A DNA stretch of 46,793 nt from Oceaniglobus roseus (GTDB taxonomy: Bacteria > Pseudomonadota > Alphaproteobacteria > Rhodobacterales > Rhodobacteraceae), in assembly GCF_002869745.1 (NCBI RefSeq), contig NZ_PNOS01000038.1, positions 1 through 46,793 of the forward strand, in the 5' to 3' direction. The position numbers and the translations under genes were made by a program. The notes below the pieces were generated by a model, which saw only the letters and a program-made list of their open reading frames with translations, ran no database searches and was not told where the DNA came from. This document shows positions 1-46,793 of this stretch, one piece after another (the first letter of the stretch is position 1; each line of letters starts with the position of its first letter).

Positions 1-330
1 GCCGAGGTCGATCACCAGCTCCCCCGCCGCCGTCGCGGCGGACCCGGGCGGCAGGATCGCGAGCGGCGGAAGCTTCGGCAGGCGCGTGCGCCGGGGCAGG
101 GGGATCAGCCGCCGCTCGAGCCGCAGCAGCGCCGCGATCCCGGACGAGACGGGCTCGGCCTCGGGCGGTGGCGCCGCGATCAGCGTCAGCGACACGTCGG
201 GAAGGGTCCGCAACGCCGCGATCAGCCGCACCGCCTGTCGCGGCAGCGCATCGGCCGTCGTCGCGGGCACCAGCAGCACCGCCGCGAGGGCCGTCGCCGC
301 GTCCGGTCGGGCCTCGATCCGGTCGATCAT
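1..330 (-). CDS. Uncharacterised protein, N-terminal part (window edge)
   Basis: An open minus-strand frame runs from an ATG at 330 to the window edge with no stop (110 codons), beginning MIDRIEARPDAATALAAV. A GTG nine bases further upstream is an alternative start; AACAGG precedes the ATG and GGGGATC precedes the GTG. The pattern (a hydrophobic strand, a stretch of Leu/Ala, then a region ending in LVIDLG) reminds me of the N-terminal part of formyltransferase-like/glucosamine-inositolphosphorylceramide-transferase-like proteins of alphaproteobacteria. That is a weak resemblance from memory, and the catalytic part lies outside the window. It is divergent from ccoN, with about 295 bases between the two starts. 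Confidence 0.5.
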   Translation of the reverse strand, partial: MIDRIEARPDAATALAAVLLVPATTADALPRQAVRLIAALRTLPDVSLTLIAAPPPEAEPVSSGIAALLRLERRLIPLPRRTRLPKLPPLAILPPGSAATAAGELVIDLG

Positions 331-525
331 CCTGTTCACCTGTTCAGATCCCCTGTTTCCACGAGCCGCCTTCCTGCGCGATCCTCCGGGTGACAGGACG
401 CCGCAGGAACAGCCTGCGCCGAGCCTAACCGCACAAAGTGCCCGGAATGGGGCACATTTGGAGCGCTCGCATGGGCAGGCTGCCCCCCTGTCCCGGCCCG
501 CTTTCTGCACCGCGCTCCGGCAGGG

Positions 526-539
526 TTGATCCATGTCAA
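526..539. promoter_or_regulatory. FNR/FnrL-type box upstream of ccoN
   Basis: TTGATCCATGTCAA fits the FNR-family consensus TTGAT-N4-ATCAA with one mismatch. It is centred about 93 bases before the ccoN ATG, so a class II promoter would start near 574. FnrL activation of ccoNOQP under low oxygen is well established in Rhodobacter. The same 14 bases recur before ccoG. An ATG-containing frame starts inside the box, but it is not a gene. Confidence 0.9.
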
Positions 540-625
540 TGTCGCCCGCGCCCCGCGATGCCAGAACCGCCGCGGAAAAACACGCGTCGGCCCTCCGTCG
601 GCGCGAAAGCCGATGCGAGGGATAC

Positions 626-2221
626 ATGGCAATTTTCAGAATGATCGTTCTGGCCATGGTCGCGCTCTTGGCCGCCATCGCGGCGGACTGGGGGCGCGAC
701 CTGGCCTATTCGTTCCACGCCGTGCTGGTGATGCTGATCGCCGGCGGGCTCTGCCTGTGGGAGATCCGGCGCTTCGGCGAGCCCGTGGCGGCGACCGACC
801 TCTCGGGCTACATGGACGGCCCGATCCGCGCGGGCGTCATCGCCACCGCCTTCTGGGGCATCGCGGGCTTCCTCGTCGGCACCTTCATCGCGCTCCAGCT
901 GGCCTTCCCCGAGCTGAACTTCGACTGGTCCGAGGGCTTCGCCAACTTCGGCCGCCTGCGCCCGCTGCACACCTCGGCGGTGATCTTCGCCTTCGGCGGC
1001 AACGCCCTGATCGCCACGTCGTTCTACGTCGTCCAGCGCACCAGTGCGGCGCGGCTCTGGGGCGGCAACCTGGCCTGGTTCGTCTTCTGGGGCTACCAGC
1101 TGTTCATCGTGCTGGCCGCCACCGGCTACCTGCTCGGCGCGACGCAGTCGAAGGAATACGCCGAGCCCGAGTGGTACATCGACATCTGGCTGACCGTCGT
1201 CTGGCTGGCCTACCTCGCCGTCTTCCTCGGCACCCTGGTGAAGCGGCGCGAGCCCCACATCTACGTCGCCAACTGGTTCTTCCTCGCCTTCATCGTCACC
1301 GTGGCGATGCTGCACGTCGTCAACAACCTGTCGATCCCCGTGTCGATCCTCGGCTCGAAGTCGGTGCAGGTGTTCTCGGGCGTGCAGGACGCGATGACCC
1401 AGTGGTGGTACGGCCACAACGCCGTTGGCTTCTTCCTGACGGCGGGCTTCCTCGGCATGATGTACTACTTCGTGCCGAAGCAGGCGAACCGCCCGATCTA
1501 CAGCTACAAGCTGTCGATCATCCACTTCTGGGCGCTGATCTTCCTCTACATCTGGGCCGGTCCGCACCACCTGCACTATACCGCGCTGCCCGACTGGGCC
1601 TCGACGCTGGGCATGGTGTTCTCGGTGATCCTCTGGATGCCCAGCTGGGGCGGCATGATCAACGGCCTGATGACGCTGGAAGGCGCCTGGGACAAGATCC
1701 GCACCGACCCGATCATCCGGATGTTCGTCGCCTCGCTCGCCTTCTACGGCATGTCGACCTTCGAGGGCCCGATGATGTCGATCCGCGCCGTCAACTCGCT
1801 CTCCCACTACACCGACTGGACCATCGGCCACGTCCACTCCGGCGCGCTCGGCTGGAACGGGCTGATCACCTTCGGCTGCCTCTACTTCCTGACGCCGAAG
1901 CTCTGGGGGCGCGCGCAGATGTACTCGGTCCCCGCGATCAACTGGCACTTCTGGCTCGCCACCATCGGCATCGTCCTCTACGCGGCCTCGATGTGGGTCA
2001 CGGGGATCATGGAAGGGCTGATGTGGCGCGAGGTCGACGCCAACGGCTTCCTCGTCAACTCCTTCGCCGACACCGTCGCCGCCAAGTTCCCGATGTACCT
2101 GGTGCGCGCCACCGGCGGCCTGTTCTACCTCTCCGGCGCGCTGATCATGGTCTGGAACATGTGGATGACCATCCGCAGCCCCCAGTCCAGCGCCGTCACC
2201 ACCCCCCTGCCTGCGGAGTGA
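626..2221 (+). CDS. ccoN: cbb3-type cytochrome c oxidase subunit I (CcoN)
   Basis: Catalytic haem-copper subunit of the high-affinity cbb3 oxidase in the inner membrane; it reduces O2 to water. The 531-residue product is the usual family length. Expected ligands are visible: His115 in LRPLHTSAV (low-spin haem b), the CuB histidines in WWYGHN (His264) and GPHHLHY (His314, His315), and the haem histidines in IGHVHSG (about 402 and 404). The frame is open upstream to 533, but the start [12 protein letters not shown] at 626 is chosen because GCGAGGGA lies just before it, and because the longer form would begin next to the FNR box with a non-membrane, Arg-rich stretch. First gene of the ccoNOQP operon; 7 bases separate it from ccoO. 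Confidence 0.97.
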
Positions 2222-2228
2222 ACACCCC

Positions 2229-3044
2229 ATGAGCAACGACAAGATTCCCCCCGCGGCCGAGGATCCGAAGGTGGTGCGCCCCGGCGACGGCGGCATCCCC
2301 AACGAGATGCCGCACCAGACCCGGCTGATCGACCGCCATGCGATCCTGGAGAAGAACGCGACCCTGCTGCTGGTCTTCTCCTTCCTCGTCGTCACCATCG
2401 GCGGGATCATCGAGATCGCGCCGCTGTTCTGGATCGAGAACACGATCGAGAAGGTCGAGGGCGTGCGCCCCTACAGCCCGCTCGAACTCACGGGCCGCGA
2501 CATCTACGTCCGCGAGGGCTGCTATGTCTGCCACAGCCAGATGATCCGGCCGATGCGCGACGAGGTCGAACGCTATGGCCACTACTCGCTCGCGGCGGAG
2601 TCGATGTACGACCACCCGTTCCAGTGGGGCTCCAAGAGGACGGGGCCGGACCTGGCGCGGGTGGGGGGCCGCTATTCCGACGAATGGCACGTCGACCACT
2701 TCGCCAACCCGCAGGCGGTCGTCCCGGAAAGCGTGATGCCGAAGTACGACTACCTGGCCCGCACGAAGATCGGGCCCGAGCACATCGAGGACCTGCTGAA
2801 GACCCACGCGATGGTCGGCGTCCCCTATACCGAGGAGATGATCGCCAACGCCGCGGCCGACTTCCGCGTCCAGGTGGACCCGTTCGGCGACATCGACGGC
2901 CTGCTCGACCGCTACCCGGGCGCCGAGGTGCGCAACTTCGACGGCCAGCCGCAGCTGACCGAGCTCGACGCCCTGATCGCCTATCTCCAGATGCTCGGCA
3001 CCTCGGTCGATTTCTCGACCTTCATCGCCGACACCAGCCGCTGA
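2229..3044 (+). CDS. ccoO: cbb3-type cytochrome c oxidase subunit II (CcoO)
   Basis: Membrane-anchored monohaem cytochrome c subunit that passes electrons towards CcoN. There is one transmembrane helix (about residues 44-62), a haem c site CYVCH at 98-102 and a likely axial Met in PESVMP (about 170). The body reads almost exactly like Rhodobacter CcoO ([17 protein letters not shown], then [20 protein letters not shown]). At 271 residues it is longer than I expect, because about 30 hydrophilic residues precede the usual [12 protein letters not shown] start. The ATG at 2229 is the only good start in frame, with GGAG about 11 bases upstream. The extension is probably cytoplasmic. Confidence 0.97.
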
Positions 3045-3054
3045 GGACCGCCCC

Positions 3055-3303
3055 ATGCACGACACCTATTCCCTGATGCGCGAATTCGCCGACAGCTGGG
3101 CGCTGCTGACGCTGTTCGTCTTCTTCCTCGGCGCCTTCCTCTGGGTCTGGCGGCCGCACAGCCGGGCGCTCCACGAGGACGCCGCGCGCTCGATCTTCCG
3201 CGAGGACGTCGCGGCACCGCTGGCCGCGCCGCCCGCGCTGCCGAAGGCCGCCTGCGACCGCCAGTGCGCGACCTGCGCCTGCGGCAAGACGGAGGGGTTC
3301 TGA
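3055..3303 (+). CDS. ccoQ: cbb3-type oxidase small subunit (CcoQ/FixQ)
   Basis: Small single-span protein that stabilises the cbb3 complex. 82 residues: DTYSLMREFADSWALL leads into a transmembrane helix (about 15-32) ending in the family hallmark WVWRP, followed by a soluble tail. The tail is unusual. It is Ala/Pro rich and ends in a cluster of four cysteines (67, 71, 74, 76; CDRQCATCACG), which might bind a metal or be redox active. It lies 10 bases after ccoO, and its TGA overlaps the ATG of ccoP. Confidence 0.93.
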   Translation: MHDTYSLMREFADSWALLTLFVFFLGAFLWVWRPHSRALHEDAARSIFREDVAAPLAAPPALPKAACDRQCATCACGKTEGF

Positions 3304-4190
3304 TGGCCAGTCCGCACGACAAGGACCACGTCGAGACCACCGGCCACAGCTGGGACGGGATCGAGGAGTACAACAACCCGCTGCCGCGCTGGTGGCTCTG
3401 GACCTTCTACGCGACCATCGCCTGGGGGCTCCTCTATACCATCCTCTACCCGGCCTGGCCGCTGGTCCACGGCGCCACCACCGGCGTCATGGCCTGGTCG
3501 ACCCGGGGCGATGTCGCCGCCGAGATCCAGGCGGTGCGCGAGGGGCAGGCAGACATGCGCGCGGCGCTCGTCGATGCCGACCTCGCGACCCTGCCGCAGA
3601 ACGAGGCGCTGAACGGCTTCGCGGTGCAGGCGGGGGCGGCGCTGTTCCGCACCAACTGCTCGCAGTGCCACGGCTCGGGGGCGGCGGGGGCCGACGGCTA
3701 TCCCAACCTGCTCGACGACGACTGGCTCTGGGGCGGGCAGATCGACCAGATCGCCTTCACCATCCGCCACGGCATCCGCAACGAGGTGGATCCCGACGCC
3801 CGCTACAGCCAGATGCCCGCCTTCGGCGAGATCCTGGCCCCGGCCGAGATCGAGACGCTGGTGCAGCACGTCCAGTCGCTGCCCGAGGGGAACGATCCGC
3901 TGGGCGGCGAGGGCGGCGCGCTGTTCGCCGACAACTGCGCTTCGTGCCACGGCGAGGACGCCCGCGGCAACCGCGACGTCGGCGCGCCGAACCTGACCGA
4001 CGCGATCTGGTTGAACGCCCACGACGACGCGAGCCTGACGACCCTGATCTCGAAGGGCCCCTTCGGCGTCATGCCGCCCTGGGGCGACCGTCTTGGCGAG
4101 GCGGGGGTCCGGGCGCTGGCCGCCTATGTCCACCAGCTGGGCGGGGGCGAGCCGACGCCCGAACCGACACCCGGGCAGCCCAAGGAGTAG
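3303..4190 (+). CDS. ccoP: cbb3-type cytochrome c oxidase subunit III (CcoP)
   Basis: Dihaem membrane-bound cytochrome c that takes electrons from soluble or membrane cytochrome c. 295 residues from the ATG at 3303, which overlaps the ccoQ stop (TGATG). The N-terminus HSWDGIEEYNNPLPRWW is the typical CcoP signature, followed by one transmembrane helix and two cytochrome c domains with CSQCH (about 119-123) and CASCH (about 212-216). YSQMPAFG provides a likely Met ligand. Starts upstream of 3303 in this frame lie inside ccoQ and are rejected. Last gene of the first operon; a strong hairpin follows. Confidence 0.97.
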   Translation: MASPHDKDHVETTGHSWDGIEEYNNPLPRWWLWTFYATIAWGLLYTILYPAWPLVHGATTGVMAWSTRGDVAAEIQAVREGQADMRAALVDADLATLPQNEALNGFAVQAGAALFRTNCSQCHGSGAAGADGYPNLLDDDWLWGGQIDQIAFTIRHGIRNEVDPDARYSQMPAFGEILAPAEIETLVQHVQSLPEGNDPLGGEGGALFADNCASCHGEDARGNRDVGAPNLTDAIWLNAHDDASLTTLISKGPFGVMPPWGDRLGEAGVRALAAYVHQLGGGEPTPEPTPGQPKE

Positions 4191-4232
4191 GGGGCGCCGC
4201 GCCCTGTTCGCACCAGTGGCGGCGAACCCCCT

Positions 4233-4265
4233 GACGGGCGGCGGATCGACCATCCGCCGCCCGTC
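4233..4265 (+). terminator. Hairpin after ccoNOQP
   Basis: A perfect 14-bp stem, GACGGGCGGCGGAT (4233-4246) with its complement at 4252-4265, around a 5-base loop, 43 bases after the ccoP stop. No T-tract follows, as is common in this GC-rich group, so it may act as a terminator or as a 3'-end stabiliser. Confidence 0.75.
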
Positions 4266-4339
4266 GCTCGTGATGCCGCCGCCGTTCGCCCGGTCCGATC
4301 CGGCCGTGACGCCGCGACCGCCGCTTTTCCCCGCCCCCC

Positions 4340-4353
4340 TTGATCCATGTCAA
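4340..4353. promoter_or_regulatory. FNR/FnrL-type box upstream of ccoG
   Basis: TTGATCCATGTCAA, identical base for base to the box at 526-539. It is centred about 60 bases before the ccoG ATG, giving the accessory operon its own oxygen-controlled promoter. A frame starting at 4347 inside the box was rejected as the start of ccoG. Confidence 0.9.
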
Positions 4354-4406
4354 CGCGCCGGGGGCCGATCCCCCGCAGAAGGGGCGCGCGAACAGGAACC
4401 ATACTC

Positions 4407-5942
4407 ATGACCCACGAACAGACTTCCCTCTACGCCGCGCGCGAGCCGATCTTCCCGCGCCGGGTCTCCGGCGCGTTCCGGCGGCTCAAGTGGCAGATCA
4501 TGGCCGTGACGCTCGGCATCTACTACATCACGCCCTGGATCCGCTGGGACCGCGGCCCGGCGCTGCCCGACCAGGCGGTGCTGGTCGACCTCGCGCACCG
4601 CCGCTTCTACTTCTTCATGATCGAGATCTGGCCGCACGAGTTCTACTTCGTCGCGGGCCTTCTCATCATGGCGGGGCTCGGGCTGTTCCTCTTCACCGCG
4701 GCGCTGGGCCGTGTCTGGTGCGGTTACGCCTGTCCGCAAACGGTCTGGACCGACCTGTTCCTGCTGGTCGAGCGAAAGGTCGAGGGCGACCGCAACGCCC
4801 GCCTGCGCCTCCACAAGGCGCCCTGGGACGCACGCAAGTGGCGGCTGAGGCTGACCAAGTGGGCCATCTGGCTGGTCATCGCCATGGCCACCGGGGGCGC
4901 CTGGGTCTTCTACTTCGCCGATGCGCCGACGCTGGCGCGCGAGCTTGCGACCTTCGAGGCGCCGCCGGTCGCGTGGATCTCCATCGCCGTGCTGACCTTC
5001 ACCACCTTCACCTTCGGCGGCTTCATGCGCGAACAGGTCTGCATCTACATGTGCCCCTGGCCGCGCATTCAGGGCGCGATGATGGACGAGGGCACGCTGA
5101 CCGTCGCCTACCGCAGCTGGCGGGGCGAGCCGCGGGGCCGGGGGATGAAGCGGCACGCGGGCGACGGGGCCATCACCCGCGCCGCCGGGCCGCAGATCGG
5201 CGGCCGTTCCCCGGTGCTGCCGATGCAGTTCCGCGAGGGCCGTGTGGTTCTGCCCGAACCCCAGGCAGGCGCCGCGCAAGGTCCGGGCGACTGCATCGAC
5301 TGCAACGCCTGCGTCAACGTCTGCCCCATGGGCATCGACATCCGCGACGGCCAGCAGATGGCCTGCATCACCTGCGCGCTCTGCATCGACGCCTGCGACG
5401 AGGTGATGGAGAAGGTGGGCCGTCCCCGCGGCCTGATCGACTACCTCGCCCTGTCGGACGCCCCGCGCGAGCGGGCCGGGGGCGCGCCGCAATCGGTCTG
5501 GCGCCACGTCCTGCGGCCGCGCAACCTGGTCTATACCGGGCTCTGGGCGGCGATCGGCGTGGGCCTGCTCCTGGCGCTGGTGCTGCGCCCGACGATCGAG
5601 CTGACCGTCGCGCCTGTGCGCAACCCGACCTTCGTCACCCTCTCCGACGGCGCGATCCGCAACGCCTATGACGTGCGGGTCAGGAACCGCGAGGGCAGCC
5701 TGCAAAACATCGCCTTCAGCCTCGCCGGCGCGCCGGGCATGAGCCTCGGGGTCGAGGGCGTGGACGACACCACCGTCGCGGTCGAGGCCGACTCCCAGCG
5801 GCTGATCCGCGTCTACGTCACCGCCGCCGACGACACGCCCGCGGCCGAGTCCGACCGGACCGAGATCGCCCTGACCGTGCGCGACACCGTGACCGGCGAA
5901 AGCGCGACGGTCGAAACCACCTTCAACGGAGACCCGGAATGA
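4407..5942 (+). CDS. ccoG: cbb3 oxidase assembly protein CcoG/FixG/RdxA (ferredoxin-like Cu reductase)
   Basis: Polytopic membrane protein with two [4Fe-4S] clusters; CcoG of Rhodobacter reduces Cu(II) for cbb3 assembly. 511 residues from the ATG at 4407 (AGGAAC upstream). Visible are the conserved membrane motifs VWCGYACPQTVW (about 103-114) and CIYMCPWPR (about 212-220), then CIDCNACVNVCP (from about 296) and CITCALCIDACD (from about 320) for the clusters, a helix near 490-510 of the uncut frame and a C-terminal Ig-like (FixG_C) domain. Between the second membrane motif and the clusters lies an insertion of about 40 residues rich in Gly and Arg, longer than I remember for the family. Its stop overlaps ccoH. 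Confidence 0.96.
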   Translation: MTHEQTSLYAAREPIFPRRVSGAFRRLKWQIMAVTLGIYYITPWIRWDRGPALPDQAVLVDLAHRRFYFFMIEIWPHEFYFVAGLLIMAGLGLFLFTAALGRVWCGYACPQTVWTDLFLLVERKVEGDRNARLRLHKAPWDARKWRLRLTKWAIWLVIAMATGGAWVFYFADAPTLARELATFEAPPVAWISIAVLTFTTFTFGGFMREQVCIYMCPWPRIQGAMMDEGTLTVAYRSWRGEPRGRGMKRHAGDGAITRAAGPQIGGRSPVLPMQFREGRVVLPEPQAGAAQGPGDCIDCNACVNVCPMGIDIRDGQQMACITCALCIDACDEVMEKVGRPRGLIDYLALSDAPRERAGGAPQSVWRHVLRPRNLVYTGLWAAIGVGLLLALVLRPTIELTVAPVRNPTFVTLSDGAIRNAYDVRVRNREGSLQNIAFSLAGAPGMSLGVEGVDDTTVAVEADSQRLIRVYVTAADDTPAAESDRTEIALTVRDTVTGESATVETTFNGDPE

Positions 5943-6385
5943 CCGACAGAAAGCTCACGGGCTGGCACGTGCTGGCGATGTTCACCGGCGGCTTCGCCAT
6001 CATCATCGCGGTCAACGTCGCCCTCGCCGTCGAGGCGGTGAAGACCTTCCCCGGCCTCGAGGTTGCCAACTCCTATGTCGAGAGCCAGAAATTCGACGCC
6101 CGCCGCGCCGCGCAGGACGCGCTCGGCTGGGACGTGCGGGTGGAGTACGCCGATGGCGTCCTGACCCTCGCCGTCACCGACCGGAAGGGGCGCGCCGTCG
6201 ATCCCGCCCGCTTCACCGGCACCATCGGCCGGCCGACGACCCGCGCCCAGGACCGCGCGCTGTCCTTCGACGCCAACGGTGAACAGCGGCTGGATCTGCC
6301 GAAGGGCAACTGGCGCCTCGACCTGCAGGACGCGGGGCCGGAGCCGGTGTTCACCCGCGCCTATTCGATCACGGTGCAGGAATGA
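5939..6385 (+). CDS. ccoH: FixH family protein (CcoH)
   Basis: Single-span inner-membrane protein needed for stability and assembly of the cbb3 oxidase. 148 residues with the family opening KLTGWHVLAMFTGGFAIIIAVN, which forms the only transmembrane helix (about 10-30). A periplasmic beta-rich FixH domain follows (NSYVESQKFDARRAAQ, then LDLPKGNWRLDL). Its ATG overlaps the ccoG stop (ATGA), and its own stop overlaps ccoI in the same way, so ccoGHIS is translated as one coupled unit. Confidence 0.95.
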   Translation: MTDRKLTGWHVLAMFTGGFAIIIAVNVALAVEAVKTFPGLEVANSYVESQKFDARRAAQDALGWDVRVEYADGVLTLAVTDRKGRAVDPARFTGTIGRPTTRAQDRALSFDANGEQRLDLPKGNWRLDLQDAGPEPVFTRAYSITVQE

Positions 6386-8520
6386 CCGCCGCCTGTCCCG
6401 CCTGCGCGGGGGCCATGCCCGACATCGCGCCGCCCCCCGACGCGGCCGCCGACATCGTTCTGCACCTGCCCGACATCCATTGCGCCGCCTGCATCGCCTC
6501 GGTCGAGACCGCGCTCTCGGGCCTGCCGGGGGTGCGCGAGGCGCGGGTGAACCTGTCGCGCAGGCAGGTCAGGGTCGCGGGCGCCGGGCTGGCGCCCTCC
6601 ACCCTGATCGACCGGTTGGCGGCGGCGGGGCACCGGGCGCAGGAACTCGACACCGGGCTGCTGGCCGGGCAGGGGGCCGAGATGCGCGGCCTCCTCATGC
6701 GCACCGGCGTCGCGGGCTTCGCGATGATGAACGTCATGCTGCTCTCCGTCGCCGTCTGGTCGGGCGCCGCGGACGAGACCGAGCGGCTGTTCCACCTGAT
6801 CTCCGCCGCCATCGCGTTGCCCGCCGTCGCCTTCTCGGCACGGCCCTTCTTCGCCTCGGCCCTCGGCGCGCTCCGGGGCGGGCGGCTGAACATGGACGTG
6901 CCGATCTCGCTCGCGATCCTGCTGGCCGCGCTGGTGTCGCTGATCGGCGCGCTGCAGGGGGCGGACCGGGCAAGCTGGTTCGACGCGGCCCTCGCGCTGA
7001 CCTTCTTCCTGCTGATCGGCCGCACGCTCGATCACGCGGGCCGCAGCGCCGCCCGCTCGGCCGCCGCGGAACTCGCCGCGCTGGCGGTGCCGCAGGCGGT
7101 GCTGCTTCAGGGCGACACACGCCGCGTGGTGCGGGCCGAGACGCTGAAGCCCGGCGACACCATCGCGCTTGTCGCGGGCGACAGGCTGCCCGCCGACGGC
7201 ATCGTGACCGAGGGGCAGAGCGACATCGACCGCTCGGCCCTCACCGGCGAATCCGCGCCCTTCGCCGTCGCGCCCGGCGGCGAGGTGGCGGCGGGAGAGA
7301 TCAACCTCTCGGGCCCGCTGACGGTGCGCGTCGTGCGCGCGGGCCGCGACACGGCGCTGAGCCGCCTTGCCGATCTCGTCGCCGTCGCCGAAACCCAGCG
7401 GACCCGCTTCGCCAGCCTCGCCGACCGCGCGGCGCGCGCCTATGCGCCTCTCGTCCACCTGCTGGGCGCCGCTGCCTTCGCCGGGTGGTGGGCGGCGACG
7501 GGCGACGTGTGGCGCGCGGTCGACGTGGCCATCGCCGTGCTGGTCATCACCTGTCCCTGCGCCCTCGGCCTTGCCGTGCCGGCCGTGTCGGTCGTGGCGA
7601 CGGGGCGTCTGTTCCGGCGCGGCCTCCTGGTGAAGTCGCGCACCGCGATGGAGCGGCTGGCCCAGGTCGACAGCGTCGCCTTCGACAAGACCGGCACCCT
7701 GACCACCGGGCAGGCGCGGCTGACGGGCACGCCGCCCGACGCCGCCCTGGCGCTGGCCGCCGCTCTGGCGCGCCGCTCCGCCCATCCCTATTCCCGCGCG
7801 ATCGTCGCGGCGGCCGGGGCGCGGGGGCTTGTCCTCCCGGCGCTCGACGCCGTCGCCGAACGCCCCGGCCTCGGGATCGAAGCGCGCCGCGACGGGCGCA
7901 CCGTCCGTTTGGGACGTCCCGCATGGCTTGGTGCCGCGGGCGAGGGCGTGGCACTGGACGCCGGGGGGGACGCGCCGACGCTCTTCGCCTTCTCCGAGGA
8001 CATCCGCCCCGACGCCGCCGAGGCGGTGGCGGCGTTGAAGGCGCAGGGGCTGTCGGTCGCGCTGCTGTCGGGCGACGGCGCGGCGGCCTGCGCGCGGGTC
8101 GCCGCGGCGCTTTGCATCGACGAGGTGCAGAGCGCGATGACCCCAGAGGGCAAGGCCGACTGGATCCGCGCCCAAGGTGCGCAGGGCCGCCGGGTGCTGA
8201 TGGCGGGGGACGGGCTGAACGACGCGGGGGCGCTCTCGCTCGCCCATGCCTCGGTCGCGCCGGCCTCGGCGCTCGACGCCGCGCGCTCGGCCGCCGACGT
8301 GGTGATCCTGTCGGGGCGGCTTGCGCAGATCCCCGAACTGCTCTCGGTCAGCCGCCACGGCGTCGGGCGGATGCGGCAGAACATCCTGCTTTCCGTCGCC
8401 TACAACCTCGTCGCCGTGCCCGTCGCCCTCGCCGGGCTCGCCACGCCGTTCCTCGCGGCGCTGGCGATGTCGCTCTCCTCGGTCACGGTCTCGCTCAACT
8501 CGCTGCGGAGCCTGAAATGA
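6382..8520 (+). CDS. ccoI: Copper-translocating P-type ATPase (CcoI/FixI)
   Basis: Cu(I)-exporting P1B ATPase that supplies copper for CcoN. 712 residues. Motifs in order: an N-terminal CPAC (5-8), a heavy-metal domain with CAAC (34-37), the actuator TGES (288-291), the transmembrane metal site CPC (391-393), the phosphorylation site DKTGT (435-439), the nucleotide-binding HP (His468) and GDGLND (609-614). The CPC and DKTGT together identify a copper pump. The ccoGHIS context marks it as the oxidase-specific CcoI and not the detoxification pump CopA. Coupled to its neighbours by 4-base overlaps. Confidence 0.96.
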   Translation: MTAACPACAGAMPDIAPPPDAAADIVLHLPDIHCAACIASVETALSGLPGVREARVNLSRRQVRVAGAGLAPSTLIDRLAAAGHRAQELDTGLLAGQGAEMRGLLMRTGVAGFAMMNVMLLSVAVWSGAADETERLFHLISAAIALPAVAFSARPFFASALGALRGGRLNMDVPISLAILLAALVSLIGALQGADRASWFDAALALTFFLLIGRTLDHAGRSAARSAAAELAALAVPQAVLLQGDTRRVVRAETLKPGDTIALVAGDRLPADGIVTEGQSDIDRSALTGESAPFAVAPGGEVAAGEINLSGPLTVRVVRAGRDTALSRLADLVAVAETQRTRFASLADRAARAYAPLVHLLGAAAFAGWWAATGDVWRAVDVAIAVLVITCPCALGLAVPAVSVVATGRLFRRGLLVKSRTAMERLAQVDSVAFDKTGTLTTGQARLTGTPPDAALALAAALARRSAHPYSRAIVAAAGARGLVLPALDAVAERPGLGIEARRDGRTVRLGRPAWLGAAGEGVALDAGGDAPTLFAFSEDIRPDAAEAVAALKAQGLSVALLSGDGAAACARVAAALCIDEVQSAMTPEGKADWIRAQGAQGRRVLMAGDGLNDAGALSLAHASVAPASALDAARSAADVVILSGRLAQIPELLSVSRHGVGRMRQNILLSVAYNLVAVPVALAGLATPFLAALAMSLSSVTVSLNSLRSLK

Positions 8521-8678
8521 ACGTCCTCGTCGTGCTGATCCCCGTGTCGCTGATCCTCGGCGGGCTTGGCCTGCTCGGCTTCGTCTGGACGATGCGCGCG
8601 TCGCAGTACGACGATGCCGAGGGCGACCGGAACCGCATCCTCGACCCTCGCTGGGACGACCGGCCGCGCAAGAGGTGA
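8517..8678 (+). CDS. ccoS: cbb3-type cytochrome oxidase assembly protein CcoS
   Basis: A 53-residue single-span protein needed for cofactor insertion into the cbb3 oxidase. It starts [19 protein letters not shown], forming one membrane helix that ends near [21 protein letters not shown]. The segment SxQYDDxEGDxxRIL is the CcoS signature. The ATG overlaps the ccoI stop (ATGA). Last gene of the ccoGHIS operon. Confidence 0.95.
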
Positions 8679-8681
8679 GGT

Positions 8682-8743
8682 TTCCGCGGCCGCGCGGAGG
8701 CCGCGCACGGGCTGCCCGCGCGCTGCGCGGCGCTGCCGCGGAA
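8682..8743 (+). terminator. GC-rich structured element after ccoS
   Basis: A 9-bp inverted repeat (TTCCGCGGC at 8682-8690 and its complement at 8735-8743) encloses a second one (CGCGGCC at 8685-8691 with GGCCGCG at 8699-8705) and further GC-rich self-complementary sequence. It lies immediately after the ccoS stop. This fits a termination or transcript-end structure, but there is no T-tract. Confidence 0.45.
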
Positions 8744-8838
8744 TGCATCGCCGCCTGTCCGGGACGCGCCGCACCAGCCCATTGTCTTGCAATCCCTCGG
8801 ATCTTTGGCTCTGTTGGGCACAGGGCCGGAGGGATCAC

Positions 8839-9909
8839 GTGAGCGAAACAGCCGTCGAGGCGCGGGAAACGCGCAAGGTCTATGGGCAGGGGGCGGCGGC
8901 GGTGACCGCGCTCGGGGGCGTGTCGCTGGCGATCAGGAAGGGCGAGTTCTTCACGCTGCTCGGCCCCTCGGGCTGCGGCAAGACCACGCTTCTGAAGCTG
9001 ATCGCGGGGTTCGAAAGCCCCACGGCCGGGCAGATCCTGCTCCACGGCAGCGACATCACCTTCGATCCGCCGAACACGCGGCCCGTCAACACCGTGTTCC
9101 AGTCCTACGCGCTGTTTCCCCACCTGACCGTGGCCGAGAACATCGGCTTCGGCCCGAAGATGCAGGGCCGCCCCAAGGCCGAGATCGCCGAGACGGTGAA
9201 GCGGATGCTGGCGCTGGTGCGGATGGAGCAGATGGCGGACCGGAAGCCCGGCCAGCTTTCGGGCGGGCAGCAGCAGCGCGTCGCGCTGGCCCGCGCGCTT
9301 GCCCCCGCGCCGAAGGTGCTGCTGCTGGACGAGCCGCTGTCGGCGCTGGACCTGAAGCTGCGCAAGGAGATGCAGATCGAGCTGAAGCGGCTCCAGGTCG
9401 AGACCGGCATCACCTTCATCTTCGTCACCCACGACCAGGAGGAGGCGCTGACCATGTCCGACCGCATCGGCGTGATGCAGGCCGGCCGGCTGCTCCAGGT
9501 TGGCGATCCGCGCGCGATCTACACCCGTCCCGCCAACCGCTTCGTCGCCTCCTTCATCGGCGAATCGAACTTCCTGCACGGCACGCTCAGGGGCAACGAG
9601 ATGACGCTCGACGCCGGGCCGGTCCTGCCGGTGGAGAAGGGCGACAACGCGCCCGCCGCCGGCCCGGTGACGGCCGCGATCCGGCCCGAGCAGATCCGCA
9701 TCGCGGCCGGGGGCGGCATCCCCGCCAAGGTCCGCGACACCGTCTATTTCGGCACCGACACCCACTGCGTCGCGACGTTGTCGGACGGCACCGAGATCAC
9801 CGTGCGCCTGCAAAGCCCCGTCTCGGGCGACGTCGGCCTGCATCCCGGCTCGGACGTGCACCTGAGGTTCGAGCCCGGCGCGCTGATCGTGCTGCCGGAG
9901 GAGACATGA
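8839..9909 (+). CDS. Polyamine-type ABC transporter ATP-binding protein (PotA family)
   Basis: ATPase of an importer for spermidine/putrescine or a related amine. 356 residues from a GTG at 8839, preceded by a very strong ribosome site (GGAGGG at 8828-8833). Motifs: Walker [10 protein letters not shown] (42-50), Q-loop [13 protein letters not shown] (about 87-98), signature LSGGQ (140-144), Walker B VLLLDEP (160-166) and the switch histidine in [11 protein letters not shown]-terminal TOBE domain begins near residue 290. First gene of a four-gene potABCD-like operon; its TGA overlaps the permease ATG. Substrate is inferred from family resemblance only. Confidence 0.93.
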
Positions 9910-10820
9910 GCGCGCCCGACGATCCGAAGGCGCGGGACGAGGCCCGGCGCGGCTGGCTCCTCTCGGCGCCCGCGCTGGTGCTGCTGGTCGTCGGCGCCTC
10001 GGGGCCGCTCCTCATCATGCTGGTCTACTCGTTCCTCGAGCCGGGGCAGTACGGCAACGTCGAATGGGCGCTGTCCTTCAAGGCATGGTTCAACGTCGTG
10101 ATGACGCGGGACATCTTCGACGGCACCCTCGGCTTCGCGGACGCGCACCTGACGATCTTCTGGCGCTCGGCCAAGCTCGCGCTGCTGACGACGCTCTTCG
10201 CCTTCCTCGTCGGCTTCCCCACCGCATGGTTCATCGCCACCCGCAGCCCCGGCGCGCGGACGGCGTTCCTGTTCCTCATCACCATCCCGTTCTGGACGAA
10301 CCTGCTTATCCGCACCTTCGCGATCAACCAGATCATCCGCAACGAGGGGTTCCTGAACACCTTCCTGCTATGGACCGGCATCATCGACGCACCCATCGTC
10401 ATGCTCTACACCGATTTCGCGGTCTTCGTCGGCATGACCTACGTGTACCTGCCGCTGATGGTGCTGCCGCTCTTCGCCGCCATCGACCGCTTCGACATGC
10501 GGCTGCTGCAGGCGGGATACGACCTTTACGCCAGCCGCTGGCAGCTGCTGCGCCACGTCATCGTGCCGGTGGTGAAACCCGGGATCATCGCCGGGTCGAT
10601 CCTCGTCTTCATCCCCGCGCTCGGCGCCTATGTCACGCCCCGGATCCTCGGGGGCGGGCGCAACATGATGATCGGCAACTTCATCGAGCTTCAGTTCGGG
10701 CAGGGGCGGAACTGGCCGCTCGGCGCGGCACTTTCGGTGGTGCTGCTGGTGGTCGTGACCATCGCGCTGATCGTCTACACCCGCTTCGCGGCCGGAAGCC
10801 AGGACAAGAGCCATGGCTGA
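9906..10820 (+). CDS. Polyamine-type ABC transporter permease (PotB family)
   Basis: Inner-membrane permease, 304 residues, about six helices. It begins with a charged cytoplasmic segment, then the first helix [19 protein letters not shown]. The EAA-like cytoplasmic loop that contacts the ATPase is visible as [30 protein letters not shown], typical of PotB. It overlaps the ATPase gene by 4 bases and the next permease by 8 bases. Confidence 0.92.
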
Positions 10821-11619
10821 GCGCTCCAGCTTCGACATCTCGCGCCTGCCGGGTTTCGCAACCGTCGCGGTGACTGTCTTCGTCCTTCTGTACCTGCCGA
10901 TCGCGATGCTGGTGGTCTTCTCGTTCAACGCGGGCGACAGCGTGGCGATCTGGGAGGGCTTCTCGTTCCGCTGGTATCCCGAGGCCTGGCAGAACGAGGA
11001 GGTGAAGGACGTCACCTTCCGCTCGCTGAAGATCGCGACGGCCGCCGCGCTGATCTCGACCACGGTCGCCACCATGGCCGCCCTCGGCACCACGCGGCGG
11101 CGGGCGACCAGGGGGCAGACCTTCGTCTACGTGATGATCAACCAGCCCCTGATGGTGCCCGAGATCGTGACCGGCGTCGCGCTGCTGATCTTCTTCTCGA
11201 CGATCAAGGTCGCCACCGGCTACCAGGGGCTCGGCTATCTCATCCTCGCCCATTCCGCCTTCTGCATCCCCTTCGCCTACCTGCCGATCCGCGCGCGGCT
11301 CGAAGGCATGGACCTGACGCTGGAGACCGCGGCCTCGGACCTCTACGCGAACCGCTGGCAGACCTTCCGCCACGTGACGCTGCCGCTGGTCGCGCCAGGC
11401 GCGGTGGCGGGGCTGATGCTGGCCTTCGTCACCTCGCTCGACGACGTGGTGATCACGCTGTTTGTCAAATCCGCCGGGCAGGATACGCTGCCGACCTACA
11501 TGCTGGCGCAGATCCGCCGCTCGGTCAGTGCCGAGGTCAACGCGATCTCGACCCTGCTTCTGCTGCTGACGGTGGTGCTGCTGACGGCGTTCTTTCTGCT
11601 GACGCGCAAGCGTTCGTGA
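10813..11619 (+). CDS. Polyamine-type ABC transporter permease (PotC family)
   Basis: Second permease of the importer, 268 residues, six predicted helices. The N-terminus has the PotC-type YLPIAMLVVFSFN followed by FRWYPEAWQN. The EAA loop is LETAASDLYANRWQTFRHVTLPLVAPG, and the late motif SLDDVVITLFV is characteristic of PotC. It starts inside the end of the PotB-like gene and ends 31 bases before the binding-protein gene. Confidence 0.93.
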   Translation: MAERSSFDISRLPGFATVAVTVFVLLYLPIAMLVVFSFNAGDSVAIWEGFSFRWYPEAWQNEEVKDVTFRSLKIATAAALISTTVATMAALGTTRRRATRGQTFVYVMINQPLMVPEIVTGVALLIFFSTIKVATGYQGLGYLILAHSAFCIPFAYLPIRARLEGMDLTLETAASDLYANRWQTFRHVTLPLVAPGAVAGLMLAFVTSLDDVVITLFVKSAGQDTLPTYMLAQIRRSVSAEVNAISTLLLLLTVVLLTAFFLLTRKRS

Positions 11620-11650
11620 CCGGACAACAACAACCAACAGGGAGAAGACG

Positions 11651-12670
11651 ATGAAGAAACTGCTGACCACCGTGGCGATCCTTGCCGCGGGCATGGCCCA
11701 GGCCGAGGGCGAGCTGCAGCTCTACAACTGGGGCGACTACACCTCGCCCGAGCTGCTGGAGAAGTTCGAGAAGGAGACCGGGATCAAGGTCACCGTCACC
11801 GACTACGATTCCAACGACACCGCGCTGGCGAAGGTCGAGGCGGGGGGCCATGGCTTCGACCTGGTGGTGCCGTCGGCGAACTACATCCCGATCTGGCGCG
11901 AGAAGGGGCTGATCCAGGAGCTGGACCTGTCGAAGCTGCCGCACCACGGGAACATCGCCGACCAGTGGGTCGACGTGCCCTTCGATCCGGGCCGGAAATA
12001 CTCGATCCCGTGGCAGATCGGCGCGACCGGGATCGCCGTGAACTCCGACGCCTACGAGGGCGACATCAACACCAGCGCGATCTTCCTCGACACGCCGGAA
12101 GAGCTGAAGGGCAAGGTCAACGTCACGCCCGAGATGAACGACATCCTGTCGCTCGCCCTCTGGTACGTCGGCGGCGAGCCCTGCTCGGAGGACCCCGAGA
12201 AGCTGAAGGCGGCCCGCGACGCGCTGCTGGCCGCGAAACCCGACTGGCAGTCCATGGACTACGGCATGACCGAGAAGCTGGCGGCGAACGACACCATGGC
12301 CTCGGTCTACTGGAACGGGGCGGTGTTCCGCGCCGCGTTGAAGAACGACAAGGTGAAGTTCGGCTATCCGCAGGAAGGCTTCCCGCTGTTCATGGATTCG
12401 GTCGCCCTGCTGTCGGACGCCCAGAACGTCGAGGAGGCCTACAAGTTCCTCGACTTCATCATGGTCCCCGAGAACGCCGCGCTGATCTCGGAATTCGCGC
12501 GCTATGCCAACGGCATCGAGGGGTCGGACGAGTTCATGGACGAGCAGATGAAGACCTCGCCCATGGTGAACATCCCGCCCGAGCTGGCGGATGCGGGCAA
12601 GTTCCTGCCCACCTGCTCGGCCAAGTCGCTGGAGTACTACACCGCGATCTGGACCGAGCTGCAGAAGTAG
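11651..12670 (+). CDS. Polyamine-type ABC transporter periplasmic binding protein (PotD/PotF family)
   Basis: Periplasmic solute-binding protein, 339 residues. A Sec signal peptide (MKKLLTTVAILAAGMAQA, cleavage after residue 18) precedes the family opening LQLYNWGDYTSPELLEKFEKET. The ribosome site GGGAGAAG lies just before the ATG. The rest has PotD landmarks (IPWQIGATGIAVN; the VYWNGAVF and DSVALL segments). Polyamine, opine or another organic amine are all possible ligands, since this family is broad. A strong hairpin 20 bases after the stop closes the operon. Confidence 0.92.
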   Translation: MKKLLTTVAILAAGMAQAEGELQLYNWGDYTSPELLEKFEKETGIKVTVTDYDSNDTALAKVEAGGHGFDLVVPSANYIPIWREKGLIQELDLSKLPHHGNIADQWVDVPFDPGRKYSIPWQIGATGIAVNSDAYEGDINTSAIFLDTPEELKGKVNVTPEMNDILSLALWYVGGEPCSEDPEKLKAARDALLAAKPDWQSMDYGMTEKLAANDTMASVYWNGAVFRAALKNDKVKFGYPQEGFPLFMDSVALLSDAQNVEEAYKFLDFIMVPENAALISEFARYANGIEGSDEFMDEQMKTSPMVNIPPELADAGKFLPTCSAKSLEYYTAIWTELQK

Positions 12671-12690
12671 GGCTGCGTCCTGCGCGATGC

Positions 12691-12718
12691 GAAGCCGGCC
12701 GCCCAAGCGGCCGGCTTC
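12691..12718 (+). terminator. Hairpin terminator of the potABCD-like operon
   Basis: A perfect 12-bp stem, GAAGCCGGCCGC (12691-12702) with its complement at 12707-12718, around the tetraloop CCAA. It is 20 bases after the binding-protein stop and is followed by a short weak T run (ATTTCC). Confidence 0.85.
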
Positions 12719-12775
12719 CGCGATTTCCAGACCCCGCCGCGCATCCCGGCCCGGCGCCCCAGCGAAGGCTCCGCG

Positions 12776-14443
12776 ATGTCCTTTGGTCCCGATCTCGTCA
12801 TCCTCAACGCCTCCGTCCTCACCTTCGACGATGCGCGGCCCCGCGCCGCGGCGCTGGCGGTGAAGGACGGCCGGATCCTCGAAGTGGGCGACGAGGGGGC
12901 GATCCGCGCCATGGCGGGGCAGGGGACGGAGGTGATCGACGCCGGGGGCGGAACCGTCCTGCCGGGTTTCATCGACAGCCACGTGCACCTTTTCGGCGGC
13001 TCGGTCGAGCTCGACTATCTCGACCTTTCCGGCGTTACCGGCTTCGACGCAGTGACGGCAGCCGTCCGCGCCCGCGCCGCGCGGGACAGGTCCGCACGGC
13101 TGATCTTCGCGGTGCAGGCCGACTACGGCATGTTCGGCCGGGGCCACCGCACCACCCGCCACGATCTCGACCGGGTGCTGCCCGACCGCCCCTTCGCGAT
13201 GTTCGCCTCGGACCACCACACGATCTGGGCCAACACGGCCGCGCTGGAGCTTGCCGGGATCCTCGGCGGCGGCGCGACCGAGCCCGGCTCGGAGATCGTC
13301 ATGGGCCCGGACGGCCGCGCGGAGGGCGAGCTGCGCGAGCCCGGCGCCTATGCCCGGGTGCTGGCGCTGACGCCCTACGGCGGGCGCGACTTGGCGGGGC
13401 TGGTGACGGGCAGGAACCCCGAGCCGCCGGCCAGCGCCGCCGAGCGGGCGCGCGACCTCGACGCGCTGCGCCGGGGGCTGAGACATTGTGCCAGCCACGG
13501 CATCACCGGCCTGCACAACATGGACGGCAATTTCTACACCATGGAGCTGCTGGCCGAGCTCGACGCCGCCGGGGACCTGATCTGCCGCACCGAGGTGCCG
13601 TTCCACTACAAGTCCGTTGACAGCCTGGAGCGGTTCGAAGACGCCGAGGAGATGCGCCGCCGCTGGGCGGGCGACCGGCTCTGGTGCCACCGGGTGAAGA
13701 TGTTCATGGACGGCGTGATCGAAAGCCGCACCGCGTTGATGATCCAGCCCTATCCCGGCTCCGACCACACCGGCGATGCGGTATTCACGCCCGACCACTT
13801 CGACGCCGCCTGCGTCGAGGCCGACCGGCGCGGCTTCCAGATCGCCACCCACGCCATCGGCGATCTCGCCGTGCGCCGCACGCTCGACGGCTACGGCGCG
13901 GCGCGCGCTGCCAACGGGGCGCGGGATGCCCGCCACCGGATCGAGCATATCGAGACGCTGCACCCGGACGACCTGCCGCGCTTCGCCGAGCTTGGCGTCG
14001 TCGCCTCCTACCAGCCGGGCCACGCGCCGTTCGGCCACATCTACCCGGCCGAGGCCATCGCGCCGCACCTGCACGACGCCCAGAAGCCGCTGGCCTACGG
14101 CTGGCAGAGCCTGCGCGCGGCAGGAACCCTCGTCGTCTTCTCGACCGACTGGCCGGTGATCCGCGTCGACACCATGTCGACCCTGCGCGCCGCCTGCGCC
14201 CCCGTGGCGCTGCCCGCGCCCTGGGGCGACCAGCGGCAGGGGCTGATGGACGCGCTCGCCTCGATGACCCGGGACAACGCCTGGGTGGAGTTCAACGAAC
14301 ACCGCAAGGGCCGCCTTGCCCCGGGCTTCATGGCGGACATCGTGGTGATGAAGGACGACGTGGAGCGGATGGAGCCCGACCGGTTCGAGACGACCGGGGC
14401 CGCGGTGACGATCTCGGGCGGGCGGATCACCTACCGCGCCTGA
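12776..14443 (+). CDS. Amidohydrolase family protein (YtcJ/NfdA-like, amidohydrolase_3)
   Basis: Metal-dependent hydrolase of the amidohydrolase superfamily, 555 residues. It has the N-terminal beta sandwich (DLVILNASVLTFDD), GFIDSHVHL with the metal histidines 69 and 71, the bridging lysine in CHRVKMFMDG, histidines in IATHAIGD and HRIEHIE, and the catalytic Asp in STDWPV. The YtcJ-like subgroup hydrolyses N-formyl or other amide bonds, but its substrates are seldom known. AGCGAAGG upstream is a plausible ribosome site. It follows the amine importer on the same strand, beyond a terminator, so a functional link to an imported amide is only an inference. Confidence 0.9.
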   Translation: MSFGPDLVILNASVLTFDDARPRAAALAVKDGRILEVGDEGAIRAMAGQGTEVIDAGGGTVLPGFIDSHVHLFGGSVELDYLDLSGVTGFDAVTAAVRARAARDRSARLIFAVQADYGMFGRGHRTTRHDLDRVLPDRPFAMFASDHHTIWANTAALELAGILGGGATEPGSEIVMGPDGRAEGELREPGAYARVLALTPYGGRDLAGLVTGRNPEPPASAAERARDLDALRRGLRHCASHGITGLHNMDGNFYTMELLAELDAAGDLICRTEVPFHYKSVDSLERFEDAEEMRRRWAGDRLWCHRVKMFMDGVIESRTALMIQPYPGSDHTGDAVFTPDHFDAACVEADRRGFQIATHAIGDLAVRRTLDGYGAARAANGARDARHRIEHIETLHPDDLPRFAELGVVASYQPGHAPFGHIYPAEAIAPHLHDAQKPLAYGWQSLRAAGTLVVFSTDWPVIRVDTMSTLRAACAPVALPAPWGDQRQGLMDALASMTRDNAWVEFNEHRKGRLAPGFMADIVVMKDDVERMEPDRFETTGAAVTISGGRITYRA

Positions 14444-14455
14444 GCCGCCCGGCGG

Positions 14456-15229
14456 TCAGAGGAACCGCCCCAGATCGTCGAGGTAGGAGTTCGCCGCCCG
14501 CTCGCGGGCGATCAGCGCGCCGTCGATCCCGGCCAGCAGCAGCTCGGGCCCCGCGCCCGCCTGCGCGAGCGCGGCACCCCGCGGGTCGCGGATCGAGGAG
14601 AGGCCGACGAACTCCAACTCGGGCTCGCGGCCGCTGCGGTTGCAGTAGGCGACGAAGATCTGGTTCTCCAGCGCCCGCGCCGCCACCATCGCCTCCGCCA
14701 CCCGCTCGTGCGGGGTCATCAGCGCCGTCGGCACCACCACCAGCTCGACCCCCGCCTGCGCCTCGGCGCGGATCAGCTCGGGAAACTCGACGTCATAGCA
14801 GATGGCGACGCCGACGCGCAGCCCGCCGCAGTCGAAGCGCAGCGGCGCGTCGCCGGGCAGGAAGGTCGCCTTCTCCCAGGCCCCGAACAGCGTGCGCTTG
14901 TGATACCGTCCGATCTCGGCGCCGAGGGCGTCGAACACCACGGCCGAGTTCCTCAGCCCCCGCGGCGTGTCGAGATGGGTGCCGAGGACCATCGCCAGCT
15001 CCGTCTCCGCCGCGATCCGCCCGGCCTGCTCCAGCGCCGCCTCGACCCCCGGCAGGCCGCCGGGCGCGAGGCCGGGAATGTGATAGCCGGTCAGGAAGCC
15101 TTCGGGAAAGACCAGCAGATCCGCGCCGGCCCGCGCGGCCTCGCCCGCGACCCGAGCGACCTCGGCCAGCGTCGCGTCGAGATCGCCGGGCACCCCGGCC
15201 CCCTGCCAGATCGCCAGTTCCAGACCCAT
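14456..15229 (-). CDS. Carbon-nitrogen hydrolase family protein (nitrilase superfamily amidase)
   Basis: Cytosolic thiol amidase, 257 residues. The catalytic triad is clear: Glu43 (FPEGFLTGY), Lys111 (GRYHKRTLFG) and Cys144 (VAICYDVEFPE). The second Glu of the site, in HERVAEAMVAARALEN, is also present. It resembles aliphatic amidase/N-carbamoylputrescine amidase-like members; true nitrilases are longer. It is convergent with the amidohydrolase gene, 12 bases apart, and lies about 77 bases downstream of the DUF4038 gene on its own strand, so it may be cotranscribed with it or have its own promoter. Confidence 0.92.
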   Translation of the reverse strand: MGLELAIWQGAGVPGDLDATLAEVARVAGEAARAGADLLVFPEGFLTGYHIPGLAPGGLPGVEAALEQAGRIAAETELAMVLGTHLDTPRGLRNSAVVFDALGAEIGRYHKRTLFGAWEKATFLPGDAPLRFDCGGLRVGVAICYDVEFPELIRAEAQAGVELVVVPTALMTPHERVAEAMVAARALENQIFVAYCNRSGREPELEFVGLSSIRDPRGAALAQAGAGPELLLAGIDGALIARERAANSYLDDLGRFL

Positions 15230-15306
15230 CGTGCCCCTCCCGTACCGCCGACGCCAGGCCCATCATCCACCGCGACGCGGCGGAGGCAAGCCCGCATCGG
15301 CCGGGG

Positions 15307-16659
15307 TCAGCTGCGCCCGCCCGCCGCCTTCGGCGCGGCGCAGGAGGCGAGCAGGAGCACCCAGTCGGAATCGCCCCCGGAGTCGTCCGCGCGCAGCGGC
15401 GGCGTCACCAGGTCCTCGCCCTCGGCCAGCGGCGCGGGCGCGGGATGGCGGCTGCCGTCCTGCGGCGCGTACCAGGTTGCGCAGACCGGCCCGCCCGCGA
15501 AGGCGTCGGTCCGGATCCTGAGCGGCCCGCCCCCCGGCGAATAGACGACGGCGAAGCTGCCGTCGTCGGCCAGCGCGCATTTCGCCCCGCCGAAGCGCGA
15601 CCGCCAGCCGCAGACGCGCCCCTCGGCGTCGTCGCGCAGCCGCCACCAGGCCAGGGGCTCGAAGAAGGCGCGCATGTGGCCCATGGCGACCGATCCCGCG
15701 CCGCCGAGCTCGGCCTTCCACCCGTTCGCCGCGGCGAAGAGCCCGACGCTGTCGAAGTGCCAGATCGGGTTGTTGCCGAAGACGAAGCCCGCCGCCCCCG
15801 CCATCACCGCGCCATAGCCCGCTTCGCGCAGGGAGGGCGGGGTCGCGTCGCGCTCGTTCTCGTAGCGGCTCTCGATCATCACCACCGGCAGGTCGTGGTC
15901 GTCGCGCCGCTGCTCGGCGACCTTCGCGTAGACGTCGCCGTAGGTGTAGGCGGTGTCGAGGTCGAGCCAGGGCGCATCGGCCCAGAGCGCCGCCGTCACG
16001 GTGTCGCGGCGGGAGTGGACAGTCTGCAGCGCCCCGGGATCGGCCGCGCGGATGCCCTCGGCCAGGGCCGTGACCAGCGCGGGATCCGGCGCGTCCTCGT
16101 CGCCGCCCTCGGTCCAGACGATGTTGTCCAGATCGCCGAACCGCTGCCCGAGGAAGGTGCCATAGCGGCGCAGCCGCTCGGGGCCCGCCGCCGCCATCTC
16201 GACCCACCAGCCCTGACCGCCGCCGCCCGACCCGATGTAGGCGGGGGCGAGGAACACGGTGAACCCCAGCGCGCGCGCCCGTTCCAGCACCCGGTGCGCG
16301 CGGTCGAAATAGGCGGTGTCCGGCGCCTCGAAGGGCTGGCCCGCGAAGGGGCGTTCGCCATGGGCGTTGGCCGGGGGATGATCGCTGAACTGGTGCTCGA
16401 TCAGGTTCACGAGCAGCGCGTTGAACCCGCGCGCCCGGCGGTCCCGGAGGTACAGCTCGATGTCGTCGTCGCCGGGCTGCACCAGGAGCGACCAGGCGGC
16501 GTCCCCGACCAGCAGGACCGGCCGGCCGCTGCCGTCCCGAAGGTGCGTCCGGTCGGCGGAGACCGAAAGCGGGAACTCCGTCGTCGGCCAGGCCGGGGCC
16601 GCCTGCACCCCCGCGACCAGCAGCAGCGCCGCAAGCCAGGGTCGCAGCGCCGCCATCAT
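15307..16659 (-). CDS. Secreted DUF4038 (apiosidase-like) glycoside hydrolase-type protein
   Basis: 450 residues with a Sec signal peptide (about 1-20, ending VQAAPA) and a TIM-barrel-type DUF4038 domain. Visible are VLLVGDAAWSLL, the YLRDRRARGFNALLVNL helix, PAYIGSGGG, FGDLDNIVWTEGGDED (likely acid/base Glu) and LPVVMIESRYENE (likely nucleophile region), then a C-terminal beta domain (FAVVYSPGG). Such proteins are exported and often act on plant or bacterial glycans. The start overlaps the aminotransferase stop (ATGA), so it is translationally coupled to a polysaccharide gene. I infer a role in trimming or turning over the locus' own polysaccharide. Confidence 0.82.
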   Translation of the reverse strand: MMAALRPWLAALLLVAGVQAAPAWPTTEFPLSVSADRTHLRDGSGRPVLLVGDAAWSLLVQPGDDDIELYLRDRRARGFNALLVNLIEHQFSDHPPANAHGERPFAGQPFEAPDTAYFDRAHRVLERARALGFTVFLAPAYIGSGGGGQGWWVEMAAAGPERLRRYGTFLGQRFGDLDNIVWTEGGDEDAPDPALVTALAEGIRAADPGALQTVHSRRDTVTAALWADAPWLDLDTAYTYGDVYAKVAEQRRDDHDLPVVMIESRYENERDATPPSLREAGYGAVMAGAAGFVFGNNPIWHFDSVGLFAAANGWKAELGGAGSVAMGHMRAFFEPLAWWRLRDDAEGRVCGWRSRFGGAKCALADDGSFAVVYSPGGGPLRIRTDAFAGGPVCATWYAPQDGSRHPAPAPLAEGEDLVTPPLRADDSGGDSDWVLLLASCAAPKAAGGRS

Positions 16660-18038
16660 GGAAGGTCCGCGGGCGCCGTGTTGTGGCTGCGGAAGACCAC
16701 CTGCGAGGGGCGGCCGACCAGGTAGCGCCCCACGCCCTCGTCCAGCGCCTTGCGGTAGACCCCGAGCGCGCCGTCGAAGGCGGCGACGGTGGCCGCGATG
16801 TCCTCGGCGCCGTGGGCATAGCTCACCACCAGGGAGGGGGCCAGCACGCCGCGCCGGATCGTCTCCTGCAGGAGCAGCGAGCGGAACGCCTGCGAGGGCT
16901 GCCCGCTGCCGTCGAGCGACTGGTAGGCGAGGCAGCAGTCGCGCCCCACGATCCGCACCGCATCCTCCAGCCCGTGCGCGGCGATCACGTCCTCGAGCTC
17001 GCGCCGCAGTGCCGCGCCGGTCTCGTGCATCCGCGCCGTCACCGGCTCGTCGCGGTAGATCCGCATCGTCTCGGTCGCGGCGGCCAGGGCGTGGGTTTCC
17101 GCCCCGTGGGTGGTGGACAGGAGGAACACGCGCGGGCGGTCGCGGTGCTCGATCCCGCCGAGGCGCATGATCTCGCGCAGCCCGCAGAGCGCGGAGACCG
17201 AGAAGCCGTTGCCGAGCGCCTTGCCGAAGGTGGCGAGGTCGGGCACCACACCATAGACCTCCTGCGCGCCGCCCCGGCTCCAGCGGAAGCCGGTGATCAT
17301 CTCGTCGAGGACGAACAGAGCGCCTTCCCGGTGGGCCATGTCGCGCAGCGCGGCGAGGTAGCCCGGCGGCGGATCCTCGCCGCGGGAGGGTTCGAGGATC
17401 AGGGCCGCGATGCGCCCCGGGTGGCGGTCGAACATCGCCTGCGCGTCGGCCAGATCGCCGTAGCGGAAGCCGGTGGTCAGCTCGCGCACCGCGAGCGGGA
17501 TCCCGGCCGTCATCGGCGTGGTGCCGATGAACCAGTCGTCGGTCGAGAAGAACGGATGGTCCGAGCAGATCGCCACCATGTCTCGCCCGGTATAGGCCCG
17601 CGCCAGCCGCACCGCGCCCGAGGTCGCGTCCGAGCCGTCCTTGCAGAACTTCACCATCTCCGCCCCCGGAACGGAGTCGAGGAACATCTCGGCGCATTCC
17701 GCCTCAAGGGGCGAGGGCCGGGTGAAGTTGCAGCCGAACTCCAGCGCCACCCGCGCCGCGGCCAGCACCTCCGGGTGGCAATGGCCGAGGCCCACCGCCC
17801 GGTTGCCCATGCCGTATTCGACGTATTCGTTGCCGTCCACGTCCCAGACCCGGCAGCCCGCCCCGCGGCGGATGAAGCCGGGCGCCAGCACCGGGTACTG
17901 GTCGTCCCCCTTGGCATAGGTGTGGGCGCCGCCCGGGATCATCGCGTGGGCGCGCCAGCGCAGCGCCTCGGACCGGGCGAAGCGCGCCGCGTCGGCGACG
18001 GGGGTGGCGGGCAGCGGTCCTGCGGAGTGATCGTTCAT
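16656..18038 (-). CDS. Class III PLP-dependent aminotransferase (glutamate-1-semialdehyde aminomutase-like)
   Basis: 460 residues of fold type I, PLP dependent. The Schiff-base lysine is Lys273 in LATFGKALGNGFS and the PLP aspartate is Asp245 in FVLDEMITGFRW. MIPGGAHTYAKGDDQYP at the N-terminus is typical of the GSA-like proteins found in sugar and natural-product clusters and unlike hemL itself. FCKDGSDATSGAVRLARA binds the phosphate. AGAGAGGA lies before the ATG. It is coupled by 4-base overlaps to a glycosyltransferase upstream and to the DUF4038 gene downstream. A likely role is adding an amino group to a sugar or to a small substituent. Confidence 0.88.
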   Translation of the reverse strand: MNDHSAGPLPATPVADAARFARSEALRWRAHAMIPGGAHTYAKGDDQYPVLAPGFIRRGAGCRVWDVDGNEYVEYGMGNRAVGLGHCHPEVLAAARVALEFGCNFTRPSPLEAECAEMFLDSVPGAEMVKFCKDGSDATSGAVRLARAYTGRDMVAICSDHPFFSTDDWFIGTTPMTAGIPLAVRELTTGFRYGDLADAQAMFDRHPGRIAALILEPSRGEDPPPGYLAALRDMAHREGALFVLDEMITGFRWSRGGAQEVYGVVPDLATFGKALGNGFSVSALCGLREIMRLGGIEHRDRPRVFLLSTTHGAETHALAAATETMRIYRDEPVTARMHETGAALRRELEDVIAAHGLEDAVRIVGRDCCLAYQSLDGSGQPSQAFRSLLLQETIRRGVLAPSLVVSYAHGAEDIAATVAAFDGALGVYRKALDEGVGRYLVGRPSQVVFRSHNTAPADLP

Positions 18039-19270
18039 CGCCAGTCCTCTCTCGGTAGAAATCCCGTTCTCAGCCTTTCCCGCGCCAGGCGCAGGGCGTT
18101 CTTCACCGGCCGCGGCAGGTGCGTGCGCAGCCCCGCGCGCAGGCCGCGCGGCAGTTTCCAGTCCTCGAAGGGCAGCGGATCGGCGATCGCGGGGCGGCGG
18201 TGCTGCACCTCGGCGATCAGCCGGGCGTAGGCCGCGCCCATCTCCGCCCCCGAGTGGAGGTTGCGCGCCGTCCCGCGGGCGGCGGCGGCCAGCCCGACCC
18301 GCCACGCGGGATCCGCGGCGAGCGCGGCAATGCACTCGGCCGCGGCCTTCGCGCTGCCCATGGGAAACAGCAACCCGTTGTGGGCGTGGTGCACGATGGT
18401 GTCCGTCACCCCCTCGATGCGCGAGGCCACGGGAACGCAGCCCATCGCCATCGCCTCGATCAGCGCCATCGGCATTCCCTCGAACCGCGAGGGCATCAGC
18501 AGGGCGTCGTGCCGGGCCAGCAGCGCGGGCACCTCGGCCGAGGGCACGGCGCCGAGCATCCTTGCGCGCCCGGCGAAGGGCGCCAGTGCCGCCTTCAGCC
18601 GCTTCGCGTCGGGTCCGTCCCCGGCGACGGTCAGCGTGACCGTCGGCGGGAGGCGGTGCAGGATCGAGGGCAGCAGCATCACCCCCTTCGAGGCGTCCTC
18701 GATCCGGCCGAGGAACAGGACCCGCAGCGTGCGGTCCTCGAGATGCGGCGCGGGGTGGGGCAGGGCATCGGGCAGCGTCACCGCGTTCGGGATCACCAGC
18801 GTCCGGCCGGGACGGAAGCCGTGGTGCCGGCAGAGGTCGTCGCGGGCTCGCTGGCAGACGCAGACCGTCGCGTGGACGTGAACGCGGATCGATGCGGCGG
18901 CGGCATAGGTGCCGGGCGTGATGTTGTGAACGATCATGATCCGCACGAGCCGTTCCGGCAGGTGGCGCACCAGGTTCGTCGCCGCCCGGTCGCTCAGGAC
19001 GTTGACGAAGACGCCGTCGTAGCCGCCCGCCTCCAGCCGCGCGGCCATGGCGCGGGCCTGGGCGAGGTCGTCGATGGCACCGGGGACGTCGATCGCCTCG
19101 CCGCGGTCGGCTTCCCCGGCCCAGTGCGGATCGGCCAGCAGCCGCGCCCGCGCACAGGGGCCCATCCACCGCAGCTCGACCCCCCGCGGGGCAAGCTCGG
19201 CACGCAGGCTCCGGAACACCGTGAAGGTGCCGCCGGTATGGGGCGTCACGAAGAACGCGAACTTCGGCAT
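18035..19270 (-). CDS. Glycosyltransferase family 4 protein
   Basis: GT-B fold retaining glycosyltransferase, 411 residues from the ATG at 19270 (GAGAGG upstream). The N-terminal Rossmann half starts KFAFFVTPHTGGTFTVFRSL; the C-terminal donor domain has LFLGRIEDASKG, TVAGDGPD and the nucleotide-sugar E-x7-E motif in PSRFEGMPMALIEAMAMG. It is cytoplasmic or peripheral at the inner membrane. The frame is open further upstream, but that part crosses the divergent promoter region and is not believed. Donor sugar cannot be told from sequence. First gene of the block glycosyltransferase-aminotransferase-DUF4038. Confidence 0.9.
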   Translation of the reverse strand: MPKFAFFVTPHTGGTFTVFRSLRAELAPRGVELRWMGPCARARLLADPHWAGEADRGEAIDVPGAIDDLAQARAMAARLEAGGYDGVFVNVLSDRAATNLVRHLPERLVRIMIVHNITPGTYAAAASIRVHVHATVCVCQRARDDLCRHHGFRPGRTLVIPNAVTLPDALPHPAPHLEDRTLRVLFLGRIEDASKGVMLLPSILHRLPPTVTLTVAGDGPDAKRLKAALAPFAGRARMLGAVPSAEVPALLARHDALLMPSRFEGMPMALIEAMAMGCVPVASRIEGVTDTIVHHAHNGLLFPMGSAKAAAECIAALAADPAWRVGLAAAARGTARNLHSGAEMGAAYARLIAEVQHRRPAIADPLPFEDWKLPRGLRAGLRTHLPRPVKNALRLARERLRTGFLPREDWR

Positions 19271-19408
19271 CCGGACCTCTCCGCAGGACGGGCGGATCCC
19301 GCCCCGGCGCGGACCGGGGCGAGTCGCTGGATCCACGCTAGGACGGTCGGGCGCCGTCCGGCGGCCCGCCTTCGGACGCCGCGGGCGCAAAAGGCGGTAG
19401 GACACTGG

Positions 19409-19422
19409 CCGAATGGGGGAGG
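19409..19422 (+). promoter_or_regulatory. Polysaccharide box, copy A
   Basis: CCGAATGGGGGAGG, 84 bases before the ATG of the pyruvyltransferase-family gene and pointing at it. It is one of five copies of the shared motif CCGA(A/T)(T/C)GG-N-G(G/T)AGG in this window. No CGTTTTG(G/C)CG element follows this copy. Confidence 0.5.
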
Positions 19423-19505
19423 GGCGGCACCGCGAAAACCGCACCGCCGGTTCGGGGTTCGGCGCATTGCTGGCAGGGAACGCAGCAACGGAAGGGGGCC
19501 GCCGC

Positions 19506-20807
19506 ATGAAGATCGCGCTGCTCGGCCAGTTCGGCTCCGGCAACTACGGCAACGACGGGTCGCTGACGGCGATGGTCGCCACGCTGCGGCGCATCGCGCC
19601 GGGGGCCGAACTGATGTGCATCTGTTCGGGGCCCGGCGACATCTCGCGGCGGCTCGGGATCGCGGCGGTGCCGATCGGCGCGCCGCCCCTCGCCTCGGCC
19701 GGGGCGCGGCGGCTGAACCGGCTGGCCCTGCGCATGCCGCAGCGCCTGCGCGGGCTGCGCGCGGCCCTGGCGGCCTGCCGCGGGGTGGATGCGGTCATCG
19801 TTCCGGGCACCGGGATCCTCGACGACTTCAACGACCGCGCCATGGGCTGGCCCTTCGTGCTGCTGCGCTGGTGCCTCGCCGCGCGGCTGTCGGGCGCGCG
19901 GCTTGCCTTCGTCAGCATCGGCGCGGGACCGATCCGCGGCGCCCTCAGCCGCCGCTTCCTGCGCTCGGCCGCCGCGCTGGCCGATATGCGCAGCTACCGC
20001 GACGAGGTTTCGCGTGACTTCATGGCCACGCTCGGCTTCGACACGACGCAGGAGCCGGTCTTTCCCGACCTCGCCCTTGGCCTGCCCGCGCCGGCGGTGG
20101 CACGCCCGCGGGGTTTTCCGCCGACCGTGGCGGTGGGGATGATGACCTATCGCGGCTGGCGCAAGGACGACCCCGGCGGCGAGGACCTGTTCCGCGCCTA
20201 CCTCGGGAAGATGGAGGACTTCGTGCGCTGGCTGATCGCCGAGGGCTGCCGCGTCCACCTGATCGGCGGAGACGACAGCGACGGGCAGGCCGTGGCGGCG
20301 CTCCTGGAGCGCATCGACGCCGACGGCACACTGCGCCGCGCGGGCGGGGTGAGCGTGGGGGCGGGCCGCAGCCTCGAGACGGTGATGGAGGAGCTGTCGC
20401 GGTGCGACCTCGTCGTCGCCTCGCGTTTCCACAACGTGCTCTGTGCGCTCCGGGTGCTGCGTCCGACGCTCTCCATCGGCTACGCCGACAAGAACCGCGC
20501 GCTGATGACGCAGGCGGGCCTCGGAGCCTTCTGCCTGGATATCGAGAGCTTCGAGGTGGAGACGCTGAAGGCGCGGTTCCGGCTGCTGCGCCGGGCGCAG
20601 GGAAACCACGCGGCCGAGATCGAGCGCTTCGTCGCCGGGGCGGCGGAGCGGCTGGCGGTTCAGGAAGAGGCGATCCGCAGCTTCCTCGACCGCGCGGCCG
20701 CGGGGCGCGGCGCGCCCGGTCAGCCCGCCGCGCTGCCCCGGCGTGCCAGCCTGGCGCGCAGCCCCTCGGTCAGCCGCGCCCGGGCATCGGGCCGCCGCAT
20801 CATGTAG
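19506..20807 (+). CDS. Polysaccharide pyruvyl transferase family protein
   Basis: 433 residues, PF04230-type (CsaB/WcaK-like), which transfers pyruvate from PEP as a ketal to a sugar or acts as a related glycan-modifying enzyme. The opening KIALLGQFGSGNYGNDGSL is diagnostic. The C-terminal half has LIGGDDSDG, the CDLVVASRFHN motif typical of the family, and TLSIGYADKNRALM. The ATG at 19506 follows GGAAGGGGG; the 31 codons before it in frame lie in the promoter region. Its last 88 bases overlap the 3' end of the convergent glycosyltransferase gene, an unusually long antiparallel overlap. Single-gene block preceded by polysaccharide box A. Confidence 0.88.
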   Translation: MKIALLGQFGSGNYGNDGSLTAMVATLRRIAPGAELMCICSGPGDISRRLGIAAVPIGAPPLASAGARRLNRLALRMPQRLRGLRAALAACRGVDAVIVPGTGILDDFNDRAMGWPFVLLRWCLAARLSGARLAFVSIGAGPIRGALSRRFLRSAAALADMRSYRDEVSRDFMATLGFDTTQEPVFPDLALGLPAPAVARPRGFPPTVAVGMMTYRGWRKDDPGGEDLFRAYLGKMEDFVRWLIAEGCRVHLIGGDDSDGQAVAALLERIDADGTLRRAGGVSVGAGRSLETVMEELSRCDLVVASRFHNVLCALRVLRPTLSIGYADKNRALMTQAGLGAFCLDIESFEVETLKARFRLLRRAQGNHAAEIERFVAGAAERLAVQEEAIRSFLDRAAAGRGAPGQPAALPRRASLARSPSVSRARASGRRIM

Positions 20808-21712
20808 TCGATCGGCGGCAGGAGCGCCATCTCGGGGGCCTTGCCGAAGGAATAGCGGATCAGGTCCCGCGCCCCCGGATCGCCCCTCGACCACGCCCCG
20901 AGCGCCGCCCAGTAGGCCCGCGCCGCGAAGCCGCGCCGCGCGAGGCGGCGCAGCCGCCCGAGTCCTTTCAGGGTGGCGGCATCGCGGGCGAAGAACGAAT
21001 CCGCCGCCGCCTCGGTCTGGCGGATGTGCAGCAGCTGGCGCGCCCGCAGGCTGCCCGAGCGGTTGTCCTCGTGGTTGCCGATCAGCCCCTGCACGTTGTC
21101 GAGCACCGCGACGTCCCCGACCAGCGCGAGGCGCAGCCAGAGCTCGTAGTCGTCGCTGTGGGGAAGCTCCTCGCGGTAGTGGCCCGCCGCCTTGTGGGCG
21201 CTGGTGCGGGTGACAAGGGTGGGGCCGGGGATCTGGAAGACGCCGAGGCGGCAGAACCCCTCGATGAAGGCGCGCCCGCTCATCCGGTGCCAGCGCGGCG
21301 CCTCGGGTCCGCTGTCGACCCGCGGAACGGGTTCGTCGCGCAGGAAGCCGACGTCGCGGCCGTAGCAGAAGGCGAGGCCCGGATCCTGCGCCAGCACCTC
21401 GCCCGCGCGGCGCAGGGCGCCCGGCGACAGCAGGTCGTCGGTGCACAGGATCAGGAAGCAGTCCGACCGCGCCCAGTCCACCGCCTCGTTGAACGAGGCG
21501 TGGGGCCCGCGATTGCGCGCGTGCAGCCGCAGCTCGATCCGGGGATCGGCGGCGGCGAGGTCGCGCGCGATCTCGGCGCTGTCGTCGGTCGAGGCGTTGT
21601 CGATGATCAGGATCCGCAGGGCCTCGACATCCTGCGACGCGACGCTCTCGACGCACGCGCGCAGGTAGCGGCCGTAATTGTAGTTCGGGATCGCCACGTC
21701 GAAGCTCGTCAT
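20720..21712 (-). CDS. Glycosyltransferase family 2 protein
   Basis: GT-A fold glycosyltransferase, 330 residues. It starts TSFDVAIPNYNYGRYLRACVESV, followed by LIIDNASTDDSAEI and the acidic metal-binding motif CTDDLLSPG (about residues 93-97), all typical of GT2. ELPHSDDYELWLRLALVG supplies the catalytic-base region. The ATG overlaps the flippase stop (ATGA). A longer frame running back to 25870 exists on this strand but crosses several real genes and is a shadow. Confidence 0.9.
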   Translation of the reverse strand: MTSFDVAIPNYNYGRYLRACVESVASQDVEALRILIIDNASTDDSAEIARDLAAADPRIELRLHARNRGPHASFNEAVDWARSDCFLILCTDDLLSPGALRRAGEVLAQDPGLAFCYGRDVGFLRDEPVPRVDSGPEAPRWHRMSGRAFIEGFCRLGVFQIPGPTLVTRTSAHKAAGHYREELPHSDDYELWLRLALVGDVAVLDNVQGLIGNHEDNRSGSLRARQLLHIRQTEAAADSFFARDAATLKGLGRLRRLARRGFAARAYWAALGAWSRGDPGARDLIRYSFGKAPEMALLPPIDYMMRRPDARARLTEGLRARLARRGSAAG

Positions 21713-23274
21713 CGGTCCGCTCCTGTGTTCAGCGCCGCGGGAAGGCTGTGGCCGGGCAGCCGCCGGCGCAGCAGGGCGAGGATCAGCGTCACCTCCAGCA
21801 GCAGCGGGTGGCGGGCCAGCTTCAGCCCGGCGAACCATCCCGCCGCCGCGAGGACGGTGCAGAGCGGCGCCTCGGCCAAGGTCGGCGACAGCCCGTGGCC
21901 CGCCAGCAGCGTGAACAGGCAGGGCGGCACGAGGGCCGAGGCGATCACCGCGACGCTGCGCCAGGTCGCCTCGGCCAGCGCGCGCCAGCCGAAGCCGATC
22001 CGCCGCTGCGCGGCGCGCAGGGACAGGACGGCATAGACGGGCAGGGTGAAGAACTGGCTTGCCGCCATGGCGATCAGGCCGAAGAAGCTTGCCCCGACCA
22101 TCACCGAGGCGCCGAGCAGGCGGCCGGTGAGGCTCAGCACGAAGGCGTCGCGGTTGGCGCCGAGGGCGAAGAGGGTGGGGGAGGTGATGATCATCGGCAC
22201 CCAGAACATCGCCGCGAGCGTCATCAGCTGGAGCAGCGGCACCACCGTTTCCCAGCCCGGGCCGAGAGCCAGCTCGACCACGGGTCCGGCCAGCAGCGCG
22301 ACGAGGGCGAGGGCCGGGCAGTAGACGGCGGCGACATAGCTCAGCGCGTTCAGGTAGGCGGCGCGCGGGTCGCGCCCCTCGCGCACCTGCGCGGCGAGGG
22401 CGGGAAAGGCGAAGGCGAAGACGGCCGCCATCAGGAAGCGGTCGGGGATGCTGGCCAGCACGCTTGCCCGGCTGTACATGCCGACGGCGGCGGCGGGCAT
22501 CGTCCGGCCCAGCACCAGCTGCGGCAGCGATTCGTAGATCCGGTCGATGACGGTGATCGCCCCCTTGCTGCCGCCGAAGGCCAGCATCGCCCGCCAGGCG
22601 GCCAGCGACGGGCGCCGCGGCCCCCGCTGCGGGCCGTTCACCAGGCAGAAGGCGGCGCGCATCGCCGCGCCCGCGGCGTGACCCCAGGCGATGCTCATCA
22701 GCCCGAAGCCGGTGCCCGCAAGCCCCACGGTCACGCCGACCGTCGTCAGGGAGGCGGCGATGTTGACCCTTGCGAGGCGGTCGAAGGCCATCTCGCGGCG
22801 CAGCAGGGCCAGGGTCGGCGCCGACAGCGCGTCGGCCAGCCCGACGAGGCAGAGCACCCGCAGGAAGCCCGCGGCCTCGGGCGCGCCGTAGGCGTCGGCG
22901 ACCGGCCCCGCGAGAAGCGACAGCAGGGCGGCGATGGCGAGGCTCGACAGTGCCGCGACGGTGAAGGCGGTGTCGATGTCGCCGGGGGCGATCTCGGGGC
23001 GCTGGATCAGGAATTCGGCGCTCACGAACTCGCGCGCCGCGAAGGCGACGGTGAACACCCCGAGCCCAATGGCCGCGACGCCGATCTCGGCCGGGCCGAG
23101 CAGGCGCGAGGTCACGGCGATTCCGATCAGGCCGACGATGGCGACGACGTACTGTTCGATGTTCGCGAAGAAGAACGCCCGCCGCACGCCTGCTGCCCCC
23201 GATCCGGTCCCCGTCGCGGTGCGCGCGGGATGGGACCCGTCTATCAGGCCTCGCACGGCGCGCCCTTGCACCAT
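21709..23274 (-). CDS. Oligosaccharide flippase family protein (Wzx/RfbX-like)
   Basis: Polytopic inner-membrane protein of the MOP/PST class, about 12-14 helices, that would flip the lipid-linked repeat unit. It has GLIGIAVTSRLLGPAEIGVAAIGLGVF near the start and AFPALAAQVREGRDPR midway, both characteristic. The assigned ATG at 23274 gives 521 residues with about 27 non-membrane residues first; GAGG lies upstream. However this ATG sits inside a CCGAATGG element, and a GTG just before the codons for RRAFFFANIEQYVV (about residue 28) is preceded by GGGGGCAG, so the true protein may be shorter. Cotranscribed with the GT2 gene. Confidence 0.88.
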   Translation of the reverse strand: MVQGRAVRGLIDGSHPARTATGTGSGAAGVRRAFFFANIEQYVVAIVGLIGIAVTSRLLGPAEIGVAAIGLGVFTVAFAAREFVSAEFLIQRPEIAPGDIDTAFTVAALSSLAIAALLSLLAGPVADAYGAPEAAGFLRVLCLVGLADALSAPTLALLRREMAFDRLARVNIAASLTTVGVTVGLAGTGFGLMSIAWGHAAGAAMRAAFCLVNGPQRGPRRPSLAAWRAMLAFGGSKGAITVIDRIYESLPQLVLGRTMPAAAVGMYSRASVLASIPDRFLMAAVFAFAFPALAAQVREGRDPRAAYLNALSYVAAVYCPALALVALLAGPVVELALGPGWETVVPLLQLMTLAAMFWVPMIITSPTLFALGANRDAFVLSLTGRLLGASVMVGASFFGLIAMAASQFFTLPVYAVLSLRAAQRRIGFGWRALAEATWRSVAVIASALVPPCLFTLLAGHGLSPTLAEAPLCTVLAAAGWFAGLKLARHPLLLEVTLILALLRRRLPGHSLPAALNTGADR

Positions 23275-23290
23275 TCGGGCGCGACCTCGA

Positions 23291-23304
23291 CCGAATGGCG
23301 GAGG
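23291..23304 (+). promoter_or_regulatory. Polysaccharide box, copy B
   Basis: CCGAATGGCGGAGG, embedded in CTCGACCGAATGGCGGAGG (23286-23304), 51 bases upstream of a near-identical copy C. It points at galE. A CCATTCGG octamer at 23271-23278 forms an inverted repeat with it. Confidence 0.55.
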
Positions 23305-23341
23305 CGGGGTGGCGCGGGGCGGATCGGCCGGGGGGGCTCGA

Positions 23342-23373
23342 CCGATTGGCGTAGGGCGCTGTTCGTTTTGGCG
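23342..23373 (+). promoter_or_regulatory. Polysaccharide box, copy C, with -35-like element
   Basis: CCGATTGGCGTAGG (23342-23355) is followed 8 bases later by CGTTTTGGCG (23364-23373), whose TTGGCG resembles a -35 hexamer. The arrangement matches copy D closely. The box is 95 bases before the galE start. No AT-rich -10 is evident 16-18 bases further on. Confidence 0.55.
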
Positions 23374-23449
23374 ACGCGATCCCCGTGCCGCGCCGGGACA
23401 GCCTGCAGGGAACGCCCCAGCAACCCCGCGCCACGAGGGAGACGCGCCG

Positions 23450-24598
23450 TTGAACGCACCCGGACCCATCCCCCCGAAGATCCTCGCCACCGGCGGCGCG
23501 GGCTATATCGGCTCGCACGTCGTGATCGCGCTGCTCGAACGCGGCTTCGACGTGGTCGTTCTCGACGATTACAGCAACTCCCACGAGGAGGCGGCGCGGC
23601 GGATCAACCGGCTGTCCCGCGGGCGGCGCGCCCGGTTCCTGCGCGGCGACGTCTGCAACGCGGCGACGCTCGAGGCGCTTTTCCGCGCCCACCGGTTCGA
23701 CGCCGTGGTGCACTTCGCCGGGCTTAAGGCGGTGGCCGACTCCGTCGCCCGGCCGGAACACTACTACGGCGTCAACATCGCCGGGGCGGCCTGCCTCTTG
23801 GCGGCCATGGCGCGGCACGGGGTCGAGCGGCTGGTCTTTTCGTCCTCCGCCACCGTCTATGGCCTGGCGGACACGGTGCCGATCCCCGAGACCGCGCCGC
23901 TGCGCCCCGCCAATCCCTACGGGCGCACCAAGCACATGATCGAGACGATGCTGGCCGACGTCGCGCGGGCCCGACCGGGCAGCCGGACTGTGATGCTGCG
24001 CTACTTCAACCCCGTCGGCGCGCATCCGAGCGGGCTGATCGGCGAGGATCCGGTGGGCGAACCTGCCAACCTGTTCCCGCTGATCGCGCGCAGCGTGCAG
24101 GGGGGCGGCCGGCCGCTTTCCGTCTTCGGTACCGACTACGACACGCCCGACGGCACCTGCATCCGCGACTACATCCATGTCGAGGACCTGGCCGAGGGGC
24201 ATGTGGCCGCGCTCGACAAGCTGCTTGCGACGGACCTGGCGCGCGGGGAAGCGCTGCCGGTGAACCTCGGGGTCGGGCGGGGCGTCAGCGTGCGCGAGGC
24301 GATCGCCGCCTTCGAGCGGGTCTCGGGGCAGCAGGTGCGCACGGTGGAGGCTCCGCGCCGACCCGGCGACGTGGCCGAATGCGTGGCCGATCCCGCCCGT
24401 GCGATGAAGCTTCTGAACTGGCACCCGCGCCGCGACCTCGACGCCATGTGCCGCGACATGTGGCGCTGGCGGCTGCTGAACCCCGACGGCTACCGCGGCC
24501 GCGAGGTTCTGGCCACCGCCGCCGACGAGATGCCACCGATTGCGCCGGTCCCCGCCGGGGAGGCGCAACAGACCTTCCGCGACGCCGTTCGCGGCTAG
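23450..24598 (+). CDS. galE: UDP-glucose 4-epimerase
   Basis: Extended short-chain dehydrogenase that interconverts UDP-glucose and UDP-galactose (or the GlcNAc/GalNAc pair). 382 residues from a TTG at 23450, chosen because GAGGGA lies 9 bases before it and no ATG exists near the fold start. Visible are the NAD motif TGGAGYIGSH (14-23), the catalytic Ser in SSSATVYG (131-138) and Tyr157/Lys161 in NPYGRTK. GALE-type LRYFNPVGAHPSGLIGEDP follows. A C-terminal tail of about 35 residues is longer than in classical GalE. First gene of a block with the next epimerase and the DUF4910 gene. Confidence 0.93.
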   Translation: MNAPGPIPPKILATGGAGYIGSHVVIALLERGFDVVVLDDYSNSHEEAARRINRLSRGRRARFLRGDVCNAATLEALFRAHRFDAVVHFAGLKAVADSVARPEHYYGVNIAGAACLLAAMARHGVERLVFSSSATVYGLADTVPIPETAPLRPANPYGRTKHMIETMLADVARARPGSRTVMLRYFNPVGAHPSGLIGEDPVGEPANLFPLIARSVQGGGRPLSVFGTDYDTPDGTCIRDYIHVEDLAEGHVAALDKLLATDLARGEALPVNLGVGRGVSVREAIAAFERVSGQQVRTVEAPRRPGDVAECVADPARAMKLLNWHPRRDLDAMCRDMWRWRLLNPDGYRGREVLATAADEMPPIAPVPAGEAQQTFRDAVRG

Positions 24599-24634
24599 AC
24601 CATCCACATTCACCAAACCGGAGATAACAGGCCC

Positions 24635-25687
24635 ATGCGCGTACTCGTCACAGGAAATCGGGGATATATCGGCTCGGTCATGACACCGCTGCTGGAGCGG
24701 GCGGGCCATGACGTGGTCGGGCTGGACATCGACCTCTACCGCGACTGCGCCTACGCGCCGGGCGGGGCGATGCCCGAGACACCGACGTTGAGGCAGGACG
24801 TGCGCGATGTCGACGTCGCGACGCTCCGAGGCTTCGACGCGGTGATCCACCTGGCCGCGCTGTCGAACGACCCGCTGGGCAATCTCGACGAGTCGGTGAC
24901 CTACGACATCAACCACAAGGGCAGCGTGCGGCTGGCCCGGATGGCCAAGGCGGCGGGGGTGCGGCGGTTCCTCTTCGCCTCGTCGTGCAGCAACTACGGC
25001 CGCGCCGGCGATGCGATGGTCGACGAGACGAGCCCGCTGAACCCGGTCACCGCCTACGGCCGGTCCAAGGTGATGGCCGAGCGCGACATCGCGAAGCTGG
25101 CGGATGCGGATTTCTGCCCGACCTTCCTGCGTCCGGCCACGGCCTATGGCCTGTCGCCGAAGCAGCGCTTCGACATCGTGCTGAACAACCTCACCGCCTG
25201 GGCCGTGGCCGAGGGCGTGATCCTGCTGAAATCCGACGGCAGCCCGCTGCGCCCCATCGTCCATATCGAGGACATCTCGCGCGTCTTCCTCGCCGCGCTG
25301 GAGGCGCCCGCGCCGAAGGTCTGGATGCAGGCCATCAACGTCGGCTCCTCGGGGCAGAACTACCGGATCCGCGACATCGCGCAGATCGTCGCCGAGACGG
25401 TGCCGGGCTGCCGGGTGGAATTTGCCTCGGACGCCGGGCCCGACACGCGCTCCTACCGCGTCGACTTCTCGAAGCTCGAACGCCTGCTGCCCGAGGCGCT
25501 GCCGAACTGGGACGCCCGGCTGGGCGCGCAGGAGCTGCTGACCGCCTACCGCAGGGCGCCGCTGAACGTGGCCGAGTTCGAGGGGCCGCGCTATCAGCGG
25601 GTCGGCTGCATCCGCAGGCTGATGGACACCGGCGTGATCGGGCCCGACCTGCGCTTCCGCGAAGCGGCCGAGCCGATCGCGGTCTGA
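24635..25687 (+). CDS. NAD-dependent NDP-sugar epimerase/dehydratase
   Basis: Extended SDR enzyme, 350 residues. It has the nucleotide motif [10 protein letters not shown] (5-14), the Ser region FASSCSNYG (114-122) and Tyr141/Lys145 in [23 protein letters not shown] is typical of a subgroup found next to cytidylyltransferase and sugar C-methyltransferase genes. It could be the 4,6-dehydratase, 4-reductase or epimerase of the pathway that uses the RfbF-like enzyme; sequence alone does not decide. It starts 36 bases after galE, and GGAGATAACAGG precedes the ATG. Confidence 0.88.
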
Positions 25688-25689
25688 GC

Positions 25690-27003
25690 ATGGACACGGC
25701 GACGTCGCCGGAGCGGCCGGAGGCCCGGTCCGATCCCGGCCTGGGCCAGCGGATCCATGCCACGGCGGCCGAGCTGTTCCCGATCTGCCGCAGCCTGGCC
25801 GGGCCCGGGGCCCGCGCCACGCTCGACGTGATCGCGCGGCGCATCGCGCTTCAGCGGGTCGAGACGCCAAGCGGCGCCTCGGCCCACGACTGGACGGTGC
25901 CGCGGGAATGGCAGGTCCGCGAGGCCTGGATCCGCGACCCTGACGGCCGGATCGTGGTCGATTTCGCCGAGAACAACCTGCACCTGCTGAACTACAGCGT
26001 GCCGTTCCGCGGGCGAATGACGCTCGACGCGCTGCGTCCGCACCTCTTCAGCCTGCCGGAGCAACCCGGCCTGATCCCCTATCGCACCGCCTACTGGGAG
26101 CCGCAGTGGGGTTTCTGCCTGCGCCACGACGACTTCCTGCGGCTGCCGGAGAGGGGCGAGTACGAGGTCTGCGTCGACACCGCCCATGTCGACGGCGCGA
26201 TGAGCCACGGCGAGCACGTGCTGCGCGGCGCGAGCGCGCGCGAGTTCGTTCTGACCACCCACATCTGCCACCCGTCGCTTGCCAACGACAACTGTTCGGG
26301 GATCGCGGTACTGGCCGAACTCGCCCGGACCCTGGCGGGCCGGCGGCTGAACTGGACCTACCGCTTCATCTTCGCCCCCGCCACGCTGGGCGCGCTCGCC
26401 TGGCTCGAGCGCAACCCCGACACGGTGGCGCGGATCGACCACGGGCTCGTCGTTTCCTGTCTCGGCGACGGGGGCGGGCCGAACTACAAGCGCAGCCGCA
26501 GGGGCAACGCGCAGATCGACCGGGTGATGGCCCATGTCCTTGCCCACGGGACGCCGCGGGGCGCGGTGCGCGACTTCGCGCCTGACGGATACGACGAGCG
26601 GCAGTTCTGCTCGCCCGGCTACGACCTGCCGTTCGGGCTGTTCCAGAGGAGCCGCCACGGGACGTTCCGGGAATACCACACCTCGGCCGACAACCTGGAT
26701 TTCATCCGGCCCGAACACCTGGCCGCTTCCCACGACATCCTCCTGGAGGCGATCGAGATCGTCGAGGCCGACCACGTGCCCCGCAACCTCTCGCCCATGG
26801 GCGAGCCGCAGCTCGGGCGGCGCGGGCTCTACACCCAGATCGGCGGCGCTGCGCAGACGGTGGACATCGAGTCGATCCGCTGGGTGCTAAGCCTTGCCGA
26901 CGGGCGGCACAGCCTTCTCGACATCGCCGAGCGGGCGGGCCTGAGGTTCCGCGCCGTCGCCGCGGCCGCCCGGCGGCTGCGCGAGGTCGGGCTGCTGGCC
27001 TGA
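25690..27003 (+). CDS. DUF4910 (M28-peptidase-like) protein with C-terminal winged helix
   Basis: 437 residues. A DUF2172/DUF4910 fold starts at IHATAAELFPICRSLAGPG; zinc-type ligands appear in THICHPSLANDNCSG (His191, His194, Asp200) and a late His in EYHTSADNLDF. The M28 general-base Glu region reads FAPATLG here, with no Glu, so ordinary aminopeptidase chemistry is doubtful. The last 55 residues (LLDIAERAGLRFRAVAAAARRLREVGLL) look like a winged helix-turn-helix. This family recurs in surface-sugar clusters beside sugar C-methyltransferases and PIG-L deacetylases, suggesting a step in an N-acyl or amide-bearing sugar. The ATG is 2 bases after the epimerase stop. Confidence 0.85.
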   Translation: MDTATSPERPEARSDPGLGQRIHATAAELFPICRSLAGPGARATLDVIARRIALQRVETPSGASAHDWTVPREWQVREAWIRDPDGRIVVDFAENNLHLLNYSVPFRGRMTLDALRPHLFSLPEQPGLIPYRTAYWEPQWGFCLRHDDFLRLPERGEYEVCVDTAHVDGAMSHGEHVLRGASAREFVLTTHICHPSLANDNCSGIAVLAELARTLAGRRLNWTYRFIFAPATLGALAWLERNPDTVARIDHGLVVSCLGDGGGPNYKRSRRGNAQIDRVMAHVLAHGTPRGAVRDFAPDGYDERQFCSPGYDLPFGLFQRSRHGTFREYHTSADNLDFIRPEHLAASHDILLEAIEIVEADHVPRNLSPMGEPQLGRRGLYTQIGGAAQTVDIESIRWVLSLADGRHSLLDIAERAGLRFRAVAAAARRLREVGLLA

Positions 27004-27024
27004 CGGGGCACACCCGAGGATTTC

Positions 27025-27576
27025 TCAGGCGATGTCGGCCGGGATCGTGTCGCGCAGGCAGGGCCAGCGTCGGTCCCGCTCGCTGAGCGTGGTCACGGGG
27101 GCGGGCCAGGTGATGCCGATGTCGGGGTCGTCGAACAGCAGGCCGTCGGCCGAACCCGGGGCATAGGCGCTGGAGATCAGGTAGTTCGTCGCCGCCTCGT
27201 CGGTCAGGGTCTGGAAGCCGTGGGCGAATCCGGTGGGAATGTAGAGCTGCCGCCCGTTCGCCGCGCTCAGCTCGAACGCGCGCCAGGCGCCGTAGGTGGG
27301 CGAGCCGCTGCGCAGGTCAACGGCCACGTCCCAGATCGCCCCGGCGACGCAGGACACCAGCTTGACCTCGGCATCCGGGGGGCGCTGGAAGTGCAGCCCG
27401 CGCACGGTGCCGCGGCCGACCGAGGTCGAGCGGCTGTGCTGCACGAAGTTCGTCTCGAGTCCGCGGGCGGCGAAGACCTCGGCGCAGAAGGTGCGCACGA
27501 AAGAGCCGCGGGCATCCCTGAACGGCTCGGGTTCGGTCAGCCACAGACCTTCGATTCCGGATTCTACGAACTTCAT
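27025..27576 (-). CDS. dTDP-4-dehydrorhamnose 3,5-epimerase family protein (RmlC-like)
   Basis: Cupin-fold sugar epimerase, 183 residues, full family length. It opens FVESGIEGLWLTEPEPFRDARG and carries the catalytic His62 in RGLHFQ, Lys72 and His119 in IPTGFAHGFQTL, all expected of an active RmlC. No rmlA, rmlB or rmlD is present in the window, so the substrate may be the CDP-linked 4-keto sugar of the neighbouring pathway and not dTDP-linked. Convergent with the DUF4910 gene (21 bases apart), and divergent from the methyltransferase gene. Confidence 0.9.
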   Translation of the reverse strand: MKFVESGIEGLWLTEPEPFRDARGSFVRTFCAEVFAARGLETNFVQHSRSTSVGRGTVRGLHFQRPPDAEVKLVSCVAGAIWDVAVDLRSGSPTYGAWRAFELSAANGRQLYIPTGFAHGFQTLTDEAATNYLISSAYAPGSADGLLFDDPDIGITWPAPVTTLSERDRRWPCLRDTIPADIA

Positions 27577-27696
27577 CTTCTTTCACCGTGGGGCGCGGTG
27601 CGCGCCCTGTGAACAGCGTTACGTCCGAAGCGTCGCGCCTCAACGCTCCTTGCGGGGCGACCGGCGGACTGTCCCAAAGTGGTAGCTCCCTTCATC

Positions 27697-27706
27697 CGTT
27701 TTGCCG
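27697..27706 (+). promoter_or_regulatory. -35-like element before the sugar methyltransferase block
   Basis: CGTTTTGCCG, identical to the element at 38379-38388 and one base different from 23364-23373. A weak relative of the polysaccharide box (CCAAAGTGGTAGC at 27674) precedes it by about 23 bases. It lies 98 bases before the methyltransferase start. Confidence 0.3.
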
Positions 27707-27803
27707 GGCCCCCGCCGTTTCGCGGAGTGCGCGGGGGCATCGCCGCACCGTAGCGTCGGACCTGCGCCGGACGACCGGGCGTCGACAGGATGGGAAATCA
27801 CCG

Positions 27804-29093
27804 ATGAATGCACTGAAGGAGTCCGGCCACTTCACCGAGGTGAGGCAGGCGTCGCCCTGCCGGTTGTGCGGCGCGCCGCTGCACCACACCGTCGTCGATC
27901 TCGGGATGTCGCCGCCCTGCGAAAGTTTCCTGCCGCCCGAGCTGGTGGATGCGGCCGAAGTCTACCATCCGCTGCACGTCATGGTCTGCGAGGGCTGCAT
28001 GCTGGTGCAGCTGCGCGACTACGTCCAGCCCGAGGAGATCTTCACCGAATACGCCTACTTCTCGTCCTTCTCGACCAGCTGGGTCGAGCATGCGCGCCGC
28101 TACGCGGTGATGGTGACCGAGCGGTTCAAGCTGGACGACACCAGCTTCGTGGTCGAACTGGCCAGCAACGACGGCTACCTGCTCCAGCATTTCGGCCCGC
28201 TCGGCGTGCCGGTCCTGGGGATCGAGCCCGCGGCCAACGTCGCCGCCGCCGCCGTGCGCAAGGGCATTCCCACACGCGTCGAGTTCTTCGGGACCGCGAT
28301 GGCCGACCGGATGCGCGCCGAGGGGCAGTCGGTCGACCTCGTCATCGGCAACAACGTTCTGGCGCAGGTGCCCGACCTCAACGATTTCGTGGAAGGGGTG
28401 GCGCGGCTGCTGAAGCCCGAGGGCGTCGCCACCTTCGAGTTCCCCCATGTCGGCCGCCTGCTGGCCGAAAGCCAGTTCGACACGATCTACCACGAGCATT
28501 ACTCCTACTTCTCGCTGACCACGATCGAGCACATGGCCGCCCGCCACGGGATGTACGTCTTCGACGTGGAGCGGCTGCCGACCCACGGCGGATCGCTGAG
28601 GGTGTACCTGGCGCGCGAGGGCGCCGCGCACGCGCCGACGGCGAACCTCGACGAGATGCGCCGGATCGAGCGGGAGGAGGGGCTGGACGGGCTGGCTGCC
28701 TACCGGGCCTTCGACGAGAAGGTGCGCCGGACCAAGCGCGAGCTTCTGAAGTTCCTTATCGAGGCGAAGGATGCCGGACGGCGCATCTGCGGCTACGGCG
28801 CGCCGGGCAAGGGCAACACGCTGCTGAACTACTGCGGCATCGGCACCGATTTCCTGGACTTCACGGTGGACCGCAACCCCTACAAGCACGGCCGCTTCAC
28901 GCCGGGCATGCGGATCCCGATCCGGCCTGTCGAGGCGATCGACGCCGCGCGGCCCGACCACATCCTGATCCTGCCCTGGAACCTCCGGGACGAGATCGTG
29001 GACCAGATGCGCCACGTCGCGGACTGGGGCGGAACCTTCGTTGTTCCCATTCCCCGGCTCGAGATCATCACTCCCGAAAGGATGAAGCCATGA
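27804..29093 (+). CDS. Sugar C-methyltransferase, SAM dependent (TylCIII/EvaC-like three-domain)
   Basis: 429 residues with the three-part structure of nucleotide-sugar C-methyltransferases. The N-terminal zinc domain has Cys19/Cys22 (CRLC) and Cys62/Cys65 (CEGC). The SAM domain has FVVELASNDGYLLQHF and FDTIYHEHYSYFS. The C-terminal C-methyltransferase domain has GYGAPGKGNTLLNY. Family members methylate C3 of 4-keto sugars to give branched sugars. The ATG at 27804 was taken over an upstream open stretch that lies in the promoter region. First gene of a three-gene block, overlapping the cytidylyltransferase by 4 bases. Confidence 0.93.
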   Translation: MNALKESGHFTEVRQASPCRLCGAPLHHTVVDLGMSPPCESFLPPELVDAAEVYHPLHVMVCEGCMLVQLRDYVQPEEIFTEYAYFSSFSTSWVEHARRYAVMVTERFKLDDTSFVVELASNDGYLLQHFGPLGVPVLGIEPAANVAAAAVRKGIPTRVEFFGTAMADRMRAEGQSVDLVIGNNVLAQVPDLNDFVEGVARLLKPEGVATFEFPHVGRLLAESQFDTIYHEHYSYFSLTTIEHMAARHGMYVFDVERLPTHGGSLRVYLAREGAAHAPTANLDEMRRIEREEGLDGLAAYRAFDEKVRRTKRELLKFLIEAKDAGRRICGYGAPGKGNTLLNYCGIGTDFLDFTVDRNPYKHGRFTPGMRIPIRPVEAIDAARPDHILILPWNLRDEIVDQMRHVADWGGTFVVPIPRLEIITPERMKP

Positions 29094-29905
29094 AGGTCGT
29101 ACTGTTCTGCGGGGGCCTCGGCACCCGGATCCGCGAATATTCGGAGAACGTGCCGAAGCCGATGATCCCGCTCGGGCCGCAGCCGATCATCCGGCACCTG
29201 ATGCAGTACTATTCGGACCGCGGGCACAACGACTTCGTGCTCTGCCTCGGCTACAAGGCCAACGTCATCAAGGACTTCTTCCTGCAGACCCGGCCGCAGA
29301 CCTTCACCGACTGCGTCGTTTCGGCGGGCGGCCAGAAGGTCGAGATGCTGGGCGAGGCGGCCGAGGACTGGCGGGTGGCGCTGATCGACACGGGGATCTG
29401 GCGCAACATCGGCCAGCGGCTCTGGGCGGTGCGCAAGCACGTCGAGAACGAGCCGATGTTCCTCGCCAACTACAGCGACGGGCTGAGCGACCTCGACCTT
29501 GACGACATGATCCGCCGTTTCAAGGACAGCGGCAAGGTGGCCTGCTTCCTCGCCGTGCGCCCGCCGCTGACCTATCACTTGGTCGACGCGGACGAATCGG
29601 GCAACGTGCGCGAGTTCCGCTCGTCCGCCGCCTCGGACATCTGGATCAACGGCGGCTTCTTCATCTTCCGCCCGGAAATCTTCGACTACATGCGCGAGGG
29701 CGAGGAGCTGGTGCTGGAGCCGTTCAGCCGCCTGATCGCCGACGACCAGCTTTTGGCCTACCGCTACGAGGGGTTCTGGCGGTCGATGGACACGCTGCGC
29801 GACTGGCAGTCGCTCCAGGACATGGTCGAGCGCGGCGAGACGCCCTGGCTCGACCGGAACGGCGTGGCGGTGCGGGGCGACGTGAAACGGGCCGAGGCGT
29901 CTTGA
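29090..29905 (+). CDS. Glucose-1-phosphate cytidylyltransferase family protein (RfbF-like)
   Basis: Nucleotidyltransferase that activates a hexose-1-phosphate, most likely as CDP-glucose. 271 residues, close to RfbF length. It shows the pyrophosphorylase signature FCGGLGTRIREYSENVPKPM (5-24), NYSDGLSD for the metal aspartate (RfbF itself has a GDGVSD-like stretch) and INGGFFIFRPEIF. The ATG overlaps the methyltransferase stop. CDP specificity is inferred from resemblance; no CDP-glucose 4,6-dehydratase (RfbG) is recognisable in the window unless the epimerase at 24635 fills that role. Confidence 0.9.
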   Translation: MKVVLFCGGLGTRIREYSENVPKPMIPLGPQPIIRHLMQYYSDRGHNDFVLCLGYKANVIKDFFLQTRPQTFTDCVVSAGGQKVEMLGEAAEDWRVALIDTGIWRNIGQRLWAVRKHVENEPMFLANYSDGLSDLDLDDMIRRFKDSGKVACFLAVRPPLTYHLVDADESGNVREFRSSAASDIWINGGFFIFRPEIFDYMREGEELVLEPFSRLIADDQLLAYRYEGFWRSMDTLRDWQSLQDMVERGETPWLDRNGVAVRGDVKRAEAS

Positions 29906-30555
29906 TCCCTCTCGCTCTGGGGGCGGGGCGGACGCGGCTTTCGCTGCTGTGCATCGGCGCCCACTCCGACGACATCGAGATCGGCGCGGGCGGCCTGATC
30001 CTGTCGCTGCTCGCCTCGGGCCTCGCCGTGGACGTCCACTGGTGCGTGCTGAGCGCCAATGGCGTCAGGGAGGACGAGGCGCGCGCCTCGGCCGCGGATT
30101 TCCTGGCCGGGGCCGCGTCGCGGACCGTCGACTGCGGCCGGTTCGAGGATTCGCTGTTCCCGAGCCAGAGTCCGGCGATCAAGGCCTGGCTTGCCGACGT
30201 ACGCAGCCGCTTTGCCGCCGATGTCGTGTTGGTCCACGGCCGCGACGATGCCCACCAGGATCACCGCGAGCTGTCCGCGCTGGCCTGGAACCTGTTCCGT
30301 GACCAGCTGATTCTCGAATACGAGATCCCGAAGTGGGACGGCGACCTCGGCCGTCCCAATGCCTATGCCGCGCTCGAGCCGGCCGTGCTGGAGCGCAAGA
30401 TCGAGCTGCTGGAGCGCCACTTCGGCAGCCAGCGGTCGAAGGACTGGTTCGACGCCGACACCTTTCGCGGCCTCGCCCGCCTGCGGGGCATGGAATGTCG
30501 CGCTCCGGGACGCTTTGCCGAGGCCTTCACCCTGCGCAAGCTGCGCCTCCTCTAG
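29902..30555 (+). CDS. PIG-L family deacetylase
   Basis: Zinc-dependent LmbE/PIG-L type N-deacetylase, 217 residues. AHSDDIEIGAGG (22-33) corresponds to the metal-binding AHPDDE motif, with Ser for Pro and Ile for the Glu position following DD, so the catalytic-site details differ from the classical motif. HGRDDAHQDHRELSALAW supplies the third ligand. The start is a TTG overlapping the cytidylyltransferase stop (TTGA). Likely substrate: an N-acetylated sugar or sugar nucleotide of this pathway. Last gene of the block. Confidence 0.88.
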   Translation: MIPLALGAGRTRLSLLCIGAHSDDIEIGAGGLILSLLASGLAVDVHWCVLSANGVREDEARASAADFLAGAASRTVDCGRFEDSLFPSQSPAIKAWLADVRSRFAADVVLVHGRDDAHQDHRELSALAWNLFRDQLILEYEIPKWDGDLGRPNAYAALEPAVLERKIELLERHFGSQRSKDWFDADTFRGLARLRGMECRAPGRFAEAFTLRKLRLL

Positions 30556-30725
30556 GCGCGGAGAGCCGGTCCGCTCCCCCGGATCGTCGTCGGGCAGGAC
30601 AGAGGCTGGTGCGAATGCATATTCCTGAGGCGTCAGTTCCTCGGTCGCCATCCAGAAACGATGACTCTGGTAAAGTTCTTCAAATTAATTTACCATTTTG
30701 ATTAAAAAGCATCTAAGCCTGTTGC

Positions 30726-31424
30726 ATGCATTCATTATTCAAAAAACTTTTGCTGCACCACCCCGAGTTGCAGGCCGAAGTCGCGGACCTGAACGGGTTC
30801 GTCGAACCTCCGCGCACATATCCGCCGGGTGCGGTCATCGGGCGGAACCGGTCGGTCCCCGGCGCGGTCTTCGTCATTTCCGACGGCTGGGTCCTCGCCT
30901 CGCACTATCTCGCGAACGGCGCGAGCCAGGTCGTGGACATCCGGCTGCCCGGCGACTTCCTCTACGATCAGGGCAACCTCGGCAGCTCGGTCGGGCTCGA
31001 ATATGTCGCCGTCACCGAGGTCCGGTTGCGGGAGTTCCGGCTGTCGACCGAGGCGCTGCTGCGGGCCACCTCGATCCGGCTGGCCTCTGCCATGATGGCC
31101 GAGGTAACACGTGACCGGCAAGTGATCACGCAGCATCTCGTCAATGTCGGGCGTCGCGACCCGGCGGTGCGGACCGCGCACATGCTGCTCGAACTTGCGG
31201 TGCGGGCCGAGAAGGTGGGACTTGGCGATGCCCATCGGTTCCGCTTTCCACTGACCCAGAGCATGCTGGCCGACGCGCTGGGCATGAGCGCGATCCACCT
31301 CAACCGGGTCCTGCGCAAGCTGCGCGAGTCGAAGCTGGTCAGCTTCCAGAACAGCATGGTGACCTTCGAAGACTTCGACGCGATCACCCGATTCGCCGGC
31401 TTCGAGCGCGGCTACCTGGAATGA
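30726..31424 (+). CDS. Crp/Fnr family transcriptional regulator
   Basis: 232 residues. An N-terminal cyclic-nucleotide-type beta barrel (PPGAVIGRNRSVPGAVFVISDGWV, then DIRLPGDFLYD), a long dimer helix and a C-terminal HTH_Crp (FPLTQSMLADALGMSAIHLNRVLRKLRESKLV, about 175-205). No N-terminal cysteines for an Fe-S cluster, so it is not an FNR/FnrL oxygen sensor. It sits alone between AT-rich intergenic regions at the centre of the polysaccharide locus, next to a LuxR-type regulator, and probably controls it. Ligand unknown. Confidence 0.9.
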   Translation: MHSLFKKLLLHHPELQAEVADLNGFVEPPRTYPPGAVIGRNRSVPGAVFVISDGWVLASHYLANGASQVVDIRLPGDFLYDQGNLGSSVGLEYVAVTEVRLREFRLSTEALLRATSIRLASAMMAEVTRDRQVITQHLVNVGRRDPAVRTAHMLLELAVRAEKVGLGDAHRFRFPLTQSMLADALGMSAIHLNRVLRKLRESKLVSFQNSMVTFEDFDAITRFAGFERGYLE

Positions 31425-31882
31425 ACGGCGGTGTTCAACCATGCCGTGTGAGAAATCTTCCGAGATCCGCCAGTATGCGCGAGAAACATTTTATTTACTC
31501 TACCATGAGTTGCATAATTATCGATTTCGACCAAAGCATTAACCCAAGTTAATGATCATCGGCGGAGAATCGCTATCCTTGGACTGTCGATGAGCGAATC
31601 GATGCTTTGCTTAGGGTGAGATCGGAAATCCGCAGATAACATTATTTATCGCCAGGGTTTGTAGTTCTCAATTCCGGTTTTCTAGTGCGCCGTCCGCGGC
31701 CGCCGTGAATTGTTACGCTTCGAAGTACCTATTTTGCATGGTCTCGAGGTATTCGGATTCCCGACCGCACAGCGTCGGAAGTCCCTGAAATCAGAAATGC
31801 GTCTGCAGCGTGAAGCGCGGGATCGTACCGCTTTTCCGCCCGGTTCACGACTGCCGACGCCAGCGCCACAGGAGGCTGAACC
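31425..31882. other. 458-base AT-rich intergenic region between the two regulators
   Basis: No convincing gene. Base composition is far richer in A+T than the rest of the window, especially 31480-31680. It holds an 18-bp dyad at 31537-31554, a direct run of TTA/TAA-rich words, and no recognisable -35/-10 pair. It probably carries the promoter and several protein-binding sites of the LuxR-type gene. Confidence 0.6.
31537..31554. promoter_or_regulatory. Perfect dyad upstream of the LuxR-type gene
   Basis: CATTAAC-CCAA-GTTAATG is a perfect inverted repeat with 7-base arms. It also contains TTAA-N6-TTAA, one base short of the CtrA spacing (TTAA-N7-TTAA). It looks like a dimeric regulator's operator. 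It is 329 bases before the LuxR-type start and 112 bases after the Crp-type stop. Confidence 0.5.
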
Positions 31883-32641
31883 ATGGACGGTTCCGCAAAA
31901 GGATATCTTCATTCCGTTGCGACGGAATATTCCGGCCCGAAGGACGAGACCAAGCACCGCGACGCCCCGCCGAAATCCCATGGCGCCAATCCCGCACTGC
32001 ACCTGATCGATCCCCGCACCTTCGAGCGGGAATGCTTCGAGGTGTCCGTCGGCAGCTTCTGGCCCGGAGCCGAGATCAAGGCATTCGGCTCGGTCGAGGA
32101 TTGGCGCGCCGCGGCGGGCGCCCAAGAGGGCAGGCGCGTGATCCTGTTCAACATCGGCGGCCGCCGGATCGGCGACAGCGGCGTGCGCGCCGACCTGACG
32201 CGGCTGGTCCGCCTCGCCGGGCCGGTGCCGGTCGTCGTCCTGGCGGTCTCCGAGGTGCTGGAGGACATGCTCGATGCGCTGGAATACGGCGTGCGCGGCT
32301 ACATTCCGGCCAGCGTGGGCATGGCGGTGACGCTGGACGCCGTGCGCCTGGCCGCGGACGGCGGCATGTTCCTGCCCGCGCCCTCGGTCAGCGCCGCGCG
32401 CGACATGCTGAAGGCCGCGGCCGAGGATACGGGCAACGGCGACGCCCTGTTCACCAAGCGGCAGGCCGCCGTGGCCGAGGCGTTGCGCCGCGGCAAGGCA
32501 AACAAGCTGATCGCCTACGAACTCGGCATGTGCGAGAGCACCGTCAAGGTGCACATCCGCACGATCATGAAGCGCCTCAAGGCCAGCAACCGCACCGAGG
32601 CCGCCTTCAAGCTGCACGAGCTGATGAACGGAAAGTCGTGA
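31883..32641 (+). CDS. LuxR/NarL-type transcriptional regulator with degenerate receiver-like domain
   Basis: 252 residues. The C-terminal HTH_LuxR is clear: LFTKRQAAVAEALRRGKANKLIAYELGMCESTVKVHIRTIMKRLKASNRTEAAFKL. The middle (ALHLIDPRTFERECF to YGVRGYIPASVGM) has the strand pattern of a receiver domain, including the ALEYGVRGYIP segment of NarL-type receivers, but the acidic pocket and phospho-accepting Asp are not evident. It may therefore act without phosphorylation. AGGAGG is 8 bases before the ATG. It lies 49 bases upstream of the co-polymerase gene and is a good candidate for the activator of the locus. Confidence 0.88.
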   Translation: MDGSAKGYLHSVATEYSGPKDETKHRDAPPKSHGANPALHLIDPRTFERECFEVSVGSFWPGAEIKAFGSVEDWRAAAGAQEGRRVILFNIGGRRIGDSGVRADLTRLVRLAGPVPVVVLAVSEVLEDMLDALEYGVRGYIPASVGMAVTLDAVRLAADGGMFLPAPSVSAARDMLKAAAEDTGNGDALFTKRQAAVAEALRRGKANKLIAYELGMCESTVKVHIRTIMKRLKASNRTEAAFKLHELMNGKS

Positions 32642-32690
32642 CGCTCCGGCGTCGCGGCAAAACGTGGCCAGGGTCGGGGGAAAGACGGAC

Positions 32691-34931
32691 ATGATCGTGC
32701 AGACGAGCGGAGAAGAGGACGGCATCACCAGGGTCTTCAGGTGGCTCTGGCACTGGAAATACACGATCTGCATCCCGATGATGCTCTGCGGGCTCGCCGC
32801 GATCGCGGTCTACAGCAACGTGCCGCCGCAGTATTCCTCCCAGGCGGTCCTGGTGATCGACGTGCGCCAGCGCCAGCTGATGCCGGGGGAATCCGTGATC
32901 TCGTCGCTGCCCCAGGAAAACCCGGTGGTGAAGACCGAGCTCGACATCATCTCCTCGCGCAACACCGCGGCGCATGTGCTGGAGCTGCTGCGCCAGCGCG
33001 GCATCCCGCTGGTTCCGCCCGCCGAGAAGGTGCACCCGGCGCGGCTGTTCGTGCGCTCGGTGAGCGAGCTTGTCGCCTCGGCCACCGACGCGGCGGAGTC
33101 GATCCAGAACGCGCCGCCCTCCGCACCGCTTGTCGTGGCACCGTCCGCGGCGCCGGCCGATCTCGCGCCTCCGGCGACCACCGCGCCATCCGCCGCGCCG
33201 CCCTCCGCGCAGGCGCGCCGCGGGACCGAGGCCGCCATCGACGACCTTCTCGCCGGGCTGCGCGTGTCGAACGACGGGCGGTCCTACACGATCTTCATCG
33301 AATACGTCTCGCCCGACCGCAACTTCGCGGCCGCCGCCGCCAACGCCTTCGCCGATGCCTATCTCGAGAAGCAGGTCGAGATCTACGACAGCGCCGCCGC
33401 CCGGGCCCGCGACTTCCTCGGCCCCCGGGTAGAGAGCCTACGCGCGCAACTCGAGGCGACCGAGCTGAAGCGGCAGGCGCGGCGGCAGGAGGCGGGCCTG
33501 ACCGCCGATGGCGACGCAAGCCTCCTGACCCAGCGGCTGACCGACCTCGGGCAGGAGCTGGCGAAGGTGCGCTCGGCCATCGCCGAGGCACGCGCGCGGC
33601 TCGAGACGGCGCAGAAGGGAACACCGGACGCGGGGTCGAGCATCGAGTCGCCGCAGCTCCAGGCCCTCCTGTCGGAGAAGTCCAAGCTGGAGCGGGCGCG
33701 CGCGAACTACGTCGAGAACGGCGCGGTGCGCGGCCAGGCCCTGGTGTCGGTCAATCTCCAGCTCGACGGCGTCAATCGCGAGATCGCGGAGGAATACCAG
33801 CGCAGCCTCGGCCGCCTGCAACAGGAGATCGTGGTGCAGGAGCGCAAGAAGGCGATTATCGACGCCGACATCGAGAGGATGCGCCAGGCGCTCGACCGCA
33901 ACGCCTCGGCCCAGATCGAGATCGTGCAGCTCGACCGCGAGGTGGAGGCCTCCAGCGCGATCTACGAGAGCTTCCTCGCGCGCTACAAGGAGACAATCGA
34001 ACAGCAGGGGATCGCGGTGCCCGATGCGCGGCTGATCTCGGCGGCCGAGCCGGGCGCGCGGGACGGAGCGGGGCGGATGGTCAAGTGGCTGCTCGCCAGT
34101 CTCGTGATGGGCGCGGCCGTCGGCGGGGTGGCCGCGCTTGGACGCGGGGCGCTCGAGTCGCGCAAGGCCAGCCCCGACGCCGTCGCGGCCGAAACCGGCG
34201 CCGCCGTCATCGGCTTCATCCCGCGTGTCTCGCGGGGCCGGTTGCGCCGCTACAGCCGCGCCCTGCCGGACCCGCGCAGCGACTGGAGCGCGGCCTTCAC
34301 CCTGTTGCAGATGAACGCGCTGCGCCAGAAGGCGCCGGGCGCCTGCACCGTGATCGCCGTCACCTCGGTCCGGCGCGGCGACGGCAAGACCACGGTGGCG
34401 ATCGGCCTGGCGCAGTCCGCCGTTGCCGCCGGGCTGAACCCGCTTCTGGTCGACTGCGACATCCGACAGCCGCAGATCGCCCGCCTGCTCGCCATCGGGC
34501 GGCGTCCGGCGAACGCCGCCGCCGATCCCGAAAGCCTGCGCCACCTCGAACACATGGAACTGCACCGCACGCCCTGGAACAGCGATGTCCTGTCGCTGGC
34601 CGCCGGCGGCAGGCCGGAATCCTTCGCCGTCCAGTACCGCCGCCTGGCGACCCTGATGCGCGAGGCCCGCAAGGCCTATGACCTGGTGATCCTCGACTGC
34701 CCGGCGCTGGACGATCACCCCGAGGCCGAACACCTGGCGGAACTCGCCGACCGGGCCGTCCACGTTGTGCGCTGGCCGCGCTCGCGCATGGCCGAGGTGC
34801 GGGCGGCCGTGCGTCGGCTGGGCGGGATCGTGGCGGAGCGGCGCGTGGGCGTGGCCTTCGTCCGGTTCGATCCCGGCGCCCACCGTTTCCCGATGATCCA
34901 GGGGCCCATGGCCCGCCCGGTCGGAGCCTGA
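32691..34931 (+). CDS. Polysaccharide co-polymerase/BY-kinase-like protein (Wzc/ExoP family)
   Basis: Inner-membrane chain-length regulator, 746 residues from the ATG at 32691 (GGGGGAAAG upstream; an ATG 27 bases earlier is less likely). Order: first helix (about 19-42), periplasmic Wzz domain, long coiled coils (about 240-430), second helix (about 463-484), then a cytoplasmic ATPase with Walker A GDGKTT (about 563-570), Walker A' LLVDCD (about 585) and Walker B LVILDCPALDD (about 664). No tyrosine-rich tail is present, unlike Wzc, so autophosphorylation is doubtful. A Pro/Ala-rich low-complexity segment of about 40 residues interrupts the periplasmic domain near 140-175. Confidence 0.92.
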   Translation: MIVQTSGEEDGITRVFRWLWHWKYTICIPMMLCGLAAIAVYSNVPPQYSSQAVLVIDVRQRQLMPGESVISSLPQENPVVKTELDIISSRNTAAHVLELLRQRGIPLVPPAEKVHPARLFVRSVSELVASATDAAESIQNAPPSAPLVVAPSAAPADLAPPATTAPSAAPPSAQARRGTEAAIDDLLAGLRVSNDGRSYTIFIEYVSPDRNFAAAAANAFADAYLEKQVEIYDSAAARARDFLGPRVESLRAQLEATELKRQARRQEAGLTADGDASLLTQRLTDLGQELAKVRSAIAEARARLETAQKGTPDAGSSIESPQLQALLSEKSKLERARANYVENGAVRGQALVSVNLQLDGVNREIAEEYQRSLGRLQQEIVVQERKKAIIDADIERMRQALDRNASAQIEIVQLDREVEASSAIYESFLARYKETIEQQGIAVPDARLISAAEPGARDGAGRMVKWLLASLVMGAAVGGVAALGRGALESRKASPDAVAAETGAAVIGFIPRVSRGRLRRYSRALPDPRSDWSAAFTLLQMNALRQKAPGACTVIAVTSVRRGDGKTTVAIGLAQSAVAAGLNPLLVDCDIRQPQIARLLAIGRRPANAAADPESLRHLEHMELHRTPWNSDVLSLAAGGRPESFAVQYRRLATLMREARKAYDLVILDCPALDDHPEAEHLAELADRAVHVVRWPRSRMAEVRAAVRRLGGIVAERRVGVAFVRFDPGAHRFPMIQGPMARPVGA

Positions 34932-34935
34932 TCCC

Positions 34936-36180
34936 ATGACCCATCCTTGCGACACCGCCGCCCGTTCCATCGCCCGTTTCCCCGGCCTGGGCCTCGCCCG
35001 CGTCCTGGCCGCGTTCTGCCTGCTGGCGGGGCCCGGCGCGGCGGAGGAGACGCCCTATCTCATCCACCAGGGCGACCGGATCGAGATCCGGGTGTTCGGC
35101 GCCCCCGACCAGTCCGGCGAGTTTCCCGTCGACGTCGACGGCACCGTGACCCACCCGCTGGCCGGGGCCGTCCAGGCGCTGGGGCGAAGCCTGACCGATG
35201 TGCAGTCCGACCTGGCCGAACGGCTGGGCGCCTATATCCCGAACCCCTCGCTGGCCGTCGGAATCGCCGCCTATGCCCCGGTCTATGTCGTCGGCGACGC
35301 CGAGCAGAACGGCGAGTTCACGTACCGTCCGGGCATGACCGCGCTCCAGCTCCTCGCCATGGCCGGCGGGCCGCGGCGGCTGGTGCTGCCCGAGAAGGAC
35401 GGCGCCCTCGCCATCATCTCGGCCGAGCGGGACTATGCCGACATCTCCCTGCGCATCTTCAGCGAGGAGGTGGCGATGGCCCGGTTCCGGGCCGAACTCG
35501 GCGCCGGCGACGCGGCGATCGACGTGCGGCCCCCGGCGGTGGTCGGACGCGAGGACGCGGCGGCGATCCTCGAGAACGAGCGGCGGCTCCTCGGCCTGCG
35601 GCGCGACGCGCGCACCTCCGAGGATGCCGGGCTGGCCGCCCAGGCCGAGAGCTTCGAGAGCGAGATCGCCTTCCTGCAGAAGAGCATCGCGCTCCACGAC
35701 GAGGAGCTGCGGCTGCTGGACGAGGACGTGAAGGCCGCCACGCAGCTGGTCGAGCGCGGCCTGTCGACGCCCGCGAAACTGCGCGAGGTGCAGCGCACGC
35801 AGTCGGCCACCCGGCGCGACGCGCTTGATCTGCAGGCGGCGCTGGCGCGGGCGCGGCAGGGCAGCCTCGACGTGGCACGGCGGCGCAACGATGCGGCCGC
35901 CGCCTTCCGCACCGCCGCGGGCGACGGGCTGCGCCAGGCCGAGCTGCAACTTGCCTCCCTGCGGCTGGCGCTGGCGGGAGTCGAGAAGACGCTGACCTCC
36001 TACGCCGCCGCGCCCGGCAAGTCCTTGGCGGATCGCTCGGCGATCCCCGAGTTGAGCGTGCTGCGCGCCGGGCCGGAAGGGCTGGTGGAAACCGCGGTCG
36101 CCGAGAACGCGCCGCTCGAACCCGGCGACGTGCTGCGGGTCGAGCGGGCCTCGGCCGACCTCAGCGCGCCGGTACGCTGA
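34936..36180 (+). CDS. Polysaccharide export protein (ExoF/Wza-like, poly_export and SLBB)
   Basis: 414 residues. A signal peptide (about 15-36) is followed by the poly_export domain YLIHQGDRIEIRVFGAPDQSGEFPVDVDGTVTHPL, an SLBB-like domain (APVYVVGDAEQNGEFTYRPGM) and a long alpha-helical, coiled-coil region (about 185-335). This matches ExoF of Sinorhizobium more than E. coli Wza. No lipobox Cys follows the signal peptide, so it may be periplasmic and not an outer-membrane lipoprotein. It begins 4 bases after the co-polymerase gene and forms the export machine with it. Its last 20 bases overlap the convergent fcl gene. Confidence 0.9.
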   Translation: MTHPCDTAARSIARFPGLGLARVLAAFCLLAGPGAAEETPYLIHQGDRIEIRVFGAPDQSGEFPVDVDGTVTHPLAGAVQALGRSLTDVQSDLAERLGAYIPNPSLAVGIAAYAPVYVVGDAEQNGEFTYRPGMTALQLLAMAGGPRRLVLPEKDGALAIISAERDYADISLRIFSEEVAMARFRAELGAGDAAIDVRPPAVVGREDAAAILENERRLLGLRRDARTSEDAGLAAQAESFESEIAFLQKSIALHDEELRLLDEDVKAATQLVERGLSTPAKLREVQRTQSATRRDALDLQAALARARQGSLDVARRRNDAAAAFRTAAGDGLRQAELQLASLRLALAGVEKTLTSYAAAPGKSLADRSAIPELSVLRAGPEGLVETAVAENAPLEPGDVLRVERASADLSAPVR

Positions 36181-37168
36181 TCGCCGACGGTGCGGCGGCG
36201 GCCGTGCCGCGCGCCTGCTGCGCCAGCCAGATGTCGTGCATCTCACGGATGCCGTCGGCCAGCACGATGCGCGGCCGCCAGCCGAGCGCGGCGAGCCTGG
36301 TGGTGTCGAGCTTCTTGCGCGGGGTGCCGTCGGGCTTGCCGCGGTCGAACTCGATCGTGCCGCGGAAGCCCGTGACCCCGGCGATCAGGCGGGCGAGATC
36401 GCCGATCGAGACCTCCTCGCCCGAGCCGACGTTGATCGGCGCCGGGTCTTCGTGGGTCTCGGCGAGGAACACGCAGGCCTCGGCCAGGTCGTCGACATGC
36501 AGGAACTCGCGCAGGGGTGTGCCGCTGCCCCAGATCGTAACCGAGGGCGCGCCGGTCTGCACCGCCTCGTCGAAGCGGCGGATCAGGGCGGGCATGACAT
36601 GCGAGGTCGTCGCGTCGAAATTGTCGCCCGGGCCGTAGAGGTTCGTGGGCATCAGCCCGATGATCCGGCAGCCGTGCTGGCGGGCGAAGAACTCCCCGAG
36701 CTTCAGCGCCGCGACCTTCGCCACCGCGTAGCCCTCGTTCGTGGGCTCGAAGGCGCCCCGAAGCAGCGCCTCCTCGACGATCGGCTGCGCGCTGTCGCGG
36801 GGGTAGATGCAGCTCGACCCCAGCACCACCACCTTCTCCACCCCGAAGCGGTGGGCGGCGGCGATGATGTTGGCGTTGATCATCAGGTTCTCGTAGAGGA
36901 AATCCGCGGGAAAGGTGCTGTTGGCCATGATCCCGCCCACCTTGCCGGCCGCGATGAAGATCACCTCGGGGCGGTTGCGGCGCACCCAGGCCTCGACATC
37001 GGCCTGGCGCACGAGATCGAGCTCCTCGCGCGGGGCGGTCAGCACCGTGCAGCCCGAACGCCCAAGCCGCCGGACGATGGCCGAGCCGACCAGCCCCCTG
37101 TGCCCCGCGACCCAGACCCGGCGGCCCGCAAGATCGAGCCGCGGCGACGCGCCCTCACCATTCCGCAT
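36161..37168 (-). CDS. fcl: GDP-L-fucose synthase
   Basis: Bifunctional epimerase/reductase that turns GDP-4-keto-6-deoxymannose into GDP-L-fucose. 335 residues. Visible are [16 protein letters not shown] (NADP motif), [13 protein letters not shown] with the catalytic Ser119, Tyr147 and Lys151 in [10 protein letters not shown], and the family segment [10 protein letters not shown], all nearly identical to the Fcl consensus. Its ATG lies 14 bases inside the end of gmd, so the two are cotranscribed. Confidence 0.95.
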
Positions 37169-38246
37169 GGAGGTTCCCCTTCATCGCGTGGCGGGCCGCG
37201 GCGAGGTCTGCCTCGACCATCTCGGCCACGAGATCGTCGAAGGACACTTTCGGCGTCCAGCCCAGCTTCTCGCGCGCCTTGTCGGCGCGGCCGTGCAGGA
37301 ACTCGACCTCGGTCGGCCGGAAATAGCTCGGGTCGACGATGACGATGGGCTCGCCGGAGTGGCGGCAACGCCCCACCTCGTCCACGCCCGAGCCTTCCCA
37401 GGCGATGGGGCGGCCCGCGATCTCGAACGAGCGTTCGACGAACTCGCGCACCGTGTGGCACTCGCCCGTGGCCAGGACGTAATCGTCGGCGCTGTCCTGC
37501 TGGAGGATGCGCCACATGCCGTCGACGTAATCGCGGGCATGGCCCCAGTCGCGCCGCGACTCGAGGTTGCCGAGCCGCAGGTGGGTCTGGAAGCCGCAGC
37601 GGATCGCGGCGACGCCGCGGGTGATCTTGCGGGTCACGAAGGTTTCGCCGCGCAGCGGGCTTTCGTGGTTGAACAGGATCCCGTTCGAGGCGTGCATCCC
37701 GTAGGCCTCGCGGTAATTGGTCGTGATCCAGTAGGCATAGAGCTTGGCCGCCGCGTAGGGGCTGCGGGGGCGGAACGGTGTGCTCTCGCTCTGCGGTTCC
37801 GAACTGCTGTTGCCGAACAGCTCGGAGGTGGACGCCTGGTAGTAGCGGCAGGTCTTCGCGATCCCGAGGATGCGCATCGCCTCCAGCACCCGGAGCGCGC
37901 CGATCGCATCGACGTTGGCCGTGTATTCCGGCGTCTCGAAGCTGACCTGGACGTGGCTCTGGGCGCCGAGGTTGTAGATCTCGTCCGGCTGGACCTCCTG
38001 GATGATCCGCACCAGGTTGGTGGCGTCCGTCAGGTCGCCGAAGTGCAGGAAGAACTTCGCCGGGGTCTTCCGCGGATCCTGGTAGAGATGGTCGATCCGC
38101 CCGGTGTTGAACGAGGACGAGCGCCGCTTCACCCCGTGCACGACATAGCCGCGTCCCAGCAGGAACTCGCTGAGGTAGGCGCCGTCCTGGCCCGTCACCC
38201 CGATGATCAGCGCCGTCTTTCCGCCCATGCCATTCGCCTTTCCCAC
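37155..38246 (-). CDS. gmd: GDP-mannose 4,6-dehydratase
   Basis: First committed enzyme of GDP-L-fucose (or other GDP-6-deoxyhexose) synthesis. 363 residues. It has [14 protein letters not shown] (NADP site), [20 protein letters not shown], the catalytic Thr140/Glu142 in ASTSELFG and Tyr164/Lys168 in [12 protein letters not shown], all canonical. A second ATG at 38228 would shorten it by six residues and leave only two before the fold begins. No phosphomannomutase or GDP-mannose pyrophosphorylase gene lies in the window, so GDP-mannose must come from elsewhere. Confidence 0.96.
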
Positions 38247-38357
38247 GTTGCGATTCCGCGTGTCCCGGGGCGCGGCAAGCCGCGTCAGCCGAAACCCGAG
38301 GGCAGAATGGGGCGAACCGTCGCAACCGGTCGGCCCTCCATTCGATGCCGGTTCTGA

Positions 38358-38388
38358 CCGATCGGAGGAGGGGGGTATCGTTTTGCCG
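38358..38388 (+). promoter_or_regulatory. Polysaccharide box, copy D, with -35-like element
   Basis: CCGATCGGAGGAGG (38358-38371) followed 7 bases later by CGTTTTGCCG (38379-38388), whose TTGCCG resembles a -35 hexamer. Box-to-start distance is 94 bases, as in copy C. Weaker relatives (CAACCGGTCGG at 38323, GCAGAATGGGG at 38302) lie just upstream. The region is shared with divergent gmd. Confidence 0.55.
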
Positions 38389-38464
38389 ATCCCCTTGGGG
38401 GCGGGATCGGCGGTCTTCTCGGTGCCGGGCCCGGACAGACCGGGCGGGGCCGGAAGGGACAGGC

Positions 38465-39712
38465 ATGAAGATCGTTCTCGTGAACCGCTACTTCCATCCC
38501 GACCAGTCGGCGACCAGCCGCATGGTGTCGAGCCTCGCCTTCAACCTGGCCGCCGAGGGATACGAGGTGGTCGCGGTCTGCGGCCGGGGTCGGCGCGACG
38601 GCGCGGGCGCACTGCCGCCCGCGCGCGAGCGGATCCGCGGAGTCGAGGTGCACCGCGTCGCCGCCCTGCGCACGGACCGCAACCGCCTGGCGGGGCGGCT
38701 GCTGGACGATCTGGCGCTGCATGCGGGCATCGCGCTGCGGCTTGCCGCAATCCTGCGCCGCGGCGACATCTGCGTCGTCTGTACCGATCCGCCGCTGCAC
38801 ACGGTCAGCGCGGCGCCCGCCATCGCCCTGCGCGGCGCGCGGCTGGTGAACTGGGTGATGGACCTGTTCCCCGAGGTGGCTATCGAGCTCGGCTTCGCGC
38901 GGACGGACCGGGCGACGACGCGACTGGCCCTGGCGCTGCGCGACCTGTCGCTGCGCCGGGCCGCGCGCATCGTCTGCCCGATCGACGCCATGCGCGACCG
39001 GCTGGCGGCGCGCGGGCTCGATCCGTCGCGCGTGACCGTGCTGCATCACTGGTCGGACGAGGACGGCATCGCCCCGGTGGCGCGCGCCGACAACGCCCTG
39101 CGCCGCGCATGGGGCTTCGGCGACGAGCTGGTCGTCGGCTATTCCGGCAACTTCGGCCGGGCGCACGACTTCGACACCCTGATCGGCGCCGCCGAGGCCC
39201 TGAAGGGCGAGCGCGACATCCGCTTCGTGATGATCGGCGACGGCGCCAGGCGTCAGGCGGTCGAGGCCGAGGTGACGCGCCGCGGGCTGACCAGCGTGAG
39301 CTTCCATCCGCTCCAGCCGCGCGAGGTGCTGGCCCAGAGCCTGTGCGTCGCGGACGTTCACCTCGTCTCGCTCCTGCCGCCGCTCGAGACCTGCATCGTC
39401 CCGAGCAAGTTCTACGGCGTCCTCGCCGCCGGGCGGCCGACGCTGTTCGTGGGCGCGGCGGAGGGCGAGGTGCCCCGCGTCGCCACGCGCCATGGCTGCG
39501 GTTTCGGCGTGACCGTGGGCGACGTGGCCGGACTGGTCTCGCACATCCGCACCCTGCGCGACGATCCCGAGGCCCGCCTCGGGATGGGACGCCGGGCGCG
39601 GCAGCTGTTCCTGTCGGACTACCGCGATGCCCGCGGTCTTGCCGAGTGGCGCGCGCTGGTCGAGGCCCTGGATGAACGGGCGGTGACGCACACGGCGGAA
39701 AGGACGGCATGA
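38465..39712 (+). CDS. Glycosyltransferase family 4 protein (WcaI-like)
   Basis: 415 residues, GT-B fold. It starts [35 protein letters not shown], the opening typical of WcaI-type fucosyltransferase candidates, then [43 protein letters not shown] and [18 protein letters not shown] for the donor site. AAGGGACAGG precedes the ATG; 40 codons upstream in frame are leader DNA. It is divergent from gmd-fcl and starts a three-gene glycosyltransferase block; transfer of fucose is a reasonable guess from WcaI and the neighbouring gmd-fcl. Confidence 0.9.
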
Positions 39713-41007
39713 TGTCGGGCGATGTCGTGGTCAGCCAGCTTGGCGCCCGGATGCATTATGCCCTGCCGCGGATCCTGGCCTCGGCCGACCGGCTGGCGCG
39801 CTTCTACACCGACATCTGCGCCACCGACGCCCTCGCCGGGCGGCTCGGGCGGCTGCCTCTCGGCGGCGCGGCGGCACCGGCGCTGAAGCGGCTGGCGGGG
39901 CGGGTGCCCGAGGGCGTGCCGCCCGAGCGGATCGTCACCTTCCCACTGTTCGGCCTGCACTCGGCGCTGATCCGGCTGCGCAACCGCGACGATGCCGCGG
40001 TGACGCGCCACGCGCTCTGGGCGGGCGCGCGGTTTTCGTCGCTGGTGGCACGCCGGGGCTATGCCGGGGCCGCGGGGCTCTACACCTTCGCGGGCGACGG
40101 GCTGGAGCAGATCCGCGCGGCGAAGCGCCAGGGGCTCTGGGTGGCGGTCGAGCAGATGAACGCCCCGCGCGAGGTGCTGGACCGGCTGGTGAACGCCGAG
40201 CGGGCGCGCTTCCCGGAATGGGTTGAGGGGGTCGCCGACAACAGCGGCGTCGCCCGGGCCTTCGCCGCGCGCGAGCGGGCGGAATGGGCGCTGGCCGACC
40301 TCATCGTCTGCCCCTCCGAGTTCGTGCGCGAGGGCGTGCGCGACTGCGGCGGGCCGGTGGAGAAATGCGTCGTCGTGCCCTACGGGGTCGATCCCGGCGA
40401 AGCGCCGCCGGCGCGGCTGCGCGACCGCGGTCCGCTCAGGGTGCTGACCGCGGGCGCGCTGGGGCTGCGCAAGGGCACGCCCCACGTCCTGGCCGCCGCC
40501 GAGGCGCTGCAGGGCATCGCGACCTTCCGCCTCGTCGGGCCCACCGCGGTGCCCGGGGCGCAGCTCAGGCGGCTCAGGGTGGTGGCCGACGCGCCGGGCA
40601 TCGTGCCGCGCGGCGAGATGCGGGCACAGTATGCCTGGGCCGACGTCTTTTTGCTGCCCTCGGTCTGCGAAGGCTCGGCCACCGTCGTCTACGAGGCGCT
40701 GGCGGCGGGGCTGCCCGCCGTGGTCACCTCGAGCACGGGAAGCGTGGTGCGGGACGGGCAGGAGGGCTTCGTCACCGCCCCGGGCGACGGCGCGGCGCTG
40801 GTCGAGAAGCTGCGCCTGCTGGCGTCGGACCGCGACCTGCTGCGCAGCCTCGGCCGCAACGCCCGCGCGCGTGCGCTGGATTTCAGCGTCGAGCGCTACG
40901 GCGCGCGGCTGCTCGCGGCCCTGCCGGCGCCGTGCCAGCCGGTGCCGCTGCGCCCCCACGCCCCGCAGGCCGCGCGGGGCATGCGTCTGGAAAGGGTGAG
41001 CCCGTGA
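39709..41007 (+). CDS. Glycosyltransferase family 4 protein
   Basis: 432 residues, GT-B fold. The N-terminal half (VVVSQLGARMHYALPRIL) resembles glycosyltransferases with a long acceptor domain. The donor half has VLTAGALGLRKGTPHVLAAAEAL, TFRLVGPTAVPG and the E-x7-E site in PSVCEGSATVVYEALAAGLP. The ATG overlaps the preceding stop (ATGA); a second ATG three bases on is possible. Its last codons overlap the GTG of the next gene. Donor and acceptor unknown. Confidence 0.9.
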   Translation: MMSGDVVVSQLGARMHYALPRILASADRLARFYTDICATDALAGRLGRLPLGGAAAPALKRLAGRVPEGVPPERIVTFPLFGLHSALIRLRNRDDAAVTRHALWAGARFSSLVARRGYAGAAGLYTFAGDGLEQIRAAKRQGLWVAVEQMNAPREVLDRLVNAERARFPEWVEGVADNSGVARAFAARERAEWALADLIVCPSEFVREGVRDCGGPVEKCVVVPYGVDPGEAPPARLRDRGPLRVLTAGALGLRKGTPHVLAAAEALQGIATFRLVGPTAVPGAQLRRLRVVADAPGIVPRGEMRAQYAWADVFLLPSVCEGSATVVYEALAAGLPAVVTSSTGSVVRDGQEGFVTAPGDGAALVEKLRLLASDRDLLRSLGRNARARALDFSVERYGARLLAALPAPCQPVPLRPHAPQAARGMRLERVSP

Positions 41008-42185
41008 GGATCCTGCACGTCATCGCCTCGCTGGACCCCCGCCACGGCGGTCCGCAATGCGCCATCATCCACCACGCCGCCGCGCAGTCGCGGCTGGGGG
41101 CCGGGGTGGGAATCGCAAGCTATCTCGACCCCGCGGCGCGGGCCCGCGTGGCGCAGGAGGTCGCGCTGTCGCGGGAACGGTCTCAGGTCGTCATCCACAC
41201 CCTGCCGCGCGAGCGCCTGCTTGGCCGGCCGCTCGCGCTGTCGGCGGCGGCTTCGCTTCCCGCGTTGGTCGAGCGGGCGGACTGGGTTCACCTCCACGGC
41301 ATCTGGGAGCCGGTGCTGATCCAGGCGGCGCGGATCGCCCGCGCACGGCACGTCCCCTATTGCATCACGCCCCACGGGATGCTCGACCCCTGGAGCCTCA
41401 GCCAGAAGTGGCTGAAGAAGCGCATCGCGCTCCGTGCCACCCATCGCCAGATGATCGCGGGCGCGCGGTTCCTGCACACTCTGAACCGCGACGAGGAGGC
41501 GCTGATCGCGCCCTTGGGCCTGAACCTGCCGACCGTGACGGTGGCCAACGGCGTGAACCTCGGCGAGATCGGGGCGGGGGCCGTGCGCGGACGCTTCCGC
41601 GCCTCGCTGCCCGCGCTTGGAGACCGGCCCTTCGTGCTGTTCCTGTCGCGCCTGCACCGCAAGAAGGGGCTCGACGTGCTGGCCGCCGCCTTCGCCCGGC
41701 TCGCGCGTCGCCGCCCCGGCGTGGACCTGGTGGTGATCGGCCCCGACGGCGGGGCCGAGCATGATTTCCGCGCCCGCATCGCGGCGGCGGGCCTCGGCAG
41801 GCGGGTGCACCTCCTCGGTCCCGTCTTTGGGGCGCGCAAGTTCCAGGCGATGGCCGACTGCGCCTGCTTCTGCCTGCCGAGCCGCCAGGAGGGCTTCAGC
41901 ATCGCGATCACCGAGGCGCTGGCCTGCGGCGCGCCGGTCCTGATCTCCGAAGGCTGCCACTTCCCCGAGGTCGCCGCCGCCGGGGCGGGCCGGGTGCTGC
42001 CGCTTTCGCCCGAGGCCTTCGCGGCGGCGATGGAAGCGGTGCTCGACGATCCTGCCGGGGCCGCCGCCTTGGGCGCGGCAGGCCGGCAACTGGTCGAGCA
42101 GCGCTATACCTGGGCGATCACCGCGGCGCAGATGCTGGAGGCCTACGCCGCCTTCGGCCCGGGCCCCGCGGCGCGGGTGGCCTGA
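41004..42185 (+). CDS. Glycosyltransferase family 4 protein
   Basis: 393 residues from a GTG that overlaps the previous stop (GTGA), the only start fitting the fold: MRILHVIASLDPRHGGPQCAI. Motifs: HLHGIWEPVLIQAARIAR, ITPHGMLDPWSLSQKWLKK (found in colanic- and slime-type glycosyltransferases such as WcaC/ExpE-like), LFLSRLHRKKGLDVLAAAF and PSRQEGFSIAITEALACGAP with E-x7-E. It ends 16 bases from the convergent acyltransferase gene. Confidence 0.9.
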   Translation: MRILHVIASLDPRHGGPQCAIIHHAAAQSRLGAGVGIASYLDPAARARVAQEVALSRERSQVVIHTLPRERLLGRPLALSAAASLPALVERADWVHLHGIWEPVLIQAARIARARHVPYCITPHGMLDPWSLSQKWLKKRIALRATHRQMIAGARFLHTLNRDEEALIAPLGLNLPTVTVANGVNLGEIGAGAVRGRFRASLPALGDRPFVLFLSRLHRKKGLDVLAAAFARLARRRPGVDLVVIGPDGGAEHDFRARIAAAGLGRRVHLLGPVFGARKFQAMADCACFCLPSRQEGFSIAITEALACGAPVLISEGCHFPEVAAAGAGRVLPLSPEAFAAAMEAVLDDPAGAAALGAAGRQLVEQRYTWAITAAQMLEAYAAFGPGPAARVA

Positions 42186-42201
42186 AGGGCGGCTGCCGCG
42201 C

Positions 42202-42780
42202 TCAGTGGCGGCGGCGCTGGCGGAGCGCGCGGGCGGGGTTGCCGCCGTAGAGGATCCAGGGGTCGAGGTCCGACACCGCGACGCCGCGCGCGCCCAGCAC
42301 CGCGCCTTCGCCCACGTTCACGCCCGGTCCCACGAAGGCCTCGGCCGCGATCCAGGCGTCGCGGCCGATCCGGATCGGCCGGGGCCGCAGCGGAAAGGCC
42401 GGATCCTCGATGTCGTGGCCCGCGGCGCAGAGATGGCTGCGCTGCGACACGATGGCATGGGCCTCGAGCGTCACCGGCGCGACGTTGTAGCAGATCGCGC
42501 CGGGCCCGAGCGAGGCGTGGGCGCCCATGGTCAGATGCCCGGGCCACCAGATCCGCGCGCTGCCGCGCACCATGGCGGTCGGGTGGATCCGGGCGCCGAA
42601 GAGGGTCAGCAGGAATCGCCGGGGCGCCATCCATGAAGGCGGCGTCCAGGCGGCGCCCAGCCGCCAGGCCAGCCCCCAGAGCGCCCGCATCGCGCGCTGG
42701 CGCAGGGCGAAGGTCGGCCCCCCCTCGATCGGCAGCGGCGCCGCGGCGGGGGAGGGGCGGGCGAAGCGGGATTCCATCAT
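42202..42780 (-). CDS. Left-handed beta-helix acyltransferase (WcaF-like)
   Basis: 192 residues. A basic N-terminal helical part (RAMRALWGLAWRLGAAW) precedes hexapeptide repeats (IHPTAMVRGSARIWWPGHLTMGAHASLGPGA, then LEAHAIVSQRSHLCAAGHDI and VGPGVNVGEGAVLGARGVAV). SHLCAAGHDIEDP is close to the WcaF consensus, including the catalytic-type histidine. It probably O-acetylates a sugar of the repeat unit. The ATG overlaps the stop of the polymerase-like gene (ATGA). Confidence 0.9.
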   Translation of the reverse strand: MMESRFARPSPAAAPLPIEGGPTFALRQRAMRALWGLAWRLGAAWTPPSWMAPRRFLLTLFGARIHPTAMVRGSARIWWPGHLTMGAHASLGPGAICYNVAPVTLEAHAIVSQRSHLCAAGHDIEDPAFPLRPRPIRIGRDAWIAAEAFVGPGVNVGEGAVLGARGVAVSDLDPWILYGGNPARALRQRRRH

Positions 42781-44063
42781 GGCATGACCCTTGCTGAGGC
42801 GGGGAGAAGCAGGACGGCGGACGGCGGCGCCGCCCGCGCGGCGGGGCGCACCCGCGCCCAGGCGAAGACCGGGATGCAGAAGAACACCATGTGGGTCCAG
42901 GCCGACACCACCCAGTCGGTCGTGTGCGAGAAGGCGTGCATCGCCGGAACCGCGCTCAGCATGTAGAGGAACTGGCCCAGCAGCTGGCCCTCCATGGCCG
43001 AGTTCCACATCCGCCGCAGGACATAGGCGAGCAGGAGGAACTTCAGCGCGCCGGCGTACCAGAACGAGCGGAACGCATCCACCATGCCGGTCATCGTCGT
43101 GCCGGTCAGCGGGTTGAAGTCGCGCGGATCCTTCGGCGTGCGGAACATCAGCGCCTGCTTGAACTCGGAGCCGCCGATGCGCGAGGGCAGGTAGTTCCAG
43201 ATCACCTGGTTCCAGTGGAAGGCGCCGTAGTCGAACTGCCCGGTCCGGTCCGTCGCGCTGATCAGCAGGATGGCGTTGCGCAGCTCGGGACCGCCCTCCT
43301 GCAGCATCCGGGCGAAGTTGTCCTCGGCGTCGATCTGCGCGATCTCGTTCCAGACGACGCCGGAATGGGCGCGGGTGACATCGCGGTAGTCGGACATGCT
43401 GGTGGTGCCGATCACCGCGCCGACGAGGATCAGCGCCAGCGCGCCGCGCGGCATCGCCCACCGCCGCTGGAACCACAGCGACAGCGCCAGGATCAGCCAG
43501 AGCTCCGCCGCCTCGGCCCGCTTGCCCGTCACCAGGATCCGGTCGAGGTAGAAGACGAGGTCGAACAGGATCACCGCCAGCATCCACCGGCTGGGCCGCC
43601 AGGCGTAGAGGATGCTGGCGATCGCCAGGCTGTAGGTCAGCAGGCGGCCGAAGAAGAGATAGGTCACAGGCGCCCCGGAGATCTGCACGCCGACGATCTG
43701 CTCGCCCGGCAGCTGCGACAGCGCGTAGTAGAAATAGGCGCCGATCAGGGCGAACAGGGTGGCGACGATCTTCAGCCGCCCCTCGTCGAAGCCGATCCGC
43801 AGCGTCGCGAAGGGCGCACGCGAGGCCCGCCAGCCCAGCAGCGCACAGGCGAGGCAGAGACAGGCCATCAGCACCGTCTTGTCATATCCCCCCGGCGGCA
43901 GGAACGGCGCGTGCATCAGCCCCGGCAGCTGCGGCAGCACGAAGGAGACGACGATCAGCCCGCAGAGGAACGGGAAGGTATAGGCGTTCTGCCGGCGGGC
44001 GAACCCGTGCAGCAGGCACCCCGCCGCCATCACCGCCAGCAGCGCCGTCAGCACCTCGCTCAT
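42777..44063 (-). CDS. Polysaccharide polymerase-like integral membrane protein (Wzy candidate)
   Basis: 428 residues, about ten hydrophobic helices, with a larger hydrophilic loop near 220-310 (SMSDYRDVTRAHSGVVWNEIAQIDAEDN, then FNPLTGTTMTGMVDAF). Such a loop between late helices is typical of O-antigen ligase/Wzy-type polymerases, which otherwise share little sequence. I do not recognise a specific family member; the assignment rests on topology and on the locus having a flippase, a co-polymerase and an initiating transferase but no other polymerase. Upstream of and coupled to the acyltransferase. Confidence 0.8.
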   Translation of the reverse strand: MSEVLTALLAVMAAGCLLHGFARRQNAYTFPFLCGLIVVSFVLPQLPGLMHAPFLPPGGYDKTVLMACLCLACALLGWRASRAPFATLRIGFDEGRLKIVATLFALIGAYFYYALSQLPGEQIVGVQISGAPVTYLFFGRLLTYSLAIASILYAWRPSRWMLAVILFDLVFYLDRILVTGKRAEAAELWLILALSLWFQRRWAMPRGALALILVGAVIGTTSMSDYRDVTRAHSGVVWNEIAQIDAEDNFARMLQEGGPELRNAILLISATDRTGQFDYGAFHWNQVIWNYLPSRIGGSEFKQALMFRTPKDPRDFNPLTGTTMTGMVDAFRSFWYAGALKFLLLAYVLRRMWNSAMEGQLLGQFLYMLSAVPAMHAFSHTTDWVVSAWTHMVFFCIPVFAWARVRPAARAAPPSAVLLLPASARVMP

Positions 44064-44079
44064 GGCACGGCGGGCCCGC

Positions 44080-44913
44080 TCATATCGGCAGGCCCGCGTC
44101 GCGGCGCAACCGCTCGGCCGTCTTGATCTCGATCATCAGCTCGTAGCTCGCGATCATCCGGCAGTAGGTGTAGCCCGCCCAGCCGTCGAGGAAGCCGCCC
44201 CTGAGCAGGTACATGTAGACGAAGCGCAGCGTCGGGCGGAACGGCATCCGCGCGGCGATCGCCTTGATCGCGGCGCGCCGGTCCGCGCCCTCGGACGAGA
44301 CGAGGCCGCCCCAGTCGATCGGCGGGTGACGGCCCTTCGAGGTGGCCAGCGCCGCCTCCACGCTCGAATAGCGGTTGTGCTTGTCGTACCAGGCGCTCAG
44401 CCCCTTGTTGAAGCTGTAGTGGATGAAATGCGACTTCAGCCGTCCCGTGGGCCGGTCGCTGACGCAGCGCGAATGGACCTTGCGCTCGAACCGGACGAAC
44501 TCGGGGCGCACCATCCGCGTGATCCACGTCGGGTAGAGCGAGCTGCGGCGGATCCACCGGCCCATGAACATGTTCTTGTAGCGGGCCTGGAAGATCGCCT
44601 CGGGGCGGTCGGGATCGGCGGCGATGGCCAGCATCTCGTCGCGCAGGTCGTCCGGCGTGACCTCGTCGGCGTCGGGGGTATAGACCCAGGGGTGGCGGAA
44701 CTCGACCTGCGTCAGCCCGAACATCCGCTGGTCCAGCTCGCTCTCATAGCGGTGCTGGACGACGCGGGCCCCGGCGGCGCGGGCGATCTCGACGGTGCGG
44801 TCGGTGCTGAAGGAGTCGAGCACCACGATGTCGTCGCACCAGCCGAGCGAGGCGAGGCAGCGGCCGATGTTCTCTTCCTCGTTCAGCGTCATGATGAGGG
44901 TCGAGATGCTCAT
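44080..44913 (-). CDS. Glycosyltransferase family 2 protein (WaaE/KdtX-like)
   Basis: 277 residues, GT-A fold. ISTLIMTLNEEENIGRCLASLGWCDDIVVLDSFSTDRT is the standard opening of the WaaE-like group; PDADEVTPDDLRDEM carries the DxD and catalytic region, and KVHSRCVSDRPTGRLKSHFIHYSF the acceptor-side motif. WaaE transfers beta-1,4-glucose to lipopolysaccharide core heptose, but members in polysaccharide loci act on repeat units. The ATG overlaps the stop of the WecA-like gene. It ends 17 bases before the polymerase start. Confidence 0.92.
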   Translation of the reverse strand: MSISTLIMTLNEEENIGRCLASLGWCDDIVVLDSFSTDRTVEIARAAGARVVQHRYESELDQRMFGLTQVEFRHPWVYTPDADEVTPDDLRDEMLAIAADPDRPEAIFQARYKNMFMGRWIRRSSLYPTWITRMVRPEFVRFERKVHSRCVSDRPTGRLKSHFIHYSFNKGLSAWYDKHNRYSSVEAALATSKGRHPPIDWGGLVSSEGADRRAAIKAIAARMPFRPTLRFVYMYLLRGGFLDGWAGYTYCRMIASYELMIEIKTAERLRRDAGLPI

Positions 44914-46040
44914 CCCCGCTCTCCCTGTGCCGCGACCGCGGGTTCGCCGCCGACGGCGGCGACCTCGCGCGGCGCCGCGCGCCCGGTCAGGCGGGCCATG
45001 CGCTCGGCGATGCGCGCGCGGTCATCGGGGCGCACGGCCAGCACGAAGGCGGTGTGCAGCGCCAGCGGCACGGCCAGCCCGAACAGCATGACCACCGCCG
45101 GGACCTCGACGCGGACCCCGAGGTAGCCGATGCCGCCGCAGGCCGCCGAGGCGGCGGCGATGGCCGCGGTCGTCTTCGCCGGCGACAGGCCCATGTCCTG
45201 CAGCAGGTGATGCAGGTGCCAGCGGTCGCCCGAGAACGGGCTGCGGCGGGCGAGGGTGCGGCGCACGATCAGGCTGGCCATGTCGATCACCGGCAGGGCG
45301 ACCAGCCACAGCAGGGCGGGCAGCCCGCCCGGATGGGGCGACGCGGCGAGCGCCAGGATCAGGCAGGCCAGCGTCGCGCCAAGCGCGGTGCTGCCCGCAT
45401 CGCCGAGAAAGACCGAGGCGCGGGCCCGGAACGGGCTGCGCAGGTTGAACACCAGGAACCCGGCCGTCGCCGCCATCGCCAGGGCGGCATCGTTCGCGAC
45501 GTCGGCCCGGCCGACCAGGTCCGCGATGGCGATCAGCCAGACCAGGCTGCCGAGCGCCACCGACCCGGCCAGCCCGTCGACCCCGTCGATCATGTTGACG
45601 CCGTTCACCAGCCCGACCGCGAAGGCGAGGCAGATCGCCAGGCCGATCAGCCGCAGGGCGGGCAGCAGGTCGGGCGGCACCTCGCCGAAGCTCGGGAATC
45701 CGTAGGGCGTGAAGGCCAGCAGCATCGTCGCCGCGGCGACCTGCACCGCCAGCCGGTTGCGCGCCATCAGGCCAAGCCGGTCGTCGAGCGCCCCGAGCAT
45801 GGCGACGGTCCCGACCCAGAGACAGGCCGCCGGCGGCGCCGCGACGAGGCCCAGCACCAGGGCGAGGCCCAACGCCAGCACGATGGCTAGGCCGCCGCAA
45901 CTGGGCACCGCCGCACCGTGCAGCTTGATCGCGCCGGGCCGGTCCATCAGGCCCAGCCATGGTGCCAGCGGCCGGATCGCCTGGATCGCGATCAGCGTGA
46001 CGGAAAAGACAAGCAGAAGTTCCAGCGGTGCCAAGATCAC
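44910..46040 (-). CDS. WecA-like undecaprenyl-phosphate glycosyl-1-phosphate transferase (MraY/WecA family)
   Basis: Inner-membrane enzyme that starts the lipid-linked repeat unit by moving a HexNAc-1-phosphate onto undecaprenyl phosphate. 376 residues from a GTG at 46040 (GGTGGGGGAAC upstream). Family motifs are present: GALDDRLGL, NGVNMIDGVDGLAG, VFLGDAGSTALG and the basic DRWHLHHLL, spread over about 11 helices. There is no sugar-specificity clue beyond the family; GlcNAc is the usual one. The frame is open further upstream, but that part crosses the tRNA gene. First gene of the block WecA-like, GT2, polymerase-like, acyltransferase. Confidence 0.92.
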   Translation of the reverse strand: MILAPLELLLVFSVTLIAIQAIRPLAPWLGLMDRPGAIKLHGAAVPSCGGLAIVLALGLALVLGLVAAPPAACLWVGTVAMLGALDDRLGLMARNRLAVQVAAATMLLAFTPYGFPSFGEVPPDLLPALRLIGLAICLAFAVGLVNGVNMIDGVDGLAGSVALGSLVWLIAIADLVGRADVANDAALAMAATAGFLVFNLRSPFRARASVFLGDAGSTALGATLACLILALAASPHPGGLPALLWLVALPVIDMASLIVRRTLARRSPFSGDRWHLHHLLQDMGLSPAKTTAAIAAASAACGGIGYLGVRVEVPAVVMLFGLAVPLALHTAFVLAVRPDDRARIAERMARLTGRAAPREVAAVGGEPAVAAQGERG

Positions 46041-46224
46041 GTTCCCCCACCCGAAAGGTCTCGGTCGCCCCGGGGCGGCCCCCGGGGCCGCGGACGGGAC
46101 ATCGGCCCTGAGCAGACATCGGACCGACACCGTGACGCTGGCCCGGCCGGGCAGCGCGGCGGGATCATCAATTCGACCGGGCGGGTCTCCCGCGGGTGGG
46201 CATGGATGGCCGATGCAGGAGACC

Positions 46225-46238
46225 CCTCCGCCAATCGG
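46225..46238 (-). promoter_or_regulatory. Polysaccharide box, copy E
   Basis: On the minus strand CCGATTGGCGGAGG, pointing at the WecA-like gene, 184 bases before its GTG. It is part of a larger dyad: CGGTGA at 46236-46241 pairs with TCACCG at 46249-46254. An inverted repeat GGGTCTCC/GGAGACCC (46183-46190 and 46218-46225) lies next to it. It also lies 78 bases downstream of the tRNA 3' end. Confidence 0.5.
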
Positions 46239-46315
46239 TGAGGGGGGATCACCGGAGGGCGGAGGCGCGCACGCGGAAATGGGTGGGGGGGACGGTGGTG
46301 GAGAGAGGCGGGAAC

Positions 46316-46391
46316 TGGTGCCGGCAGAGGGACTCGAACCCCCGACATCGTGATTACAAATCACGCGCTCTACCAGCTGAGCTATGCCGGC
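46316..46391 (-). tRNA. tRNA-Thr(TGT)
   Basis: A complete cloverleaf of 76 bases including an encoded CCA. The acceptor stem is GCCGGCA paired with TGCCGGC, the D arm contains GCTCAGCTGGTAGAGC, the anticodon loop TTTGTAA gives anticodon TGT, and the T arm is GGGGGTTCGAGTCCC. All conserved positions are as expected. It lies between the polysaccharide locus and the last gene and is transcribed towards the locus. Confidence 0.97.
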
Positions 46392-46524
46392 CAGGGGCGT
46401 TGCCTGCATCCCCGGCGTCCTGGCCGACGCGGCACGACGGCCCGTCCGGCAGCAGACCCCGGCGGCTTAGCAGCGCGATTCCGTTGTGACAAGACGCTTT
46501 TTCCCCCTGCCGATCCCTCGCGTT

Positions 46525-46553
46525 TTGACAGGACGCGATGCAATGCATAATGC
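46525..46553 (+). promoter_or_regulatory. Sigma-70-type promoter
   Basis: TTGACA (46525-46530), a 17-base spacer, then TAATGC (46548-46553), an almost ideal housekeeping promoter and the best in the window. It lies 31 bases before the ATG of the following gene, so the transcript would have a leader of about 24 bases. The -35 sits inside CGTTTTGACAGG, which resembles the CGTTTTG(G/C)CG elements of the polysaccharide promoters. Confidence 0.75.
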
Positions 46554-46583
46554 TCGGCCAACCAGGGCGTGCGGAGCTTCGGA

Positions 46584-46793
46584 ATGAACGGACAAGGGGG
46601 ACAGCGGAAGGCGGCGCGGCTCGTCGGCGGCGCGGGGGCGGCGCTCCTCGCCGTGGCCGCCGCCTATGTCGCCTTCGCCCCGCGCGATGGCGGACGCGGC
46701 GGGCCGGAACCCACCGCCACCTCGCTCGTCGCCGTGCCGACGACGGATCCCGCCGCGACCGGGTCTTCCTCCGTGCAGGAGCAGGCCGCCGCG
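46584..46793 (+). CDS. Membrane-anchored protein, N-terminal part (window edge)
   Basis: An open frame of 70 codons from the ATG at 46584 to the window end. It begins MNGQGGQRKAARLVGGAGAA, followed by one hydrophobic helix (about 13-32, ending YVAF) and an Ala/Pro/Thr/Ser-rich low-complexity stretch. GGAG is 7 bases before the ATG and a strong promoter precedes it. This layout resembles the N-terminus of LysM- or BON-type peptidoglycan-associated proteins in Rhodobacteraceae, but the identifying domain is outside the window. Confidence 0.7.
   Translation, partial: MNGQGGQRKAARLVGGAGAALLAVAAAYVAFAPRDGGRGGPEPTATSLVAVPTTDPAATGSSSVQEQAAA

What the first reader, a model, noticed from the sequence alone, without database searches (positions are those of the whole stretch)
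19409..46238. A five-copy 14-bp box shared by polysaccharide promoters: an undescribed regulon motif
CCGA(A/T)(T/C)GG-N-G(G/T)AGG occurs at 19409-19422, 23291-23304, 23342-23355, 38358-38371 (plus) and 46225-46238 (minus). All copies I found are non-coding, all lie upstream of genes of the polysaccharide locus, and all point at the downstream gene. For three of them (A, C, D) the distance to the start codon is 84-95 bases. Ten of 14 positions are invariant. None of the respiratory or transport genes has one. I do not recognise it as a known binding motif. This looks like the operator of one regulator coordinating scattered blocks.
Basis: partly seen in the sequence, partly recalled or inferred. 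Interest (0 to 1): 0.75.

Follow-up and report, generated by a model that had tools for sequence, protein, structure and literature searches.

The report
Conserved switch site for polysaccharide genes
A short mirror-symmetric DNA site sits in front of several sugar-polymer operons in this bacterium and in related bacteria, and is probably where one local regulator protein (a NarL-like LuxR-type protein encoded in the same cluster) docks to switch the whole cluster together.

Summary
The five boxes are where stated, non-coding, and the only exact matches in the 4.41-Mb genome. Clustering inside the window alone does not beat shuffles; the case rests on genome-wide rarity and other genomes. Sulfitobacter sabulilitoris (G255) and a Qingshengfaniella plasmid (G099) carry the same cluster with boxes in orthologous gaps. 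Against G255, box A is the best-conserved 14-mer of its gap, B and D near the top, C and E not conserved. De novo search of three other genomes, without window DNA, finds an 18-bp dyad, CTACTCC-N4-GGAGTAG, beating 48 of 48 shuffles; its matrix ranks the window boxes 1, 4, 5, 16 and 17 of 46,776 positions. So the 14-mer is part of a palindromic operator. The likely reader is the LuxR-type protein at 31883: its recognition helix matches NarL's and the dyad resembles NarL sites. The Crp-type gene is broken in G255 and not beside LuxR in G099, though G099 has a distant Crp relative elsewhere. Binding, direction of control and signal are untested. New member of a known kind.

The parts
19404..19421 (+).
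   Evidence: most conserved 14-mer of its gap against G255 (1 of 219 windows); CCGATTGGAGTAGG at the orthologous place in G255
23286..23303 (+). Operator B (box 23291-23304), between flippase (-) and galE-like epimerase (23450+, TTG start)
   Evidence: conserved in G255 (12/14; 5 of 162 windows as high); G255 has CTACGCCAAATGGCGGAG and G099 CTACGCCGAAAGGCGTAT in the same gap
23337..23354 (+). Operator C (box 23342-23355), 51 bp downstream of B
   Evidence: rank 1 in the window for a matrix trained without window DNA; not conserved as a second copy in G255 (5/14)
38353..38370 (+). Operator D (box 38358-38371), between GDP-mannose dehydratase (-) and GT4 gene 38465 (+)
   Evidence: conserved in G255 (12/14; 8 of 215 windows as high)
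46226..46243 (-). Operator E (box 46225-46238 -), upstream of the wecA-like gene 44910-46043 (-), between it and tRNA-Thr 46316-46391 (-)
   Evidence: rank 5 with the window-free matrix; not conserved in G255 (8/14, 111 of 264 windows as high)
27668..27685 (+). Candidate operator F1 in the rmlC / C-methyltransferase divergent gap
   Evidence: aligned G255 copy TGTCCCAAGGGCGTAG, but only moderately conserved for this gap (25 of 208 windows as high at best) and outside the top 20 of the window-free matrix; a box is also in the same gap of G099 (17002) and Shinella (25728, opposite orientation)
27691..27727 (+). Candidate operators F2 (27691-27708) and F3 (27710-27727) in the same gap
   Evidence: ranks 12 and 20 with the window-free matrix; F1-F2 spacing 23 bp, as between G255 13716 and 13739
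31883..32641 (+). LuxR/NarL-type regulator, proposed reader of the operators; degenerate receiver plus GerE HTH
   Evidence: Pfam GerE, best PDB match NarL with identical ESTVKVH, NCBIfam NarL far below cut-off, alignment A6, receiver weak
30726..31424 (+). Crp-type regulator, disfavoured as main reader
   Evidence: HTH_Crp_2; positional counterpart in G255 (39% identity) carries 3 in-frame stops; none beside LuxR in G099
15307..46043 (.). Polysaccharide cluster (glycosyltransferases, flippase, wzc/wza, sugar-nucleotide enzymes) served by the operators
   Evidence: syntenic in G255 and, with rearranged ends, G099

Best explanation
The boxes are copies of an 18-bp dyad operator (relatives' consensus CTACTCC-GATC-GGAGTAG; in the window a well-kept right half GGNGKAG and a degenerate left half). 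A homodimer of the cluster's own NarL-like LuxR-type protein (31883-32641) binds it in the gaps between the operons, at A, C and D about 85-95 bp before the start codon, and sets transcription of the scattered blocks together. Shown by computation: the site, its conservation, and its enrichment near this regulator family. Inferred: that this protein binds it, that it activates rather than represses (about 2:1), and that its input is not classical phosphorylation, because the receiver domain is degenerate.
For: Only 5 exact hits in the own genome, all here. Of 5 other genus members none has the LuxR gene at E up to 1e-10 and only G003 has a (single) box. Same cluster with boxes at orthologous gaps in G255 and G099. 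Window-free de novo dyad: LLR 41.4 against at most 32.7 in 48 shuffles; its matrix ranks A-E 16, 4, 1, 17, 5 of 46,776, and none of 1000 column-permuted matrices has all five as high (best worst-rank 96). A matrix from window and G255 sites, in 18 held-out LuxR loci, puts 14/23/41 of its top 20/40/80 windows between genes; permuted mean 5.3/9.7/19.2, 0 of 300 as high each time. Loci with other gene content have sites before wza, wzy and a sugar transferase gene. Wza loci of genomes without the LuxR gene have fewer hits (0.099 against 0.209 per kb at 10 bits). Reader: NarL is the best PDB match, ESTVKVH identical; TACTCCG fits 6 of 7 positions of TACYYMT; the Crp counterpart is broken in G255, none beside LuxR in G099, and G082 has only a distant match, E 6.7e-6.
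Against: No binding, transcript or mutant data. Window-only clustering is not significant. C and E are not conserved in G255. The relatives' loci were chosen because they carry the LuxR gene, so their sharing it is by construction; only the wza control speaks to specificity. G099 has a 38%-identical Crp relative on its chromosome, and several other genomes have one too. Window left half-sites fit NarL's heptamer poorly (2-3 of 7; right halves 4-5). The looser 13-mer has 13 places in the own genome, 8 of them outside the window, and summed over five genomes it is no commoner than its reversed control (56 against 56); in G099 its one place in the cluster is coding. The strict palindrome is found in 7 of 14 LuxR genomes and 61 of 380 others, but the own genome has none and the listed places in LuxR genomes lie away from the LuxR locus. 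Of 12 family loci besides window and G255, four (G056, G292, G249, G097) have no intergenic hit at 11 bits and three (G096, G360, G267) have one. In loci from outside the family the enrichment is weaker. On median rank in the window at least one permuted matrix reached 4, better than the true 5. AT-rich words upstream of the Crp and LuxR genes also score high.
Confidence: 0.7

Rival explanations
1. The same operator is read by the Crp-type protein (30726-31424), alone or with LuxR.
For: The gene lies next to LuxR in the window and in a Mesorhizobium plasmid. G099 has a 38%-identical relative on its chromosome, and G390, G056, G243, G335, G267, G096 and G360 have relatives of 36-42%.
Against: The positional counterpart in G255 has 3 in-frame stops while boxes persist, its other Crp relatives being at most 26% identical; none beside LuxR in G099; G082 has only a match at E 6.7e-6. 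The dyad lacks Crp/Fnr half-sites (recalled TGTGA / TTGAT).
Confidence: 0.1
2. The operator is real but read by a regulator encoded elsewhere (another NarL-type protein), or by the winged-HTH of the DUF4910 protein 25684-27003.
For: Two further places with 33-35% identity to part of the LuxR-type protein exist in the own genome; the DUF4910 protein has an HTH_47 domain and is present in the G255, G099 and Shinella loci.
Against: G082 has boxes and LuxR but no DUF4910 hit in the 40 kb read; sites are enriched in loci with this LuxR family over wza loci without it.
Confidence: 0.15
3. The boxes are chance or GC-rich low-complexity words gathered by eye.
For: Unguided clustering in the window is no better than shuffles; with 3 mismatches the pattern is rarer than in shuffles.
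Against: Genome-wide uniqueness, conservation at orthologous gaps, recovery without window DNA.
Confidence: 0.05

Closest known systems
NarL/NarP operators of Escherichia coli (TACYYMT heptamers, 7-2-7 inverted repeats)
   Same: Dyad with two central bases between heptamers; TACTCC fits TACYYM; recognition helix ESTVKVH identical between NarL and the window protein. The heptamer is from a passage of PMC4886647; the 7-2-7 layout is recalled.
   Different: Seventh base G or A, not T; window left halves are degenerate; targets are polysaccharide operons; receiver domain degenerate.
VpsT and CsgD, LuxR-type biofilm-matrix regulators with non-canonical receivers (their biology is recalled)
   Same: GerE DNA-binding domain; both appear in the match lists.
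   Different: Weak matches confined to the HTH (VpsT E 4.5e-4; CsgD model 30.9 bits, cut-off 250); nothing on c-di-GMP was tested here.
EpsA, XrtB/PEP-CTERM-associated LuxR-type regulator (TIGR03020)
   Same: LuxR-type HTH; by its name tied to exopolysaccharide genes.
   Different: 36.9 bits, cut-off 170; only the HTH matches.

Membership tests
NarL/FixJ (GerE) type operator | Dyad of heptamers close to TACYYMT, two bases apart | tested here: inconclusive
   De novo consensus TACTCCG-AT-CGGAGTA fits 6 of 7 (0.8% of heptamers fit 6 or more); the five window sites fit 2-3 of 7 (left) and 4-5 of 7 (right)
NarL/FixJ (GerE) type operator | A GerE-domain regulator encoded with the targets | tested here: met
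   31883-32641 has GerE, E 6.7e-15; 14 of 14 members of alignment A6 do
Canonical NarL/FixJ response regulator (protein 31883) | Receiver domain of normal sequence with phospho-acceptor Asp | tested here: inconclusive
   Response_reg not found in the window protein at E up to 1; weak in 10 of 14 members, best 0.0013. Structure prediction did not finish, so the Asp position was not mapped by a tool
E. coli NarL (equivalog) | NCBIfam NarL score above cut-off | tested here: not met
   69.7 bits, cut-off 250
Crp/Fnr operator | TGTGA-N6-TCACA or TTGAT-N4-ATCAA half-sites (recalled) | tested here: not met
   Neither half-site is in the consensus (read by eye)
NarL-type operator | Direct binding of the regulator | not testable with these tools
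   needs gel shift, footprint or DAP-seq

The most novel reading that the evidence does not exclude
A portable regulon: a family of orphan NarL-like regulators with decayed receivers travels with polysaccharide clusters of quite different chemistry across Rhodobacterales and Rhizobiales, sometimes on plasmids, taking its own operator (CTACKCC-N4-GGMGTAG) along, so that such a cluster arrives pre-wired to one switch.
Probability: 0.35. Interest if true: 0.6.

Novelty: new member of a known kind. Interest (0 to 1): 0.48.

Why it matters
It gives a concrete operator and a named candidate regulator for an accessory polysaccharide cluster, with regulator relatives in other alphaproteobacteria. The operator is short and the protein small, so one gel shift would test it; if right, it offers a way to find and predict co-regulated polysaccharide genes in other soil, marine and plant-associated bacteria.

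Tried and rejected
Window-only clustering of 14-mers: no signal above shuffles. Strict palindrome over 394 family genomes: 68 with a match; 7 of 14 LuxR genomes against 61 of 380 others, but not at the LuxR locus in the places listed (the list was cut; the places in G255 and G099 were not shown), so no clean marker. Exact 14-mer over 394 family genomes: 171 with a hit; among the places listed I saw no cluster like ours, but the listing was cut short, and I did not check those places for a regulator. Crp-type reader: disfavoured as above. The high-scoring AT-rich words 30688, 31539 and 30675: set aside as probable composition effects, but autoregulation of crp or luxR is not excluded. Literature: nine answered searches showed in their listings no paper that I recognised as describing this motif or regulator; I opened one paper, PMC4886647, and saw two passages of it.

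Choices that affect counts: the relatives' sites for the first matrices were picked by eye from matches with up to 3 mismatches; two weak G099 sites were left out. The matrix used 5 window and 5 G255 sites. The window-free matrix used 9 of the 10 best sites; I dropped the AT-rich G099 site at 3961 by eye. The tandem G082 sites 12886/12907 were not (their gap exceeded the 700-bp limit) nor in that matrix. Gene calls in relatives are my own script (a first version failed on GC-rich DNA), poor for Ochrobactrum (45% called intergenic), which inflates the background in the outside-family set. Loci of G249 and G097 were only 3.6 kb. From 209 plasmid records with a LuxR match I read 6 regions. The wza control set was 25 of 30 returned loci (5 dropped because their genome has the LuxR gene); LuxR absence there means no match at E up to 1e-30.
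Full report
Observation. The five boxes are present as described in gaps between genes that I called by codon-position GC and ORF structure. Downstream genes: polysaccharide pyruvyl transferase (A, 19506+), an epimerase (B and C, 23450+), a GT4 glycosyltransferase (D, 38465+), and a wecA-like transferase (E, 44910-46043 -, below the model's cut-off). A search of the whole own genome (4,408,274 bp) with the exact pattern returns these five and no other; the reversed control returns two. A looser 13-mer, CCRAWNGGNGKAG, returns 13 places in the own genome, five here; in G255 5 places, two in the cluster; in G082 10, two in the locus; in G335 15, one in the locus; in G099 13, one in the cluster and that one coding. 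Reversed controls give 8, 9, 15, 12 and 12 in the same order, so the word is not enriched genome-wide; what counts is where it falls. Since the pattern was drawn from the five boxes, the informative part in the own genome is its absence elsewhere. An unguided count of similar 14-mers within the window's gaps is not above shuffles, so the proof has to come from other genomes.

Other genomes. The cluster is accessory: of 6 genus genomes only the own one has the LuxR-type gene at E up to 1e-10, and only one other, G003, has a single box. In 394 family genomes (393 genera) 14, the own one included, have a LuxR homologue at E up to 1e-30.

Orthologous gaps. G255 has CCGATTGGAGTAGG before the pyruvyl transferase (A), CTACGCCAAATGGCGGAG between flippase and epimerase (B/C), CAGATCGGATGAG between gmd and GT4 (D, two mismatches), and two weaker sites 23 bp apart between rmlC and the methyltransferase (F). 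G099 has CTACGCCGAAAGGCGTAT in the B/C gap and TTCCTCCGTTTGGAGTAG in the F gap, with only weak candidates in the A gap. Aligned with G255, box A is the single best-conserved 14-mer of its gap (1 of 219), for B 5 of 162 windows are as high, for D 8 of 215; C (124 of 162) and E (111 of 264) are not conserved, and the F candidates are only moderately so (25 of 208 at best). The best copies in relatives are more palindromic, which shows the likely true form of the element: an 18-bp dyad.

Independent recovery. I ran a dyad-constrained motif search on 25 gaps (7,006 bp) from G255, G099 and G082 with no window DNA. It returned CTACTCC-GATC-GGAGTAG with a log-likelihood ratio of 41.4; 48 dinucleotide shuffles reached at most 32.7. 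A matrix from nine of its ten best sites, scanned over the window, ranks the boxes 16, 4, 1, 17 and 5 (A to E) of 46,776 positions; none of 1000 column-permuted matrices has all five as high (best worst-rank 96), though on the median rank a permuted matrix reached 4 against the true 5. Among the higher ranks are AT-rich words upstream of and at the start of the Crp gene and upstream of LuxR (30688, 31539, 30675, 30734), which I take to be composition effects but cannot exclude as real sites. The same matrix in 16 further LuxR-homologue loci puts 15 of its top 20 and 24 of its top 40 windows between genes (permuted mean 6.6 and 12.7; 1 of 200 and 0 of 200 as high). A matrix from window and G255 sites gave 14, 23 and 41 intergenic in the top 20, 40 and 80 of 18 held-out loci, 0 of 300 permuted matrices as high; in the 12 family loci alone 12, 21 and 35 (1, 0 and 0 of 300), in the six others 11, 18 and 26 (6, 7 and 78 of 300). 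In 25 wza loci of genomes without this LuxR gene, hits at 10 bits or more number 8 in 80.7 kb, against 115 in 550 kb of held-out LuxR loci: a twofold difference.

What the sites sit before. In G082, a locus with different genes, a pair of sites 51 bp apart (30715/30766, the spacing of B and C) lies between wza and wzy, and a pair 21 bp apart (12886/12907) lies before a gene with hexapeptide and oxidoreductase domains. In G335 a site lies between wza and wzy and another 47 bp before the LuxR gene itself; in G243 one lies before a sugar transferase gene. In Shinella, from another order, sites lie before an aminotransferase (13.7 bits) and an epimerase (9.8 bits), 84 bp from each start, and in the rmlC/methyltransferase gap (10.6 bits), the last two below the 11-bit line used elsewhere. 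Of the 12 family loci besides window and G255, four have no intergenic hit at 11 bits and three have one.

Which protein. The window protein's nearest solved relative is NarL (E 7.1e-14), with ESTVKVH of the recognition helix identical; in the 14 aligned homologues this stretch varies only at S, which is N in two. NarL's heptamer is TACYYMT (passage in PMC4886647); the de novo half-site TACTCCG fits 6 of 7 positions, as do 0.8% of heptamers, and the two half-sites are two bases apart. The Crp-type neighbour's counterpart in G255 is broken by three in-frame stops, none lies beside LuxR in G099, and G082 has only a match at E 6.7e-6, while boxes and LuxR remain. Against this, G099 has a 38%-identical Crp relative on its chromosome. 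The winged-helix DUF4910 protein has no match in the G082 region. The relatives' loci were found through the LuxR gene, so their sharing it is no independent evidence; the absence of the other candidates there, and the wza control, are.

Mechanism. I propose that a LuxR-type dimer binds the dyad, with the better half-site gene-proximal (5 of 5 in the window), and that paired sites (21-23 or 51 bp apart) allow two dimers to bind on one face of the DNA. Sites 85-95 bp before start codons suit an activator upstream of a promoter, but repression is not excluded. The receiver domain is degenerate (no Pfam receiver match in the window protein, weak matches in 10 of 14 members), so abundance or a ligand is a likelier input than phosphorylation; this is inference.

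Verdict.

Noticed in passing
L055:16754-17419 (G255, Sulfitobacter sabulilitoris): The positional counterpart of the Crp-type gene carries three in-frame stops while the neighbouring LuxR-type gene is intact; a Mesorhizobium plasmid keeps both genes as a pair (L109 17516-19436).
   Followed up: partly
window 19422-19445, 23355-23375, 38371-38390: A short A/T tract (AAAA or TTTT) lies 10-16 bp downstream of boxes A, C and D in otherwise very GC-rich DNA; at D the stretch TTTGCCGATC is also conserved in G255. Possibly a promoter or UP-like element.
   Followed up: no
window 19470-19490 and 23400-23425: The leaders downstream of A and C share GCAGGGAACGC followed within 0-3 bases by AGCAAC, about 50 bp after the box.
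   Followed up: no
window 25684-27003: A DUF4910/DUF2172 protein with a C-terminal winged helix (HTH_47) belongs to this cluster in G255, G099 and Shinella too; its role in polysaccharide synthesis is unclear.
   Followed up: no
window 38338-38345 and 23271-23278: An inverted half-site CCATTCG lies 20 bp upstream of boxes D and B; at D the stretch CCTCCATT-GA is kept in G255, though the 14-mer there is not outstanding.
   Followed up: partly
L105 (NZ_CP042262.1 155000-190000): The syntenic cluster lies on a 449-kb plasmid in Qingshengfaniella, which fits horizontal spread.
   Followed up: no
L107:30420-31067: The Shinella locus has a second GerE-type regulator beside the aminotransferase gene.
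   Followed up: no
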